Shown here: positions 1 to 64,000 of the stretch, in pieces | Layout of the letters: each line of letters starts with the position of its first letter | Position numbering within the stretch: the stretch's first letter is position 1 | NCBI GenBank assembly: GCA_033977485.1 | Contig: CM066995.1 | Coordinates: 47,739,162 to 47,803,161, forward strand | Reading direction: 5' to 3' | Source: Hydrangea macrophylla | Lineage: Eukaryota > Streptophyta > Magnoliopsida > Cornales > Hydrangeaceae | DNA length: 64,000 bases | Notes under the pieces: model-generated | Database searches by the model: none | Told to the model about the DNA's origin: nothing | Seen by the model: the letters and a program-made list of their open reading frames with translations, nothing else | Translations under genes and position numbers: made by a program

Positions 1-2359
1 TTTGAGCTATATTTGGTTCATGCATTTCATGAGTTAAAAGTAAAGAAACCAATAAGAAAAACACTTTTTCAAGGCCAGAATTCTAACAAAGAAAATAGAA
101 AAGAAAAGAAAAAAAGGATAAAAACAACATTAAAATTTTTTAAGTTTGCTAGTCACTTCTACTCGTAATGACTAGCAAGTGGTGTGAAATGCCTTCTGCT
201 TATAAGCATACATAGTACCATGAATGTAATATAATTCCCACTCTAGTGCTTTTTATCTTAAATAAAATAAAAATAAAACAAAAATTTATAAAAATAGAAA
301 ATAGAGGGGAAGAATACAAGAGGAATTTCATTCACATTTGGATTGTCATTTGGGTTTGAACAGTTAATGCACATTGAGAAATTGGGTTTGTTCTAAAACT
401 TGAGTAAAATAAAAGACATAGGATGTGTATGAGAGAGGGAAAAATTGCCCAATTCCCCTCACCAAACCAGCCAAAAAGCCTTAGTGACTGGAAGTTCAAC
501 TCACATCATCTCCAATGAACTAACCAATTTTTATGAACCAGTGGATAATATCTTGCCTCATGGATCAACTCAATCTCAAAACAAAATTGCAAACTACACA
601 AGGAGCATGGTCAAGCAAGAGCTAGTCACCAACTTGAAATCCAGAAAGAAATTTTCAAATATTTAATCTCACAAGCACATAGAAGGAGGTAACTGTAAAG
701 AAAAGGGTCTCTGAATAAAGGGGTTTTGAAATGGAATAGTAAAGGAGGGGGAGGCGGGACCAAAAAGTATTAAAGCTTCAACATACCAAAAAGGTGAAAC
801 CCTAAAAGTAAAAACTCACACTCAAGTTTTGATGATGTACTTTTGACCTTCACCTTATCAAGAATTGCTCTTATAACCATAAGAGCAATTTTAAATCTAA
901 AACAATTTCTTATGAACACATGGTCACATTTCAAAAGTTCAAAGCACAACAAAAAAAAAGTTATCAAAAGTTACTGAATTAACCTTAGCGTAAGCAAAAG
1001 TTGGAGAAGCCTTATGATTTCATCAAGGAGTTCTCTTCCAGTGACAAACTCTAGAACAATGTATATTTTTGTTTGGCTAGCCAAAATCTAACATGTGAAA
1101 AGAAATAACATAAATAAGAAGAAACATTGGTCCATTAAAAGCAATAGGCCTCACTGTATAAATGATTTGTAAAGATCGAAAGATTGTTTTATTAGAAGAT
1201 TAGACAAAAATTTAATTGTTTTATTTGAACAATATGAATAATTTATTGATAATCATCCAAAAGGGAAGATACACCCAAATTCCAAAATAGGCCCACAAAT
1301 ACAATAAAGAAAATTTAAGAAGCTCTCCACTCTATGTGACAACAAATCAAACACTTTGTGAGCATACTACTGCTAGAACAACATGGGCTTATTTAGTCAA
1401 CCCAATTTCTTTTCCAAAGCCAGAACAGCATGGGCTTTTATTCCATGTAATGTAATCTTCACCGTTTCCCCCTTATTTCTAATTAATTCAAGACAAGCTG
1501 GTGGATTACTAAAAGTTTTTAGGCTTTATATCAATGGGAAGTACTTACAAGCAACAGGGAAGAAAAAAAATAAAACAACAAAACATAGATAAAGTGAAGC
1601 ATTCCATAGATTCAGACTTGAAAAAGACCTTAAAATCAGTGTTCATTAGAAAACCAAAACTCATAAATCCTACTAGAGACCCTAGAATCAGACTTGAAAA
1701 AGACCTTAAAATCATACTTGAAACATAAACTAGAAACCCTTATCTAGAGACATATATTGAGATAAAAACCCACAATAAAGAAGAAGGTAGTAGAAGAAGA
1801 AGAAGAAGAAGGGTGTACCTGCAAGGAGTCAGCGGCGCCGTTGGGTGGTCGACGACATGGGGTCGGCGTCGGGTGGTCAGTGGCAGCGTGGGGTAGAGCC
1901 CAATGGTTACTAAATTACCCTAAAATCAATGAATCTAAAATTAGGTTCATTAGAAAACCTAAAGTTAGAAATCCTACTTGAGACCCTACAATTAGAGACT
2001 TGAAAACCCCACAATAAGGAAGAAGGTAGAAGAAGAAGAAGGTAGAAGAAGAAGAAGAAGAAGAAGGAAGAAGGTAGAAGAAGAAGAAGAAGAAGAAGAA
2101 GAAGAAGAAGAAGAAGAAGAAGAAGAAGGAAGAAGAAGAAGGAGGGTGTACCTGCAGGAAGTCGGCGGTGGTGGCGTCGGGTGGTCGGCGGCAAGGGGTC
2201 GGCGGCCGTGTGGGGTAGAGCCCGATGGCTTTCTCTCTTCCCCCTTTCCCCCTTTCCCCTTTCTCTCTCCTTTCTATCTTTTTGTGAAACAAGTGAGTAG
2301 AGCCCGATGGTTTTGAGCGGCAAAATAAATTTTTTTTTTTAAATTTTTTTTTTGGATCA
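1..2359. other. AT-rich noncoding stretch inside a CACTA-like element
   Basis: I see no convincing gene here. The short open frames lack codon-like structure or recognisable motifs. The sequence is probably interior to the CACTA-like element whose right end lies at 2548, because no matching left terminus is visible and the element would then begin before the window. It contains the GAA-rich duplicated block described separately. An old captured exon too degraded to recognise cannot be excluded. Confidence 0.35.
1628..2260. repeat. Imperfect tandem duplication with (GAA)n microsatellite
   Basis: Two similar blocks follow each other. Each has a segment of the type GTTCATTAGAAAACC, then ACCCCACAATAA, a GAA-rich run, a GGGTGTACCTGCA motif, a GC-rich GGTGGTCGGCGG segment and GGGGTAGAGCCC. 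The second copy has a much longer GAA tract at about 2035-2135. The long open frames across the tract on the minus strand are poly-Leu/Phe/Ser artefacts of the microsatellite. Confidence 0.75.
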
Positions 2360-2548
2360 ATTTTTAACGTGATATACACGTTACGAATATAAATACACCC
2401 ATTACATAAATTAAGTAATCAAAATAAAGGTAAGTAGTAACGGTTTTCCAACATTTGTAACGGATATATTCGTTACAAATTAGTAACGGGTATACCCGTT
2501 ACAAATCATAAAACCTGTCTGTTACAAAATTGCCCATATGGTGTAGTG
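2360..2548. mobile_element. Right terminus of a CACTA-like DNA transposon
   Basis: The segment ends in GGTGTAGTG, the reverse complement of the CACTACACC terminus of CACTA (En/Spm) elements. Before it are short inverted subterminal motifs of the GTAACGG...CCGTTAC type, repeated at about 2377-2525, as is usual near CACTA ends. Directly after the end comes the second half of a Stowaway-like MITE. A more complete copy of that MITE at 40294 shows that the MITE is interrupted exactly here. The left end is not in the window. Confidence 0.6.
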
Positions 2549-2646
2549 AAAGTAAGTAAAATTTATATACCAATTTAGAAAAGTGGACACTAATTTTGGG
2601 ACATCCCAAAATAGAATGCAAGACTCAAAATATGAGACGGATGGAG
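2549..2646. mobile_element. Half of a Stowaway-like MITE, cut by the CACTA insertion
   Basis: It aligns with the right half of the MITE at 40294-40539. Shared words include AAGTGGACACTAATTTTGGG and ACATCCCAAAAT, and it ends in a GGATGGAGTA-type terminus, the reverse complement of the Stowaway-like TACTCC(C/T)(T/C)C(C/T)GTCCC end. The missing left half should lie beyond the CACTA-like element to the left. Confidence 0.65.
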
Positions 2647-3110
2647 TATTATTTTATTTGCTAATATTGTATGCTGTTGTTTCGAATTTTGATGGATGGT
2701 TTTTTGTATTGAAATGTTAAATTACGCCAAAAACATTGTTGTTTTGAATATTTCTTTGATAGTAACAACACTGAAACACCTTTTGTAGATTTACAAGATG
2801 AATTACTAAAAAACGTGATATATTTACAAGATGAACACCTTTTGTGTGCTGTTCTTTCTATTTGTTTTGGTTACATTTTGGTATTAATGTTTGAAGATGT
2901 GAGTTCATATTCGATGCACACAAACAAACTTTCATCATGTCTCAAAATTAAACACAGTTGGAATGTTTAAAATGAGATATGAAAGAAAAACTAGTTTATA
3001 TTAAACTGGGAAGAAAAGTCAGTTCAAAAAAAAAAATTTTCCTTAAATTTGTTAAACCAATTAATTTATAATACACAAGACTGATTCGAAAATATGCATA
3101 TTTTTTTTGT
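2647..3110. other. AT-rich spacer, nothing recognised
   Basis: No coding frame, terminal repeat or RNA gene is visible. The sequence is low-complexity AT-rich DNA with oligo-A and oligo-T runs. Confidence 0.5.
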
Positions 3111-3601
3111 GTTAATTATATTTTATCCCCCTGTGATTAGGCTCATTTTTACTTTAATCCCCCTGTACTTAAAAAATGGACAGTTACTCCCCTGTGTTTT
3201 CGGACTAAAGTGAAACTGTAAAAATTTCCCTCAATACAGATGAAATATTCTAAAATTGGCTAAAAATATTAACACTTAGACACCTTTGTGAGGTTAATTT
3301 TGGAATTAATCCCCTATGTGATGATAATTTTGCCTTTTAAACCAGCTAATTTTCAACACCCAACCCCTTTATGAGACTAATTTTGGGGTTAACTGCTTAT
3401 ATAGGATTAATTTTGACACTTAAACTCTCATATGTGATAGCTAATTTTAACAATTATTTCCCATGTGAGGCTATTTTAAGAGAAATCTTAATAGTTTTAA
3501 TTTAGTCCAAAACTACAGGGGGTAACTGTCCACTTTCAAAGTGCGTACAATGGGGTAAAGTGAAAATGATCCCTAACCACATGGGGTAAATAATAATTAA
3601 C
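3111..3601. mobile_element. Foldback or MITE element with ~100-bp inverted ends
   Basis: The left arm starts GTTAATTATATTTTATCCCC and the right arm ends GGGGTAAATAATAATTAAC. The two match as reverse complements over roughly 100 bp, including the phrases for CTTTAATCCCC and GGACAGTTACTCCCCTGTG. No open frame lies between the arms. The target duplication could not be settled. The long inverted arms suggest a Mutator-like or foldback MITE. Confidence 0.6.
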
Positions 3602-3631
3602 CCTATTCATTTATCCCATTTTTTCTTCTTA

Positions 3632-3813
3632 GAGTAATGCTATACTTCTCAAATTTCTATTTTAAAAGTGTTTCCCAAATAATGTGGTTGCGGAGTCAAG
3701 TAAACAATTTTCAATCAAAATTCAACTAGTCTCATTGTACAAGGCCTAATTCCACTACCACATTATTTAAAAAATATTTTTAAAATAAAAATTTGGAAAG
3801 CATACCATTACTC
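3632..3813. mobile_element. Short MITE with GAGTAATG inverted ends
   Basis: The ends are GAGTAATGCTATAC on the left and the reverse complement of GAGTAATGGTATGC on the right. Homology continues inward through CAAATTT, ATTTTAAAA and AAATAATGTGGT, so most of the 182 bp can fold back on itself. It is non-coding. The superfamily is uncertain because no clear target duplication was found. Confidence 0.6.
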
Positions 3814-3894
3814 ATCATCTTTACAAATACAGGTAGACCTCGACTCTCTTTATGAGTTTATATTCATCCTAGCTACTCGCTTTATCTTTGAAAT

Positions 3895-4454
3895 CAGGGT
3901 CAGCCCTGGTGTATAAAATTGTAGGTCCCCACCTAAAGCCTCCAATATTTTGAATAATTTTAAGCTCTCAATCTCAAACACTAAATAGTAATTGTTAAGT
4001 TTAAAGGCCCCAAACACAACCTACAAAACCCCAAGACTCAAAGAAGTCTGTTACTTTGCGATGGATTTATCCACTTTTAGGAGCTTGTTTGGGAAAAAAA
4101 ACTAGTCATTAGGCGCACAAAACTATTGTACTTAGCATTTTTCGTATAAAAAAAAATACCTTCTCAACTTTCAATATAAGACTTTTCAATGTTTTTGGTC
4201 ACCTTACATTTTATTTATAGAACTGAATATTTGAAATTTATTGAACTTACTTGCATTTTTTTGGGGTATCTTTGTACTAAAGCACTCAAACTCTTAGGAC
4301 AGTCCCCTTCCTAAAAAAACAATTAGGTTTCCCTAAATAGACTCAAATGGTTTTTAAGAATTACATTTCTGGATTTGATAACTGGTTCATACTTATATAG
4401 AAAGGGCCTTATTTTATAAGTTCGTCTAAGGCCCCCAAACCTCAAGACCGGCTG
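3895..4454. mobile_element. hAT-type MITE with 8-bp target duplication
   Basis: The left end CAGGGTCAGCCCTGG and right end GACCGGCTG are degenerate inverted repeats of the CAGGGCCGGCCCTG type. The element is flanked by identical 8-bp copies of TTTGAAAT (3887-3894 and 4455-4462), the duplication length of hAT transposons. Internal text rich in GGCCCC/GGGGCC is typical of this MITE style. It has no coding capacity. Confidence 0.75.
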
Positions 4455-4509
4455 TTTGAAATGAGAGAAATTGTCACCTAAGAAAAGAAACAAAGAAAGA
4501 GTCTTTAGT

Positions 4510-4632
4510 TCGAATTCTTGTGTATATAAAAAACTATCTTGGAAGAGGTCCCTACTTCAATACCCGACAATACCTCAAAAGATTAATCCTAGACGAAAGG
4601 ACTCTAAGATACTTTAGGAAACAAAAAAAAAA
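4510..4632 (+). mobile_element. Possible short retroposon with A-tail
   Basis: The 123-bp segment ends in an A-rich run (about 4620-4633) and is bracketed by direct copies of AGTCTTTAGT (4500-4509 and 4633-4642). It begins with TTCGAATTC, resembling a Pol III B box, so it may be a 5'-truncated SINE. It is too short for a family call. Confidence 0.4.
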
Positions 4633-4642
4633 AGTCTTTAGT

Positions 4643-5059
4643 GTGCGAGCTCCAGGTCAGCATGAATTATCATTGTTGGTCAAAATTGTTTTCTTTTGAG
4701 AAGACTACTAGAGCTTTCAAAGGGTTGACTCAAGTCAGTCTTCCAACAATAAAGTTCAAGATAGGATTGATGAATATTAATATGATCCATAAAGAGTTCA
4801 GTCAAACGACGTACATATATAAGGGGAGCACTTCGGTGCACTGAAGCGCTCTCCCATATATAACTAGATTTGGTCAATTTAAACTGTTTCATTGCATATG
4901 TGGACCTGGACGGAGATATAGGAGAAATTATTTTGTTTGATCAGTCACATATTTTGACGGTTATTGTGATCTCTTCTATTTTAAAATCCATATATATAGG
5001 ATTCATGAAATAATCAAATTATAATAGAATTCACAGGTCACACGAGATATCAATTGTAA
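4643..5059. other. Spacer with one short hairpin, no gene
   Basis: No coding or RNA gene was recognised. At 4811-4863 an imperfect palindrome reads TATATAAGGGGAGCAC... and returns as ...CTCTCCCATATATA, forming a hairpin of about 50 bp. It may be a tiny MITE remnant. Confidence 0.45.
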
Positions 5060-6361
5060 AACTAAAGAAGGGTAATTACACTATCCTTCCTCGAGATTAG
5101 GTCTAATTATACTGACTTCCCTTGTAGTTTTTAAAATTACATAGACCTTTCCTGGGTTTAGTATTTAGGTAACAATTTACCCCCTCTGTTATCCTCCGTT
5201 AGTAAACCGTTAAAAATAATTACACGGACCTCCCTTGAGGTTTTCAAAAGTACACAAACCTCCCATGACTTTAGTATTTAGGTAACAATTTACCCCATTT
5301 TCTAGTAAAAGACCATAAGAAGACATGCTTAGGCCAACAAATATTTGTGTTAATTTTTCCAAAATAGCCTTATAAGCTTTACAAATTACCCTTGTCTCGC
5401 TTGAGGTTATGTCAAACAACACACACCTCTCTTGTGTTTTTTTTTTTTTTTTAAAATTAAACTAACCCAGTTAAATTTTAAAATTATTCTTATTTTTCAG
5501 ACTTTTGTTTACCGCCGATGCTCATACTTATTACACTACAATAAAAGATTTGATTGTTATATAAATTTATATATATGCATACATTAGTGGTGATTCGATT
5601 TTAGTTTGGCTTTAAATTTAAAACAGATGAGCCGTAAATATAAAGATTTACGACTTCCAATTTAATTTTGTCACATCATCAATTTTTAAACAGAATTCAC
5701 GTTAAGATGGAACTTTTGTTTGGAGAAATTATTCGGTAGGCTTGTTGTAACAACCTGCATTTCCATTTAATTATTTGTATTTGCATTTTGCCATCTTTAA
5801 ATTCAATTGGTAGTGTCTGCTATTATTCACATTTCAATTCTCATGTTTTGAATTTTGTTTCTTATTCCATATTTAAAATTCTTGTTGAGGTCAAACTGCA
5901 ATTTTTCTAATTTTGGTAATGCCTGCGCCGAATTTCAAAACTGTATTTCAAAACGGTGGAAACATTTACTTTTAACTTAAAACAGTATTTTTATAAAACT
6001 GGAAAATGATTTATTGCGTTAAAATGAATTTTCTATATTTTTGTGGTGAACACCACGCTGTGAAATATCAGTTTACTTTTAAAACTGACCGCGCCGCGTT
6101 GAGACTCCCACAGTTTGGGAATCTACACCAATTAGGAGTTGACACTTGCTTTATTTTATTAATAGTAGCAATAATTAGATATGCATTGTTTGGATACGCA
6201 TTTTGGGTGTGTTAATTTCTTAGTGTCATAAGTTGTTTTCCCAAACACACTAGGAAATTCCTAGATATCTTGCTAGTGCTTTGTAATACCCCATATTTTT
6301 AATAAATATTTAATGCAGAGAGATTCTATATACTTCATTTGACCATTCAAGAAATTTCATC

Positions 6362-6552
6362 TTCGATCGATCGAAGCTAGTTCGAGCGATCGAGACCCTT
6401 CAATTCAAGCAATCGAACCCTTTTCGAGCGATCGAAACCCTACCGACATAAATTTAATACGTGGTCCCCACTTCAATCGATCAAACCTTTTTTCAATCGA
6501 TCTAACTGACCGATCTGAGTTCGATCGATCGAGCATCCTTCGATCGATCGAG
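6362..6552 (+). promoter_or_regulatory. Upstream TTCGATCGATCGAA array, gypsy 5' LTR
   Basis: Eight exact or near copies of the 14-bp palindrome TTCGATCGATCGAA start at about 6362, 6381, 6404, 6423, 6472, 6492, 6520 and 6539. Variants include TTCGAGCGATCGAG and TTCAATCGATCAAA. The array ends about 60 bp upstream of the TATA-like box, where enhancer elements usually lie. The same layout is present at 23465-23655 in the 3' LTR. No binding protein can be named from sequence alone. Confidence 0.75.
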
Positions 6553-6612
6553 AATGTAATTATCAGAATTCCAGTTTCTGCGCAAATGCTGCCACCTGCA
6601 CCCCATCCTCTC

Positions 6613-6622
6613 CTATAGATAC
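6613..6622 (+). promoter_or_regulatory. Damaged TATA box, gypsy 5' LTR
   Basis: The sequence is CTATAGATAC. The same site in the 3' LTR (23715-23724) reads CTATATATAC, so the 5' copy carries a T-to-G change inside the TATA core. A pyrimidine-rich stretch precedes it, and the position just downstream of the array fits a U3 promoter. Confidence 0.6.
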
Positions 6623-7055
6623 ACTGCATTCGTGTGTGTGGTGGGTTTGCTGAACTCTTGTGAGAAGAGAGAGTTGAGAGTGTGTGCTTGTGTGTTGGTA
6701 TACATATATATACACATACCTCCATATATCTATATATATACACACACATATCTATATATATATATACACTCAGCAGAGGAGAAGAAGAGGAAAAGAAGAA
6801 GAAGAAGGAAAAAGAAGAGAGAGAAGGAGACAGAGAAAGAGAGAGACAGAGATAAGGCAGAGAGAAAAAGAGGCCGCCTTTAAAGCTTGGAAGCTTTCAA
6901 ACAAGCCAAACGCGCCCTTAACGACTTTTGGTGAGTTCCAAACTCACTCGGTATCGTAATTATGATGTTTTACATATTCTGGACGTATTAATTATAACCC
7001 AAACACCCCCTAGCACATTCTGCACGTTCACTGGCAGAATCTGTGGAAGACGAAG

Positions 7056-7260
7056 TTCAATCGATCGAACTGAGTTCAATCGATCGAACATCAGAGCCCC
7101 AATCGATCGAACTGAGTTCAATCGATCGAACCTCCCTGAGTTCAATCGATCGAGAATACTTCAATCGATCGAGACTACCTTCACTTCGATCGATCGAGAT
7201 GACTTCAATCGATCGAACAACACTTTCTTCGAGCGATCGAGATGACCTCAATCGATCGAA
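7056..7260 (+). promoter_or_regulatory. Downstream palindrome array, gypsy 5' LTR
   Basis: Ten copies of the palindrome or close variants (mostly TTCAATCGATCGAA) start at about 7056, 7075, 7098, 7117, 7141, 7160, 7185, 7204, 7228 and 7247. The steps alternate between 19 and 23-25 bp. The array lies about 440-650 bp downstream of the TATA site and so should be part of the RNA. In the 3' LTR (24158-24341) one 24-bp unit is missing. Confidence 0.8.
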
Positions 7261-7618
7261 CCTAGCAGAACATGAATGTATTCCTTTTAGTTTATAATGC
7301 ATAGTGCGTAGTTGTTTAATTGCTGTTCCATATTCCTATTATGCGATACTATGGATTACGGAGGTAATGGGATACGATAACGAGATTGAGATAACATGGC
7401 GAGTAACGTAGTCGGGTTCGGAACGCTAGAAATAGTACGACGCGATAACGTAGTAAGTTTGAGATGATAATATTGGGTAGTATTGGATAAGTGAGAAATG
7501 AGTCAGTAAGAGGATTGTATGTTCAAAGTTGTGTGTGTCGAGCTGATGATTCGCTCAGGTTAAATCCGATAAGTGTATGTCAAGGATTTGATCAGGATCG
7601 TGAGAATTATGGGTGCAC

Positions 7619-7885
7619 AGTACTCGCAAGCGTTCTTAAAAGCGGTGAACAGTAAGAGTTCTTAAAAGCGGTGAACAAGAGTAATTGTGGCACATCCATG
7701 ATTTATATTTACCAGAGCTGTGTATGTATCGTACTCGCAAGCGTTCTTAAAAGCAGTGAACAGTAAGAGTTCTTAAAAGCGGTGAACAAGAGTATGGGTA
7801 TATCCATAGACCAGTCGTTATATGAGAACAATGTATGGGTGCTCGCAAGAGTTCTTAAAAGCGGTATAGCGGTGAACAAGAGCAC
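7619..7885 (+). repeat. Tandem repeats with GTTCTTAAAAGCGGTGAACA
   Basis: The phrase GTTCTTAAAAGCGGTGAAC, or a one-base variant, recurs within two larger ~112-bp units (starting near 7619 and 7731) and a third partial unit near 7840. The units open with ACTCGCAAG. The 3' LTR has the same series at about 24700-24965. It lies in the predicted transcribed part of the LTR. The function is unknown. Confidence 0.75.
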
Positions 7886-8555
7886 TGGTATGTTGTGCTG
7901 ATATAATCAGTTCGAGATAGTCAGTTGGGTATTCTGAAATCAGGCTTAGAATGGGAGTTGATAATAATCGATTAATGATATGTCTGAATAAACGAGTGAG
8001 GAATATATATATTTAGTATCACTGTCATATATCGTTCATAATGGTAATTATGTCATTTCTATGAGACTGTGTTAGTTAGTGCTCACTCAGCTTTCAACAA
8101 GCTGACGGCCTTTATTGCCTGGACATTCCCCGTCCAGATTATCCTGTCCTTTACAATGCAGATGACGGAACTCATGGCGATAACGATTACCCTGAAGGGA
8201 GTTACGTAGAGAATGGCCCCACTGATGCCAGTTATGCTGACGCCTATCCGTACGCTAGCTGAAGACCTGAAGATAGATAGTAGTTATATTACTACTTTTC
8301 CTTTTACTGTTGTACTTTGTAGTTAACGGGTACTTGGGCATATGTTGTCTCCAAACCTGTTGTGATCCTGTGGACCGTACTCTGATGTTTGTAATAGATA
8401 GAACCGTGTTTATATTTCAGTTGTTTTATTGTTCCTGTTTGGACTAGTACAGTGTGGTGTGGATTATCAGTGACTTTCACTTGTCATTCCCTATGGACCC
8501 ATAAAGGAAATTTATTTTTCTCTATTTATGCTACTCCGGGGCGTGACAGGGTTTT

Positions 8556-8567
8556 TGGTATCAGAGC
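8556..8567 (+). other. Primer binding site (tRNA-iMet), gypsy element
   Basis: TGGTATCAGAGC lies 8 bp after the LTR end. It is complementary to the 3' end of plant initiator methionine tRNA, the usual primer of this lineage. Confidence 0.9.
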
Positions 8568-8720
8568 ACCTGGTAATATTACGGTTAGGTTCTGATATTG
8601 TCGTTCACTGATGGATTCCACACCATCTGGTTCTAGTATTTAAGATTTTCTTGAGATGAGATATGAGTATAAGATAAGTTCGTCTTCCTGACGATAGATA
8701 GTTTTCCTTTGCAGGATAGC

Positions 8721-9725
8721 ATGGATCCAGAGTTTCATCAGTTTGTTACCGATGCTTATGGAGGACACGTGATCCATGGGGATACCGTGGAGCCAGCTGA
8801 CCCAGAGTTTTATCGTGAGCGTGTGTGCCAGATAGCTAGTAGACATTTGGAGGAGGACATATGGAGAGCACTTTATGTGACAGAGAGGACTCACCCGACG
8901 CAGATGCGTATGGATGCTTACCATACTGCGAGGATTGGTAGAGACATTTGCCAGGAGATACTACGGTTAGTTCAGAGTAAGCCCGAGATGGATGAGATTG
9001 AGTTGAGAGCTATTGTAGCCGGTCCACCAGAGCCTGTAGTTGCACCAGCGCCAGCAACACCACCACCATCGCCGGTACCCGATGTACCAGTTCCAGAGCC
9101 TGAGCCGATTCAGGAGGATGAGGACCTGGAGCCTGAGGATGAGCATGCCGATGAGGACATAGACGGAGATGGAGAGGAGGAACCGATAGATGACGAGGAC
9201 CCAGTAGAGGATGAGCATGCAGATAATGCAGATGATGATGAGCCTGAGGATGACCCCGAGGAGCCAGAGTTTGAGCCAGAGGATCCAGTACCAGACCCAG
9301 AGGCTGTTGAGGCAGACATAGTAGTAGATGAAGATGCGCCCGATGAGGAGGTAGTTGTGCCAGAGGCACCAGTTGTGCTTCAGATACCAGCTGGACCCAT
9401 TATGCACATGGCAGCTATGGCCGATATGGCAGTAGGATGGATAGCTCAGATGGTCGCACAGCCAGCAGATTTTGTTATGGGAGAGGCAGCCATAACGGGA
9501 GCTCTTGATATAGCTGATGGATTCGCCGCAGTAGCAGTCGATGTTGCCAACCAGGCGATAGCAGACGGTATAGAGGATGATGATGCAGAGATAGTAGAGG
9601 ATTGGGATATAGGAGTTGTAGTCGGAGATCTTGTTGCACCAGTTGAGGATGACCCACTCGAGGAGATGGAGATTGATTTAGAGGACGAGGCACCACCAGC
9701 AGGATCAGACGCTGACGACTTTTGA
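8721..9725 (+). CDS. Extra acidic ORF upstream of gag (unknown function)
   Basis: An intact 334-codon frame on the sense strand lies between the primer site and gag. I chose ATG 8721 (MDPEFHQF), because the in-frame TTG at 8709 precedes it and TTTTCCTTTGCAG at 8701-8713 resembles a splice acceptor. Residues about 1-100 look folded and helical, with regularly spaced Arg, Ile and Leu. Residues about 105-225 are Pro-, Glu- and Asp-rich and probably disordered. Residues about 226-285 are rich in Ala, Met and Ile with Asp, and the tail is again acidic. There is no zinc knuckle, protease or membrane segment. It stays open while gag-pol has four stops, which may point to selection or chance. Extra ORFs are known in plant gypsy elements, but I do not recognise this one and cannot assign a function. 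Confidence 0.7.
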   Translation: MDPEFHQFVTDAYGGHVIHGDTVEPADPEFYRERVCQIASRHLEEDIWRALYVTERTHPTQMRMDAYHTARIGRDICQEILRLVQSKPEMDEIELRAIVAGPPEPVVAPAPATPPPSPVPDVPVPEPEPIQEDEDLEPEDEHADEDIDGDGEEEPIDDEDPVEDEHADNADDDEPEDDPEEPEFEPEDPVPDPEAVEADIVVDEDAPDEEVVVPEAPVVLQIPAGPIMHMAAMADMAVGWIAQMVAQPADFVMGEAAITGALDIADGFAAVAVDVANQAIADGIEDDDAEIVEDWDIGVVVGDLVAPVEDDPLEEMEIDLEDEAPPAGSDADDF

Positions 9726-10069
9726 GTCAGGACCTGCAGGGCTTAGTTTTTGTTTGTTTTATCAGGACATGTTGTCCACTAGATTTTTGGGAGCTTGAGA
9801 GATAGCTATTTGACCATAGCTTTGTATAGACAGTAGTAGTTGACCTTAGTACTGTTTTAGCCTTGTCCCACGTGGTACATGGTATGGTTACTGTGTACTC
9901 CATGGTACATCTTTTGATATCTATATATATACGAGCAGTACTTTTGATATTGATTGTTGGTTGTTTGATGTGTTGCTTTGTAGAACTGTTAGTTCTTGTT
10001 GCTTTTCGTTCTATCTTGGTTTCGTTTCTACGAGAAGACTTTCAGCTGATCAATATGTCTCTTGTAGGC
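9726..10069 (+). other. T-rich intron-like spacer before gag
   Basis: The 344 bp between the acidic ORF and the copia insertion is T-rich and ends in ATATGTCTCTTGTAG (about 10054-10068), which resembles a 3' splice site. Before the copia insertion, the gag ATG followed about 17 bp after that AG. This suggests gag may have been expressed from a spliced RNA that skips the acidic ORF. No donor could be fixed with confidence. Confidence 0.4.
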
Positions 10070-10420
10070 AATACTGATGGAAAAAGTGGTTTAAAGTTAG
10101 AGTTTAAACGCGCAGCGGAAATATGTTAAGTTATAAAACTTTTGGTATTCCAGGATCTACTACTCGTCAATTCCATAGATGCGTACTAGGGGGTGCAAGA
10201 ATTATACCTTAGTGTCTTGAACCCAATTCTGAAACTTCAACTTCCAGCAGCCTCCACTAGATGATCTTCACCCTTATGACTCCTGCAGATGCCTGCCGGA
10301 AAGACTAGGGTTGGTGGGAACCCTAATAGAGAGGATAGGAAGGTTTTGGGAAGACTATGATAGTTTCTGCAGCTTCTGCGTATAAAAACGACGATCACTC
10401 ACTTCCAGAACGCAGCTGCC

Positions 10421-10430
10421 CTATTTATAG
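10421..10430 (-). promoter_or_regulatory. TATA box, copia 3' LTR
   Basis: The minus strand reads CTATAAATAG, a near-ideal plant TATA box. It sits 22 bp downstream of the palindrome array in element orientation. The same box is at 17645-17654 in the 5' LTR. Confidence 0.75.
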
Positions 10431-10451
10431 ATTTCCAGAACCGACCTAGAC

Positions 10452-10561
10452 TTCGATCGATCGAAGTGACTTCGATCGATCGAACCTTCGATCGATCGAA
10501 CCATTCTCGATCGATCGAACCTGCTGACTTCAATCGATCGAACATACTTCGATCGATCGAA
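10452..10561 (-). promoter_or_regulatory. Six-copy TTCGATCGATCGAA array, copia LTR
   Basis: Copies start at 10452, 10471, 10487, 10506, 10529 and 10548 (steps 19, 16, 19, 23, 19). Four are perfect 14-bp palindromes. The array lies 22-131 bp upstream of the TATA box on the minus strand. In the 5' LTR the array is 17676-17785, with one copy changed from CGATCGATCG to CGATCGATTG. Each perfect copy carries three CpG sites. Confidence 0.8.
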
Positions 10562-11570
10562 CCTGTCTTAACAGCTTCCTCAAGTGTCTTTCCAAGCATC
10601 CTAGTGGAGCTAAGAGTGGGACCTCCTAGGCTCTTTATTGTTGGCTCAGACCAGTTTGTTAATTACCATGACCAAACTCTTTGATCAGCAAACTAACTAA
10701 CTGGTCAGTTAACGTTTATTCCACTATAAAATGATAACTGAACTCCAACGCAAAAGAACATATCCGAAGCGATAACTAGACTTGTATGGTGTACTAATGT
10801 CCCTCTACCGTCAGCATTCGTAATCATATTCAGGTAGTCGGATAACTGTTACTGTCAACCTGAATCATGATTACTTCTTGTATTCCTTGAGTCCCATTCA
10901 CTACTCATGATTACCAAACATGTTGATAACTCTTATCAACAAGACTGCAGTACTCAGTAATCAACTTGGTGACATTCTCAAGGGAATGCTTACTCTGAAT
11001 CAGAGGGTAGATTCTATCTTGACAATATATGTTCACAACCCTATGGACATGACATACCCAAGATACCCAGGTGTTGATCTTCTATAGACCTCACTGATTG
11101 GTAAGTCAAAGCAGCCATATCCATAGTCTGTGTTCATAATCATCTCAAGATTGAGAACACGTACCTTATACAAGTTATGAGTTCCTATTGACTGTTGACA
11201 GCCTTAAGCGTCAATAGGAAAGCTCAGGTCCGTCAATGCACTATAAGCACTAGCATATCAACTAAGAGCTACACTCTAGTGATTGAGATTAATCACTCCA
11301 TCCAATGGTAGTTAATTATGCTACAGTGTAGACCTGATGAGGTATCCAGTCTCATCATCCACTGTGACATATTCTAAGTATCAAAGAATAGTAATTCGTA
11401 TCTCACTTGTGTGTATCTCATACACACACGAATTGCTTACTATGATACTTAAGGACAAAATAATCATCTCATGAAAGAAACATACACAATGAAATGTAAA
11501 GCTGATATCCATATATTATAATGCTAATGTCTCATACATAAAGTAATGGTTTGAGGGCACAAACCCAACA

Positions 11571-11585
11571 AACTCCTACTTGCAC
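11571..11585 (-). other. Polypurine tract of the copia element
   Basis: The minus strand reads GCAAGTAGGAGTT directly before the 3' LTR start TGTTGGG. This is the expected position and composition for a plus-strand primer tract. Confidence 0.75.
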
Positions 11586-14500
11586 TCACAACCATACAGG
11601 ATTACATCTGAGACCTAGACTATCTAGATGACGATCAAAGACCTTCTGTGGCAAGGCCTTTGTAAACGGATCAGCAAGATTGTCAGCGGTGGCAATCTTG
11701 GTGACAGTCACATCTCCACGTTGAACTATATCTCGGATTAGGTGATATTTCCGCTCTACGTGCTTTCCCTTCCCGTGGTTCCTTGGCTCCTTGGACTGAG
11801 CCACTGCCCCACTATTATCGCAGTATAGCGTAATAGGTGACAATGACGCTGGTACCACCTCGAGTTCCATAAGGAACTTCTTGAGCCAAACAGCTTCCTT
11901 TGCGGCTTCACAAGCAGCCACATACTCAGCTTCTGTAGTTGAGTCTGCAATGCATTTCTGCTTAATGCTCCTCCAACTAACAGCACCACCTCCCAAGGTA
12001 AAGAGATGTCCGGATGTCGACTTTCTCGAATCTTTATCTGACATAAAGTCCGAGTCAGTGTATCCTACTGGAATTAACTCACTACCGCCGTACATAAGCA
12101 TGTAATCTTTAGTTCTTCTCAAGTACTTAAGAATGTGCTTAACCGCTGTCCAGTGCTCTGGACCAGGATTCGATTGATACCTGCTGACCATGCCAACGGC
12201 AAAGCAGATATCTGGTCTAGTGCATAACATCGCATACATGAGACTTCCCACTGCCGAGGCATAGGGAATTCCTGCCATGCGATTCCTCTCCTCTTGTGTC
12301 TTTGGACACTGGTCCTTGGAGAACGCTAAACCATGCCTAAAAGGTAACAAACCTTTCTTCGAATTATCCATTGAAAACCTAGTTAGCACTTTCTCGATAT
12401 AACCAGCTTGAGATAATCCCATTATCTTTCGCTTGCGATCCCGAAAGAGCTTTATCCCAAGAATATAGCTCGCCTCTCCTAGATCCTTCATATCGAAAGT
12501 ACTAGCTAGCCAAACCTTGACCGTTGACAGCGCCGCTACATCATTCCCAATGAGTAGAATGTCATCAACGTAAAGCACAAGAAAAGCCACTACTTTCCCT
12601 TCACATTTCTTGTATACACAAGGCTCATCCAAATTCTGTATGAAACCAAACGACTTGACTGCTTGGTCAAATCGGATGTTCCAACTTCTGGATGCCTGCT
12701 TAAGCCCATAAATGGACTTTTGCAACTTGCATACCAAGTTACCTTTCCGACCAGCTATGAACCCTTCTGGTTATTGCATATAGATGTCCTCCTCAAGATT
12801 GCCATTCAAGAATGCAGTCTTGACGTCCATCTGCCAGATTTCATAATCTAGGCATGCAGCAATGGATAAGAGTATTCTGATGGACTTGAGCATGGCTACC
12901 GGCGAGAAGGTTTCCTCATAGTCAATGCCCTCCCTCTGAGTATAGCCTTTCGCCACAAGCCTTGCCTTAAAGGTCTCAACCTTTCCATCAGATCCTCTTT
13001 TCCTCTTATAGACCCACTTGCAGCCAATGGGTTTAATATTGGCAGGAAGTTCTACAAGATCCCAGACCTGATTGGAATCCATAGATTCCAATTCAGCCTT
13101 CATAGCTTTAATCCAATGAGCTGAATCAACATCAGCCATTGCCTCTTCGTAAGTGGTAGGATCAGATTCAGATTCTATGGAGACAGCTTCAAAAACTTCT
13201 CCTAAGAACATGTATCTATCAGGCTGGCTGATAATCCTCCCACTACGACGAGGTACCGGTGCGGAAATGGGTGAAGAAGTGGTATTTTCTTGATTTTCAT
13301 CGTTATCAACTGCGGGTTGGACTGAGGGCTCTCCTTCTATCTCTCTAAGATCTATCCTTCCCTTAGGTTTATGGTTCATGATATAATCATCCTCCAAGAA
13401 AACAGCATTTGTACTAACAAACACTTTCTGTTCTCTTGGATCATAAAAATACCATCCATAAGTACCCTTTGGATACCCTACAAAGTAACATACTTCCGAT
13501 CTAGAATCCAACTTGCTCATCTTTCCTTTAAGCACATGTGCCGGACACCCCCATATCCGGAGATGTTGCAAAGAAGGCTTGCGCCCAATCCACATCTCTC
13601 GTGGTGTCCTGGGAACAGATTTGCTTGGTACTAGATTTAGTATGTATGCAGCGGTTTCCAAAGCATAACCCCAAAGGAATAACGGCAACTCTGAATAACT
13701 CATCATCGACCTAGTCATGTCTAAAAGAGTCCGATTCCTTCTCTCCGCTACACCGTTCTGCTGAGGCGTACCAGGTGCAGTCAACTATGACAGAATCCCA
13801 TTCTGTACGAGGTGATCAATAAACTCATTAGAGAGGTACTCGCCACCTCGATCAGATCGAATGGCTTTGATATGTGTGCCCGATTGCTTCTCCACTTCAG
13901 CCCTAAACTCTTTGAACTTTTCAAAAGCTTCAGACTTGTGCTACATTAGGTACACATATCCATACCTAGAGTGGTCATCGGTAAATGTTATGAAATACTC
14001 ATAACCACCCCTTGCTCTAATATTTATTGGTCCACACACATCAGTATGAACTAATTCCAACAATGCATTGGTCCTATTGCCCTTTGCAGGAAAGGGCCTT
14101 TTGGTCATCTTACCCTCCAAACAAGATTCGAAGACTTCCATTGGTTCGAGAACCAAATCGTCTAAGACCCCTTCTTTGACTAGTCTGCCAATCCTATTCA
14201 GATTGATATGGCCAAGCCTCATATGCCAAAGCCTTGTTGGATTAGTGGAAGGTTCCTTTCTTTTAGATGGTAAAGTTACCACTGAGTTATTAAGTTCCAA
14301 ACAAGAATCTTTTGAAATATTGGGAGTAATCACATACAAACCATTTGATTTAACACCAGAACATATAAAAGAACTGTTTCTTTTAATGACAACTTCAGTT
14401 CCAAAATGAAAGGAATAACCATTATTCGTTAAATTAGAAACTGAAATTAAATTACGTCTCATTAAAGGGACGTAAAGTACATCTGATAAAATCAAAACTT

Positions 14501-15575
14501 TATTGTCTGAAAATTCTAAAATTACGACTCCTATAGCAACCGCAGATACGGTTGCGCTAGAACCTAGAGTAAGCACGATCTCCCCATCACTGCATTTCCT
14601 GGTTGATCTGAACCCCTGCAATGAATTACAGATATGGTTAGTCGCACCAGAATCAATGCACCAAGTGTTTGAATTATCCGTAATAAAACTTACTTCAATC
14701 ACATGTGATTCAATCATACCTTGAACTCTTGTAGCTAAGAATTCTGGACAGTTCCTCTTCCAGTGGCCCTTCTCACCGCATTGGAAACACTTTCCTTTGC
14801 CTTGGCCACCCACCTTCCCTTTGCCCTTACTTTTTCCCTTAGATTTTGTAATCTTAGGGACCGGTCCAACACTTGAACCACCAGTGCCAGCCTTCTTCTT
14901 TCCTTTCTTACCTTTCGGTGTAGATCGGGAAGAAGAAGCGCTTTTCTCAACGTTTAAAACGCTGCCCCCAGGTTTGATCACCCCTTCTGCTGCCAGTAAA
15001 GAACTCATTAATTCGCTCATTGAAAAATCCATTTGATTCATATTATAGTTTAGTTTGAATTGAGCGAATGATGGCGACAGCGAGTTGAGGATCATATCAA
15101 CTTGGGTCTGTGCATCGATGTTGGCTCCCAAGGTCTCCAGTTCGTTTAAATAACCAATCATTTTTAAAACATGTTCTTTGACTGGAGTACCTTCCGACAT
15201 CTTTGCACTCATTATCTTCTGCATGGCTACCTGTCTGGCAGGCCTGCCATGCTCCCCAAACATCTTTTTCAGGGATGTGATAATGTCACTGGCAGAATCG
15301 TTCGATTGGAATTGGTGTTGTAACACACCAGCCATTGAGGCCATAATGTAACAATGGGCCATTCCATTCGACTTCTTCCATTTGTCGAACTCGCGTCTGG
15401 CAGCTGCCGAAGCATTTGCCGCGGGTTCTTTAGGGCTTGGGGTGGTGAGGACATATATGTGATCCTCCGCAGTTAAAACGATGTCAAGGTTACGTTTCCA
15501 TTCAGTGTAGTTATTTCCAGTTAACTTGTTTTGAGTGAGTATGGTGGCAAGTGGACTAAATGCAGATCCAGACAT
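11586..15575 (-). pseudogene. Copia gag-pol polyprotein with three in-frame stops
   Basis: Translation starts at ATG 15575 (MSGSAFSPLA). Domains in order: UBN2-type gag; CCHC zinc knuckle CFQCGEKGHWKRNC (near 14750-14790); protease with DSGAT (near 14650); GAG-pre-integrase motif with LWHMRLGH; integrase core; copia reverse transcriptase with YVDD at 12561-12572; RNase H near the C terminus. The frame is the same throughout. It is broken by TAG at 13941-13943, TAG at 13785-13787 and TAA at 12771-12773. The first two lie within integrase and the third within reverse transcriptase. At the last two, alignment with the family suggests an original glutamine, so single C-to-T changes would explain them. 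No frameshift was detected. Length and domain order are normal for a full copia polyprotein. The lineage was not assigned. Confidence 0.93.
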
Positions 15576-17281
15576 TATGATTACTGAAAATCAAACAAAC
15601 AAAATAAATATGGATATCAGAATTGACAGTTTGAAATAAAAGAATCCTTAAAACTCTTATTTAAAAACAAAGTCGCCGGAATATCGAAACGAAAGAATAA
15701 AGCCTCCGTGTGGTGGTCAATGTTCGATCTTTCGATTTATCATGACTTATCCGCTATGCAACTCTTGCAAAATAGCCATGACTCCCGAACCTATTTGATC
15801 TCTAAGTTTCTGAATAATGCCCCGTGTGGGATCCCTTATCCATAGCTTAGCTAGTGTGTACCATTAACTAGGATCCAATCACAACCGTCTCAAGTAGCGC
15901 CTCCTTGTGGTGGTCACCCTCTAACACGTCTGATTGATCCTATCCATAGGAAGTTCACATCTAGTAACCAATGAGTAGTGTACCCTCCGTATGGAATGAT
16001 CACCCCTGGCGAGGTGACACAGAATACACTACTCATCTTACAATGAACCGTTAATGGAAGATCGTGGGTGTTATTTGATAAGACCCTCTCCCACTAGATT
16101 TAGTAAATTAAGGATTTTGCTTTTGAAAAATGTTTCCACACACTACCCATAAACATCCAATGTTTACTAATGTGTTGAAAACGGTTTTTGAATTTTATTT
16201 TAGAAAACTTGTTTTAAGTGCATGCAACAATGTATTATACGCCAATCACAAAACAAGCACATAAAACAAAAAACTAAAATGAAATATAGGCATTCAAACA
16301 ATGCCTCTATCTCCCATGGCTCTATTTCCATAGATCCACCTTCTTGGTTTGGTCGCCTCCGGCTCCATCTTTATGGACAACGGCTCCTTGCTCCATCTTC
16401 ATGGAATTTCTAATTCTATTACATTGGACCTATGCTTCTTTTGAAGATTACAATTTATCTAGAAAAAGAAAAAATATAGCAAAAAAGAAATAAAAGGCTA
16501 GGGAAACCGGTGCGACTTTCCTTTTCGTAGGATTGAAGCCGCAGCGCCCTTTACATACGCCTTAAAACCAAACCATTAATAAATTACAACATGCACCAAT
16601 CTCAAACAAATTAAATATAAATATTTAAACGACTTGGTGCCATGGGAGATAGCGACTAATTTTGCTGCAAAAGGGTTAGTCGTACACGCATCCACACATA
16701 CATAACAAATATATGTAACTATTGGAACACTTAATTGATTCACACAGTATATAAACACTTTACATACTGAATTAGAACTTAAAACAGCATCTTACTTCTC
16801 TGTCACAGTTCGATCGATCGAAGACCGTTCGATCGCTCGAACCTTCGAACGATTGAACACTGTTCAATCGCTTGAACATTCTGTTTCACAGAATGATTTA
16901 AAATTTTTACAGAAATAATTTAAGATTAAAGTATAATTTAAAAAACCTTTACAACTGTGAACAGAACACCTGGACAGAGAATCTGTCTCGATCGATCGAA
17001 CACCAGAAGGCTTCGATCGATCGAAACAAGTTCGATCGATTGAGAATAGAATGTTCGATCGATCGAAACAAGTTCGATCGATCGAACCCAGAATGTTCGA
17101 TCGATCGAAACAAGTTCGATCGATCGAACCCACCTTGCATCCTATGCAATCACAGTTTTGTATTCTGCTGCGATAACACTGCAGAAACAGAACTGTGACG
17201 ATGCAGTTTCGAAAACAGTTCTAAAATCAACATGCAAATCAAAACTAGGGTTCCAAAACGCATCTATAGATCCAAACGAGC
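15576..17281 (-). other. Copia 5' leader with a transcribed palindrome array
   Basis: This 1.7-kb untranslated leader lies between the primer site and gag ATG. No conserved ORF was found. It includes diverged CCTCCGTGTGGTGGTC-type phrases near 15705-15920 and the palindrome arrays at 16809-16876 and 16987-17128, described separately. Confidence 0.6.
16809..17128 (-). promoter_or_regulatory. Eleven-copy palindrome array in the copia leader
   Basis: Four copies (16809, 16828, 16844, 16863; steps 19, 16, 19) and, after a 110-bp AT-rich gap, seven copies (16987, 17012, 17031, 17054, 17073, 17096, 17115; steps 25, 19, 23, 19, 23, 19). Most of the second group are perfect TTCGATCGATCGAA. The array lies about 520-840 bp downstream of the 5' LTR TATA box, so it should be in the RNA. 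Confidence 0.8.
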
Positions 17282-17296
17282 GTGGCTCTGATACCA
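17282..17296 (-). other. Primer binding site (tRNA-iMet), copia element
   Basis: The minus strand reads TGGTATCAGAGCCAC, 2 bp inside the 5' LTR end. It is complementary to the 3' end of initiator methionine tRNA. Confidence 0.92.
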
Positions 17297-17298
17297 AT

Positions 17299-18794
17299 TG
17301 ATGGAAAAAGTGGTTTAAAGTTAGAGTTTAAACGCGCAGCGGAAATATGTTAAGTTATAAAACTTTTGGTATTCCAGGATCTACTACTCGTCAATTCCAT
17401 AGATGCGTACTAGGGGGTGCAAGAATTATACCTTAGTGTCTTGAACCCAATTCTGAAACTTCAACTTCCAGCAGCCTCCACTAGATGATCTTCACCCTTA
17501 TGACTCCTGCAGATGCCTGCCGGAAAGACTAGGGTTGGTGGGAACCCTAATAGAGAGGATAGGAAGGTTTTGGGAAGACTATGATAGTTTCTGCAGCTTC
17601 TGCGTATAAAAACGACGATCACTCACTTCCAGAACGCAGCTGCCCTATTTATAGATTTCCAGAACCGACCTAGACTTCGATCGATCGAAGTGACTTCGAT
17701 CGATTGAACCTTCGATCGATCGAACCATTCTCGATCGATCGAACCTGCTGACTTCAATCGATCGAACATACTTCGATCGATCGAACCTGTCTTAACAGCT
17801 TCCTCAAGTGTCTTTCCAAGCATCCTAGTGGAGCTAAGAGTGGGACCTCCTAGGCTCTTTATTATTGGCTCAGACCAGTTTGTTAATTACCATGACCAAA
17901 CTCTTTGATCAGCAAACTAACTAACTGGTCAGTTAACGTTTATTCCACTATAAAACGATAACTGAACTCCAACGCAAAAGAACATATCCGAAGCGATAAC
18001 TAGACTTGTATGGTGTACTAATGTCCCTCTACCGTCAGCATTCGTAATCATATTCAGGTAGTCGGATAACTGTTACTGTCAACCTGAATCATGATTACTT
18101 CTTGTATTCCTTGAGTCCCATTCACTACTCATGATTACCAAACATGTTGATAACTCTTATCAACAAGACTGCAGTACTCAGTAATCAACTTGGTGACATT
18201 CTCAAGGGAATGCTTACTCTGAATCAGAGGGTAGATTCTATCTTGACAATATATGTTCACAACCCTATGGACATGACATACCCAAGATACCCAGGTGTTG
18301 ATCTTCTATAGACCTCACTGATTGGTAAGTCAAAGCAGCCATATCCATAGTCTGTGTTCATAATCATCTCAAGATTGAGAACACGTACCTTATACAAGTT
18401 ATGAGTTCCTATTGACTGTTGACAGCCTTAAGCGTTAATAGGAAAGCTCAGGTCCGTCAATGCACTATAAGCACTAGCATATCAACTAAGAGCTACACTC
18501 TAGTGATTGAGATTAATCACTCCATCCAATGGTAGTTAATTATGCTACAGTGTAGACCTGATGAGGTATCCAATCTCATCATCCACTGTGACATATTCTA
18601 AGTATCAAAGAATAGTAATTCGTATCTCACTTGTGTGTATCTCATACACACACGAATTGCTTACTATGATACTTAAGGACAAAATAATCATCTCATGAAA
18701 GAAACATACACAATGAAATGTAAAGCTGATATCCATATATTATAATGCTAATGTCTCATACATAAAGTAATGGTTTGAGGGCACAAACCCAACA
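17299..18794 (-). repeat. 5' LTR of the copia element
   Basis: It is identical in length (1496 bp) to the 3' LTR and nearly identical in sequence. It contains the TATA box (17645-17654, minus strand) and palindrome array (17676-17785) that would drive this element. Confidence 0.95.
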
Positions 18795-18810
18795 AATACT
18801 CGTTATCATC

Positions 18811-21800
18811 ATGGTAGGACCCTTGAGAAATCACCAAGCGCGTAATGGAGCACCTATTCCGGAAGGGATGGATCCGACGGGAATTTTCGAAGCTTTCATG
18901 CAGAGGATGGAGCATGTGGGGGATACTTATAATCACTCCACCCACCAGAGACCTTTTGCACCCCCGCCACCAAGACAGACTGGAGATAAGTTGTTAGCAA
19001 ATTTTCGTGGGTTACGTCCAGAGAAGTTCGATGGACTAACAGAACCATGGAAAGCGGAACAATGGATAAGAGAAATGGAGTTGATATTTGAAGCATTGGA
19101 ATGCAGCGAACAAGAGAAGCGTCGCCTTGCTACTTTTCAGCTCACTTATGCCGCCGCAGATTGGTGGGAAGCCGAGCGAGCCACTATTGGGATCGATGCT
19201 GCTAAAGCTATGCCATGGGAAACATTCAAAGGACGATTTTTGGAGAAGTATTTCCCAGAGGATGAGAGAGATCAACAGGAAAGGAACTTTCTCAATTTGG
19301 TACAAGGGGGATGGAATGTCAGGGAATATACAACACAGTTTGAGCGTCTATCCAGATTTGCTCAGCATATGATAGACACGCCACAGAAGAAGGTGAAGAG
19401 ATTTCACCAAGGATTGAATCCCCATCTCAGACATATGATGGTTGGTCATCTGAATCAATCATTTGAAGAGATTGTCAGATTTGCAGCAGGGTTGGAAAAG
19501 GATGCTTATCCAGCACAACAACCACAGATGAATCGACTTCAGTCATCTAGAAGTTTTCAACAGAGGAATTTCCATAACTTGCCACCAAGGAATACTCAAG
19601 GTTGGAGACCTCAGAGTAATTTCCAAGGGAATAAGAGAACCTGGGAAGGAACCAGAAAGCCACAACAGGGCTATACTCGACCCCAACAATATCGCCAGCA
19701 AGGATCACAACCGCAGGCACTACTGACAGCGCCGCCAAGCAATAGCGGAGGATGTTTTAATTGCGGAAAGCCAGGGCACGTTGCCAGATTCTGTACAGCC
19801 CCTAGAGTTAATCGCAGAATGGATATTGTCTGTCAGAATTGCAACAAGCCAGGGTACTTGAGCAAGGATTGTCGTGCACCACAAGGAGGATATTATAGAG
19901 CATCAATTCAAGGGATACAAGGACCTCCAGATCAGACAAGGATAAATGCTATCATTCCAGGAGAAGCAGGCTTTAACGCTGATGAGCAACAACATTTGGA
20001 AGGTACGCTTGTACTCTTTCATAGTCCAGTTAAAGTTTTATTTGATACTGGAGCTGCACGTTCATTTATTGCCATTAAGATTGTGCGTCAATTGGGTCTA
20101 GAACCCCTGACACTTGAGTCAACACTGAATGCTATGTCACCTTTGGGAGTGACAGTTAAGTTGAGTAAAGTGTGTAAAGATTGCCCATTGACTTTGGGAG
20201 ATAGGAATCTTCCAGCAGACTTGGTAGTTCTGTAAATGTCCGAGTTCGACATTATCCTAGGAATGGATTGGTTGACTAAGTATAGTGCTAATTTGGATTG
20301 CCCTACTAAGACGATTGTATTTCCGAGACAAGGAAGGCCGACGATTAGATTTCAGTGTCAGCCGACGAGCGACATGTTTCTTACGAGTAGTTTGGCTACG
20401 ATTGGGAGTACAAGTACAGAGCTCACGATGGATCAGATTCCTAGTGTGCAAGACTTTCAGGATGTATTTCAGGATATTAAAGGACTTTCACCGAAAAGAG
20501 AAATAGACTTCTGTGTGGAATTAGTACCTGGTACATTGCCGATTTCCAAGACTCCATATAGGATGGCACCAACTGAGATGTTGGAACTAAAGAAGCAAGT
20601 TCAGGAACTTGAAGACTTAGGATTCGTTCGCCCGAGTACGTCACCTTGGGGAGCACCAGTTATGTTTGTAAAGAAGAAGGATGGAACACTTTGACTCTGC
20701 ATAGACTACAGAGAATTGAACAAGGTTACGATCAAGAATAGATATCCACTTCCTCGGATAGACGACCTATTCGACCAGTTACAAGGATCTAGGATCTTTT
20801 CCAAGATCGATTTACGTTTAGGATATCACCAATTGTTAGTTCGACCAGAGGATGTATCGAAGACTGCATTCAGGACAAGATACGGGCATTACGAGTTTCT
20901 AGTTATGCCTTTTGGATTGACGAATGCGCCAGCAGTATTTATGGACTTAATGAATAGAGTATTCAGACCATATCTGGATCAATTCATTATAGTGTTCATC
21001 GATGATATACTGATCTACTCAAAGACGGAAGAAGATCACGAGGAGCATTTACAGGTTGCCTTGCAGACACTTCGAGATAGCAAGTTGTATGCAAAATTCA
21101 GCAAGTGTGAGTTTTGGCTACAGGAAGTCAAATTCTTGGGACATGTTATAACTCAGGACGGTATTTCTGTGGACTCATCTAAGATTGATGCAGTCTTAAG
21201 CTGGAATAGACCGACCAATGCGATAGAGGTCAGAAGTTTTCTTGGGTTAGCAGGATATCACAGAAGATTCGTAGAAGGATTTTCCAAGGTAGCAGGACCT
21301 TTGACGAATTTAACAAGGAAGGAGACAAAGTATGAATGGACGGACAAGCATGAGGGTGCGTTTCAGGAGTTAAAAGAGAAATTGACTTCTGCACCGGTAC
21401 TTGCGATACCTAAGAGTGGAGAAAGATATGTGATCTACAGTGACGCATCGCACTAGGGATTGGGTTGTGTACTTATGCAAGACGGAAATGTTATCGCATA
21501 TGGATCAAGACAATTGAAGGTACACGAGAAGAATTATCCGTCGCATGACCTGGAATTGGCAGCAATAGTGTTTGCCTTGAAGATTTGGAGACACTATCTC
21601 TATGGAGAAAAGTTTGATCTGTTTTCCGATCATAAGAGCCTGAAGTATTTGTTCTCTCAAAAGGAGTTGAACATGCGACAACGAAGATGGATGGAGTTAC
21701 TCAAGGACTATGACTTCTCATTGCAATACCATCCGGGTAAAGCAAATATCGTAGCAGATGCTTTGAGCCGTAAACCTCGACTAGTGATCGCTGCATTGCT

Positions 21801-23331
21801 AATTCGAGAATGGAAAGCATTGGAAGTATTAGCCGAATTCAAGTTTCAGCCAGTGGAACCAATGGAAAGACAACATTTTGGATGTCTGATGGTACAACCA
21901 ACTTTGATCAGCCGTATCATAGAAGCTCAACAGACAGCAGAGGATTTGAAGTTATGGTTCACCAAGATGACAGCAAAAGAACCTGAGATCTGGAGTGTTA
22001 GTACAGATGGAGCTTTACGATGTAAAGGTAGACTCTATGTACCTGACAAAGAAAATCTCCGGAAGGACATATTGGATGAAGCTCATAAATCACGGATGAC
22101 GATTCATCCAGGAGGTACAAAGATGTACAAGGATTTGAAGAGAAATTTTTGGTGGGAAGGAATGAAGCGAGAAGTGGCTGAGTATGTGTCTCAGTGTCTT
22201 ACTTGTAAACAAGTAAAGGCAGAACATCAGAAACCACCTGGATTTCTACAGCCATTACCAATTCCTCAATGGAAATGGGAACACATCACCATGGATTTTG
22301 TGGTAGGATTACCAAAATCGCAGCAGAACCACGACGCTATTTGGGTAATCGTGGATCGACTTACGAAGACAGCACATTTTATTGCCTACAGTATGACGTA
22401 TCCAGTGGAACGATTGAGCCGAATGTATCTGCAACACATAGTACGGTTACACGGAGTACCTGTTTCTATTGTATCAGATCGAGATTCGCGCTTTACTGCA
22501 GAGTTTTGGAAGAGTCTTCAGACAGCAATGGGAACAACTTTGAACTTCAGTTCAGCTTTTCATCCACAGACCGATGGACAGACTGAAAGAGTTAATCAAG
22601 TAATGGAGGATATGTTATGCGCTTGTGTTATTGATTTTGAGAATTCTTGGGAGACACACTTACCTTTAATCTAGTTCGCTTACAACAACAGTTATCATTC
22701 GAGCATAGGAATGGCGCCGTTTGAAGCTTTGTACGGAAGACCTTGCCGATCACCGTTATGTTGGACTGAAGTAAGAGATACTCAACTTCTTGGGCCAGAG
22801 ATGATACGAGAGACTAGTGAGAAGATTCAGATTGTACGTGAGAAGATGAAGACAGCCCAGACTAGACACAAGAGTTATGCTGACAAGCGACGCAAAGATT
22901 TAGAGTTTACCGTTGGAGATCATGTGCTACTCAAGGTTTCGCCTGTTCGAGGCATCGTCAGATTTGGTCAGAAGAGAGGCAAATTATCGCCACGATTCAT
23001 CGGACCGTTCGAGATTCTAGAGCGTGTTGGAAAAGTTGCTTATCGCCTAGCATTGCCCCCGAAGATGTCAGGAGTGCACAACGTTTTCCACATCAGTATG
23101 CTGAGGAAATGTGTTCATAACCCAGCGCACGAGATCAACTTTGAGGATATTGAAGTCAACGAAAATGTTACGTTCAACGAAGGACCAATTCGCATTTTAG
23201 ATCGTGGAGTCAAGAAGCTCAAGAATAAGGAGATTCCATTAGTCAAGATTCAGTGGAAGCATCATGATGAAGGAGAAGCTTCATGGGAACTAGAGTCAGA
23301 GATGCGTGAGAAGTTTCCATTTTTGTTTTAA
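18811..23331 (+). pseudogene. Gypsy gag-pol polyprotein with four in-frame stops
   Basis: I chose ATG 18811 (MVGPLRNHQ). The upstream in-frame extension belongs to the copia LTR. Domains: retrotransposon gag (about 19000-19500); zinc knuckles at 19753-19794 (CFNCGKPGHVARFC) and 19831-19872 (His replaced by Tyr); protease DTG at 20047-20055; reverse transcriptase with FIDD at 20995-21006; RNase H with SDAS and ADALSRK (about 21430-21775); integrase with HHCC-like finger and D,D,E core (about 22090-22660); C-terminal chromodomain-like region (about 23190-23331). All parts share one frame, interrupted by TAA 20233-20235, TGA 20692-20694, TAG 21454-21456 and TAG 22672-22674. The TGA and first TAG fit C-to-T change of Arg and Gln codons. 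Gag and pol are fused without a shift, as in Tekay/Del elements. Confidence 0.93.
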
Positions 23332-23370
23332 CCCTGTATGTTTCTGATTTCGAGGACGAAATCTTTTGTT

Positions 23371-23383
23371 GGGTGGTGGATGA
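23371..23383 (+). other. Polypurine tract of the gypsy element
   Basis: GGGTGGTGGATGA lies directly before the 3' LTR and about 40 bp after the gag-pol stop. The preceding GAGGACGAAAT phrase is typical of chromovirus 3' ends. Confidence 0.75.
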
Positions 23384-25628
23384 TGTAATACCCCATATTT
23401 TTAATAAATATTTAATGCAGAGAGATTCTATATACTTCATTTGACCATTCAAGAAATTTCATCTTCGATCGATCGAAGCTAGTTCGAGCGATCGAGACCC
23501 TTCAGTTCAAGCGATCGAACCCTTTTCGAGCGATCGAAACCCTACCGACATAAATTTAATACGTGGTCCCCACTTCAATCGATCAAACCTTTTTTCAATC
23601 GATCTAACTGACCGATCTGAGTTCGATCGATCGAGCATCCTTCGATCGATCGAGAATGTAATTATCAGAATTCCAGTTTCTGCGCAAATGCTGCCACCTG
23701 CACCCCATCCTCTCCTATATATACACTGCATTCGTGTGTGTGGTGGGTTTGCTGAACTCTTGTGAGAAGAGAGAGTTGAGAGTGTGTGCTTGTGTGTTGG
23801 TATACATATATATACACATACCTCCATATATCTATATATATACACACACATATCTATATATATATATATACACTCAGCAGAGGAGAAGAAGAGGAAAAGA
23901 AGAAGAAGAAGGAAAAAGAAGAGAGAGAAGGAGACAGAGAAAGAGAGAGACAGAGATAAGGCAGAGAGAGAAAGAGGCCGCCATTAAAGCTTGGAAGCTT
24001 TCAAACAAGCCAAACGCGCCCTTAACGACTTTTGGTGAGTTCCAAACTCACTCGGTATCGTAATTATAATGTTTTACATATTCTGGACGTATTAATTATA
24101 ACCCAAACACCCCCTAGCACATTCTGCACGTTCACTGGCAGAATCTGTGGAAGACGAAGTTCAATCGATCGAACTGAGTTCAATTGATCGAACATCAGAG
24201 CCCCAATCGATCGAACTGAGTTCAATCGATCGAGAATACTTCAATCGATCGAGACTACCTTCACTTCGATTGATCGAGATGACTTCAATCGATCGAACAG
24301 CACTTTCTTCGAGCGATCGAGATGACCTCAATCGATCGAACCTAGCAGAACATGAATGTATTCCTTTCAGTTTATAATGCATAGTGCATAGTTATTTAAT
24401 TGCTGTTCCATATTCCTATTATGCGATACTATGGATTACGGAGGTAATGGGATACGATAACGAGATTGAGATAACATGGCGAGTAACGTAGTCGGGTTCG
24501 GAACGCTAGAAATAGTACGACGCGATAACGTAGTAAGTTTGAGATGATAATATTGGGTAGTATTGGATAAGTGAGAAATGAGTCAGTAAGAGGATTGTAT
24601 GTTCAAAGTTGTGTGTGTCAAGCTGATGATTCGCTCAGGTTAAATCCGATAAGTGTATGTCAAGGATTTGATCAGGATCGTGAGAATTATGGGTGCACAG
24701 TACTCGCAAGCGTTCTTAAAAGCGGTGAACAGTAAGAGTTCTTAAAAGCGGTGAACAAGAGTAATTGTGGCACATCCATGATTTATATTTACCAGAGCTG
24801 TGTATGTATCGTACTCGCAAGCGTTCTTAAAAGCGGTGAACAGTAAGAGTTCTTAAAAGCGGTGAACAAGAGTATGGGTATATCCATAGACCAGTCGTTA
24901 TATGAGAACAATGTATGGGTGCTCGCAAGAGTTCTTAAAAGCGGTATAGCGGTGAACAAGAGCACTGGTATGTTGTGCTGATATAATCAGTTCGAGATAG
25001 TCAGTTGGGTATTGTGAAATCAGGCTTAGAATGGGAGTTGATAATAATCGATTAATGATATGTCTGAATAAACGAGTGAGGAATATATATATTTAGTATC
25101 ACTGTCATATATCGTTCATAATGGTAATTATGTCATTTCTATGAGACTGTGTTAGTTAGTGCTCACTCAGCTTTCAACAAGCTGACGGCCTTTATTGCCT
25201 GGACATTCCCCGTCCAGACTATCCTGTCCTTTACAATGCAGATGACGGAACTCATGGCGATAACGATTACCCTGAAGGGAGTTACGTAGAGAATGGCCCC
25301 ACTGATGCCAGTTATGCTGACGCCTATCCGTACGCTAGCTGAAGACCTGAAGATAGATAGTAGTTATATTACTACTTTTCCTTTTACTGTTGTACTTTGT
25401 AGTTAACGGGTACTTGGGCATATGTTGTCTCCAGACCTGTTGTGATCCTGTGGACCGTACTCTGATGTTTGTAATAGATAGAACCGTGTTTATATTTCAG
25501 TTGTTTTACTGTTCCTGTTTGGACTAGTACTGTGTGGTGTGGATTATCAGTGACTTTCACTTGTCATTCCCTATGGACCCATAAAGGAAATTTATTTTTC
25601 TCTATTTATGCTACTCCGGGGCGTGACA
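23384..25628 (+). repeat. 3' LTR of the gypsy element
   Basis: The 2245-bp copy of the 5' LTR. It lacks one 24-bp palindrome unit in the downstream array, has an extra TATA-dinucleotide pair near 23860, and keeps an intact TATA box CTATATATAC (23715-23724). Arrays are at about 23465-23655 and 24158-24341. Confidence 0.93.
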
Positions 25629-25948
25629 TGCTTTGTTTGGCAAGGTCTACATAGTATGTGTTGATTTTGTGCCTTAAGCCATTTTGCCAAACACCATAAG
25701 TGATTCCTAATCAACTAGCTTGTACCTTATTTGGGTAGACTTACCTTGAGTATGTAAATGTTGTGCCATAAGCTCTAATTCCCAAACAACATTTTTGTCT
25801 GGATCCTTATTAGCCTATATTGCCTCTTCAAATCTGTAGAGATGTGTATACGTATGTATATCTGTGTATAGTGTATTTAGTTAATTAGTAATTAAAATCA
25901 TTTGTTGAGTGATCTAGGATCTACTTGGAGCCCAAGGTGTTGGTTTAG

Positions 25949-25959
25949 TATATATAAAC
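25949..25959 (+). promoter_or_regulatory. TATA box of the solo LTR
   Basis: TATATATAAAC followed by ACTCACATTCTC fits a plant LTR promoter. It lies in the right part of the split solo LTR. Because the gypsy element is inserted upstream, the original upstream control region is now about 19 kb away. Confidence 0.55.
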
Positions 25960-26574
25960 ACTCACATTCTCTTCATTTCACACACTGAATTACACAGATT
26001 TTAGAGAATAAAGATTGAGTCTGAAAGTTCACTCACAGTATCATTTTAGAGAGAGAGAATACAATTCCCATAGCCAAAGCTTGGGTTTGAATTTTCCTTG
26101 ATTGCTTCCCTTTCTCAACAATCTATACTCTCCTAATCTCAGTGAGTATTTCAAACTCACTCCAAATGTAATTCGCGCTCAATTGTTGTTTTGTATATAT
26201 GTATATGTTGATTTTCATGAAAGCTTGGAACTTGAAAAAGAGTAATTTTACAAACTTAATCAAAACAAGTTTTTAGAGATGATTTAAAAAGATTATAGTT
26301 CTTAGAAGCTACAGTTCGAGTATTAAAGTCTAATTTATTCATATAAAAAAGTATATAAGACATTAAGTTTTGTCATCTTTTTGTTTTTCGTAAAATTTGT
26401 GAACTATGTTTAGATTCATGTAAAATTAGTTGTGGATTCTTAATCCTAGCGAAAAATTGAAGAAATCCATATTTGATATGTTATATATACTTCAGTTTTC
26501 GAAAATGGGTCAAAAGATCCCTTAATTTCTGAAACAAGGGAAAACCAGCGAGGAAGATTAAGGCACTGCTGAAA

Positions 26575-26800
26575 CTTGCGAGCGCGATCGCGCGAGCGGA
26601 CCGCGCGAGCGAGTTGTTTGTTTTCAGGCAGACAGAAAAGGTTTTAATAAGAAAAACAAAAATTAGGCAGATCGAGCGAGCGATTCGCGCGAGCGGTCTG
26701 CACGCGCGATCTTCCTGTGTGCTGGCAGTTTGAAAAGTTTTATAAAAGAAAATGAAGAATTGGCATGTCGCGCGAGCGGCCCGCGCACGCGACTTTGGAC
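26575..26800 (+). repeat. CpG-rich GCGCGAGCGG array in the solo LTR
   Basis: Three clusters (about 26578-26613, 26670-26711 and 26766-26792) hold variants of CGCGCGAGCGG and CGCGATCGCGCG in otherwise AT-rich sequence. They are separated by similar spacers (GGCAG...AAAAG...TTTTATAA...GAAAA). They lie about 630-850 bp downstream of the TATA box, the same relative place as the downstream palindrome arrays of the other LTR elements. Confidence 0.7.
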
Positions 26801-27059
26801 AGTTTCTGGTTTTTGCTTATTTTATGTTAAGAAACTGTTTGAGTGATGTTTCATGAACTTTTAAAGCTCTGTTTGGAAAATTTACTAAAATAAAAACCTA
26901 TTTAGTTATGTTTGGACGATTAAAATGATGTATTACGACTTAATAATCCCCGTACGTACGCCATTCCTATAATTTAGCATTTTACTTTTGTTTAAAGGTT
27001 TCATGACATATATGTGGAGTCAGTTGTACATGCATGGTGTGTGGTAGTCAGAGTGGAAA

Positions 27060-27440
27060 ACAGTGTGTGGTTGAGTTTGTGTTGTGGACGCTCCTTGGTA
27101 ATTGTGTACCAAAGTGTGACGTGTTGAGGTTGCGATGAGAGTATCTTTGTAATGCGACGGTGGCAAAACTGGACACTCCCTGACGCCCATGGTAGCGTTA
27201 AAGTGTGTGACGTCGAACTTGGACATTCGCTGGCACCTATGGTAGTGCTAAAGTGTGGCCTACGGACACTCCCTGGTACCCGAGTCTGGATACTGCGTTA
27301 GGTTACCTCCGGTATTTGCGAGGTGGATTAGGTACTAAAGTGTGAGGCATTGGACATTCCCTGGTATCCTGGACCAAAGTGTGAGGCAAACTGGACATTC
27401 TCTGGCACCCGTGTGCTAAAGTGTGGCTATCGGAGTATTA
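27060..27440 (+). repeat. Degenerate tandem repeats in the solo LTR
   Basis: Phrases of the type CTAAAGTGTG(A/G)C...GGACA(C/T)TCCCTGG(T/C)A(C/T)C recur about seven times at intervals of roughly 40-70 bp. The repeats are related in position and style, but not clearly in sequence, to the tandem repeats of the gypsy LTR. Confidence 0.65.
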
Positions 27441-29489
27441 CAAGGATACTGGTGTGAGATAGTGGGTTGTTGTGTTTGTCGAGAGAAAATAGTCGGTAAG
27501 ATGAGAGGGTGCATTGTTTTTCACACACAGTCACATTTATGTGAATTAAAGCTTTCAAATGATATTATGGTTGTTTTCAAAAATGAAATCTTTACTTAAT
27601 GTAAACTTGTTGAATTAAATGGGAATTGGAAAATGGTAAATGAGTATGTGTTACATTCAAAGTTATGTTTTTAATACTCACCAGCTTCTTGAAGCTGACG
27701 GAGTCGATGCGCCCTGGACATTCATGTTCAGGCTTTTCAGGTTATGACTATGCTGGGCCCTATGATTATGCAAACTGAGAACGCCTGCTTTGAAAGATAG
27801 AACTGTTATCAATATCCTATGCTTTAAGTTATGAACTGTTTTGTAATAAGGATGACTGTAATAGATGTTAAGTTATTGTTTTGATTTAAGGCGGTTTGTG
27901 CCTTTAGAGACCCCATATTGTAATATGTAATAAGTTAGAAAAATATTGTAAGCCTTGATTGATCTGCTCTGATTGTTGTGGTTTTATATTGTTCGACGTT
28001 TGTGACGGAATTGATCCTTCAAATTGTTGCGACCTACGGGTCTATAAAGGAAATTAAACGCTTTCCATATTTATGCAACGTCGGGGCGTGACACTTGTCA
28101 CACCACATTAGTATGTTGATGTGGTGTGACCCTCTAATCTAGGCAATACGTATATCCCCTATTTCCAAAAGGGTCTTGACTAATTTGTAAAATTTCAAAT
28201 ATAGGGAGCCCGTCACACCATATTAGCATGCTGATGTAGTGTGACCCTATAATCTCAACCATACATTTACTCCATATTTGCATGGGATCATGACATGTGG
28301 ATGACAGTTTTTTTTTTTTTTTTTTTGGTTTCCAAAAAATAAAATAAAAATAAAATAAAATAAAACAAGGGTAAGGGTATTTTGGAAAGCTTATAAGGGT
28401 ATTTTGGAAAAATTAACACAAATATTTGCTGGCCTAAGCATGTCTTGTTATGGTCTTTTACTCGCAAAAGGGGTAAATTGTTACCTAAATACTAAAGTTA
28501 GGGGAGGTTTGTGTACTTTTGAAAACCTCAAGGGAGGTCCGTGTAATTATATTTAACAGTTTACTAACGGATGATAACAGAGGGGGCAAATTGTTACCTA
28601 AATACTAAACTCAGGGGAGGTCAGTGTAATTTTGAAAATCACAAGAGAGGTTAATATAATTAGACCTAGAGTTGAGGGAGGTCCGTGTAATTACCCCAAC
28701 TAAAAATGAGTTTAATGCCAAAATAGTACCGACTTCCAAATAAATTTCCAAACTAATACTCTTGACAAAGTAATTCCCATTATAGTACTCTTTCACCACC
28801 CCCATCTATTATATTTAATAAAAAAATGTGACTTTACTGTTACAGAAGTTGAGTAACCCGCTAGATATAACACACAAACACACGCACTCTCTAATACAAA
28901 TATACATATATATATATCTCTATATATATGCACATACATTTGAATAAATGTATGTATATATTATGTAATTTATATGTAATTAGCCACCCTACATAGCCCT
29001 TCAACACCTCCGCCCTTGAATATAAGAACTGCTGTTTTATAAAAATGGGAGAAAGGAAATTACCTAGGTGCCAGAACCACAAATTTTGAAAATTCTTGAA
29101 TAATATTTTTAATTTTACTATTTCTGCGCAAAGCATTAGGTGGGTCACTCAACTGGCTCGCAAGGCAATTAACTAAGGAGCATATTAAGCACATAAAAAA
29201 ATGAAACAGCCTTAATTTTGAATATGAATCTATCATCAACGGCTAATTTGTTAATGTTGAAAATTGTATTTTCTTTTACAAAAATCCTAGACTTAAAACT
29301 CAATTAACTCTAAAGTACTGTAATATACAAAACACGGAGAACGATAAAATCTGTAGTGAACCACAAAGTTCACATATTCGATACAAATGGAAACAATCTT
29401 TTCATAAAAAAATAAAAATAAATCTAAGAGCAGAAGTACAAATTGATTTAAGTTTCAAAAGACTAATTAAAACCAAGGATAGGAAAAAT

Positions 29490-30034
29490 TAGGGGTGCAA
29501 CTCGGGCGGGACCCAAAGGGTTTTGGCTCTGCCCAGGCCCGAGCCCGAATTCAAGCAGTCTACCCAAGCCCAAGCCCAAGCCCGAGCCCGACATAAACCC
29601 GATTTTGTCAACCCGAGCCCGGTTTGTGAATTAGTTCTACAGCCCGAGCCCGAATTACAATTTTTTTTTTAGTGCAAATTAATTTTTAGTATGTAAACAA
29701 CAATATGTAGAGTTTCAAATCTATTTTTTATTGTTTAGATTTGAGAAAAAACATTCATATATTAATTTAGTGCTAGAATAATATCTAATAGTGTATTATT
29801 ATCACTAAAAAATACTAGAATATAATGTCAAAAATAATACATAAATAGAATTCGGGCTCGGGCTCGGGTTCCACGGGTTAGCAATTTTTGGTCCAAGGCC
29901 CGCCCGAATTCAATTCAAGCTTCCAAATTGCTGCCCAGGCCTGCCCACTATGAAAGAATTATGGGCCCAAGCTCGGGAATTTTCGGGCCAGGCTCGGGCT
30001 TCCCGCTGGTTGACCAGCCCAACTTGCAGCCCTA
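29490..30034. mobile_element. hAT-type MITE with GGAAAAAT duplication
   Basis: The ends TAGGGGTGCAA and TTGCAGCCCTA are inverted repeats. The flanks 29482-29489 and 30035-30042 are both GGAAAAAT, an exact 8-bp duplication. Subterminal CCCGAGCCCG/CGGGCTCGGG repeats on both sides are typical of hAT MITEs. The 545-bp element has no transposase and depends on one in trans. Confidence 0.88.
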
Positions 30035-30204
30035 GGAAAAATGGGAATAATAAAATTAAAAAAAAAAAAAAGGAATTAAGTCAGAAACCCAAACTATCTC
30101 TGTTGTGCTGGTGGTATACTGCATTCCTATTTCTTTTCGGAATACAAGGACAAATCCCTCAACCTATCATCCATGACTTCGGGATCTCCGCCAGTGTTTA
30201 AACG

Positions 30205-30435
30205 GTTTAGGATAGTGAGGCAAACCCCAGGTATATGTACTGACCCCACAACACACGCATCAGGTAAATCAGAGAGGTGAGTGGGTGGCAACCCACGTCA
30301 AACTCTGGATACGGTTCCTCCAGCTATTTCAAATTCGTCATTCCAACCGACTCACACGACCTCTGGAGTTTCAAACCCTTGACCTCCCTTTGGGAGGCCA
30401 AAAGCTCTGTCCACCAAGTTGGTTACAGATACAGT
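30205..30435 (-). mobile_element. SINE candidate (tRNA-like head)
   Basis: On the minus strand, CTTGGTGGACAGAGC (A-box-like) is followed within about 45 bp by GGTTTGAAACTCC (B-box-like), the order of Pol III promoters in tRNA-derived SINEs. The tail and target duplication are not clear. It could also be a degraded unrelated repeat. Confidence 0.4.
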
Positions 30436-30752
30436 CATATTTCTCCTTCCATTGCAGTTAAAATGCACGAGCCATTTGAATGGTCATTGACTTTTGTTTT
30501 TTTTTTTTTTTTTTGTGTTAAACTTTTTTTTTCACTTAAAAATTTCTTTGCAAAGTCATATATATGCACACAATGCGTGATATATAAATAGCAGGTTACT
30601 CAATTTATCCAAGAGGAAAGTCACAATTTTCATTAAATACCAGGTGAGATGGCAAAAGAGTATTATGATGGGAATATCTTTATCATGAGTGCTAGTTTGA
30701 GAATTAATTTGAATATTAGTGCTATTTTGGCAGTAAACTCAAAAACTAAAAA

Positions 30753-31849
30753 TGACCTATTTCTCAATCTGTCATTTTGGCTTCTGTTGACAAAACAATT
30801 GTACCCAAATAGTGGAACCAAACTAGTGGGGTAGTTAAAATAGCTCCAGCCAGGTCGAAAATACATATTTGAAGTTAATGGATGGATTGCCATTAACACA
30901 ATATTTAAACTGTATCCACAATTTGGATGCATAAAAAATACATAAGATATAAACAAAGTTGTTACTTTTAACTATTATGGTTGGAATGCATGATAGCTAT
31001 TTATAAAGTAAAATACTATTTAGCTAGCCAAATTCTATTTTGGCTATTCGTTACTAGTATTCATTTGAGATGCTTTGAATCGGATCAGATCACACCACCA
31101 TCAAATAGAAATTCCTCTTAGTCCAAAAAAAGAACAAGAAAAAAGAAAGACACATAATAATAAAATGAAAACAACCTAGGAAGGAAGTTACGTAGAAAAA
31201 GATCCGAATATCCATATAATTGTGTGGACTTTAGTTCAATGCATGCATGAGCCTAAATATGCTGTTCTAAGTTGTCTTCTCTTTTTTGGTTTTTTCTTTG
31301 CTAAGGATTTTTTTTTTTTTTTTGAGGAGTTCTTTGCTAAGGATTCTAAGTCGTCTTCTATCCACATAGTATGTCTGTCTATGTAAGCTTAAAGTGGCCC
31401 ACATGAAATATATTCTGTGGGTCAAAGTACATGGTGCATGATACGGTGGCAGTCAATAGTCAACAATCCAATATTCAATATTTGGAGAGAGGACAACTGG
31501 CTGGCCCGGACCTCGGACAGTATGACAAAACAGCCGCGTGAGCTCCACACTTTTGGTTAATTTGACGTTGCTTTTTGAGTTTAAAGCATTTTTTTTTTTT
31601 CAATAATTGTATATAAAAAAAAATTTGATTCTGAATCTTCATGACCTTTTATACAAGTGTAAATGTGCAATATGATCAGTAGTAGGGGTAGATCTAGAAA
31701 ATTAATTCAAGGGAGACTTGAAAGAGGCTAGTGTACGGGAGTTCATCACAAAAATTTAAGAGGGAGGGGCTTTTACATAATTAGCACAAAATAATAAGAG
31801 AGAGGGGGTTTAATAAAATAAATTTAGGGTAAATTATAACCAAATCCTT
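30753..31849. other. AT-rich spacer, no gene
   Basis: I see oligo-A/T runs and scattered short frames only. No terminal repeat, RNA gene or conserved protein segment was recognised. Confidence 0.5.
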
Positions 31850-32650
31850 AATTAAAGCAAATAAAAGTTCAAAGGAGCCGTTTTTTTTAGAATTAGTCAA
31901 AAGTCCCTCTCACAAGCATGTGGCCAAGCATAGCCCCAAACATTCCAACCACTCATACCGTGTGAGTGGCTGTACAATAGCATTCCTCAATTCAAAAAAT
32001 ATTTCAAAACTTTAACCCTCATAACTTATGATCTACAACTCCATTTTTTTTACAAATTTTATACCGCTGTAATCGTGTCGACGAGAGCTACGAACTAGTA
32101 CCATTGTTGATATGTTTTGAGCATTTTTTTTTTTAATTTGAAGAAATTTTGTAAAAAAATAGAGTTTTGTGAAATTTCACAAAAAAAGTTTTGTGAAATT
32201 TGAAGAAATTTTGAAACAAAAAAAAAAAAAAAAAAACAAAGTTTATGAAATTTGACAATTTCACAAAATAACTTTGTCAAAATTATTGAAAATAATTTTT
32301 TGAAATTTTCACACAAGGCATGTAAAAATTTGGTTTTTTTTTTAAACTCAAAACATATCAACAATGGTACTAGTTTTGTAGCTCTCGACGACACGATTCT
32401 AACGGTATAAAATTTGAGAAAAATGGACTTGTATGTCAAAAGTTACGGATGTTTAAAGTTGTAAAATATTTTTTGAATTTAGAATATCATACGGTACAGT
32501 ACTCATACCATATGAGCGACCACAAAAGTATAGGCACGTGCAAAATTGGGCGGGAGTGGGAAAAATGTGGAGAATGTTTGTGTGCATGTCAGTTTTGTCC
32601 TTTTGTCAAAGCTAAGGGACTTTTGATTAAATACAGATATTGAAGGTACT
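31850..32650. mobile_element. Foldback element with long inverted arms
   Basis: The left arm (about 31890-32125) and right arm (about 32340-32630) are reverse complements. They share ACTAGTACCATTGTTG, ATATGTTTTGAG, TTCAAAAAATATTT and AAAAGTCCCT phrases. The loop is very AT-rich with GAAATTT(G/C)A repeats. The outer boundaries are approximate. It has no coding capacity, so it is probably a MITE of unknown superfamily. Confidence 0.6.
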
Positions 32651-33424
32651 TTTTATTAAATTTTTAGTTGACAAGAGATATATCTCTAACTGTCCCATAA
32701 ATTTATAATGTCAGAGGGAGAGTTTATAATTTTCAGGAGGACTAAACTGTAAAAATATTTTTTCTTTTAAGATAAATTTGATATCGGTCCCTTGGTTAGT
32801 CCGCCACTGATTAGCTAACCCTGCTATTTATATGAAATATATGCCCCTCACGGTTTAACAAAAAGGGTAATTGACGAGAAGTCTATTTTACGTTAGTTGA
32901 ATTAGCAGTAGGTCTAATAAGAAAAATATTTTTAGGTCCTAAACCCCTAAAAATTAAATTTATTAACTAAAAATTCACACGATTTGGCCATTTTTTAAAA
33001 AAAGCCATTCGCTATTTTTTTTCTTCTTTAGTGAAAACCCTTCTTACACATAAAGACAGATAATATTCACCAAAACGATCATAATTTTCTCATTTTTTGG
33101 TCTTTTAGGATGATTTTTTTTCACTTCAGTTATTATTATTATTATTTTTTTAATAATTTTTAGATCTACGTATTGGACTTGAAAATTTTACAAAAAAATC
33201 AGTTACAGTATGATTTGAAAATTTAACAAAAAAAGATAAGTTACAGTCTAATTTTGAAATTTAATCTATCTAACAGATAAAATTATTTATTTGCAGACAG
33301 ATACTGATATGTACAAAAATATCTAGCGAAAGCAAAGGCTTCGCTCCTACTTAACTCGAGCGGTATGCCCGGTATTATGAGGTCCCGACCAACGGGTTGG
33401 GAATAATGTACGGGTCTGGCTCGT
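32651..33424. other. Spacer before the Athila-like element, no gene
   Basis: AT-rich sequence without a recognisable gene. The last 90 bp are more GC-rich (TCCCGACCAACGGGTTGGG) and end at the first base of the LTR. No target duplication can be shown, because the right LTR is truncated. Confidence 0.45.
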
Positions 33425-34039
33425 TGACGACGTTTTACTAATGCATTTTCTTATTAACACCCAAGTGTAGATGATCGTACAAGTAATAAAGTTCTAGTAA
33501 TATCAGGTCGAAACCACGGGAAACGGAAATAAATATTTTAAAGATAGACAGTAACTATTTTGTCCCTAAAAAGAAAATAAAAGATGATGTATTTTTGGGG
33601 CTTTTCCTAAACTACTGGTTTTTATATTTTTGCAGTAAACTTATTTAAAAGCTATTTTTTCAAAGTAATTTACGATAAAGATTTTAATAGTACAAAATAA
33701 ACTAACTAAGATGTTAGTAAGAAAATGAAGAAAAAGAAATAAAAGCTAGATTCGCATGAAATGAATTTTTTGATTTTATTATAGCAAAAGATGGAAATAA
33801 TACAAATATTTAATCTAAGTTGTCTAAAAGCAGGAAATATTAATTAATTTGGAAAAAATGATTTAAATGGATTGGAAATATGCAAATTAGTACTAGATCA
33901 CACAACTTCTATGCTTATGAAAATGATTTGACATTTTTAAATAGAATGATTCTTTATTTGAAAATAAACCTATAGTAGTTTATGAAGTCATATCAAGTGT
34001 GTCAGGTTTGATATAAAATGACGTTGTTTAGTTTAAAGA

Positions 34040-34147
34040 AAAATAAGAAGGCAATTGGACAGTAGCCAAGTTCAAATCGTGGCTCGCCGCGGATGTGGGT
34101 TATTCGGTACCGAGTCCCTACCACTCTGCCACTACACAATTGCCTGT
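34040..34147 (-). mobile_element. SINE candidate inside the Athila-like LTR
   Basis: The minus strand has TAGTGGCAGAGTGG (A box) and, about 50 bp on, ACGATTTGAACTTGG (B box), then a T-rich end TTCTTATTTTTCTTT. This order fits a short tRNA-derived SINE with a T tail. Confidence 0.5.
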
Positions 34148-36349
34148 CCATTAATGGATGGAAATATATTTGTACACATACTTGAAAACCAACTTTATTA
34201 AATAAATTGTTTTTATATGCTAGGTGTTTTCTACGACAAAAGGCATAATTTGACAATTCACATAATTAAATTTTTATTTCAAATATGTAATCTTTAAAGT
34301 CCAATATAGCCATAGTCTATAAATATGATAAATAGTCATAAACTATAGATATTTTTGACAATAAATAAAAAAACAACCAATCTAGATAAATTTGTCCATT
34401 GAAGATTAGTGCACAAAAGTTGTGATTTCTGAGTTTTTATTGCATATTCCTAATTAAAGTTTTAGCCTACCATTTTTGGAATTGAAACTGTCTTCTAAGT
34501 AAATTTTAAAGAAAGATTAAATAGATGTCTACAATCACTGTCCAATTAAAATTAAGGTCATAATACCAAGGAAATAGTGAAAACTAAAATTATTACATTT
34601 TTTCTTCACTGAACATGAGTTGGGATTGAATTCGTAGAATCTGCAAAATAACAAAGTTTAGTACAACTAAGCTAATAAACATAAATTAATTGAAATACTG
34701 AACCAAAAATAAAATACTAAACAGTTGACTTTGAATTCTTGCGGGGTCACAGTGGATGAGCTCTAAGAACACAAGCAAGGTCAAACCAAATCCTAATCTA
34801 ATTTGGGAGTGAGATATGGGTATAGTATGCTTGAGTTTTAATAGGTAATTATAACAACTACGTGGTAAAGAAATCTGGCATTTACTTACAAATTCTGTCT
34901 TCTAGTGAATGAAATTATTGTTATAAAAACTGAAAATTTGGGGTTTCAAACTATTTTAGGGATTTATAAATTTGAAATCAAGATTTTGATAGAAATATTT
35001 TACTACTACAAACACTATACCAAAAATGCTAAACAGGCACTTTTCACGCATTTTTATTTGGCACTGTTTTAAACAGTGCCAGATTTTGGCATGATTTTTG
35101 GGCAATCTGGCACTGTTATTAACAGTGCCAAATCTGGAACTGTTTAAAACAGATCCAATCGGCAAATTAACCGTACTAAATAAAACCCCTAAATGTTTTC
35201 CCTCCAAACTCCCACCCCCCAATTCGTTGACTCAATTAAAAAAAACCCTAACAGGCAACTAAGGCGCTAAAGTCTTCCCCAAAATGTTTCCCCCTCTCTC
35301 TCTCTCTCTCTCTCTAAATTGCCTCCAAATTGCTGCCCAGTCTCCCAACCACCAGTCCGCCACCAGCTCTTCCTCCATAGCCACCAGACGGTCGGAGCAA
35401 CACCAAGACAATCACCACGTCGCCATGCCGGTACTACCACCAACCACTGGAGTCCAGCGCCTCCCTCTCTATCGATAATCTCCTTCCTTCTCCACATACA
35501 CAGATCTACTCTCATACCCACCCTTTTTACAAACACATACACACACACACACACACACATACACACTCGAGTACACATACATCCCTCCGACATCATACCC
35601 ATACTCTCTTCGTTCTGTCTTCTCTCTATCTCTCTGCACACACACAACCGTAGATTTATTTTTTTGGGGTAGTATTCAAGGAACTCCCAACCCTAGATCT
35701 GATTTGTAGTAAGAAAATTAGTGGGATATCCCACTAATTGTTATTTGTCACTTACTGCTATTTTATTTTATTTTTTTAATCTTGTTTTGTTAATAGAGGT
35801 CAAGAACATAGGATTCACCAGGGTTTTTCAGGTTAATTTTCATACCGCTAGTTGATGCATTTTCTTGTTTTGGAGCTATTTGCTATTCGCTGAGAGAAAA
35901 GGTGGGCCTCCTTATTTTGTTGCCCTTTGTTAATTTTGAGTATGCGAATACATGTACATATATATAAGTACATCTGATATATTTTAATGCATGTTGTTAA
36001 TTGTTGTATAGTTCTTAGGTCCTATCCATTCTAGTTGAATTGTTTTTTGTGGGATGATATTGGCATTAGTATGGGGGTCAGTGATGAATCTATTGGGATG
36101 CATACAAATTGTTTGTATTATTTCCTGAAAGAGTTTTTTTTTTTTTTTTTTTGCCTCTACAGGCTGGGTTATGGTGGGATGATTTTGATGGGATTTATTT
36201 TGGCCTCTACTTAGGTGCCTTCAAATTTCTATGCAACTATATAATTATCAATGAAATTGCCTCTTTGTTGTTCAAAAAAAAAAAAAAAATTTATTGCTCA
36301 CTTCCTTTTTGATAGGACAAATGTCCTTATCTTTGTGCCTACATAAAAG

Positions 36350-36403
36350 CTGGACTTTACACTCAAAGTTGTTGGTGGTGAGAAATTGGCAATTCCTAAT
36401 GAG
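36350..36403 (+). pseudogene. Captured synaptotagmin-like SMP exon, part 1
   Basis: The frame reads LDFTLKVVGGEKLAIP, matching the conserved LDFTLKV(V/I)GG segment of the SMP (lipid-transfer) domain of plant synaptotagmin/NTMC2 proteins. The continuation into the next exon is degraded. It is a fragment only. The family is recognised from memory of the domain, not by search. Confidence 0.65.
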
Positions 36404-36869
36404 GTTCGAGAAACTTTATTTTCTTTCTTCTTTTTTTTTTCCTCTCAAATGCACATGTTGATGTTACAAATGAATGTGTCTTTTTATGGGTCAGATATTC
36501 ATTGCTAATAGCAACCATTTATAATTTTATACACAAGTCACAATTGTACATAGTACATACATGCATGGAATGTCAAGACAAGTTTGGTTTCCCAAATTTA
36601 AACATACATGGCTGCTATGGTGACATTTTGGATTAGTCCCGTGCATATCAATCAATCAAATTTCCATCCTTAGTAGAATTTTCATAAGTACCTCTCTGTC
36701 CAGAAGGGTCAACATATGTTATTTTGCTAAATAGTGAACATCGTATAATGACTCACAGTGATTGGATTTACTAGTTTTTCTCTGCATTTGATATTGTTTC
36801 TTAAATTTACTAGACGAATATCACTTATGACATCTTTGATTGATGAGACTATTTTTCTCTCTCGTGTAG

Positions 36870-36949
36870 GAAACGATATGAGATGCTATTGAAGATTCTA
36901 TAACATGGCCAATTCGGCAAATTATTCCGATATTACCAGGGGATTATAG
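36870..36949 (+). pseudogene. Captured synaptotagmin-like SMP exon, part 2, with stop
   Basis: The exon is framed by CTCGTGTAG and the donor GTACGG. It encodes DAIEDSITWPIRQIIPILPG, a hallmark of the end of the plant synaptotagmin SMP domain. TGA at 36879-36881 replaces a position that is usually arginine (CGA to TGA fits). It lies about 470 bp after part 1, so intron-exon structure was captured from genomic DNA. Confidence 0.75.
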
Positions 36950-38130
36950 GTACGGACTATATGGTAGTTCTATCAACATTCATTTTCTTATTAATTGGCC
37001 TCTTTTTCTATCCTCACTCTTCAGTCTATTTAGTTTTTAATTACATAATGGAAATCAGGTAAGTATGGCTTACCTATGAGTCATTTTGTTGACAACATGA
37101 TTCAATTATAGGAAAAAAAAAGGCATTGAGAGTTGATGTGAAAGAAGCATTGAAAATTTGAAAAGTTTTCAGTACTTTAGATCATAGCATTTAAGATCTT
37201 TATTCTCTATGATCTAAAATATATACATACAAGTAAACTTGATTATTCTCACTTCATTATTACTGAAAAGTATGTAACGAAAGACTAAACAAAGAGTTCA
37301 TCCATGTATGAGAGAAGGTCTAGTTGCAGATGTTCGGTTTAATGTTTATTAAATTGCATTTTGTTGAAAGTAGGCTAATTTGAGGCTAAAAATTCCTCTG
37401 TGAGACTCTGACCAAACTATAAAGTATTTGATATAGATTTCATATCTAAACCTTTAACCTCTTCTCTTAGTCTTGAGTCTATTGACTTTGTTGAAAGTTA
37501 TACTAATTGACCTTAAAATCTATTTTCTCTAACCACATCTTTGGTTAGAGAGAACTGAGTTTTGAGACTTTTTTATTTTATTTTAGATGCTTGACCTTAG
37601 TTGTAGATGTAGTTATCACTTTTCCACAAATTGGGTATATGTCTCTTTTATTGTGTAGATGTCTTCTATTTTTTGTAATTGCAATTTGGTAAATTTCTTC
37701 AGCTTGAATTCATATACACTAAACCATATGGCCTCATTTCTATTAGGTTGAAATATGAGTCAAATATTGTTTTTGTTTAGCTATTTTATGTCAGTAGTTT
37801 TACCATCCATAAAATGTTAATGTTAAGAAAGATTCATAGCCAAAGTATTATTGTTCTTTTAAGGATTTTAGTGTCTAATATTCATAGTATCAGTACTTCT
37901 TAGGCCTTCAGTGGCTAATTCTGGACTCTCAGGTTCTGTATTGGCTAGAGTACAACTACTGTAATCTCTTATAGTCTTATATACCAACTTTTGTGTGGCA
38001 TAGCTATTTAAAATATGAAATGCAATGCAGAGATTGCTGTTGTCATTCAGTTTTTGTAGTAAAATCAGAGAATATTATCTCATTTTCCGTCATAATACCC
38101 CAAGTGTAGTCTAGTATTCTTTTTGGCTAG

Positions 38131-38270
38131 TGCTAATGCCAAAGCACAATGTGCTAATGCCAAAGCACAAAGTGTCGCTAAAAGCTTTAGTGACACATAT
38201 CTAAGTGTCACTAAAGCTTTTAGTGACACTTTGTGCTTTGACATTAGCACATTATGCTTTGGCATTAGCA
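38131..38270. repeat. 140-bp near-perfect hairpin
   Basis: The arms 38131-38196 and 38205-38270 (66 bp each) are reverse complements with three mismatches, separated by an 8-nt loop ATATCTAA. The text contains repeated TGCTAATGCCAAAGCACAA and GTGTCACTAAAAGC. The three mismatches are all transitions. The transcript would fold into one long stem that could feed small-RNA production. It may be a tiny MITE. Confidence 0.85.
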
Positions 38271-39801
38271 TCACCCTTCTTTTTTCCTATTTTGGTAGTA
38301 ATTAGGCTTTTTAGTTGTTGAACTTTTCCCGTTATAGTTTACCATTTTGATTAGGATAGTTTTGAGATTGCTTTCTATTTTCAGTTCTTATAGCCAATAA
38401 ATAAGCACCTAAAGGGATGGAATTTTTTTTTTTAAAAACTCAATGGTTCTATTTTTCTTATTTAACAAAATTCGAATTTTTTCTTAACCCTTCAGGATTA
38501 GAGGACATCTTCCCTCATAGCTTCTAAGTTATGAGAACATGAAATTGCAGATGAAGATCCCTTAAGATTTATTCTTCTTATTTTCCCCTTGTACTTCTGC
38601 TATACAAGTTATTACCAGAGTTGGGGTTTTCCAGACAGTCTTAAACCAGTATGTGTAGCAAACGTTTCAATGACAGAGATAGGGGACATTAATGTTACTC
38701 TTAAGGTGTTTTGCATTCTAAAGAATCATGTGAAATTAATGTTACTCATTTGGTGTTTTGAATACTAAATAGCACATGGTACAACACTGTGCAACTCAAA
38801 ATCTTGTCACATCGAAAACTACAATATTGTGTTATACAAGTCTTAGTTAAATAATTCACCTCATAAAATTGTCACTACCTTGAAAATTTGAAATCCTTCT
38901 TGACACCTTGGTAGTTTTTTGTTTTTTTGTTTTTTTTTTTTCTTTCTAAAAGCCACCCTGAATGTGATAACTAATAACCATGATTGATAAAACACACTAG
39001 AATGGACCCAAAAATTTTCTTGTGAGTACGATTGTAGGATGTAGTATGTAAGTACGTATACATCATTCCTATATGATTAAATTACAAGAACGTATAGAGA
39101 TGTACGATCTATGCGTCCACTGTGAAATATTTGTGAAATTTGCGATTGTACCATGTACCAGCAGAAAGCAACAAAACCAGAAATAATAAAAGAAGGTTTC
39201 AAAGATTAAAGCATGTTTATTGCATCACAAGTCTACATTCGCAAAATCATACTAGTACTCAGCAACAACAAACATTTGATCTAATTCTCTATTTCTGTCA
39301 GATCGTTCCACCAGAAGATTAGATCATTCATGGATCATTCAAATCTGAAGTAAAGTTTTACAAAATTGTCCATTTCATAGCAATCACTTCAGTTAGTTTG
39401 ATAAACATAGAGGCCAGGTCTATGATTTTCACCAATTACACTCTGAACATATGTATGTACATGTGTGTATGTAAGTATGGCTCATACCATAAAATGTATA
39501 GCAAGCGTCTTTTTGAATTCAACATTGGTCTTATTAAGAGAGATTTTTGTCAAAGTATAGCAAGTGTCTTTTTGAATTCAAACAAACAACAAACATAAAA
39601 AAAATAAAAAATAAAAAATAGAATAGATTCAAACTTAGGTCCTAGGAGGAAGATGCAGGGGTGGTGAATTTAATGTGGTTTGGACTTAAATTATACTTGG
39701 GTGCACCTTAATTAATTATTTCTCTTTTGTACTAAAGTTGTTCATAAACATGAATTTAACATATATATTTGCTACTTTTAACTTTATCTCTATTTTTTCA
39801 G

Positions 39802-39897
39802 TTGCCTGATGGTTTGTTTTGTGAAGATGAACCGGGCAAGCAGGTCAGAAGTGCTGTTAGAATAAAGAAAACCAGCAAGTCTCACGTAGCCTTCCAG
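39802..39897 (+). pseudogene. Captured VAP-like MSP-domain exon
   Basis: An exactly 32-codon exon between TTTTTTCAG and the donor GTAATT. Its residues EPGKQVRSAVRIKKTSKSHV match the start of the MSP domain of plant VAMP-associated proteins, which bind FFAT motifs on the ER. The adjoining MSP exons are absent. It stays open, but without neighbours it cannot make the domain. Confidence 0.75.
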
Positions 39898-40293
39898 GTA
39901 ATTGTGTATTTTCATTTCATATGGTTTGTTTATCCACAGGTAGGGAAATCAATGCTTAGAGATACTTTTTACCTTTTACACTTAGAGATACTTAATTTCA
40001 TTGGTGTTTAAATTTATGTACTTAAAAGTTCTTTTTGGACCATGATGCCATAATTCATCCAATGGGAACCCCATAAGCTGAATTATGTATGCATTTTGTT
40101 TGATGTTGCACAACTACTTCAGTACAATTTCTAACTAGATTTTTCATCGATGGGTTTCCCAATTTAAGGACAATTGCACATGAATAGCTCCATATTTAAG
40201 GTAGCCTTGGTATTAATTTCATAACAATTAAGTTCCAATATAACTAACTTCTTTAATTAATGTACTATTTATGCAATTAGCAATTGTAAATTG

Positions 40294-40539
40294 CTCCCTC
40301 CGTCCCTTTTTTCCATCTTTGAGAACTCAAATTATTAAGGGGACAAAAAGAATCTACACCTACTTTCACAATTGCCCCTAATCATTACAATAACTTTTTT
40401 AGTTTTGTCTTAGTGTAGATTTCAAGGAAGGGTAGTTTTGAAAAGTAAGTAAAAATTGTACACCAATTTAGGAAAGTGGACACTAATTTTGGGACATCCC
40501 AAAATGGAATATAGGACTCAAAAAAAGGGACAGAAGGAG
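40294..40539. mobile_element. Stowaway-like MITE
   Basis: The ends are CTCCCTCCGTCCC and GGGACAGAAGGAG, inverted, with TA directly after the right end. Length is 246 bp, non-coding. A half copy is at 2549-2646. It inserted into the CACTA element. Confidence 0.75.
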
Positions 40540-41167
40540 TATCTCTTTTCATTCTCAGATTAGGATAAAAAACATTATAGGAATTACAATTTTTATCATG
40601 TTTCAACTATGTAATCTACATGAGCTAACCGAGTTACCCCAACATGTCGTACTTAAGAGTGTGTGGCATATCATGTTCCTGTACCTGTTTTGAGTACAAG
40701 AACGATCTGTGATTTGGATAAGATTGGTGCAGGCAGAGGGCACAACGTGGTAGGGTATCCCGAAAGAGGAGCATGGGGAAGACATGTTAATATAAAGATT
40801 ATGCATGTATTTGAAGTGAACAAGTTAAGACAAGCTTCCTGATTTCTCCTCTTATTTTAGATGCCCCATGTTTGAATAAGTAAATCCATAATCAATCATC
40901 TTCCCTTTTCAGCATTGCCTCTATGTTTCGAATATTGAACTAAGTGAGTCTATGGAGTTATACTCCCCCAAACATCACTCCCCTGTGTTTTTGTTTTGTC
41001 CTCTAATTGCTCTTTTTTTTTTTGGCCTGAAACCACTTTCAAATTTCGCACCTTTAATTTACAAGCTTCCAAAACATAAAAGTTCTATCTTTGCTGATTG
41101 ATAAGATCTTTGTATGTTCAGCCAGTTTTTAATATAAAATTTACTGCATTTGCTTTCACCAGTGCAG

Positions 41168-41251
41168 GCAGAAGTTCTTACATGGAAATTTGATGAGATG
41201 GATCAACAAACTGCTGATGAAGATTGGTTCATACAATTTAGTGCAGTGTAA
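41168..41251 (+). pseudogene. Possible terminal exon of unknown captured gene
   Basis: After an acceptor-like AGTGCAG, a 27-codon frame begins AEVLTWKFDEMDQQTADE and ends with TAA. The Asp/Glu-rich, stop-terminated frame looks exon-like, but I do not recognise it. It could be chance. Confidence 0.3.
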
Positions 41252-42782
41252 TAGTTTATTTTTCTTAGAAAAGGTAGATGCTATTTTTGCTTTGACTTTT
41301 TATTCAACATTGTATGGTTTCAGGAACATAGTCGGTTTTTTTTATGGTGTATTTGATTACTAGTTCACTGCAGCGGATGCAATCTTGGATTTTTGTTTTG
41401 GCACGATGACTTGGTTTATTATGTTTCATGTATACACTATGCGTTGGATTGATATGTTTTTCTTTTGTATTGGAGATTTATTATATATTGATTGCTACTT
41501 GTAGTTATGATTATAAGTGATTTTTGATACAGGTGTTATTAGTATTTTACAAATTAGTGCTGCCAAATTTTGGTTCTCCTTGAAAATAAATCTGGCATTG
41601 CTCAAAACAGTGTCAGATGAAATAATTTTTTATATACTCAATAAAACAGGCACTGTTTCAACCGGTGCCAAAAGCGTGCCAAATTAATGTGCCCGACATG
41701 TACACGTGGCGAGACAAAAAGTTGCCACGTGTCGAGAAGCTATCTTGAAATTCTGGTACTGTTTAAAAAAGTGCCAAATCTCTAAATTTGGTACCCTTTG
41801 ACCAAAATTTGGCACTGTTTTGAATAGTGCCAAAACAATTGGATCCCCATATTTGGCACTGAAAGAAACAGTGCCAGATTTGGTCAGGCACTGTTTAAAA
41901 CAGATCCAGTTTAGCATTTTTGGTGTAGTGAAATTAGCAAAGGTCCTACAAGGAAACAAATATTTAATAACTAATTTGAGAAATACAGTACGCAAAGTTT
42001 TGCTACATATTTTTGAACATGAAATCATCAATTACCAAAAAAAAAAAAATAATCTTTACAACTTTTAGAATTAGAAAAAGCAAAGAAAAACTTAAGTTTC
42101 TACTCCTACGGACACTATGAAGTGCTCACATAATAACCTCCCTAAACTTTTCTCTTTCTAGCTGTGTGTTGTGTGGTTGTGCGTTATGTTCTGTGTCTCC
42201 GTTGGCTCTCTTGGCTGCTTCAATTTATAGACGAAAATTGTATACCTTGTTGAGAAGATTTGTCATCCCATTCGTCACTTGAATAGAAGAAAGAGAGAGT
42301 TTGCCAATTTTTCTTCAATGCTCGTCCAATTTTTTAAACCATTGTCAGTTCTGCAGAGAGAAAGAGAAAGAGACAAAAAGAGAGAATTTGTATTGTTTTT
42401 TATATATACAAATATATATATATCATTGTCAAGGCATTAAATGCCTTGACAATTTTCCTTCCTTTTGGTTTTTTTTTTTTTTTTTTTTTTGTTTTTTGGT
42501 TTTGTTTTGTTCTTTAGTTGAGAGTTAGGAAAACGTAATAAGTACATGAGAGATAATCCCATGTGTTTGCTACGTCTTTCCTTCCCTTTATTGCATTATA
42601 TCAACTTTATTTTTACTTAAGCAATAGAACATATAAAAGCACATAATTACACACATTTGAGTGACATTATCATGAAATCATATTAATTTCAAAATGCATG
42701 TAAAACTACAAATTTGGGGATTAAATTAGCACTATATCTATTATATTGGCGCATGAATATGCAATATTCATTGTTTGTCACA

Positions 42783-45700
42783 CCCCTCGACTAGCTTATT
42801 GCTAGTCCCTAGCAATGAAGTGAAAGAAAGATTGTTCTAATAGTTTTATTAAAAGTACGAGTAGGCTAAGGAAAATAAAACCTAACTCACTGTCGCAAGA
42901 ATTGCGATTGCATTTAGCATGTACAACAAGCCGTTAAACCCCTAGGTTACCCATAGTGGACGAGCGTTGTCTCTTAAGAGTTTGCAGTGAATATACCTAC
43001 AAAATTCAATTTTAAATTTCAAATTTTTTTTTTAAAATAAAGGTAGATTTTCTCCTTTTATAATAGATAGGATTAAATTTGGCAATAAAATGAAATTTCC
43101 AAGTATGTAATAGTAATGCAACACACACACACACTCACAGTTTGTCAACAGCAAATTTTTTTTTATATTCGTTAAACTTACAGTGTGTGCTTGAAAATTC
43201 AAACAGCTGATCGTAATTTCAAAGTTTACATAACTAACCGCAGTAATGAAACTTGTAGTTTTAACTCAAATCTCACTGGAATTTCATTCTTTTAATGAGA
43301 AACTCTCAGAAACTAGTGTGGAGAACATCTCATATCGTAGGGAAGAAAAGAAAGGGAAATTGCTTCCATTTTTTGGTGACTCAATATATAGGAATTTAGA
43401 GTAAAGTAAGTCTCATGAAATTATACTTAGCATTAGAAGAGCGATCTACCATGGAGAACATCTTTATCACTTAAATTTAAATTTTTTTTTTTTTTAAATC
43501 ATTAGGACTTTGACTGATAGGATAGAAATTAAGATGGCTAGGAGATTTGAGATATATTTGTTCTAAGCATGTGATTGGAGTTTTTGTGCAGTCCATTCCA
43601 ATCGATCTCTTTTTTTTTTTCTTCTCCTTTTATCATTTGTACCATTTTTTGTAAGTTTCTCATTTCTTTCTTTCTTTTTTTTTTTTTTTAAGAACTTCTT
43701 TCTTTCTTTACTACTTCTTTCTTTTCTTGCAATATTATTACAGTCCAATCACATACCTAGATATAGAAGTGAGGCTTGTACTCCCAAGTGGAGCAAGGCA
43801 CGATTTGGAGAGAACTGAGAATAAGGCAATATTAGGTGAAGGGGGTGTATTTGAAAGAAAAGATGGCCTAAATCATTTTCAAAATAAATTGACTTTGTTC
43901 ATTCAAGCAATTTAGAAGTTCAATTGTAAATCCTGAATGTTCTCTTTTAATGACCAGTCAAAAAGAATAATTAGACTTTCAACGAGTGATATGACAAAAA
44001 GAGTGAGATTGAAAAGAATAGTAACCCTCATAAAGGAAGATTGACACAAAAGCTTACTTAAGTTAATTAGTTTCCACTACTTGTCTTTAAACTGCATAGT
44101 TGATGTTTACTCATTCATTTAGATTCAGTAAATATTTTCACACACTTTCAAAATATTTAAAGTTTAAAGAGTTTCTAGCATTTGAAAGTAGTTAAACATG
44201 TGACAATGTGTTGTATGTTATTAACATACCAAAATAACACTATCGTGCCAAATTTATCCTATATAGAAGTAAAAGGAAAACTTCTAAAAAATTCTAAACA
44301 CATCCACTACGTTGGATACATATATGGTGCGACTAGTATCCTCTGCACCTATACAAAAAGGGCTACGCAATCCGGAGCGTCCAAGTTGTCACGATCGCCC
44401 ATCCACCTCTAGTAAAAGAGATGGGTCTAAAACCACTAGCAAGCTAAAACATCAGTAAGAGGCTAAGAGATAACTCTGGCTTTACCTAGTTTTTGCTACC
44501 TCTAGGGTCAGTCACCACACTAAACATATCTGGTGATGTTGGGTTCATGAAAATTACTTCTATCGAACTAGCTAATGAAAGCGATATATACACGTAGGAT
44601 CATTTTAAAGTCTGACCTGACTAAAAATTATTGAATGTGCTGAAAATAAATTTTAAATAAAATAAAATGAGAGATGGGAAACCAAAGTTCATTTGAGTAT
44701 CAAAGAATCTAGTCCTCTTTCTCAACCAAAATTTTCTTTTATTTTGATTTGAATTGTCTTTTGTAACAATAATAAACTTTGAAGAAGTGCCATTATGAGA
44801 AATTAAATCAGGACATTTTTCTCTATAACAAATCAAACACCATCCTAACCTTTTAGCTTTCCTTTTGATGGCATAAAGGCTAGTGCCAGTAAAGGGTTTC
44901 TTCTGCTCAGAAACAAGTGAGCGACCCATTAACGTCTGGTTATCGACTGTTGGATCCATTTTTTATACTCTCATCCAACAAGAGAGGCTAGACTCTACCC
45001 TCCACTCCTTCTAACTATCAACCAATATCTAATTGAAGAGAGCTTAGAGGGGGTGGGTGGGAATTTTATCTTAAAACAATATTAATATTAAGAAATATAT
45101 ATATATATATATTCATAAACTAAAAAAACTAAAAAATATATATATTTTTTTCAATTCTGAAAACTACTTTTTTTTCATTTTTTTTTATTTTAACAGAAAA
45201 CTAGGATAAACAACTACATTTTAATTTCTCTTTTTTTTTTTTTAGAAAATTCTAAGACAATTTATCATTACAATAATAATTATAAGGAAAATTATGGTAT
45301 AAACTTCAAAAATCATAAGAGCACTGACTTGTGCGTCATTCATTTTTTTTTCAAAGAAATGGAAAAATATCACATGTCACACAGAGATTTGAGAACTTGG
45401 TAGGGCTGTAGATCGAGTAGATATTACAAACATCTTTGAAGAGTACCTACAACTTATGGTTTTCATTTTTTTGTTATATAATGGAGAAGAGAGAAACAAA
45501 AATCAAAAAATAAAAACTTAAAATTTAAGCCGGATCGGTAAGAAAGGGAAAAAAAACTAAATAAAATCAAAATCAAGCTTTTCTCTAGATTATAGATCTT
45601 ACCTTTAGTGATCGATAGAGTGGATCTTGATTTTGGACCGTAGAAGTCAAAGAAAATAGAAAAAAAAATGAGAGAATGAAAGATCAGGGGAGAGAGTGTT

Positions 45701-46123
45701 GCAGAGAGTGGAAGACGAGAGAGAGCATCGCGATGAAGAGAGGAAAGAGAAAAGAGAGGAAGAAAAAGAAAGGGAAAAGAGAGATGGGGAAAGTTTTTAG
45801 GGTTTAAAGCCCTATTTATAACAATTTTCCCTTTTTCAGCGTAGCTTTCCAAAAAAAAAAACTTATCACATTTTTTTAATTAAAATTTTTTTAAACTAAA
45901 TAATTTAAATTAAAGATAAAACAAATAAATTGGTGTTAATAGTGAAATAAGAGTGAGATGAAAAAAAAAGCGGATAATACCTGTAATTAAAAGATACAAA
46001 CAAAGAAAAAATATAATAATAATGACAAAATTAACTTATATATATAAAAATTGATCAAAATAAGAGTATAGGACTATAAATACTCTAATACACTATGCCC
46101 TATACTAATTATAATTTAAGATA
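42783..46123 (-). other. 3' non-coding region of the Athila-like element
   Basis: The region spans integrase to the 3' LTR. Bases 42783-43010 are closely related to 63271-63480 next to the other Athila-like LTR (shared CTAGTCCCTAGCAATGAAG and GCGATTGCATTTAGC), so this is element sequence. Minus-strand frames at 44621-44959 and 45463-45852 are open, but match no motif I know. An env-like ORF is expected here in Athila elements, but none can be shown. Simple AT and GA-rich tracts are frequent. Confidence 0.55.
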
Positions 46124-47140
46124 TTAAGGAGCAATATAGTTGGGGTCCTCCAAAGGAGTGGACTCCAACTCAGGTTCAAATCCTTCTACGAATGACTTTA
46201 ATCTATACTCATTAACTTTAAATGTATTTCCATCTTTAGTTTCTTCAATCTCTACAGTTCCATAAGGATAAACTTTTTGGACTATATACGGACCAATCCA
46301 TCGAGATTTCATCTTTCCTCTAAAAAGATGTAGTCTTGAGTCATATAATAGAACTTTTTATGCGGGGGTAAATCTTTTGCGCAAAAGATTCTTATTATGA
46401 TATATTTTAGTTCTTGCTCGATGAATTCGGGCGTTATTATATGTGTTTTTACGAATTTCTTCAAGCTCATTTAATTGTAATTTTCTTAAAATTCCTCCCT
46501 CTTCAATATTACAATTTAAAGTTCTAGTAGCCCAATATGCCTTATGTTCTAATTCTACTAGTAGGTGGCAAGCTTTTCCATAGACAAGTCTATATGGAGA
46601 CATCCCCAAATGGGTCTTATAAGCAGTTCTATATGCCCATAAAACATCTGTTAATTTTGAAGACCAGTCTTTATGATTAGAATTCACAAATTTTTTTTCG
46701 AGAATATGCTTAATTTGCCTATTAGCTAATTCAGCTTGTCCATTTGTTTGTGGATGGTATGCAGTCGACACTTTATGGGTCACTCCATATCTTTTCATTA
46801 ACTTTTCAAATGGCTTACAGAAATGAGTTCCTTGATCACTTATTATTGCGTTTGGAGTTCTAAATCTAGAAAGTATATTATCTTCTAAAAATGTAATAAC
46901 TATACGGTGATCATTCTTTCTTGTAGGAATGACCTCTACCCATTTTGAAACATATTCGACTGCTAATAAAATATATTCATATTGGCAAGACTGAGGAAAA
47001 GGTCCCATAAAGTCAATGCCCCAACAATCAAATATTTTAATTGTAATTCTAGGGGTTATTAGCATTTGATTTCTTTTGGTAATACTGCCCAACATTTGGC
47101 AATGGTTACAAGCCTTACAGCATAAATATGAATCTTTAAA
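46124..47140 (-). pseudogene. Athila-like integrase, broken
   Basis: An HHCC-type finger remnant (CKACNHC near 47105-47125) is followed by the core with IDFMGPFP, IISDQGTHF and the NGQAELANRQIKHILE segment that supply the D,D,E residues. The sequence then runs WAYRTAYKTHLGMSPYRLVYG. The C-terminal part (46124-46312, [15 protein letters not shown]) is cut off from the core by stops at about 46313-46357. The wording fits the Athila branch of Ty3/gypsy. Confidence 0.88.
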
Positions 47141-47621
47141 TTTAGGGGGCCAACATAAATGGCTTTGTAAAATTTTATGTCAGTTACTCGGGATAAAAAA
47201 TGTCCTTTACAAATGGACGAATGATACATGAAAAGTGCATTTTCGATTTCTTCATTAGGAACACATTTCCTAATTACCTGATCAGCACAATATTTAAACA
47301 GATATGGGTCATCAAAGTAGAAATGCCTAGCAATAGCTAGGAATTTCTTTTACGTTGATGATGACCAATTGCTTGGTATTTTTCCAATTACTAAATAACT
47401 AACAAGATCAACATACCATGGTAGTGAAGCCACAGAAAATAACAGTTCATCAGGAAGAGAGGCTTGAATAGGTAAGGGTTCACTGGTATTGTCTTCAAAA
47501 CTGAAGCGGAATAAGTGATCAGCTACCACATTTTCTACTCATTTTTTTTGTCTTTTATTATTAGATTAAATTCCTGTAATAGGAGTATCCACCTAATAAG
47601 CCTAGGTTTAGTGTCTTTCTT

Positions 47622-48879
47622 TCAAAGGAGGTATTTCAGAGCTGAATGGTCAGTAAAACAGAAAATAGGGGAACCAATCAAGTATTGCCTAAATTTATTA
47701 AGGGCGAATACTATGGCTAGTAATTCTTTTTCAGTAGTTGAGTAGTTCATTTGAGCACTATCCAGAGTTCTACTGGCGTTGTATATAACTGATTCCTTTT
47801 TATCCTTTCTCTGCAATGCCAAAGTCGCTTGCATCACACATTAATTCAAATGGTAAGCTACAATCACGAGATTGCATAATAGGTGCAGTAGTGAGATGCT
47901 CTTTTAATTGCTCAAAGGAGTTTTGACGTTCTTTAGTCCATTCAAAAGGTATGTCTTTGACCAATAATTGACATAAATGCCTAAAAATAGTAATTAATTT
48001 TTTTATGAATGTGATAAAAACCTGCATGTCCTAAGAATGAACAAATGTCTTTTACAGTCTTAGGAATAGGTAAATTAGCTATAAGATCTATTTTGGTTTT
48101 GTCTACTTGTATCCCATTTTCAGAAATAATGTGTCCTAAGACAATACCTTTAGTGACCATAAAATGACATTTTTCCCAATTTAAAACAAATTTTTTTTTT
48201 CACATCTCTGAAGAACTTCCTGAAGATTGCTAAGGCAATCATCATAGGATTTACCAAAAATTGAAAAATCATCTATAATGACTTCCAAATTCTTTTCCAC
48301 CATATTACTGAAAATACTTAGCATACACCTTTGAAAGGTCGTAGGTGCGTTGCAAAGATCAAAGGGCATTCGGCGATAGGAGAAAGTTCCAAATGAACAT
48401 GTGAAAAGTAGGCAATCTCTATTTGATTGTATTCACTATAACCATCTAAAAAATAGTAATACTTATGCCCATTATTCTTTCTAACATTTGATCCATAAAA
48501 GATAAAGGAAAATAATCCTTACGGGTTACAGCATTAAGTTTTCTGTAGTCTATGCATACACGCCATCCAGTAGTGACACGAGTGGGAATTAATTCTCCCT
48601 TTGAATTAGAACAACTGTAATTCCTACTTTCTTCGGCACAACTTGCGTTGTACTTACCCATTTACTATCGGATATTGAATATATAATGCCCATATCGAGT
48701 AGTTTGAGAACTTCGTTTTTAACTACTTCTTGCATAATAGGATTAAGTCTTCTTTGCATTTCTCTTAAGGTTTTAGCATTATCGTCAAGATATATATTAT
48801 GAGTGCATATTGAAGGGCTTATTCCTTTTAAATCTGCTCTATGTACTCCAACCAATGGAATTTTATGCTTCTGAAGCAT
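47622..48879 (-). pseudogene. Athila-like reverse transcriptase and RNase H, broken
   Basis: Fragments in several frames: 48589-48879 (N-terminal RT region), 48446-48661 (GWRVCIDYRKLNAVTRKDY), 48181-48369 (catalytic IIDDFSIFG), 47800-48027 (RT end with CDASD of RNase H) and 47622-47837 (RNase H with EKELLAIVFAL and FTDHSALKYLL). Frameshifts and stops separate them. It cannot make an active enzyme. Confidence 0.88.
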
Positions 48880-48997
48880 ACTAATGAGGTTTTTTTTCTT
48901 GACTGGAGTTTAAAAGAGACGATATTATTACAGGATACGTATCATTACTACCAAGGAAAGCATATTCAAACTCTTTAGGGAGTTCTTTTAATTCTAA

Positions 48998-49183
48998 CTA
49001 TGGAGTTTGTAAATTAGATGGAAGTGTTAATGTAGTCTTTGGTGCTAAAGGTTCAAAATGTGTGGTCCACATTGCTTCTTGAATTATTTCTTCTGTTGTA
49101 TCTTCATTAAAATATACTTGACTCATAAGATGTTCTTGTAGATTATTATTGTCTAGCTTTTGAATAGAGTTATTAAATAACAT
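48998..49183 (-). pseudogene. Athila-like protease-RT linker fragment
   Basis: An open 61-codon piece rich in Leu, Asn and Thr lies between the protease and reverse transcriptase remnants and probably codes the linker. No motif is diagnostic. Confidence 0.4.
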
Positions 49184-49250
49184 ATTCTACTGGATCATTA
49201 TAACAAGTCAAGTTAAAATATTCTCATGATAGAGATTCAATAGCATGAAC

Positions 49251-49666
49251 TTATTCAATATTCTCATCATCTTCTTGATGTTGTGGATTAGAAAAAACTT
49301 TAATATTCAAAGTCATATTTTCAAATACTACAGTCATCATACCACTATGGATTCGAATAGTGGCATCAATGGTAGCTAAGAAGGGCCTTCCAAAAATGAC
49401 TGGTATTTGCACACTAGTATCTAATACTGGTTCTGTATCAAGGATGACAAAGTCTACTAGGAAAATAAATGTGTCAACTTTGACAAGAACATCTTCCAAA
49501 ATTGCTCGCGGATATTTTGTGGATCTATCAGCAATTGTAATACCATACAAGTAGGTTTTAGCTCACCTAATCCAAGATGTTGATAAACAGAATAAGGAAG
49601 CAAGTTCACACTAGCTCCTAAGTCAAGGAGTGCGTGATTGATTTTGTGATTTCTAATAATACACAA
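49251..49666 (-). pseudogene. Athila-like aspartic protease, broken
   Basis: Two overlapping frames: 49457-49666 has HALLDLGASVNLLPYSVY, the active-site motif region with D-L-G in place of the usual D-S/T-G. 49251-49550 has the flap and C-terminal region with VIFGRPFLATIDA. A frameshift separates them. Confidence 0.82.
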
Positions 49667-50014
49667 TATTGTTGGTGTACCTGGTTCTTTAAATTTTGTT
49701 GGTAAATTATGTTGTACGATGGAAGTAACTTCTTTAGCAAAGTTAGCAGATTACACATCCTGTCTTACATTTTGCTTACATTTGACAGTACATAAATCTT
49801 TTAAAATTTTTGCCTAAGCAGGTACTTGATTAATCACATCTAAGAGAGGAATATTAATATGCACTTGTTTAAATAATTTTAAATATTCTTGATTCTTAGT
49901 ATTTTGGTATTTTTTCAAACTTTGTGCATAAAGAATTTGATAAGAATATTCAGTAATTTCCTCTATTTCTATTTCCACTGGGAAATCAGATGTTTCATTT
50001 TCTTGAGAAATTTG

Positions 50015-51566
50015 TTATTTTTCAAGGGTTTCAACTTCAACTTCATTAATATTTTTATCTTCATCTATTTCTTCCTCAATTTCTAGCATATTGTCATCCT
50101 TATTTGTTGGCTCAATTTCTTCTAAAGTAGGTGAAATTCCTTGTCCAACAGCCTTACCACTTCTTAGTATAGTTATAGTTTTTACTTGTTCATGTTGACT
50201 ATTACTAGAAGTTGAGGGATCACCTTGTGGTTGTCCCCTTGGATTAGGTTGTGGTTGGGCAGGAAAAATGCCTTTTCTTTTAGAATCGTGTTGATTATTA
50301 ATCATATTCACAGATGTTTGTAGTTTTCCCATGATTTGTATTAATTGTTGCATTATAGATTGTAAAGGTTCCTCTTGTACTTTCTTATGTGGAGGCACAT
50401 AAATATTAGAATTTTGCTGTGTATTAGAATATGTATTTTGTGTTTGTTGAAATTGAGGTTGAGGAGGTAAATATTGACTATTTTGAGGAAGTTACTATTG
50501 AGGTTGAAATTGTAAAATACCCTCATTGGTAGACATATGATTTGAAGGATTCCTCCAGTTAGACTAGTATGAATTACCATAGGAGTTTTGGGGACCCCTA
50601 TAATTATTCATAGCTTTTATCTCTGCTGGAGTAGTTTCTTGGAAATTTGAACTGTTAGGACATTCATTCGTAGGATGTCCTAGTGTATGACAATTGCCAC
50701 AAAGTTCTCTTTTCTTCTTAGGTGGATTATTTTTTTCTACTGTTATAGCTTCCACTTTAATTACGTGCCAATCCTTCATATTTCAGTGTTAATTCATCTT
50801 CTAATTGTAATTGGTATAAACTTTTAGCTTTTTTTGTCCTACCAATTTCTTCTGTTTCCATTGGGAAGCATTTTCTCTAAGCCAATCAAAGTATGATTTA
50901 GCTTCGTCGGCAATTTTACTCAAAAATTCTCCTTGACACATTGTTTCAACCAATTTCTTTGATTTTGGTTCTAATCCTTCATAAAAAAAATTTAATTAGA
51001 TGCCATTTTTCAAATCCATGATGTGGACAAGCTAGTAGGAGATTTTTAAAACGTTTCCAAACTTTAGGGAATGTTCCTTTTTTTTTTAGTAAAACGTTTA
51101 ATTTGACGTATCATGCTATTAGTTAAATTTTTAGGATAAAATTTTTTAGAAATGCTTCATTCATATCATGCCATGATGTTATAGATCTAGGACGGAGAGA
51201 TAAAAGCCAAGCTTTAGCTTTATCTTTTAAAGAAAAAGGAAAAAGTTTAAGACGAATTATTTCAATAGCACAGCTTTGATCAGTGAACGTACTACAAACT
51301 TCTTCAAATTCACGAATATGAAGATAAGCACGTTCTGACCCCACTCCATGGAAAGTTGGTAAGAGTGAAATCATGCCTTGTCTAAAGTGAAAATTTCCTA
51401 TATATCTAGGTAGTGTGATGCAAGAAGGAGTGATGTTTCATTCTAGGGTAAATAAATCGCGTAAAGAACATTTTTCACGTTCTGGTAAAATAAATTGTGA
51501 TATATTATCCCCATATTCACTATGAGCTTCATCAGGTATTTCTTCTATGCCTTCAATTTCAGCCAT
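50015..51566 (-). pseudogene. Athila-like gag, broken
   Basis: Start ATG 51566 (MAEIEGIEE). Fragments include 51123-51374 (retrotransposon gag, with LKDKAKAWLLSL), 50564-50779 (zinc knuckle CGNCHTLGHPTNEC) and 50015-50398 (Gln/Pro-rich then Glu-rich linker, open). Stops and frameshifts lie between them. Confidence 0.82.
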
Positions 51567-52013
51567 GATTATAGAAACTTATATACTAGATTAATCAGTA
51601 GAAATTTTAAAATTATGTGATACTTGATATAAAGCCTCAGTAGTGTCTAAGGACATATGAAGTACAAGAAAAACTAAGTTTTAAAAACATCATTATTATT
51701 ATTATTTATAGCTAAGTAAAAAAAACCCTTTTTTATTAATTCAAATAATTTTTTTAATTTATTTTATATATTTTTATAGACTATAGGTTTATATATATAT
51801 AAATGTCCTTTTTTTTCTAGAAGATAGACACGTCCGTACTTATGAATTTATATATATATATATATTTATCAAAGAAAAATTATCTGTAATTTATTTTTTA
51901 ATTTTATTATTAAAAAAAAACTAGAGCATTTATAAGGTAGAATAAGTATATATATAGTGGGAGAAAAATTTTAGGCCTAATTTTATTATTAGTAATTTTT
52001 GTATTTTAACCGT

Positions 52014-52031
52014 TCCCCGACAACGGCTCCA
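52014..52031 (-). other. Primer binding site (tRNA-Asp), Athila-like element
   Basis: The minus strand reads TGGAGCCGTTGTCGGGGA. It is complementary to the 3' end of tRNA-Asp at all but two positions, the primer used by Athila elements. It lies 6 bp inside the LTR edge at 52038. Confidence 0.75.
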
Positions 52032-52037
52032 AAAACT

Positions 52038-52423
52038 TGATGACGTCCTACTAACGCGTTTTCTTATTAACACCCAAGTGTAAGTGATCGTACAAGTAAT
52101 AAAGTTCTAGTAAGACTAGGTAGAACCCACAGGGAACAGAAATAAAGATTTTAAATATAGGCAGTAACTATTTTGTCCCTAAAAAGAAAATAAAAGATGA
52201 TGGATTTTTGGGGCTTTTCCTAAACTACTAGTTTTTATATTTTTGCAGTAAACTTAATTAAAAGTTATTTTTTCAAAGTAGTTTACGGTAAAGATTTTAA
52301 CAGTACAAAATAAACTAACCAAGATGCTAGTAAGAAAGTGAAGAAAAAGAAATAAAAGCTAGATACGCATGAAATGAACTTTTTGGATTTTATTATAGCG
52401 AAAGATGGAAATAATACAAATAT
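52038..52423 (-). repeat. Truncated 5' LTR of the Athila-like element
   Basis: It matches the left LTR from 33425 for 386 bp, then ends abruptly at the CATTACAAG terminus of the next element. The continuation expected from the left LTR (TTTAATCTAAGTTGTC) was not found to the right within the window. Confidence 0.8.
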
Positions 52424-52644
52424 CATTACAAGAAAATATGTCTTTTGTGATGGAAAAATCTGTCACAAAAAAGGTGAAATTCTTGTGACGGATTTGTGCC
52501 CGACACAATTTTGGGCGTCATAAAAAGTCTGTGTCTGACCAAATTTCGTCACAAAAACTATTTGTGACGGATGTGACGGAATTGGTCCGACACAAATAAT
52601 AGCGTCATATATGCTTATTATTTGACACTATTATTTGTGATATT

Positions 52645-55600
52645 GAGGTTTCATACCAGAGGGGAGGTGAAGCAGAGATGGAGGAAGCCCTCGCTCAGGC
52701 AGCTCTTAAGTAGGTGTTCCGTGAGTGGGGGCCCCTTTCAGGGTCCTACATTTAGCTCTTTAAAGATGTTAATCTATCTATAGGAAGCCCTGTAAGCCCA
52801 ATATAGAGCTCTATAACAAGCATTTAAAGAGGCTAAGCTTACCTACCCTTCAAGCTTGTTTTAAGAGACCTTCGGACTACATAAAAAGAGGCATTGAACT
52901 CGTTTAGCTCATAGCTCAGAACTCATACTGTTTCCTTTAGCTCATTAACTCAAGAGCAGTCGTCCCTTATTCCATTCCTCTAGATCTCGGAATGGCGGGA
53001 CGAGAAAGGAAGAGTTCCTTAAAGAGCTTTCAGAGACTTAAGGTTGATTTCCTTGTCTTTGTTCTCGTGCATACACAAGTGCTGGACCCTGCAGGGGATT
53101 AGAACAACATTAGGTCATTCTGTCACTCCCTCTTATACGCTCTCCCCTATGCTTTTGGGGCTTCGGGGAGAGCTCTATGAGTCCGTTCCCTCATTCCTAC
53201 TTTCAGAGAACAAATGAGTTAAGATAAGTCCTATAAAAAGTAAAAAAGGGTTAGTTAACGCTCGGGTCCCATATAAAGGGCCCCTTCGCTGACCTTAAGG
53301 ATTGTCCTAACTTCTTATTACCAGCAGCTTCAATAAGAAAAGAAAAACATCTTCTAAAAACCAGTCTTTTCGACCGGCTTGCTTTAACTCCGAAAGTTAG
53401 GTTATTTTAAGTGACCAGTGAACCTTCAGCTGGATGGTCCAGATAATAAATCCCATTTCGAGGATCTACTCTGGAATATGTGCAGAAAGCATGAAGACAA
53501 GACGGCACTGGTTGTTCCATGTCAGGCTGACCGTATTCATGAGAGCTGCTATGCTTGGGGTAGGTTCGACCTACCTGTTTACGTGTTCGGCTTGCTTGGG
53601 ATGTTAAGTAGGAGTGATGACCCTATTTAACAGCTATACTTACTTCGACGCTGGCTCCATACCCTCATAATTGGTATCTTCCCTCAAAGCGGCTTAAAGT
53701 TTCGCTTGAGGTTTCATACCAGAGGGGAGGTGAAGCAGAGATGGAGGAAGCCCTCGCTCAGGCAGCTCTTAAGTAGGTGTTCCGTGAGTGGGGGCCCCTT
53801 TCAGGGTCCTACATTTAGCTCTTTAAAGATGTTAATCTATCTATAGGAAGCCCTGTAAGCCCAATATAGAGCTCTATAACAAGCATTTAAAGAGGCTAAG
53901 CTTACCTACCCTTCAAGCTTGTTTTAAGAGACCTTCGGACTACATAAAAAGAGGCATTGAACTCGTTTAGCTCATAGCTCAGAACTCATACTGTTTCCTT
54001 TAGCTCATTAACTCAAGAGCAGTCGTCCCTTATTCCATTCCTCTAGATCTCGGAATGGCGGGACGAGAAAGGAAGAGTTCCTTAAAGAGCTTTCAGAGAC
54101 TTAAGGTTGATTTCCTTGTCTTTGTTCTCGTGCATACACAAGTGCTGGACCCTGCAGGGGATTAGAACAACATTAGGTCATTCTGTCACTCCCTCTTATA
54201 CGCTCTCCCCTATGCTTTTGGGGCTTCGGGGAGAGCTCTATGAGTCCGTTCCCTCATTCCTACTTTCAGAGAACAAATGAGTTAAGATAAGTCCTATAAA
54301 AAGTAAAAAAGGGTTAGTTAACGCTCGGGTCCCATATAAAGGGCCCCTTCGCTGACCTTAAGGATTGTCCTAACTTCTTATTACCAGCAGCTTCAATAAG
54401 AAAAGAAAAACATCTTCTAAAAACCAGTCTTTTCGACCGGCTTGCTTTAACTCCGAAAGTTAGGTTATTTTAAGTGACCAGTGAACCTTCAGCTGGATGG
54501 TCCAGATAATAAATCCCATTTCGAGGATCTATTCTGGAATATGTGCAGAAAGCATGAAGACAAGACGGCACTGGTTGTTCCATGTCAGGCTGACCGTATT
54601 CATGAGAGCTGCTATGCTTGGGGTAGGTTCGACCTACCTGTTTACGTGTTCGGCTTGCTTGGGATGTTAAGTAGGAGTGATGACCCTATTTAACAGCTAT
54701 ACTTACTTCGACGCTGGCTCCATACCCTCATAACTGGTATCTGCCCTCAAAGCGGCTTAAAGTTTCGCTTGAGGTTTCATACTAGAGGGGAGGTGAAGCA
54801 GAGATGGAGGAAGCCCTCGCTCAGGCAGCTCTTAAGTAGGTGTTCCGTGAGTGGGGGCCCCTTTCAGGGTCCTACATTTAGCTCTTTAAAGATGTTAATC
54901 TATCTATAGGAAGCCCTGTAAGCCCAATATAGAGCTCTATAACAAGCATTTAAAGAGGCTAAGCTTACCTACCCTTCAAGCTTGTTTTAAGAGACCTTCG
55001 GACTACATAAAAAGAGGCATTGAACTCGTTTAGCTCATAGCTCAGAACTCATACTGTTTGCTTTAGGTCATTAACTCAAGAGCAGTCGTCCCTTATTCCA
55101 TTCCTCTAGATCTCGGAATGGCGGGATGAGAAAGGAAGAGTTCCTTAAAGAGCTTTCAGAGACTTAAGGTTGATTTCCTTGTCTTTGTTCTCGTGCATAC
55201 ACAAGTGCTGGACCCTGCAGGGGATTAGAACAACATTAGGTCATTCTGTCACTCCCTCTTATACGCTCTCCCCTATGCTTTTGGGGCTTCGGGGAGAGCT
55301 CTGTGAGTCCGTTCCCTCATTCCTACTTTCAGAGAACAAATGAGTTAAGATAATTCCTATAAAAAGTAAAAAAGGGTTAGTTAACGCTCGGGGAATCAAC
55401 CTCGAAAAAGGGAGTAGTGATAAAAGGGTATTACACTTCCATGAACGTTTGATCTGGGGGAATCAACCTCGAAAAAGGGAGTAGTGATAAAAGGGTGACT
55501 AGAATACGGAAATTCAACTAGTGAAGTAAGATCAGGGAATTCCACTATTGAAGTTATCCGTCTTAGGCTTCAAGCAAGCTATCTTTCAAGGAAGTCAGTC

Positions 55601-55762
55601 TAAGCCCTAAGCCAAGATCTGCTTTTTGCCAGTCAACTCTCTTTAGAGAAGTCTCAAGCACTTATTATTTTTGATAAGAGAAAATCGGTGGCACTTATCT
55701 TATTGGTACACAGAATTCAAAGAAAGCTTGAAAGTTCAGTTAGAGTTCTCCGTTAGGGTTTT
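52645..55762. repeat. Tandem 1063-bp repeats of organelle-like DNA
   Basis: Unit 1 is 52645-53707, unit 2 is 53708-54770, and a partial unit 3 is 54771-55391. The period is exactly 1063 bp and only a few bases differ. After the break, 55392-55762 is further foreign-looking sequence with a short duplication (GAATCAACCTCGAAAAAGGG, twice). GC content is visibly higher than the AT-rich surroundings, and the style (GGGGCCCCTTTCAGGGTCCT, CTTCGGGGAGAGCTCT) resembles plant mitochondrial intergenic DNA. I infer a nuclear insertion of mitochondrial DNA. This is unproven. 70-codon frames at 53418 and 54481 are repeated copies and not recognised. Confidence 0.6.
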
Positions 55763-56060
55763 ATTTGTGTCGACTCAACAATGTCACAAATAATATTTGT
55801 GATGGAATTTGATCCGACAAAAATTTTAGTGTTATATATACTTATTATTTGTGTTGACCTGAAGCCGTCACAAATACTCCGTCATAAATAATATTTGTGA
55901 TAGATTTTGTTTGAAAATTCCATCACAAATAGTATTTGTGTCAGATTTTGTTTGAAGATTCTGTCACAAATAGTATTTGTGTCGGATTTTATTTGAACAT
56001 TCTGTCACAAATAGTATTTGTGTCGGATTTTGTTTGAAGATCTGTCACAAATAGCATAAC
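55763..56060. repeat. CACTA subterminal repeats
   Basis: Repeats of about 40 bp contain TTCTGTCACAAATAGTATTT and GTGTCGGATTTTGTTTGAA. They match in style the left subterminal block, which the organelle-like DNA separated from them. Confidence 0.65.
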
Positions 56061-56678
56061 ACATATGAGTAACAAAAATCATTATTTTTCCATCGCAAGA
56101 AATTATGAAATACTAATTATTATCAACAAGAACAACAAAATTTAAAAGTGTATTAATTCGATCAAACGAGATACAATTAATAAAGTGTATGCTCCTACAT
56201 AATTGTTTCAGAGTTGACATTACTGAAAATTAAACAAAAATAAAGTAGATGTTCCTAAATTGAGGCGCGTCGTGATCCAAAACAGAAAATTGGCAGAGTC
56301 AATGTTTCTAATCTCTCTCCATATCCTGAAACAGAAAACCAAAATTCAATTAAAAAAATAGTAATACAGCCACCTCGACACAAGCAAAGTGAGAACAACA
56401 AAAAAATCAATCATGTTTACTAAAAAAAATTGACAGAGTTTACTTTATTTCTAAGATATCCTAAAATTTTCGTAAACCTGTAAATTGATAAACACATTCA
56501 CTATTAAGGACTGTCAAATGCATGTCAATATCATGAATCTTCTAACTGTTAAAATCATAGTAAACAACCAATCAGCCAAGATAGTATTCCGTGTGACCAA
56601 CAACACAATAGTATGTCATGAAATTTTTCAAGGACAATTAATTTATGTGTCACTATGTATTACCTTAACCTTAGTCCA
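56061..56678. other. AT-rich interior of the second CACTA, no gene
   Basis: No clear coding frame. The last bases, read on the minus strand, may continue the transposase-like exon that the LTR element interrupted. Confidence 0.4.
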
Positions 56679-57323
56679 TGATGATGCCAAAATTTGGTAA
56701 GACTAAAGTAGAGCAATTTTAGGAGAGAGAGAGAGAGTGAGAGAGACAATTTTTTGTATGTGGTTCGGCCCTGTTAATGAAGGTACCTACGTCCACGTGT
56801 GTGTCTGAGCACGTTCACTAGCAGATCACGGGCGGCCTGGTGAGCCAATAAAGAGGGGCGGCACTACCAGTAATACCGGCCGGGTGTATGCGTATAATGG
56901 TGAATTATAGAGGTGCTGTGTAGACTAAAGAGTTGGCGGCCCCTTCAATGGGGGGTGAGAGGTTTCTTTTATAGATGTAAGAGACCTACTCATATATGGA
57001 TAAGGAAATATAATCCTATTGATATATATTGACATTAATTATGGGGATTTCCTAATTGGATTAGGAAATAGTGTGCACTTTCCATTAGTCTTCTATCTTG
57101 AGTAAGAAACTGCCCGTAATGCTCGGGATCACGCCTATGGGCCCGGATGAGCTGTTCCCGCGGCGGGACGTGCATGTACGGTTTTCCTGACTTGCTGGCC
57201 GGGTAGTGAATGAACCGCTCGGGCTGATGCTTCTGAGCAGTTGTGCATGATTTGCCCGGGGCATGGACTAGCTGCTGATTGGAACCGCTCGGTCATAAGA
57301 TAGAGCCAATTTTGGGCATATCA
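56679..57323 (-). repeat. 3' LTR of the gag-only element
   Basis: A 645-bp LTR with a (GA)n run near 56724. It is several percent different from the 5' LTR. Confidence 0.9.
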
Positions 57324-57399
57324 GCTGCCCCCCATTTCCAAGATTGGCCAGATGCTATATCGGGGCATGTTTGGAAATTAGTTTGATGTTTACTTGCCG

Positions 57400-58373
57400 C
57401 TGTCTGAGTGCTTGTGGAAGCTGCCTCGGGGCTTCTGAGCTTGGTGAGTTCTCGGGAACTGGCTGAGAGTTGAGACCCAGCCTAGCTCGGGACCTTTAAG
57501 TGCTCGGGAATTGACCGGGAGTTAAGACCCGGCCTAATTCGGAGTCTTTTTTGCTTGAGTTAGCTCCCAGGATGGTTATCTTCTGCCCATAAACCTTCGT
57601 CAAGGCTGTGGGTAGAAGGATGTTACCATGTTGGAAAAGCCGACCTAAAGCGTATTGCTCTAGGGTCCTTTTTTTATGTTAACTCCCCAGGATGGTTGTC
57701 TTCCACCCGGCCAGCCTTCGTCAAGACTGTTGGGAGAAGAGCTTGACCATGTTGGTGGAGCCAACCTAAATCACGTTGCTTTAGGGTCCTTTTGCTCCTC
57801 TATTGTCAGCCAACCTAAGAGATTTTTGTCACCTCTATCGTCGGTCTGGACCTAAGTGGAGTTAATGCCTCTGAGTACTGTAGGTGCTCGGGTTGTCCAA
57901 GATTTTGACTTGGTTATCCGCGAGGCCTGTAGATACCCGGTATGATTACCTATTTAGTTTACTGCGCCATCTTGCCCTCTAAGCTTTCGCTAAGACGATG
58001 GTCTTACAGAGGCTATGACTGTAGGTAAATAACCTGGAACATGGTGGATGCAGGGTCTTTTGAAGCTTGCCATCATCAGCCACCTAGGGGGTTTGCCCCC
58101 ATCATCGGTTGGACCTAAGCGAAGCCGGTGCCTCAGGCGTGACCCCGAGGTCTTTGGTGCCTAGGTTCGGAGCTTGAGGTCTTTTGAGTGCCTGGGTTCA
58201 GAGCCCGAGGTCTTTTGAGTGCCTGGGTTCGGAGCCCGAGGTCTTTTTAGATGCCTCGGGGTTAGGCCCGAGGTCTTTGTATGAGCTCTGACAATCGGTG
58301 GAGCCTCACGCGGTGATCAGGCAAGTACCACTGTAGTTGGGCTCATCTAGATCGATGGAGATAGGAGGTCGGA
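57400..58373 (-). repeat. Untranslated 3' region with ~33-bp tandem repeats
   Basis: The part before the 3' LTR has no pol. Near 58140-58285 the phrase GAGGTCTTTTGAGTGCCTGG, with variants, is repeated about four times. Two ~140-bp similar blocks near 57550-57680 and 57675-57800 share CCAGGATGGTT and TTGCT(C/T)TAGGGTCCTTTT. Confidence 0.65.
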
Positions 58374-59702
58374 TCACGATCGTCGGGCTTCAGATTTCTC
58401 TGTGCCGGAGGCAAAGTCGGAATAGCTTGATCCTGACCGATGTGAACTGGAGGTCGGGTCAGGGCTGTCGGACTCACACCGCTGTGAACTGAAAGAACTA
58501 CCTGAACTCCCGGGCTGATCTCGCTTTCGCTTACTTCTGGAAGACTTGTTGCTTTCTTGCCCGGGGTCTTTGATCTTTAGAAATTCGTCAGTGTCGATAT
58601 ATTTTCCAACCCTCTCTGCGAGTTCGACCAAGGTTATCGATCGATTTCTGTGGAACGACGCGGCGCACTTGGTGTGTTGAACTCCCGAGCAGAAGGCTAT
58701 GATGGCGATTGCCTCGTTCAGATTGTGGATTTGAAGCTTCTGTTGGTTGAACCGGTCGATGAACTCCTTGAGGGACTCATTATTCCGTTGTCTGACTGTC
58801 AGTAGCTGCATGTCTGGCTTTGGCCGCTCATGCATATCGGCGAACTGGTTGATGAACTGCTTGCTGAGTTGTTTGAAACTGCAGACCAATCAGGGCTCCA
58901 AGGAGTAGAACCACTACATGGACAGGCCTTTTAAAGTGCTGGGGAAGGCTAGGCAGTGTAGCTCATCGGAGTTGGTGGCTAGGGCCATCTGAGCCTTATA
59001 GGTCCGGACGTGGTCGACCGGGCTTCCCGAGCCGTTGTATAAATCTAGCCGAGGCTGCTTAAATTTGCACGGGATGGAGAACCTCGCGATCTGGCTGGAG
59101 AATGGTGACTCTGTCTCAGTATTGGCTTGATTTGGAACACGGTTTTGACCAAGCTTTTTGGCCACTCCGTCGATCTACTTCTGCAAGTCCTTGATTCGGG
59201 CTTCCACTTCTTCCCGACTGGTATCTGAGGAACTAGTTGGGTTGGTGGAAGATGCTTCTTCATGGCGGGGTACTGTCCTCTGGGATCGGACTCGGCTATG
59301 ACTCTGGGTAACCGTTCGCCTAGGGACAACTCGGCTCTTGACCGAGTGGCCCTGGACTAATTCCCAGGCCATATGCTCCTGTCTTTTCTCTCGGGCAGCA
59401 CGCCCACTATTGATGTCTCTGGCATCCTCAACACGGGACAGGTTGGCTCGGGCACGTTGTCTGGTCAAGATCGGTTCCCGACCGTACGCAACGTTCCCGG
59501 GTCATTTCCCGGCCACTAGAGGATTGCTTTGCTGGGATAGCAGGGCTTCAATCTATTGCTGGATTTGACGCTGGCCCTCCAGGAGTTGTGTGAGGGTTGC
59601 GGTGATTTGCTCAGATGTCATGACTGTCACAGCCGGTGCCGGGGCCGAAGGAACATCCCGGTCGGACTGCTGATCAGTCTTCTTACCCTTCTTCGGTGGC
59701 AT
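58374..59702 (-). pseudogene. Gag of the gag-only element, with in-frame stops
   Basis: ATG 59702 opens MPPKKGKKTDQQSDRD. All pieces share one frame: a Gln-rich N terminus, an Arg-rich stretch, FSIPCKFKQPRLDLYNGSG at about 59050-59110, and a retrotransposon-gag core with FKQLSKQFINQFADMHERPK and ESLKEFIDRFNQQ, then a Ser-rich tail. Stops include TAG near 59552 and 59172 and two around 58890-58913. No zinc knuckle is visible. The gag resembles those of plant Tat/Ogre-related gypsy elements. Confidence 0.8.
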
Positions 59703-59763
59703 GATGATCAGTTAAGAGATTTGTAGATGGGAAGACTTGTCGTTCCCACAGACGGCGCCAAAC

Positions 59764-60411
59764 TGATGATGCCAAAATTTGGTAAGAGTAAAGTAGAGTA
59801 ATCTAGGAGAGAGAGAGAGAGAGAGAGTGAGAGACAATTTTTTGTATGTGGTTCGGCCCTGTTAATGAAGGTACCTACGTCCATGTGTGTGTCTGAGAAC
59901 GTTCACTAGCAGATCACCGGCGGGCCTGGTGAGCCAACAAAGAGGGGCAGCACTACCAGTAATACCGGCCGGGTGTACGCGTATAATGGTGAATTATAGA
60001 GGTGCTGTGTAGACTAAAGAGTTGGCGGCCCCTTCAATGGGGGGTGAGAGGTCTCTTTTATAGATTTAAGAGACCTACTCATACATGGATAAGGAAATAT
60101 AATCCTATTGATATAGATTGGCGTTAATTATGGGGATTTCCTAATTGGATTAGGAAATAGTGTGCACTTTCCATTAGTCTTCTAGCTTGAGTAGGAAACT
60201 GCCCGTAATGCTGGGATCACGCCTGTGGGCCCGGATGAGCTGTTCCCGCGGCGGGATGTGCATGTGCAGTTTTCCTGACCTGCTAGCCGGGTCGTGAATG
60301 AACCGCTCGGGCTGATGCTTCTGAGGAGTTGTGCATGATTTTCCCGGGGCATGGACTAGCTGCTGATTGGAACCGTTCGCGCATAAAATAGAGCCAATTT
60401 TAGGCATATCA
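59764..60411 (-). repeat. 5' LTR of the gag-only element
   Basis: The 648-bp LTR starts TGATGATGCC and ends GGCATATCA on the plus strand. It has a longer (GA)n run than the 3' copy. Confidence 0.9.
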
Positions 60412-60506
60412 GTCCATATATAGCCCAACGCATCCTCCGTCATGTCATCCCATTGCGCGTAATGGAGAGGAACTTGCTTCCCATTTCGTACCAGCTTGAG
60501 CACCAT
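60412..60506 (-). pseudogene. Possible CACTA transposase exon fragment
   Basis: The frame KLVRNGKQVPLHYAQWDDMT followed by EDALGYIW resembles the transposase-associated domain of plant En/Spm proteins, with (R/N)GK-VPL-Y--W wording. It is cut at its 3' side by the gag-only element and could continue at 56678 and below. The recognition is by style only. Confidence 0.35.
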
Positions 60507-60752
60507 TCAAGTTATCTGTGAGGTGAATTCAAAAAAGTTGGCTAGATTTATAGAGGTGGTATTGTAAGAAAGCTCGTCTACAGAAGTATTTATTGAACTA
60601 GCAATGCTAGAGAGAGAGAGAGAGAACCAACCTACAGCAAGATTTGTACTTCTTTGATCTTCATATGCAATAAAAGCAAAACCTTTTGAACTGCCAGTAC
60701 CTTTATCTCTGACAAGATTAACATCAACGATCTCTCCATATTTTGGTATCAT
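60498..60752 (-). pseudogene. Captured RRM exons, RBMX2-like
   Basis: Exon 60632-60752 encodes KYGEIVDVNLVRDKGTGSSK and GFAFIAYEDQRSTNLAV, the RNP1 half of the RNA-recognition motif of RBMX2/Ist3-type splicing proteins. A 116-bp GT-AG intron (60516-60631) follows, and the next exon starts with (D)NLNGAQ, the correct continuation of the motif. Homology stops after about 17 bases and changes into the transposase-like frame. It is a captured fragment with its intron, not a functional gene. Confidence 0.7.
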
Positions 60753-61688
60753 TTGATCAAAAAGTAGAAATCATAAGACCTATTGTCATCAACAATGGAA
60801 AAACCATAATTGCATATTTGTACAAAGCATAAGGGGAATGATGGAACCTTAAAAGCAAAAGAAACAAGAAGTCATGCAACCAAAAGTTTCATCATAAATG
60901 TTTTAATCCCCAATTAGACAGGCAAGATTTTGTTTATAAGGTTGAGGGACTGACATTGTCTGGCTTGCCTATAGAGGGCAAGCGCTTTTTATTTGCTTAA
61001 AGATTAGTATCTGACTTTACAGGCAAACACCAACCCTTCAATCCCATCCACCATTGCCAAGATCCTACTATACATGATCTCTATGACTCTTGACACAATC
61101 GTAGTTGTCGAGTATAAACTATACGCACTAATTTAATTTATTAATGGTTTGGAATCCTGAGTCAAACAAGTTACCTATGTAGTTGATGGATAGGCAAGAG
61201 TATCTCATTTTGACACCAACATAAGGAGTTAGACACATCAACACGTCCAACATGGACACAGAAACACGGCCATACTTTGTTTTTAGAATGAAATTCCTAC
61301 ACTAAAAACAAACAGTTTTCTATGCTTGAGTTTGTGATACCATTCTTATCTTCTGCTTCTTCTTTTTCCCCCTGATTTTGTATGTAGTGGAGACTTATTC
61401 TAGTTATTCTACAAACTTTTCTTAGTGTCCAATCAAGTCTTGAAAACACATGGACATGAGTTTTGTGTAACACACTGCATCACAAAGTCAATTGCTAAAA
61501 GTGTTAGGGATAACAGGAAAGGCAAGCAACAACTATCAACTCGCAATTGTAACGCAACCTTCAGGTCGAAATATTTTTGGGTGCAATAATTCCCCATTAA
61601 TCTACGGATGAAGAAACAATTGTCTTGGAATGACCTCGCAAATAAGTCAACTTGGTAGTTGACACGTGAAAAATCTTGTGCGCTCTTG
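60753..61688. other. Spacer, no gene recognised
   Basis: No conserved frame was found. It might be intron sequence captured with the RRM exon. It ends at the next LTR. Confidence 0.4.
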
Positions 61689-62283
61689 TGCAACACCCAA
61701 GTGTAGGTGATCGTGCAAGTAATACTGGATAAGTCCAGGTCGATCCCACAGGGAAGGAATAGGAAGAATGTATACTAAGTTATAACCTAAAGAAAAAGAA
61801 AATAAGAATGAATGATTGGAGGTTCTAATGAATCCTACTGAATTAAATTAAACTAAATAATAAACTAAACATAAGGAAACATAATAATTAAATAAATAAA
61901 CTAAAGGTGTTGGAAATACGAGAATCCACACTAATCCTAACCATCTACCATGCATACTCATTAACGTTCGATGGAGTTCATTCCTCTTCAGTATTCCGTA
62001 TTTTTCTAAAGATATAGAATCAATAGCCCTTTCATGCCCGGGACTATATCATCACAAGTGAGTTAAAATACATGAAAGACGGTTTAAAACAATGGTAATT
62101 ACTTGCACTCTAAATGGTGTTAGCATTCAAAGTGGTTTTCAAAAGTCATTGAAGAAAAGACCTTAAGGCTTTAAGTTCTAAAAACTGTTGTGACAAACTG
62201 AGCTTATTGGGACAATTTGATGACAGATTTCTAAAACAGAAAGTCATGGAATACTTAAAAGAATCATCTCAGGAATTAACATG

Positions 62284-62402
62284 TTCGATCGATCGAAGCG
62301 CTCTCGATCGATCGGACAGCAATCCTTCAATCGATCGAAATGCCTTCGATCGCTTGACTATGGCTCTGGTTCGATGGATCGAAATACCTTCGATCGATCG
62401 AG
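62284..62402 (-). promoter_or_regulatory. Downstream palindrome array, second Athila-like LTR
   Basis: Six copies start at 62284, 62303, 62326, 62345, 62370 and 62389 (steps 19, 23, 19, 25, 19). Two are perfect or one-off TTCGATCGATCGAA. The array lies 370-490 bp downstream of the TATA box on the minus strand. Confidence 0.78.
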
Positions 62403-62760
62403 CCCAGGGTTTCTAAAGGTTGCATGGCAGAGGCTGGGAATCAATGTTTCATCACATATTCCCAACGTCTAAACTACGGAAACATAATAAAACTATTGCA
62501 GAAATAGTAAAACAAAGCAATCATCAACATCTAAACTAATAAACAATCAAAGAACATAGATTGGAAAGAAAAAACCTATAAATAATCTGAATATAATCTG
62601 AATAAACTTGAAACAAACTTGAATCTTCAATCTACAATGGAAAAGGAGGAAGAAAACATCAAACTAAGCTAATCTACTCCTAAACTAACCCTAAAACTAC
62701 CCTAAACTGCTGTTTTTCGCGTTCTGGAGCGTCCCCCTCTCGTCTGGCGTCAAAACGACG

Positions 62761-62770
62761 TATTTATAGG
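62761..62770 (-). promoter_or_regulatory. TATA box, second Athila-like LTR
   Basis: The minus strand reads CCTATAAATA. It lies 41 bp downstream of the palindrome array in element orientation. Confidence 0.65.
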
Positions 62771-62810
62771 GTTCCCACAGAGTTTACGCAACTTTTAGGT
62801 GAAAATAAGG

Positions 62811-62878
62811 TTCGATCGATCGAGCTTAGTTCGATCGATCGAAGGTTCGATCGATTGAACTCTCTTCAATCGCTTGAA
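62811..62878 (-). promoter_or_regulatory. Upstream palindrome array, second Athila-like LTR
   Basis: Four copies start at 62811, 62830, 62846 and 62865 (steps 19, 16, 19). The step pattern 19-16-19 is identical to that of the copia LTR and of the first leader group in copia. Confidence 0.78.
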
Positions 62879-63270
62879 CTTCTCTGATTTTGACAGCACT
62901 GCACACCGATGGGAGAATGGACATAACTTTTCACTCGGACCTCGTATTGACCTCCCGTTTGCGGCCACGCGACCGTAACTCAAAGATCTACATTTTATAT
63001 CTCTGGGAAAATCTTCCAAATCTGAAGTCATCATTGTCAAAATTGGCGTTTTCTCAGCTGCTTCTGTTGTTCTCTTCACCAGAATCACTTTCTATGCAAT
63101 GTTTGCTTTCCATGACCTGTAAAATAGTGTAAAAACACATGTTTGAGTCTCAACATCATAGAAAACACTTAATCATTGATATGCATCTAAATCTAGGGAC
63201 TTGGGGATAAAAGTATGCATAAAGGATCGTGTAATACACTATAAACATGCACTTTTCACCTCGAATCACA

Positions 63271-64000
63271 CCCCCCAACTAGCTCGTTGCTAGTCCCTAG
63301 CAATGAAGCGAACTACAGCAATGTTTATTTAACTCTAAAAATTAAAAACAAAAGAAAGTAAAAATCCTAAATCACTTTCGCAGGAATCGCGATTGCATTT
63401 AGCGTATGCAACAAGCCTTTAAACCTCCAGGTTACCCCTAGTGGACGAGTGTTGTCTCGTGAGGGTTTGCAGTGAATCTACCCACAAAATTCATGTTTAT
63501 AGTAATGGTTCTAGTTTAAATGTTTTCAAGAAATTTTTCCTCTCATTTAGCAATGTAGTTAAGCTCAACAATCTTATGAAACTCTCTAGTATGCCATAGC
63601 AATGCAACATACACATTACAGTTAATCTACTATCAAAGTCATTAGAATATTCCATACCTATTAATCTTCAAGTGTGTGTGTGAATGGACAACCAAAATAC
63701 AAAACTTTAATTTCAAAGGTTGCATAACCTAAGACACTATCAAGACGTTCATTTTAACTCAACTCTTACCAGGATTACACTCTCAAGATAAAATCACTCC
63801 GAATTGGGTGTAATAATTATCACTCATGATATGGAAGCTATAAAGAGTAAATGTAAATGGAATCTAATGCTTCTCATATCTAAATAGAAAAACGGATATT
63901 TTAGTACATAAAGTCTCATGAAATGATACTTTTCACTAGAAGAGCGAGATACCGTGGATAACTCTCTCATTACCTTAACTTCAAATCCAATTTACTTAAA
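63271..64000 (-). mobile_element. Inner 3' edge of the second Athila-like element
   Basis: CCCCCCAACTAGC directly after the LTR is the plus-strand view of a GCTAGTTGGGGGG purine tract. The following 200 bp match 42783-43010 in the first Athila-like element. No coding part is reached before the window ends. Confidence 0.75.

Follow-up and report, generated by a model that had tools for sequence, protein, structure and literature searches.

It is usually assumed that the promoters of different LTR-retrotransposon lineages evolve independently of one another. The 64-kb stretch of DNA analysed here (the window) raises the question why arrays of one short palindrome, TTCGATCGATCGAA, are found in a copia, a Tekay-type and an Athila-like element. 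All 62 matches to this site in the window (up to two mismatches) fell inside these three elements, compared with 0.16 matches expected from shuffled sequences.

Arrays at the promoters of three elements

All three elements are genuine insertions, flanked by target-site duplications (TSDs) and bounded by LTR pairs, the partner LTR of the Athila-like element lying in the adjacent stretch (L028). The Tekay-type element contained the following features.

6282..8548, + strand: Tekay-type Ty3/gypsy 5' LTR, TSD TGCTT (self-BLAST, boundaries)
6362..6552, + strand: upstream array, 8 sites, ending 62 bp before the TATA box
6614..6621, + strand: TATA box TATAGATA
6928..6936, + strand: donor-like TTG|GTGAGT (putative splicing)
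7056..7260, + strand: downstream array of 10 sites whose pairs recur every 42-44 bp
8702..8714, + strand: acceptor-like TTTTCCTTTGCAG, with the first Tekay ORF (8721-9725) starting at an ATG 6 nt further on
23384..25628, + strand: 3' LTR (self-BLAST, boundaries)
23464..23654, + strand: upstream array, 3' LTR copy
24160..24340, + strand: downstream array, 3' LTR copy

Pfam identified a Ty3-type gag, a protease and an RT in this element; the label Tekay itself was taken from the initial annotation, which had placed the module between positions 10452 and 62878. The arrays of the Tekay 5' LTR (6362-7260) fall outside that span. The copia element is nested in the Tekay-type element.

10075..11570, - strand: copia 3' LTR, TSD AATAC (self-BLAST, boundaries)
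10452..10561, - strand: LTR array, 3' LTR copy, spacing 19-16-19-23-19
15584..15590, - strand: acceptor-like TTTTCAG, 8 nt before the gag ATG (15573-15575; putative splicing)
16809..16876, - strand: leader array 2, quartet 19-16-19
16987..17128, - strand: leader array 1, 7 sites
17299..18794, - strand: copia 5' LTR (self-BLAST, boundaries)
17645..17653, - strand: TATA box TATAAATAG, separated from the array by 23 bp
17676..17785, - strand: copy of the LTR array in the 5' LTR, preceding the TATA box

The Athila-like element enters the window with its 3' LTR.

61660..63268, - strand: Athila-like 3' LTR, TSD GTAGT (5' LTR in L028, 99.69% identical)
62284..62402, - strand: downstream array
62761..62768, - strand: TATA box TATAAATA
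62811..62878, - strand: upstream array, a 19-16-19 quartet separated from the TATA box by 43 bp

TGGCTCCGTTGCCGGGGA adjoins the 5' LTR of the element at 61660 and matches the Athila-type primer site, TGGCNCCGTTGCCGGGGA. The element has one long ORF of 562 amino acids from stop to stop, and no pol-like ORF of at least 100 amino acids was seen in it.

As originally described, one array was located just upstream of the TATA box, at measured distances of 23 bp (copia), 62 bp (Tekay) and 43 bp (Athila-like), and a second about 360-840 bp downstream of it, as computed from the coordinates. The downstream arrays of copia sit in the leader and outside the LTR, which corrects the first reading. The distance from array to TATA box was 23-24 bp in all seven copia copies and 69-71 bp in six of ten fetched Athila-LTR loci, while the other four had no TATA box at 69-71 bp, the TATA patterns used being loose. 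The array-TATA-array module was also present at an internal promoter of Athila elements, where the arrays preceded the 3' ORF in 6/6 loci and the distance to the TATA box was 5 bp in five of the six. This ORF is presumably env-like; its only Pfam match, PF20167, was below the cut-off. The downstream array often lies within a predicted leader intron, and a donor-like site was absent from three of six internal promoters, from the second Tekay copy (L001) and from all four Athila LTRs checked.

After masking of the sites the three window LTRs shared no sequence. One inserted secondary transposon, proposed with the initial annotation as a refutation, therefore does not account for the arrays, as the masked LTRs do not align; a secondary insertion was rejected as their source, there being no likeness of the flanks. 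Three links between copia and Athila groups (matches of 84-149 bp, one in the Athila RT, the other two right where L029 ends) were assigned to regions outside the module because all are at least 370 bp from any array.

Abundance and distribution of the site

Genome-wide (2.22 Gb), TTCGATCGATCGAA with up to one mismatch occurred at 257,803 sites, compared with 267 for the reversed control, and pairs of exact sites 0-30 bases apart numbered 24,268 versus 0. The arrays in unrelated LTR elements are thus confirmed on a larger scale than first noted. A composition control with 420 palindromes was run locally on 18 random 10-kb stretches (180 kb); TTCAATCGATCGAA represents a single variant of the site. 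At up to one mismatch TTCGATCGATCGAA was found 14 times, the next best palindrome of the same composition three times and the others 0.05 times on average, and a chance origin of the abundance is therefore excluded.

In the same 180 kb, 30 of the 32 sites with up to two mismatches belonged to arrays, and the two isolated sites were close to the control value of one. These counts do not bear out an equal frequency of the motif outside LTRs, which had been named as a second possible refutation. All 35 array loci fetched were assigned to the copia, Tekay-type and Athila-like lineages, 31 of them lying within the initial 6.1 Mb of a single contig. Two site patterns had no match in viral contigs. 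A single stretch in prokaryote contigs, from Hoeflea halophila, was taken as chance, and a query of other species with the peptide predicted from the arrays gave 2,384 word candidates and none at E<=10, which is uninformative.

The concentration of sites in arrays and the lack of array loci outside the three lineages (0/35) would fit a binder dedicated to transposons, either encoded by an element or supplied by the host and targeting hardly any genes. Such a protein might act as a VANC-like anti-silencer that opens methylated LTRs, with unrelated elements having evolved its site, and the three CpGs in each 14-bp site are consistent with this. A VANC-like protein was not found in the two ORFs searched, as the extra Tekay ORF and the Athila-like ORF had no significant Pfam match, and we regard this version as possible but doubtful.

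Spacing, constraint and the predicted binding protein

The site has the consensus BTTCRAKCGMTYGAAV and varies like a dyad read by a protein. Among 393 sites, which include copies of the same family and both Tekay LTRs and are thus non-independent, A5 was conserved in 393 and T10 in 392, while positions 1, 6, 9 and 14, which likewise lie outside CpG, were variable. Changes at the outer CpG were of the G4A type in 145 cases and of the C3T type in 35, whereas plain deamination predicts equal numbers. The bias had one direction in all four groups (62:16, 32:6, 37:7 and 14:6), the last not being significant. A was rare before the site (6/138) and T was rare after it (7/138).

The sites form pairs with a spacing of 19 bp, and the pairs are joined by steps of 16, 23 or 25 bp. 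Among 326 adjacent spacings of up to 60 bp, 19 occurred 168 times, 25 53 times, 16 36 times, 18 19 times and 23 18 times, and spacings of 17, 21, 22 and 26 were completely absent. The spacer sequence is nearly free, with 102 distinct sequences among 138 spacers of 5 nt. These distinct spacers of fixed length and the symmetric constraint contradict a neutral minisatellite growing by slippage within LTRs. Although arrays of the copia family gain and lose units between copies, as slippage would predict, this origin is very improbable.

In nine copia copies the identity was 91.1% for sites, 66.8% for spacers and 92.4% for the upstream flank, so that the sites were not better conserved than the flank. 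Three LTR pairs showed five site changes, with rates per base of 0.0119, 0.0119 and 0.0065 in sites versus 0.0079, 0.0028 and 0.0027 outside. After insertion the sites thus changed at a rate equal to or above that of the remaining LTR, and the constraint is therefore seen between lineages and families and not after insertion. Identity between the two sites of a pair was not clearly above that of shuffled pairs (73 of 1000 shuffles reached the observed value), so it is the spacing alone that argues for cooperative pairing.

In single-stranded DNA or RNA, two palindromes 5 nt apart could also fold into a hairpin of a 14-bp stem and a 5-nt loop. Such hairpins might serve as small-RNA sources or structural signals, a role proposed for the palindromes of maize Sireviruses; clusters of Sirevirus palindromes are reported to attract small RNAs (PMC10760457). 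The stems showed no covariation, with 11.87 of 14 Watson-Crick pairs observed and 11.86 after shuffling of partners. Sites across links paired worse than shuffled ones, and a link of 2 nt is too short for a loop. The small-RNA target suggested initially gains no support from these values, and hairpins appear improbable.

Copying of the module between lineages by recombination or template switching, with the likeness due to common descent of promoter DNA, was also considered. The Athila-like upstream quartet and a copia leader quartet agree in orientation and in their 19-16-19 steps, and their site variants follow each other in almost identical order. The Athila-like quartet is 81.7% identical to the array of another copia copy over 71 nt, ungapped and with sites included. 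Shared spacer pentamers, however, were not above shuffled values (4 versus 12.5 for Athila-copia, 4 versus 3.6 for Athila-Tekay and 4 versus 3.2 for copia-Tekay), and the masked LTRs gave no match. Of the horizontal exchange proposed earlier, a recent event is thus unsupported, while the variant order common to two quartets in different elements stands. An old exchange with later loss of spacer identity is still conceivable, but we consider copying rather unlikely.

The presence of the same site, spacing and TATA-flanking position in copia, Tekay-type and Athila-like LTRs and at the internal Athila promoter points to a single controlling protein. We therefore favour, with a probability of roughly three in four, the reading that the arrays are promoter platforms for one putative dimeric, sequence-specific DNA-binding protein. 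The 14-16 bp dyad would be the recognition site of the dimer, and two sites 19 bp apart would form one unit that recurs at set steps. The array just upstream of the TATA box would act as an enhancer of transcription; the second array would lie several hundred bp into the transcription unit, often within an apparent leader intron. The three lineages and the internal Athila promoter would share the module as a result of their common dependence on one protein. Of the common host transcription factor proposed initially, the idea of one sequence-specific factor acting on all lineages is well supported, since the spacing is fixed, the bases are constrained symmetrically and the arrays stand at LTR promoters as well as internal ones; this factor may be of host or transposon origin and may activate transcription or counter silencing. 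Tentatively, one transposon-dedicated protein might even be the promoter or anti-silencing switch that all these promoters have in common, and the quarter of a million binding sites in the genome may have been spread by elements converging on or parasitising it. Gain or loss of a single controlling protein could switch many retrotransposon families together, and such a shared switch is directly testable by identifying the binder and observing which families respond.

Comparison with known systems

The plant copia elements Tnt1 and Tto1 have U3 enhancer repeats, tandem cis-elements upstream of the TATA box that drive LTR transcription. They resemble the present arrays in this position and differ in being known from within single families.

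The initial statement that no element feature like this has been described was too strong in view of the Sirevirus motifs (PMC2829016) and of VANC6 motifs in AT9TSD1 (PMC5735166). VANDAL transposons, as far as described in the text available of PMC5735166 and PMC10398659, have short target motifs in dense, fast-turning tandem arrays in non-coding transposon DNA, as seen here. VANC6 motifs are also reported from AT9TSD1, an unrelated element (PMC5735166), which sets a precedent for motifs shared by more than a single family and favours the anti-silencer version. In contrast to the present elements, in which none was seen in the two unassigned ORFs, VANDAL transposons carry their own VANC proteins. 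The VANC21 motif is not palindromic, and the words 'palindrom' and 'spacing' are absent from the available text of PMC5735166.

The closest known system is that of the palindromic repeated motifs (RMs) of Sireviruses, which according to Bousios et al. 2010 (PMC2829016) precede both the TATA box and the ENV gene, are Sirevirus-specific and are mostly built on CGG-CCG. The RM of Tnd-1, ACAATCGATTGT, lacks CGG-CCG and contains the core CAATCGATTG, which is also found in a variant of the present site. As in Sireviruses, many copies of a palindrome (at least 8 per element here) cluster ahead of the TATA box in the LTR. The copies before ENV would have a counterpart in the internal Athila arrays if the 3' ORF that follows these is indeed env-like. 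The present site differs in having no CGG-CCG signature in the table of 393 sites. The hosts differ as well, since Sireviruses have a post-pol linker while in the window copia 15 bp lie between the end of the pol ORF and the 3' LTR, and the Tekay-type element has Ty3-type domains. The full site is not printed in the literature searched, which consisted largely of papers available without subscription. Within that literature the sharing across lineages is new: within one genome, a single motif with one spacing grammar occurs in a non-Sirevirus copia, a Tekay-type and Athila-like elements.

Palindrome sites in the window and in the genome

At up to two mismatches the window contained 62 matches to the palindrome TTCGATCGATCGAA, termed sites here, at a shuffle expectation of 0.16. 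The initial annotation had described arrays common to copia, Tekay-type and Athila-like elements with no otherwise shared LTR sequence, and both statements held. All 62 sites were located in the three elements listed below, and comparison of the site-masked LTRs gave best matches of only 18-19 nt (E 0.12 and 0.80).

Tekay-type element: LTRs 6282-8548 and 23384-25628; target-site duplication present (Tekay is the label of the initial annotation and not from a tree)
copia element, nested inside the Tekay-type element: LTRs 10075-11570 and 17299-18794; target-site duplication present
Athila-like element: left LTR 61660-63268, right LTR in the adjoining stretch L028; target-site duplication present

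The element at 61660 was named for its primer site, which we take to be an Athila feature. It occupies window 61660-64000 and L028 1-4734 (about 7.1 kb, LTR identity 99.7%), and, with a single long ORF that measures 562 aa from stop to stop and had no significant Pfam hit, is apparently a recent non-autonomous element. The Tekay-type element carries an extra acidic ORF of 334 aa (window 8721-9725) between LTR and gag, with an acceptor-like site immediately 5' and no match in a Pfam search. A tandem repeat is present at 52643-55392 (1,063-bp unit, about 2.6 copies, about 99% identical).

The genome scan suggested by the initial annotation covered 19 contigs (18 of 98.6-162 Mb, one of 30 Mb) totalling 2,221,998,752 bases and detected 257,803 sites at up to one mismatch, compared with 267 for the reversed control. 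Exact site pairs with 0-30 bases between them numbered 24,268 (control, 0). A random sample comprised 18 10-kb stretches, one per contig in 18 contigs, each from a random place within the first 60 Mb; the 19th place fell past its contig's end, and one stretch included 3,499 N. At up to two mismatches the sample contained 32 sites, compared with 1 for the control; arrays, present in 4 of the 18 stretches, accounted for 30 of the 32. When 420 palindromes of the same composition were searched in the sample at up to one mismatch, this palindrome gave 14 matches, the runner-up 3 and the others 0.05 on average. Among the matches listed, positions and spacers in the first 1.3 Mb of contig 1 repeat at offsets of about 0.50 Mb and some reappear reversed near 1.23 Mb, a recurrence due either to a large repeat or to duplication in the assembly.

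Spacing and base constraint

The 326 adjacent spacings of up to 60 bp were mainly 19 (168), 25 (53), 16 (36), 18 (19) and 23 bp (18); spacings of 17, 21, 22 and 26 bp were absent. The 50 exact pairs among the matches listed followed the same pattern (19 bp, 25; 42-44 bp, 13; 16 bp, 7; 18 and 25 bp, 2 each; 35 bp, 1). Pairs of sites at the 19-bp step, separated by a 5-nt spacer, repeat with a period of 35 or 42-44 bp, and 42 bp would correspond to four helical turns. The spacer letters were almost unconstrained (102 distinct among 138 pentamers), and pentamer sharing between lineages did not exceed the shuffled level. Both flanks allowed 18 of 20 copia copies to be placed, nine with an identical six-site layout. 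In these nine, identity was 66.8% in the spacers, 91.1% in the sites, 84.8% in the TATA-side flank and 92.4% in the upstream flank; thus the spacers change fastest and the sites are kept no better than the upstream flank.

Base constraint was determined from 393 sites found at up to three mismatches. A5 never changed and T10 changed once, while positions 1, 6, 9 and 14, likewise outside CpG, were variable. In the outer CpG, 145 G4A-type changes were counted versus 35 of the C3T type, where deamination predicts equality (62:16, 32:6, 37:7 and 14:6 by group); p-values for this excess are not literal, because related copies and both Tekay LTRs were counted. The base before the site avoids A and the base after it avoids T. 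Such a pattern is what would be left by a dimeric protein reading BTTCRAKCGMTYGAAV. Stem partners of the two sites of a pair showed no covariation. Between the LTR pairs of single elements, sites changed at a rate equal to or above that of the rest of the LTR, as expected of unselected copies rich in CpGs.

Array-bearing families and promoter positions

The 35 array loci consisted of 3 listed clusters, 28 stretches around listed places (the first 100 genome matches, all within the first 6.1 Mb of contig 1) and 4 random stretches. Listed clusters at 3.066 and 6.017 Mb were excluded, as were four in a region that seems to repeat the initial half megabase. Not every locus is independent: L037 appears to duplicate L001, and in some cases two loci may be the paired LTRs of the same element. 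Site-masked linking assigned each of the 35 loci to one of four groups: copia (18), Tekay (2), Athila LTR (10) or a fourth group (5). The three between-group links lie at least 370 bp from any array. At up to two mismatches no site was found in the 10-kb stretches of the copia relatives L026 and L027 (RT identity 72-74%) or the Tekay relative L019 (LTR piece aligning at 67%), some of whose LTRs were out of view, nor in the Athila-type DNA at window 33-52 kb. Because these relatives lack sites in the DNA examined, the arrays are a property of particular families; loss by decay in the array-free relatives is possible.

TATA patterns were loose, similar words also being present elsewhere. In 7 of 7 copia copies, 23-24 bp separated the end of the array from TATAAATAG. 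Distances to the TATA box were 62 bp in the window Tekay LTR, 43 bp in the window Athila-like LTR, 69-71 bp at 6 of the 10 Athila-LTR loci fetched and 5 bp in five of six internal Athila promoters.

The fourth group proved to be this internal promoter of Athila-like elements. The order in L022 was pol ORFs (Pfam matches to RT and RNase H), array, TATTTAAA five bases past it, second array, acceptor-like site and ATG of a 3' ORF resembling PF20167 at an E of 5e-7, which does not reach the Pfam cut-off. With the internal arrays of L029 counted, six loci (L022, L029, L031, L033, L041 and L046) had the arrays, acceptor and ATG, and five the TATTTAAA box. Because its matches to L022 are collinear, L029 probably represents one Athila element with both LTR and internal arrays.

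In the window Tekay element the downstream array is flanked by donor-like and acceptor-like sites, the acceptor 6 nt 5' of the first ATG; the donor-like site was absent from L001, the second Tekay copy. The copia copies had a donor-like site 241-251 bp past the array (4 of 4), and the window copia an acceptor-like site 8 nt 5' of the gag ATG. All six internal Athila promoters had the acceptor and three of them a donor-like site; in the four Athila LTRs examined, none was found. We infer splicing from these sites. Expression of the Athila 3' ORF may be separate from the LTR, since this ORF seems to be served by a promoter and a leader intron of its own.

A proposed shared protein and comparison with known motifs

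A site under binding-type constraint recurs in four promoter settings although their DNA is not homologous, and this is best explained by one protein required by all array-bearing promoters. The protein may be a general activator or an anti-silencer directed at transposons.

The initial claim that no such element feature had been described was only partly sustained. Among described features the closest is the Sirevirus repeated motif (PMC2829016), which is placed similarly in the LTR and occupies a second position before ENV; the core of the Tnd-1 motif is related to the present site. The part that stood was the sharing: in the open-licence literature searched, as far as its text was available, no printed case had one motif and one spacing rule across copia, Tekay-type and Athila-like elements. 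Lesser instances of sharing that have been reported are a Sirevirus palindrome present also in maize Helitrons (PMC10760457) and the motif of VANC6, a VANDAL anti-silencing protein, in an unrelated element (PMC5735166).
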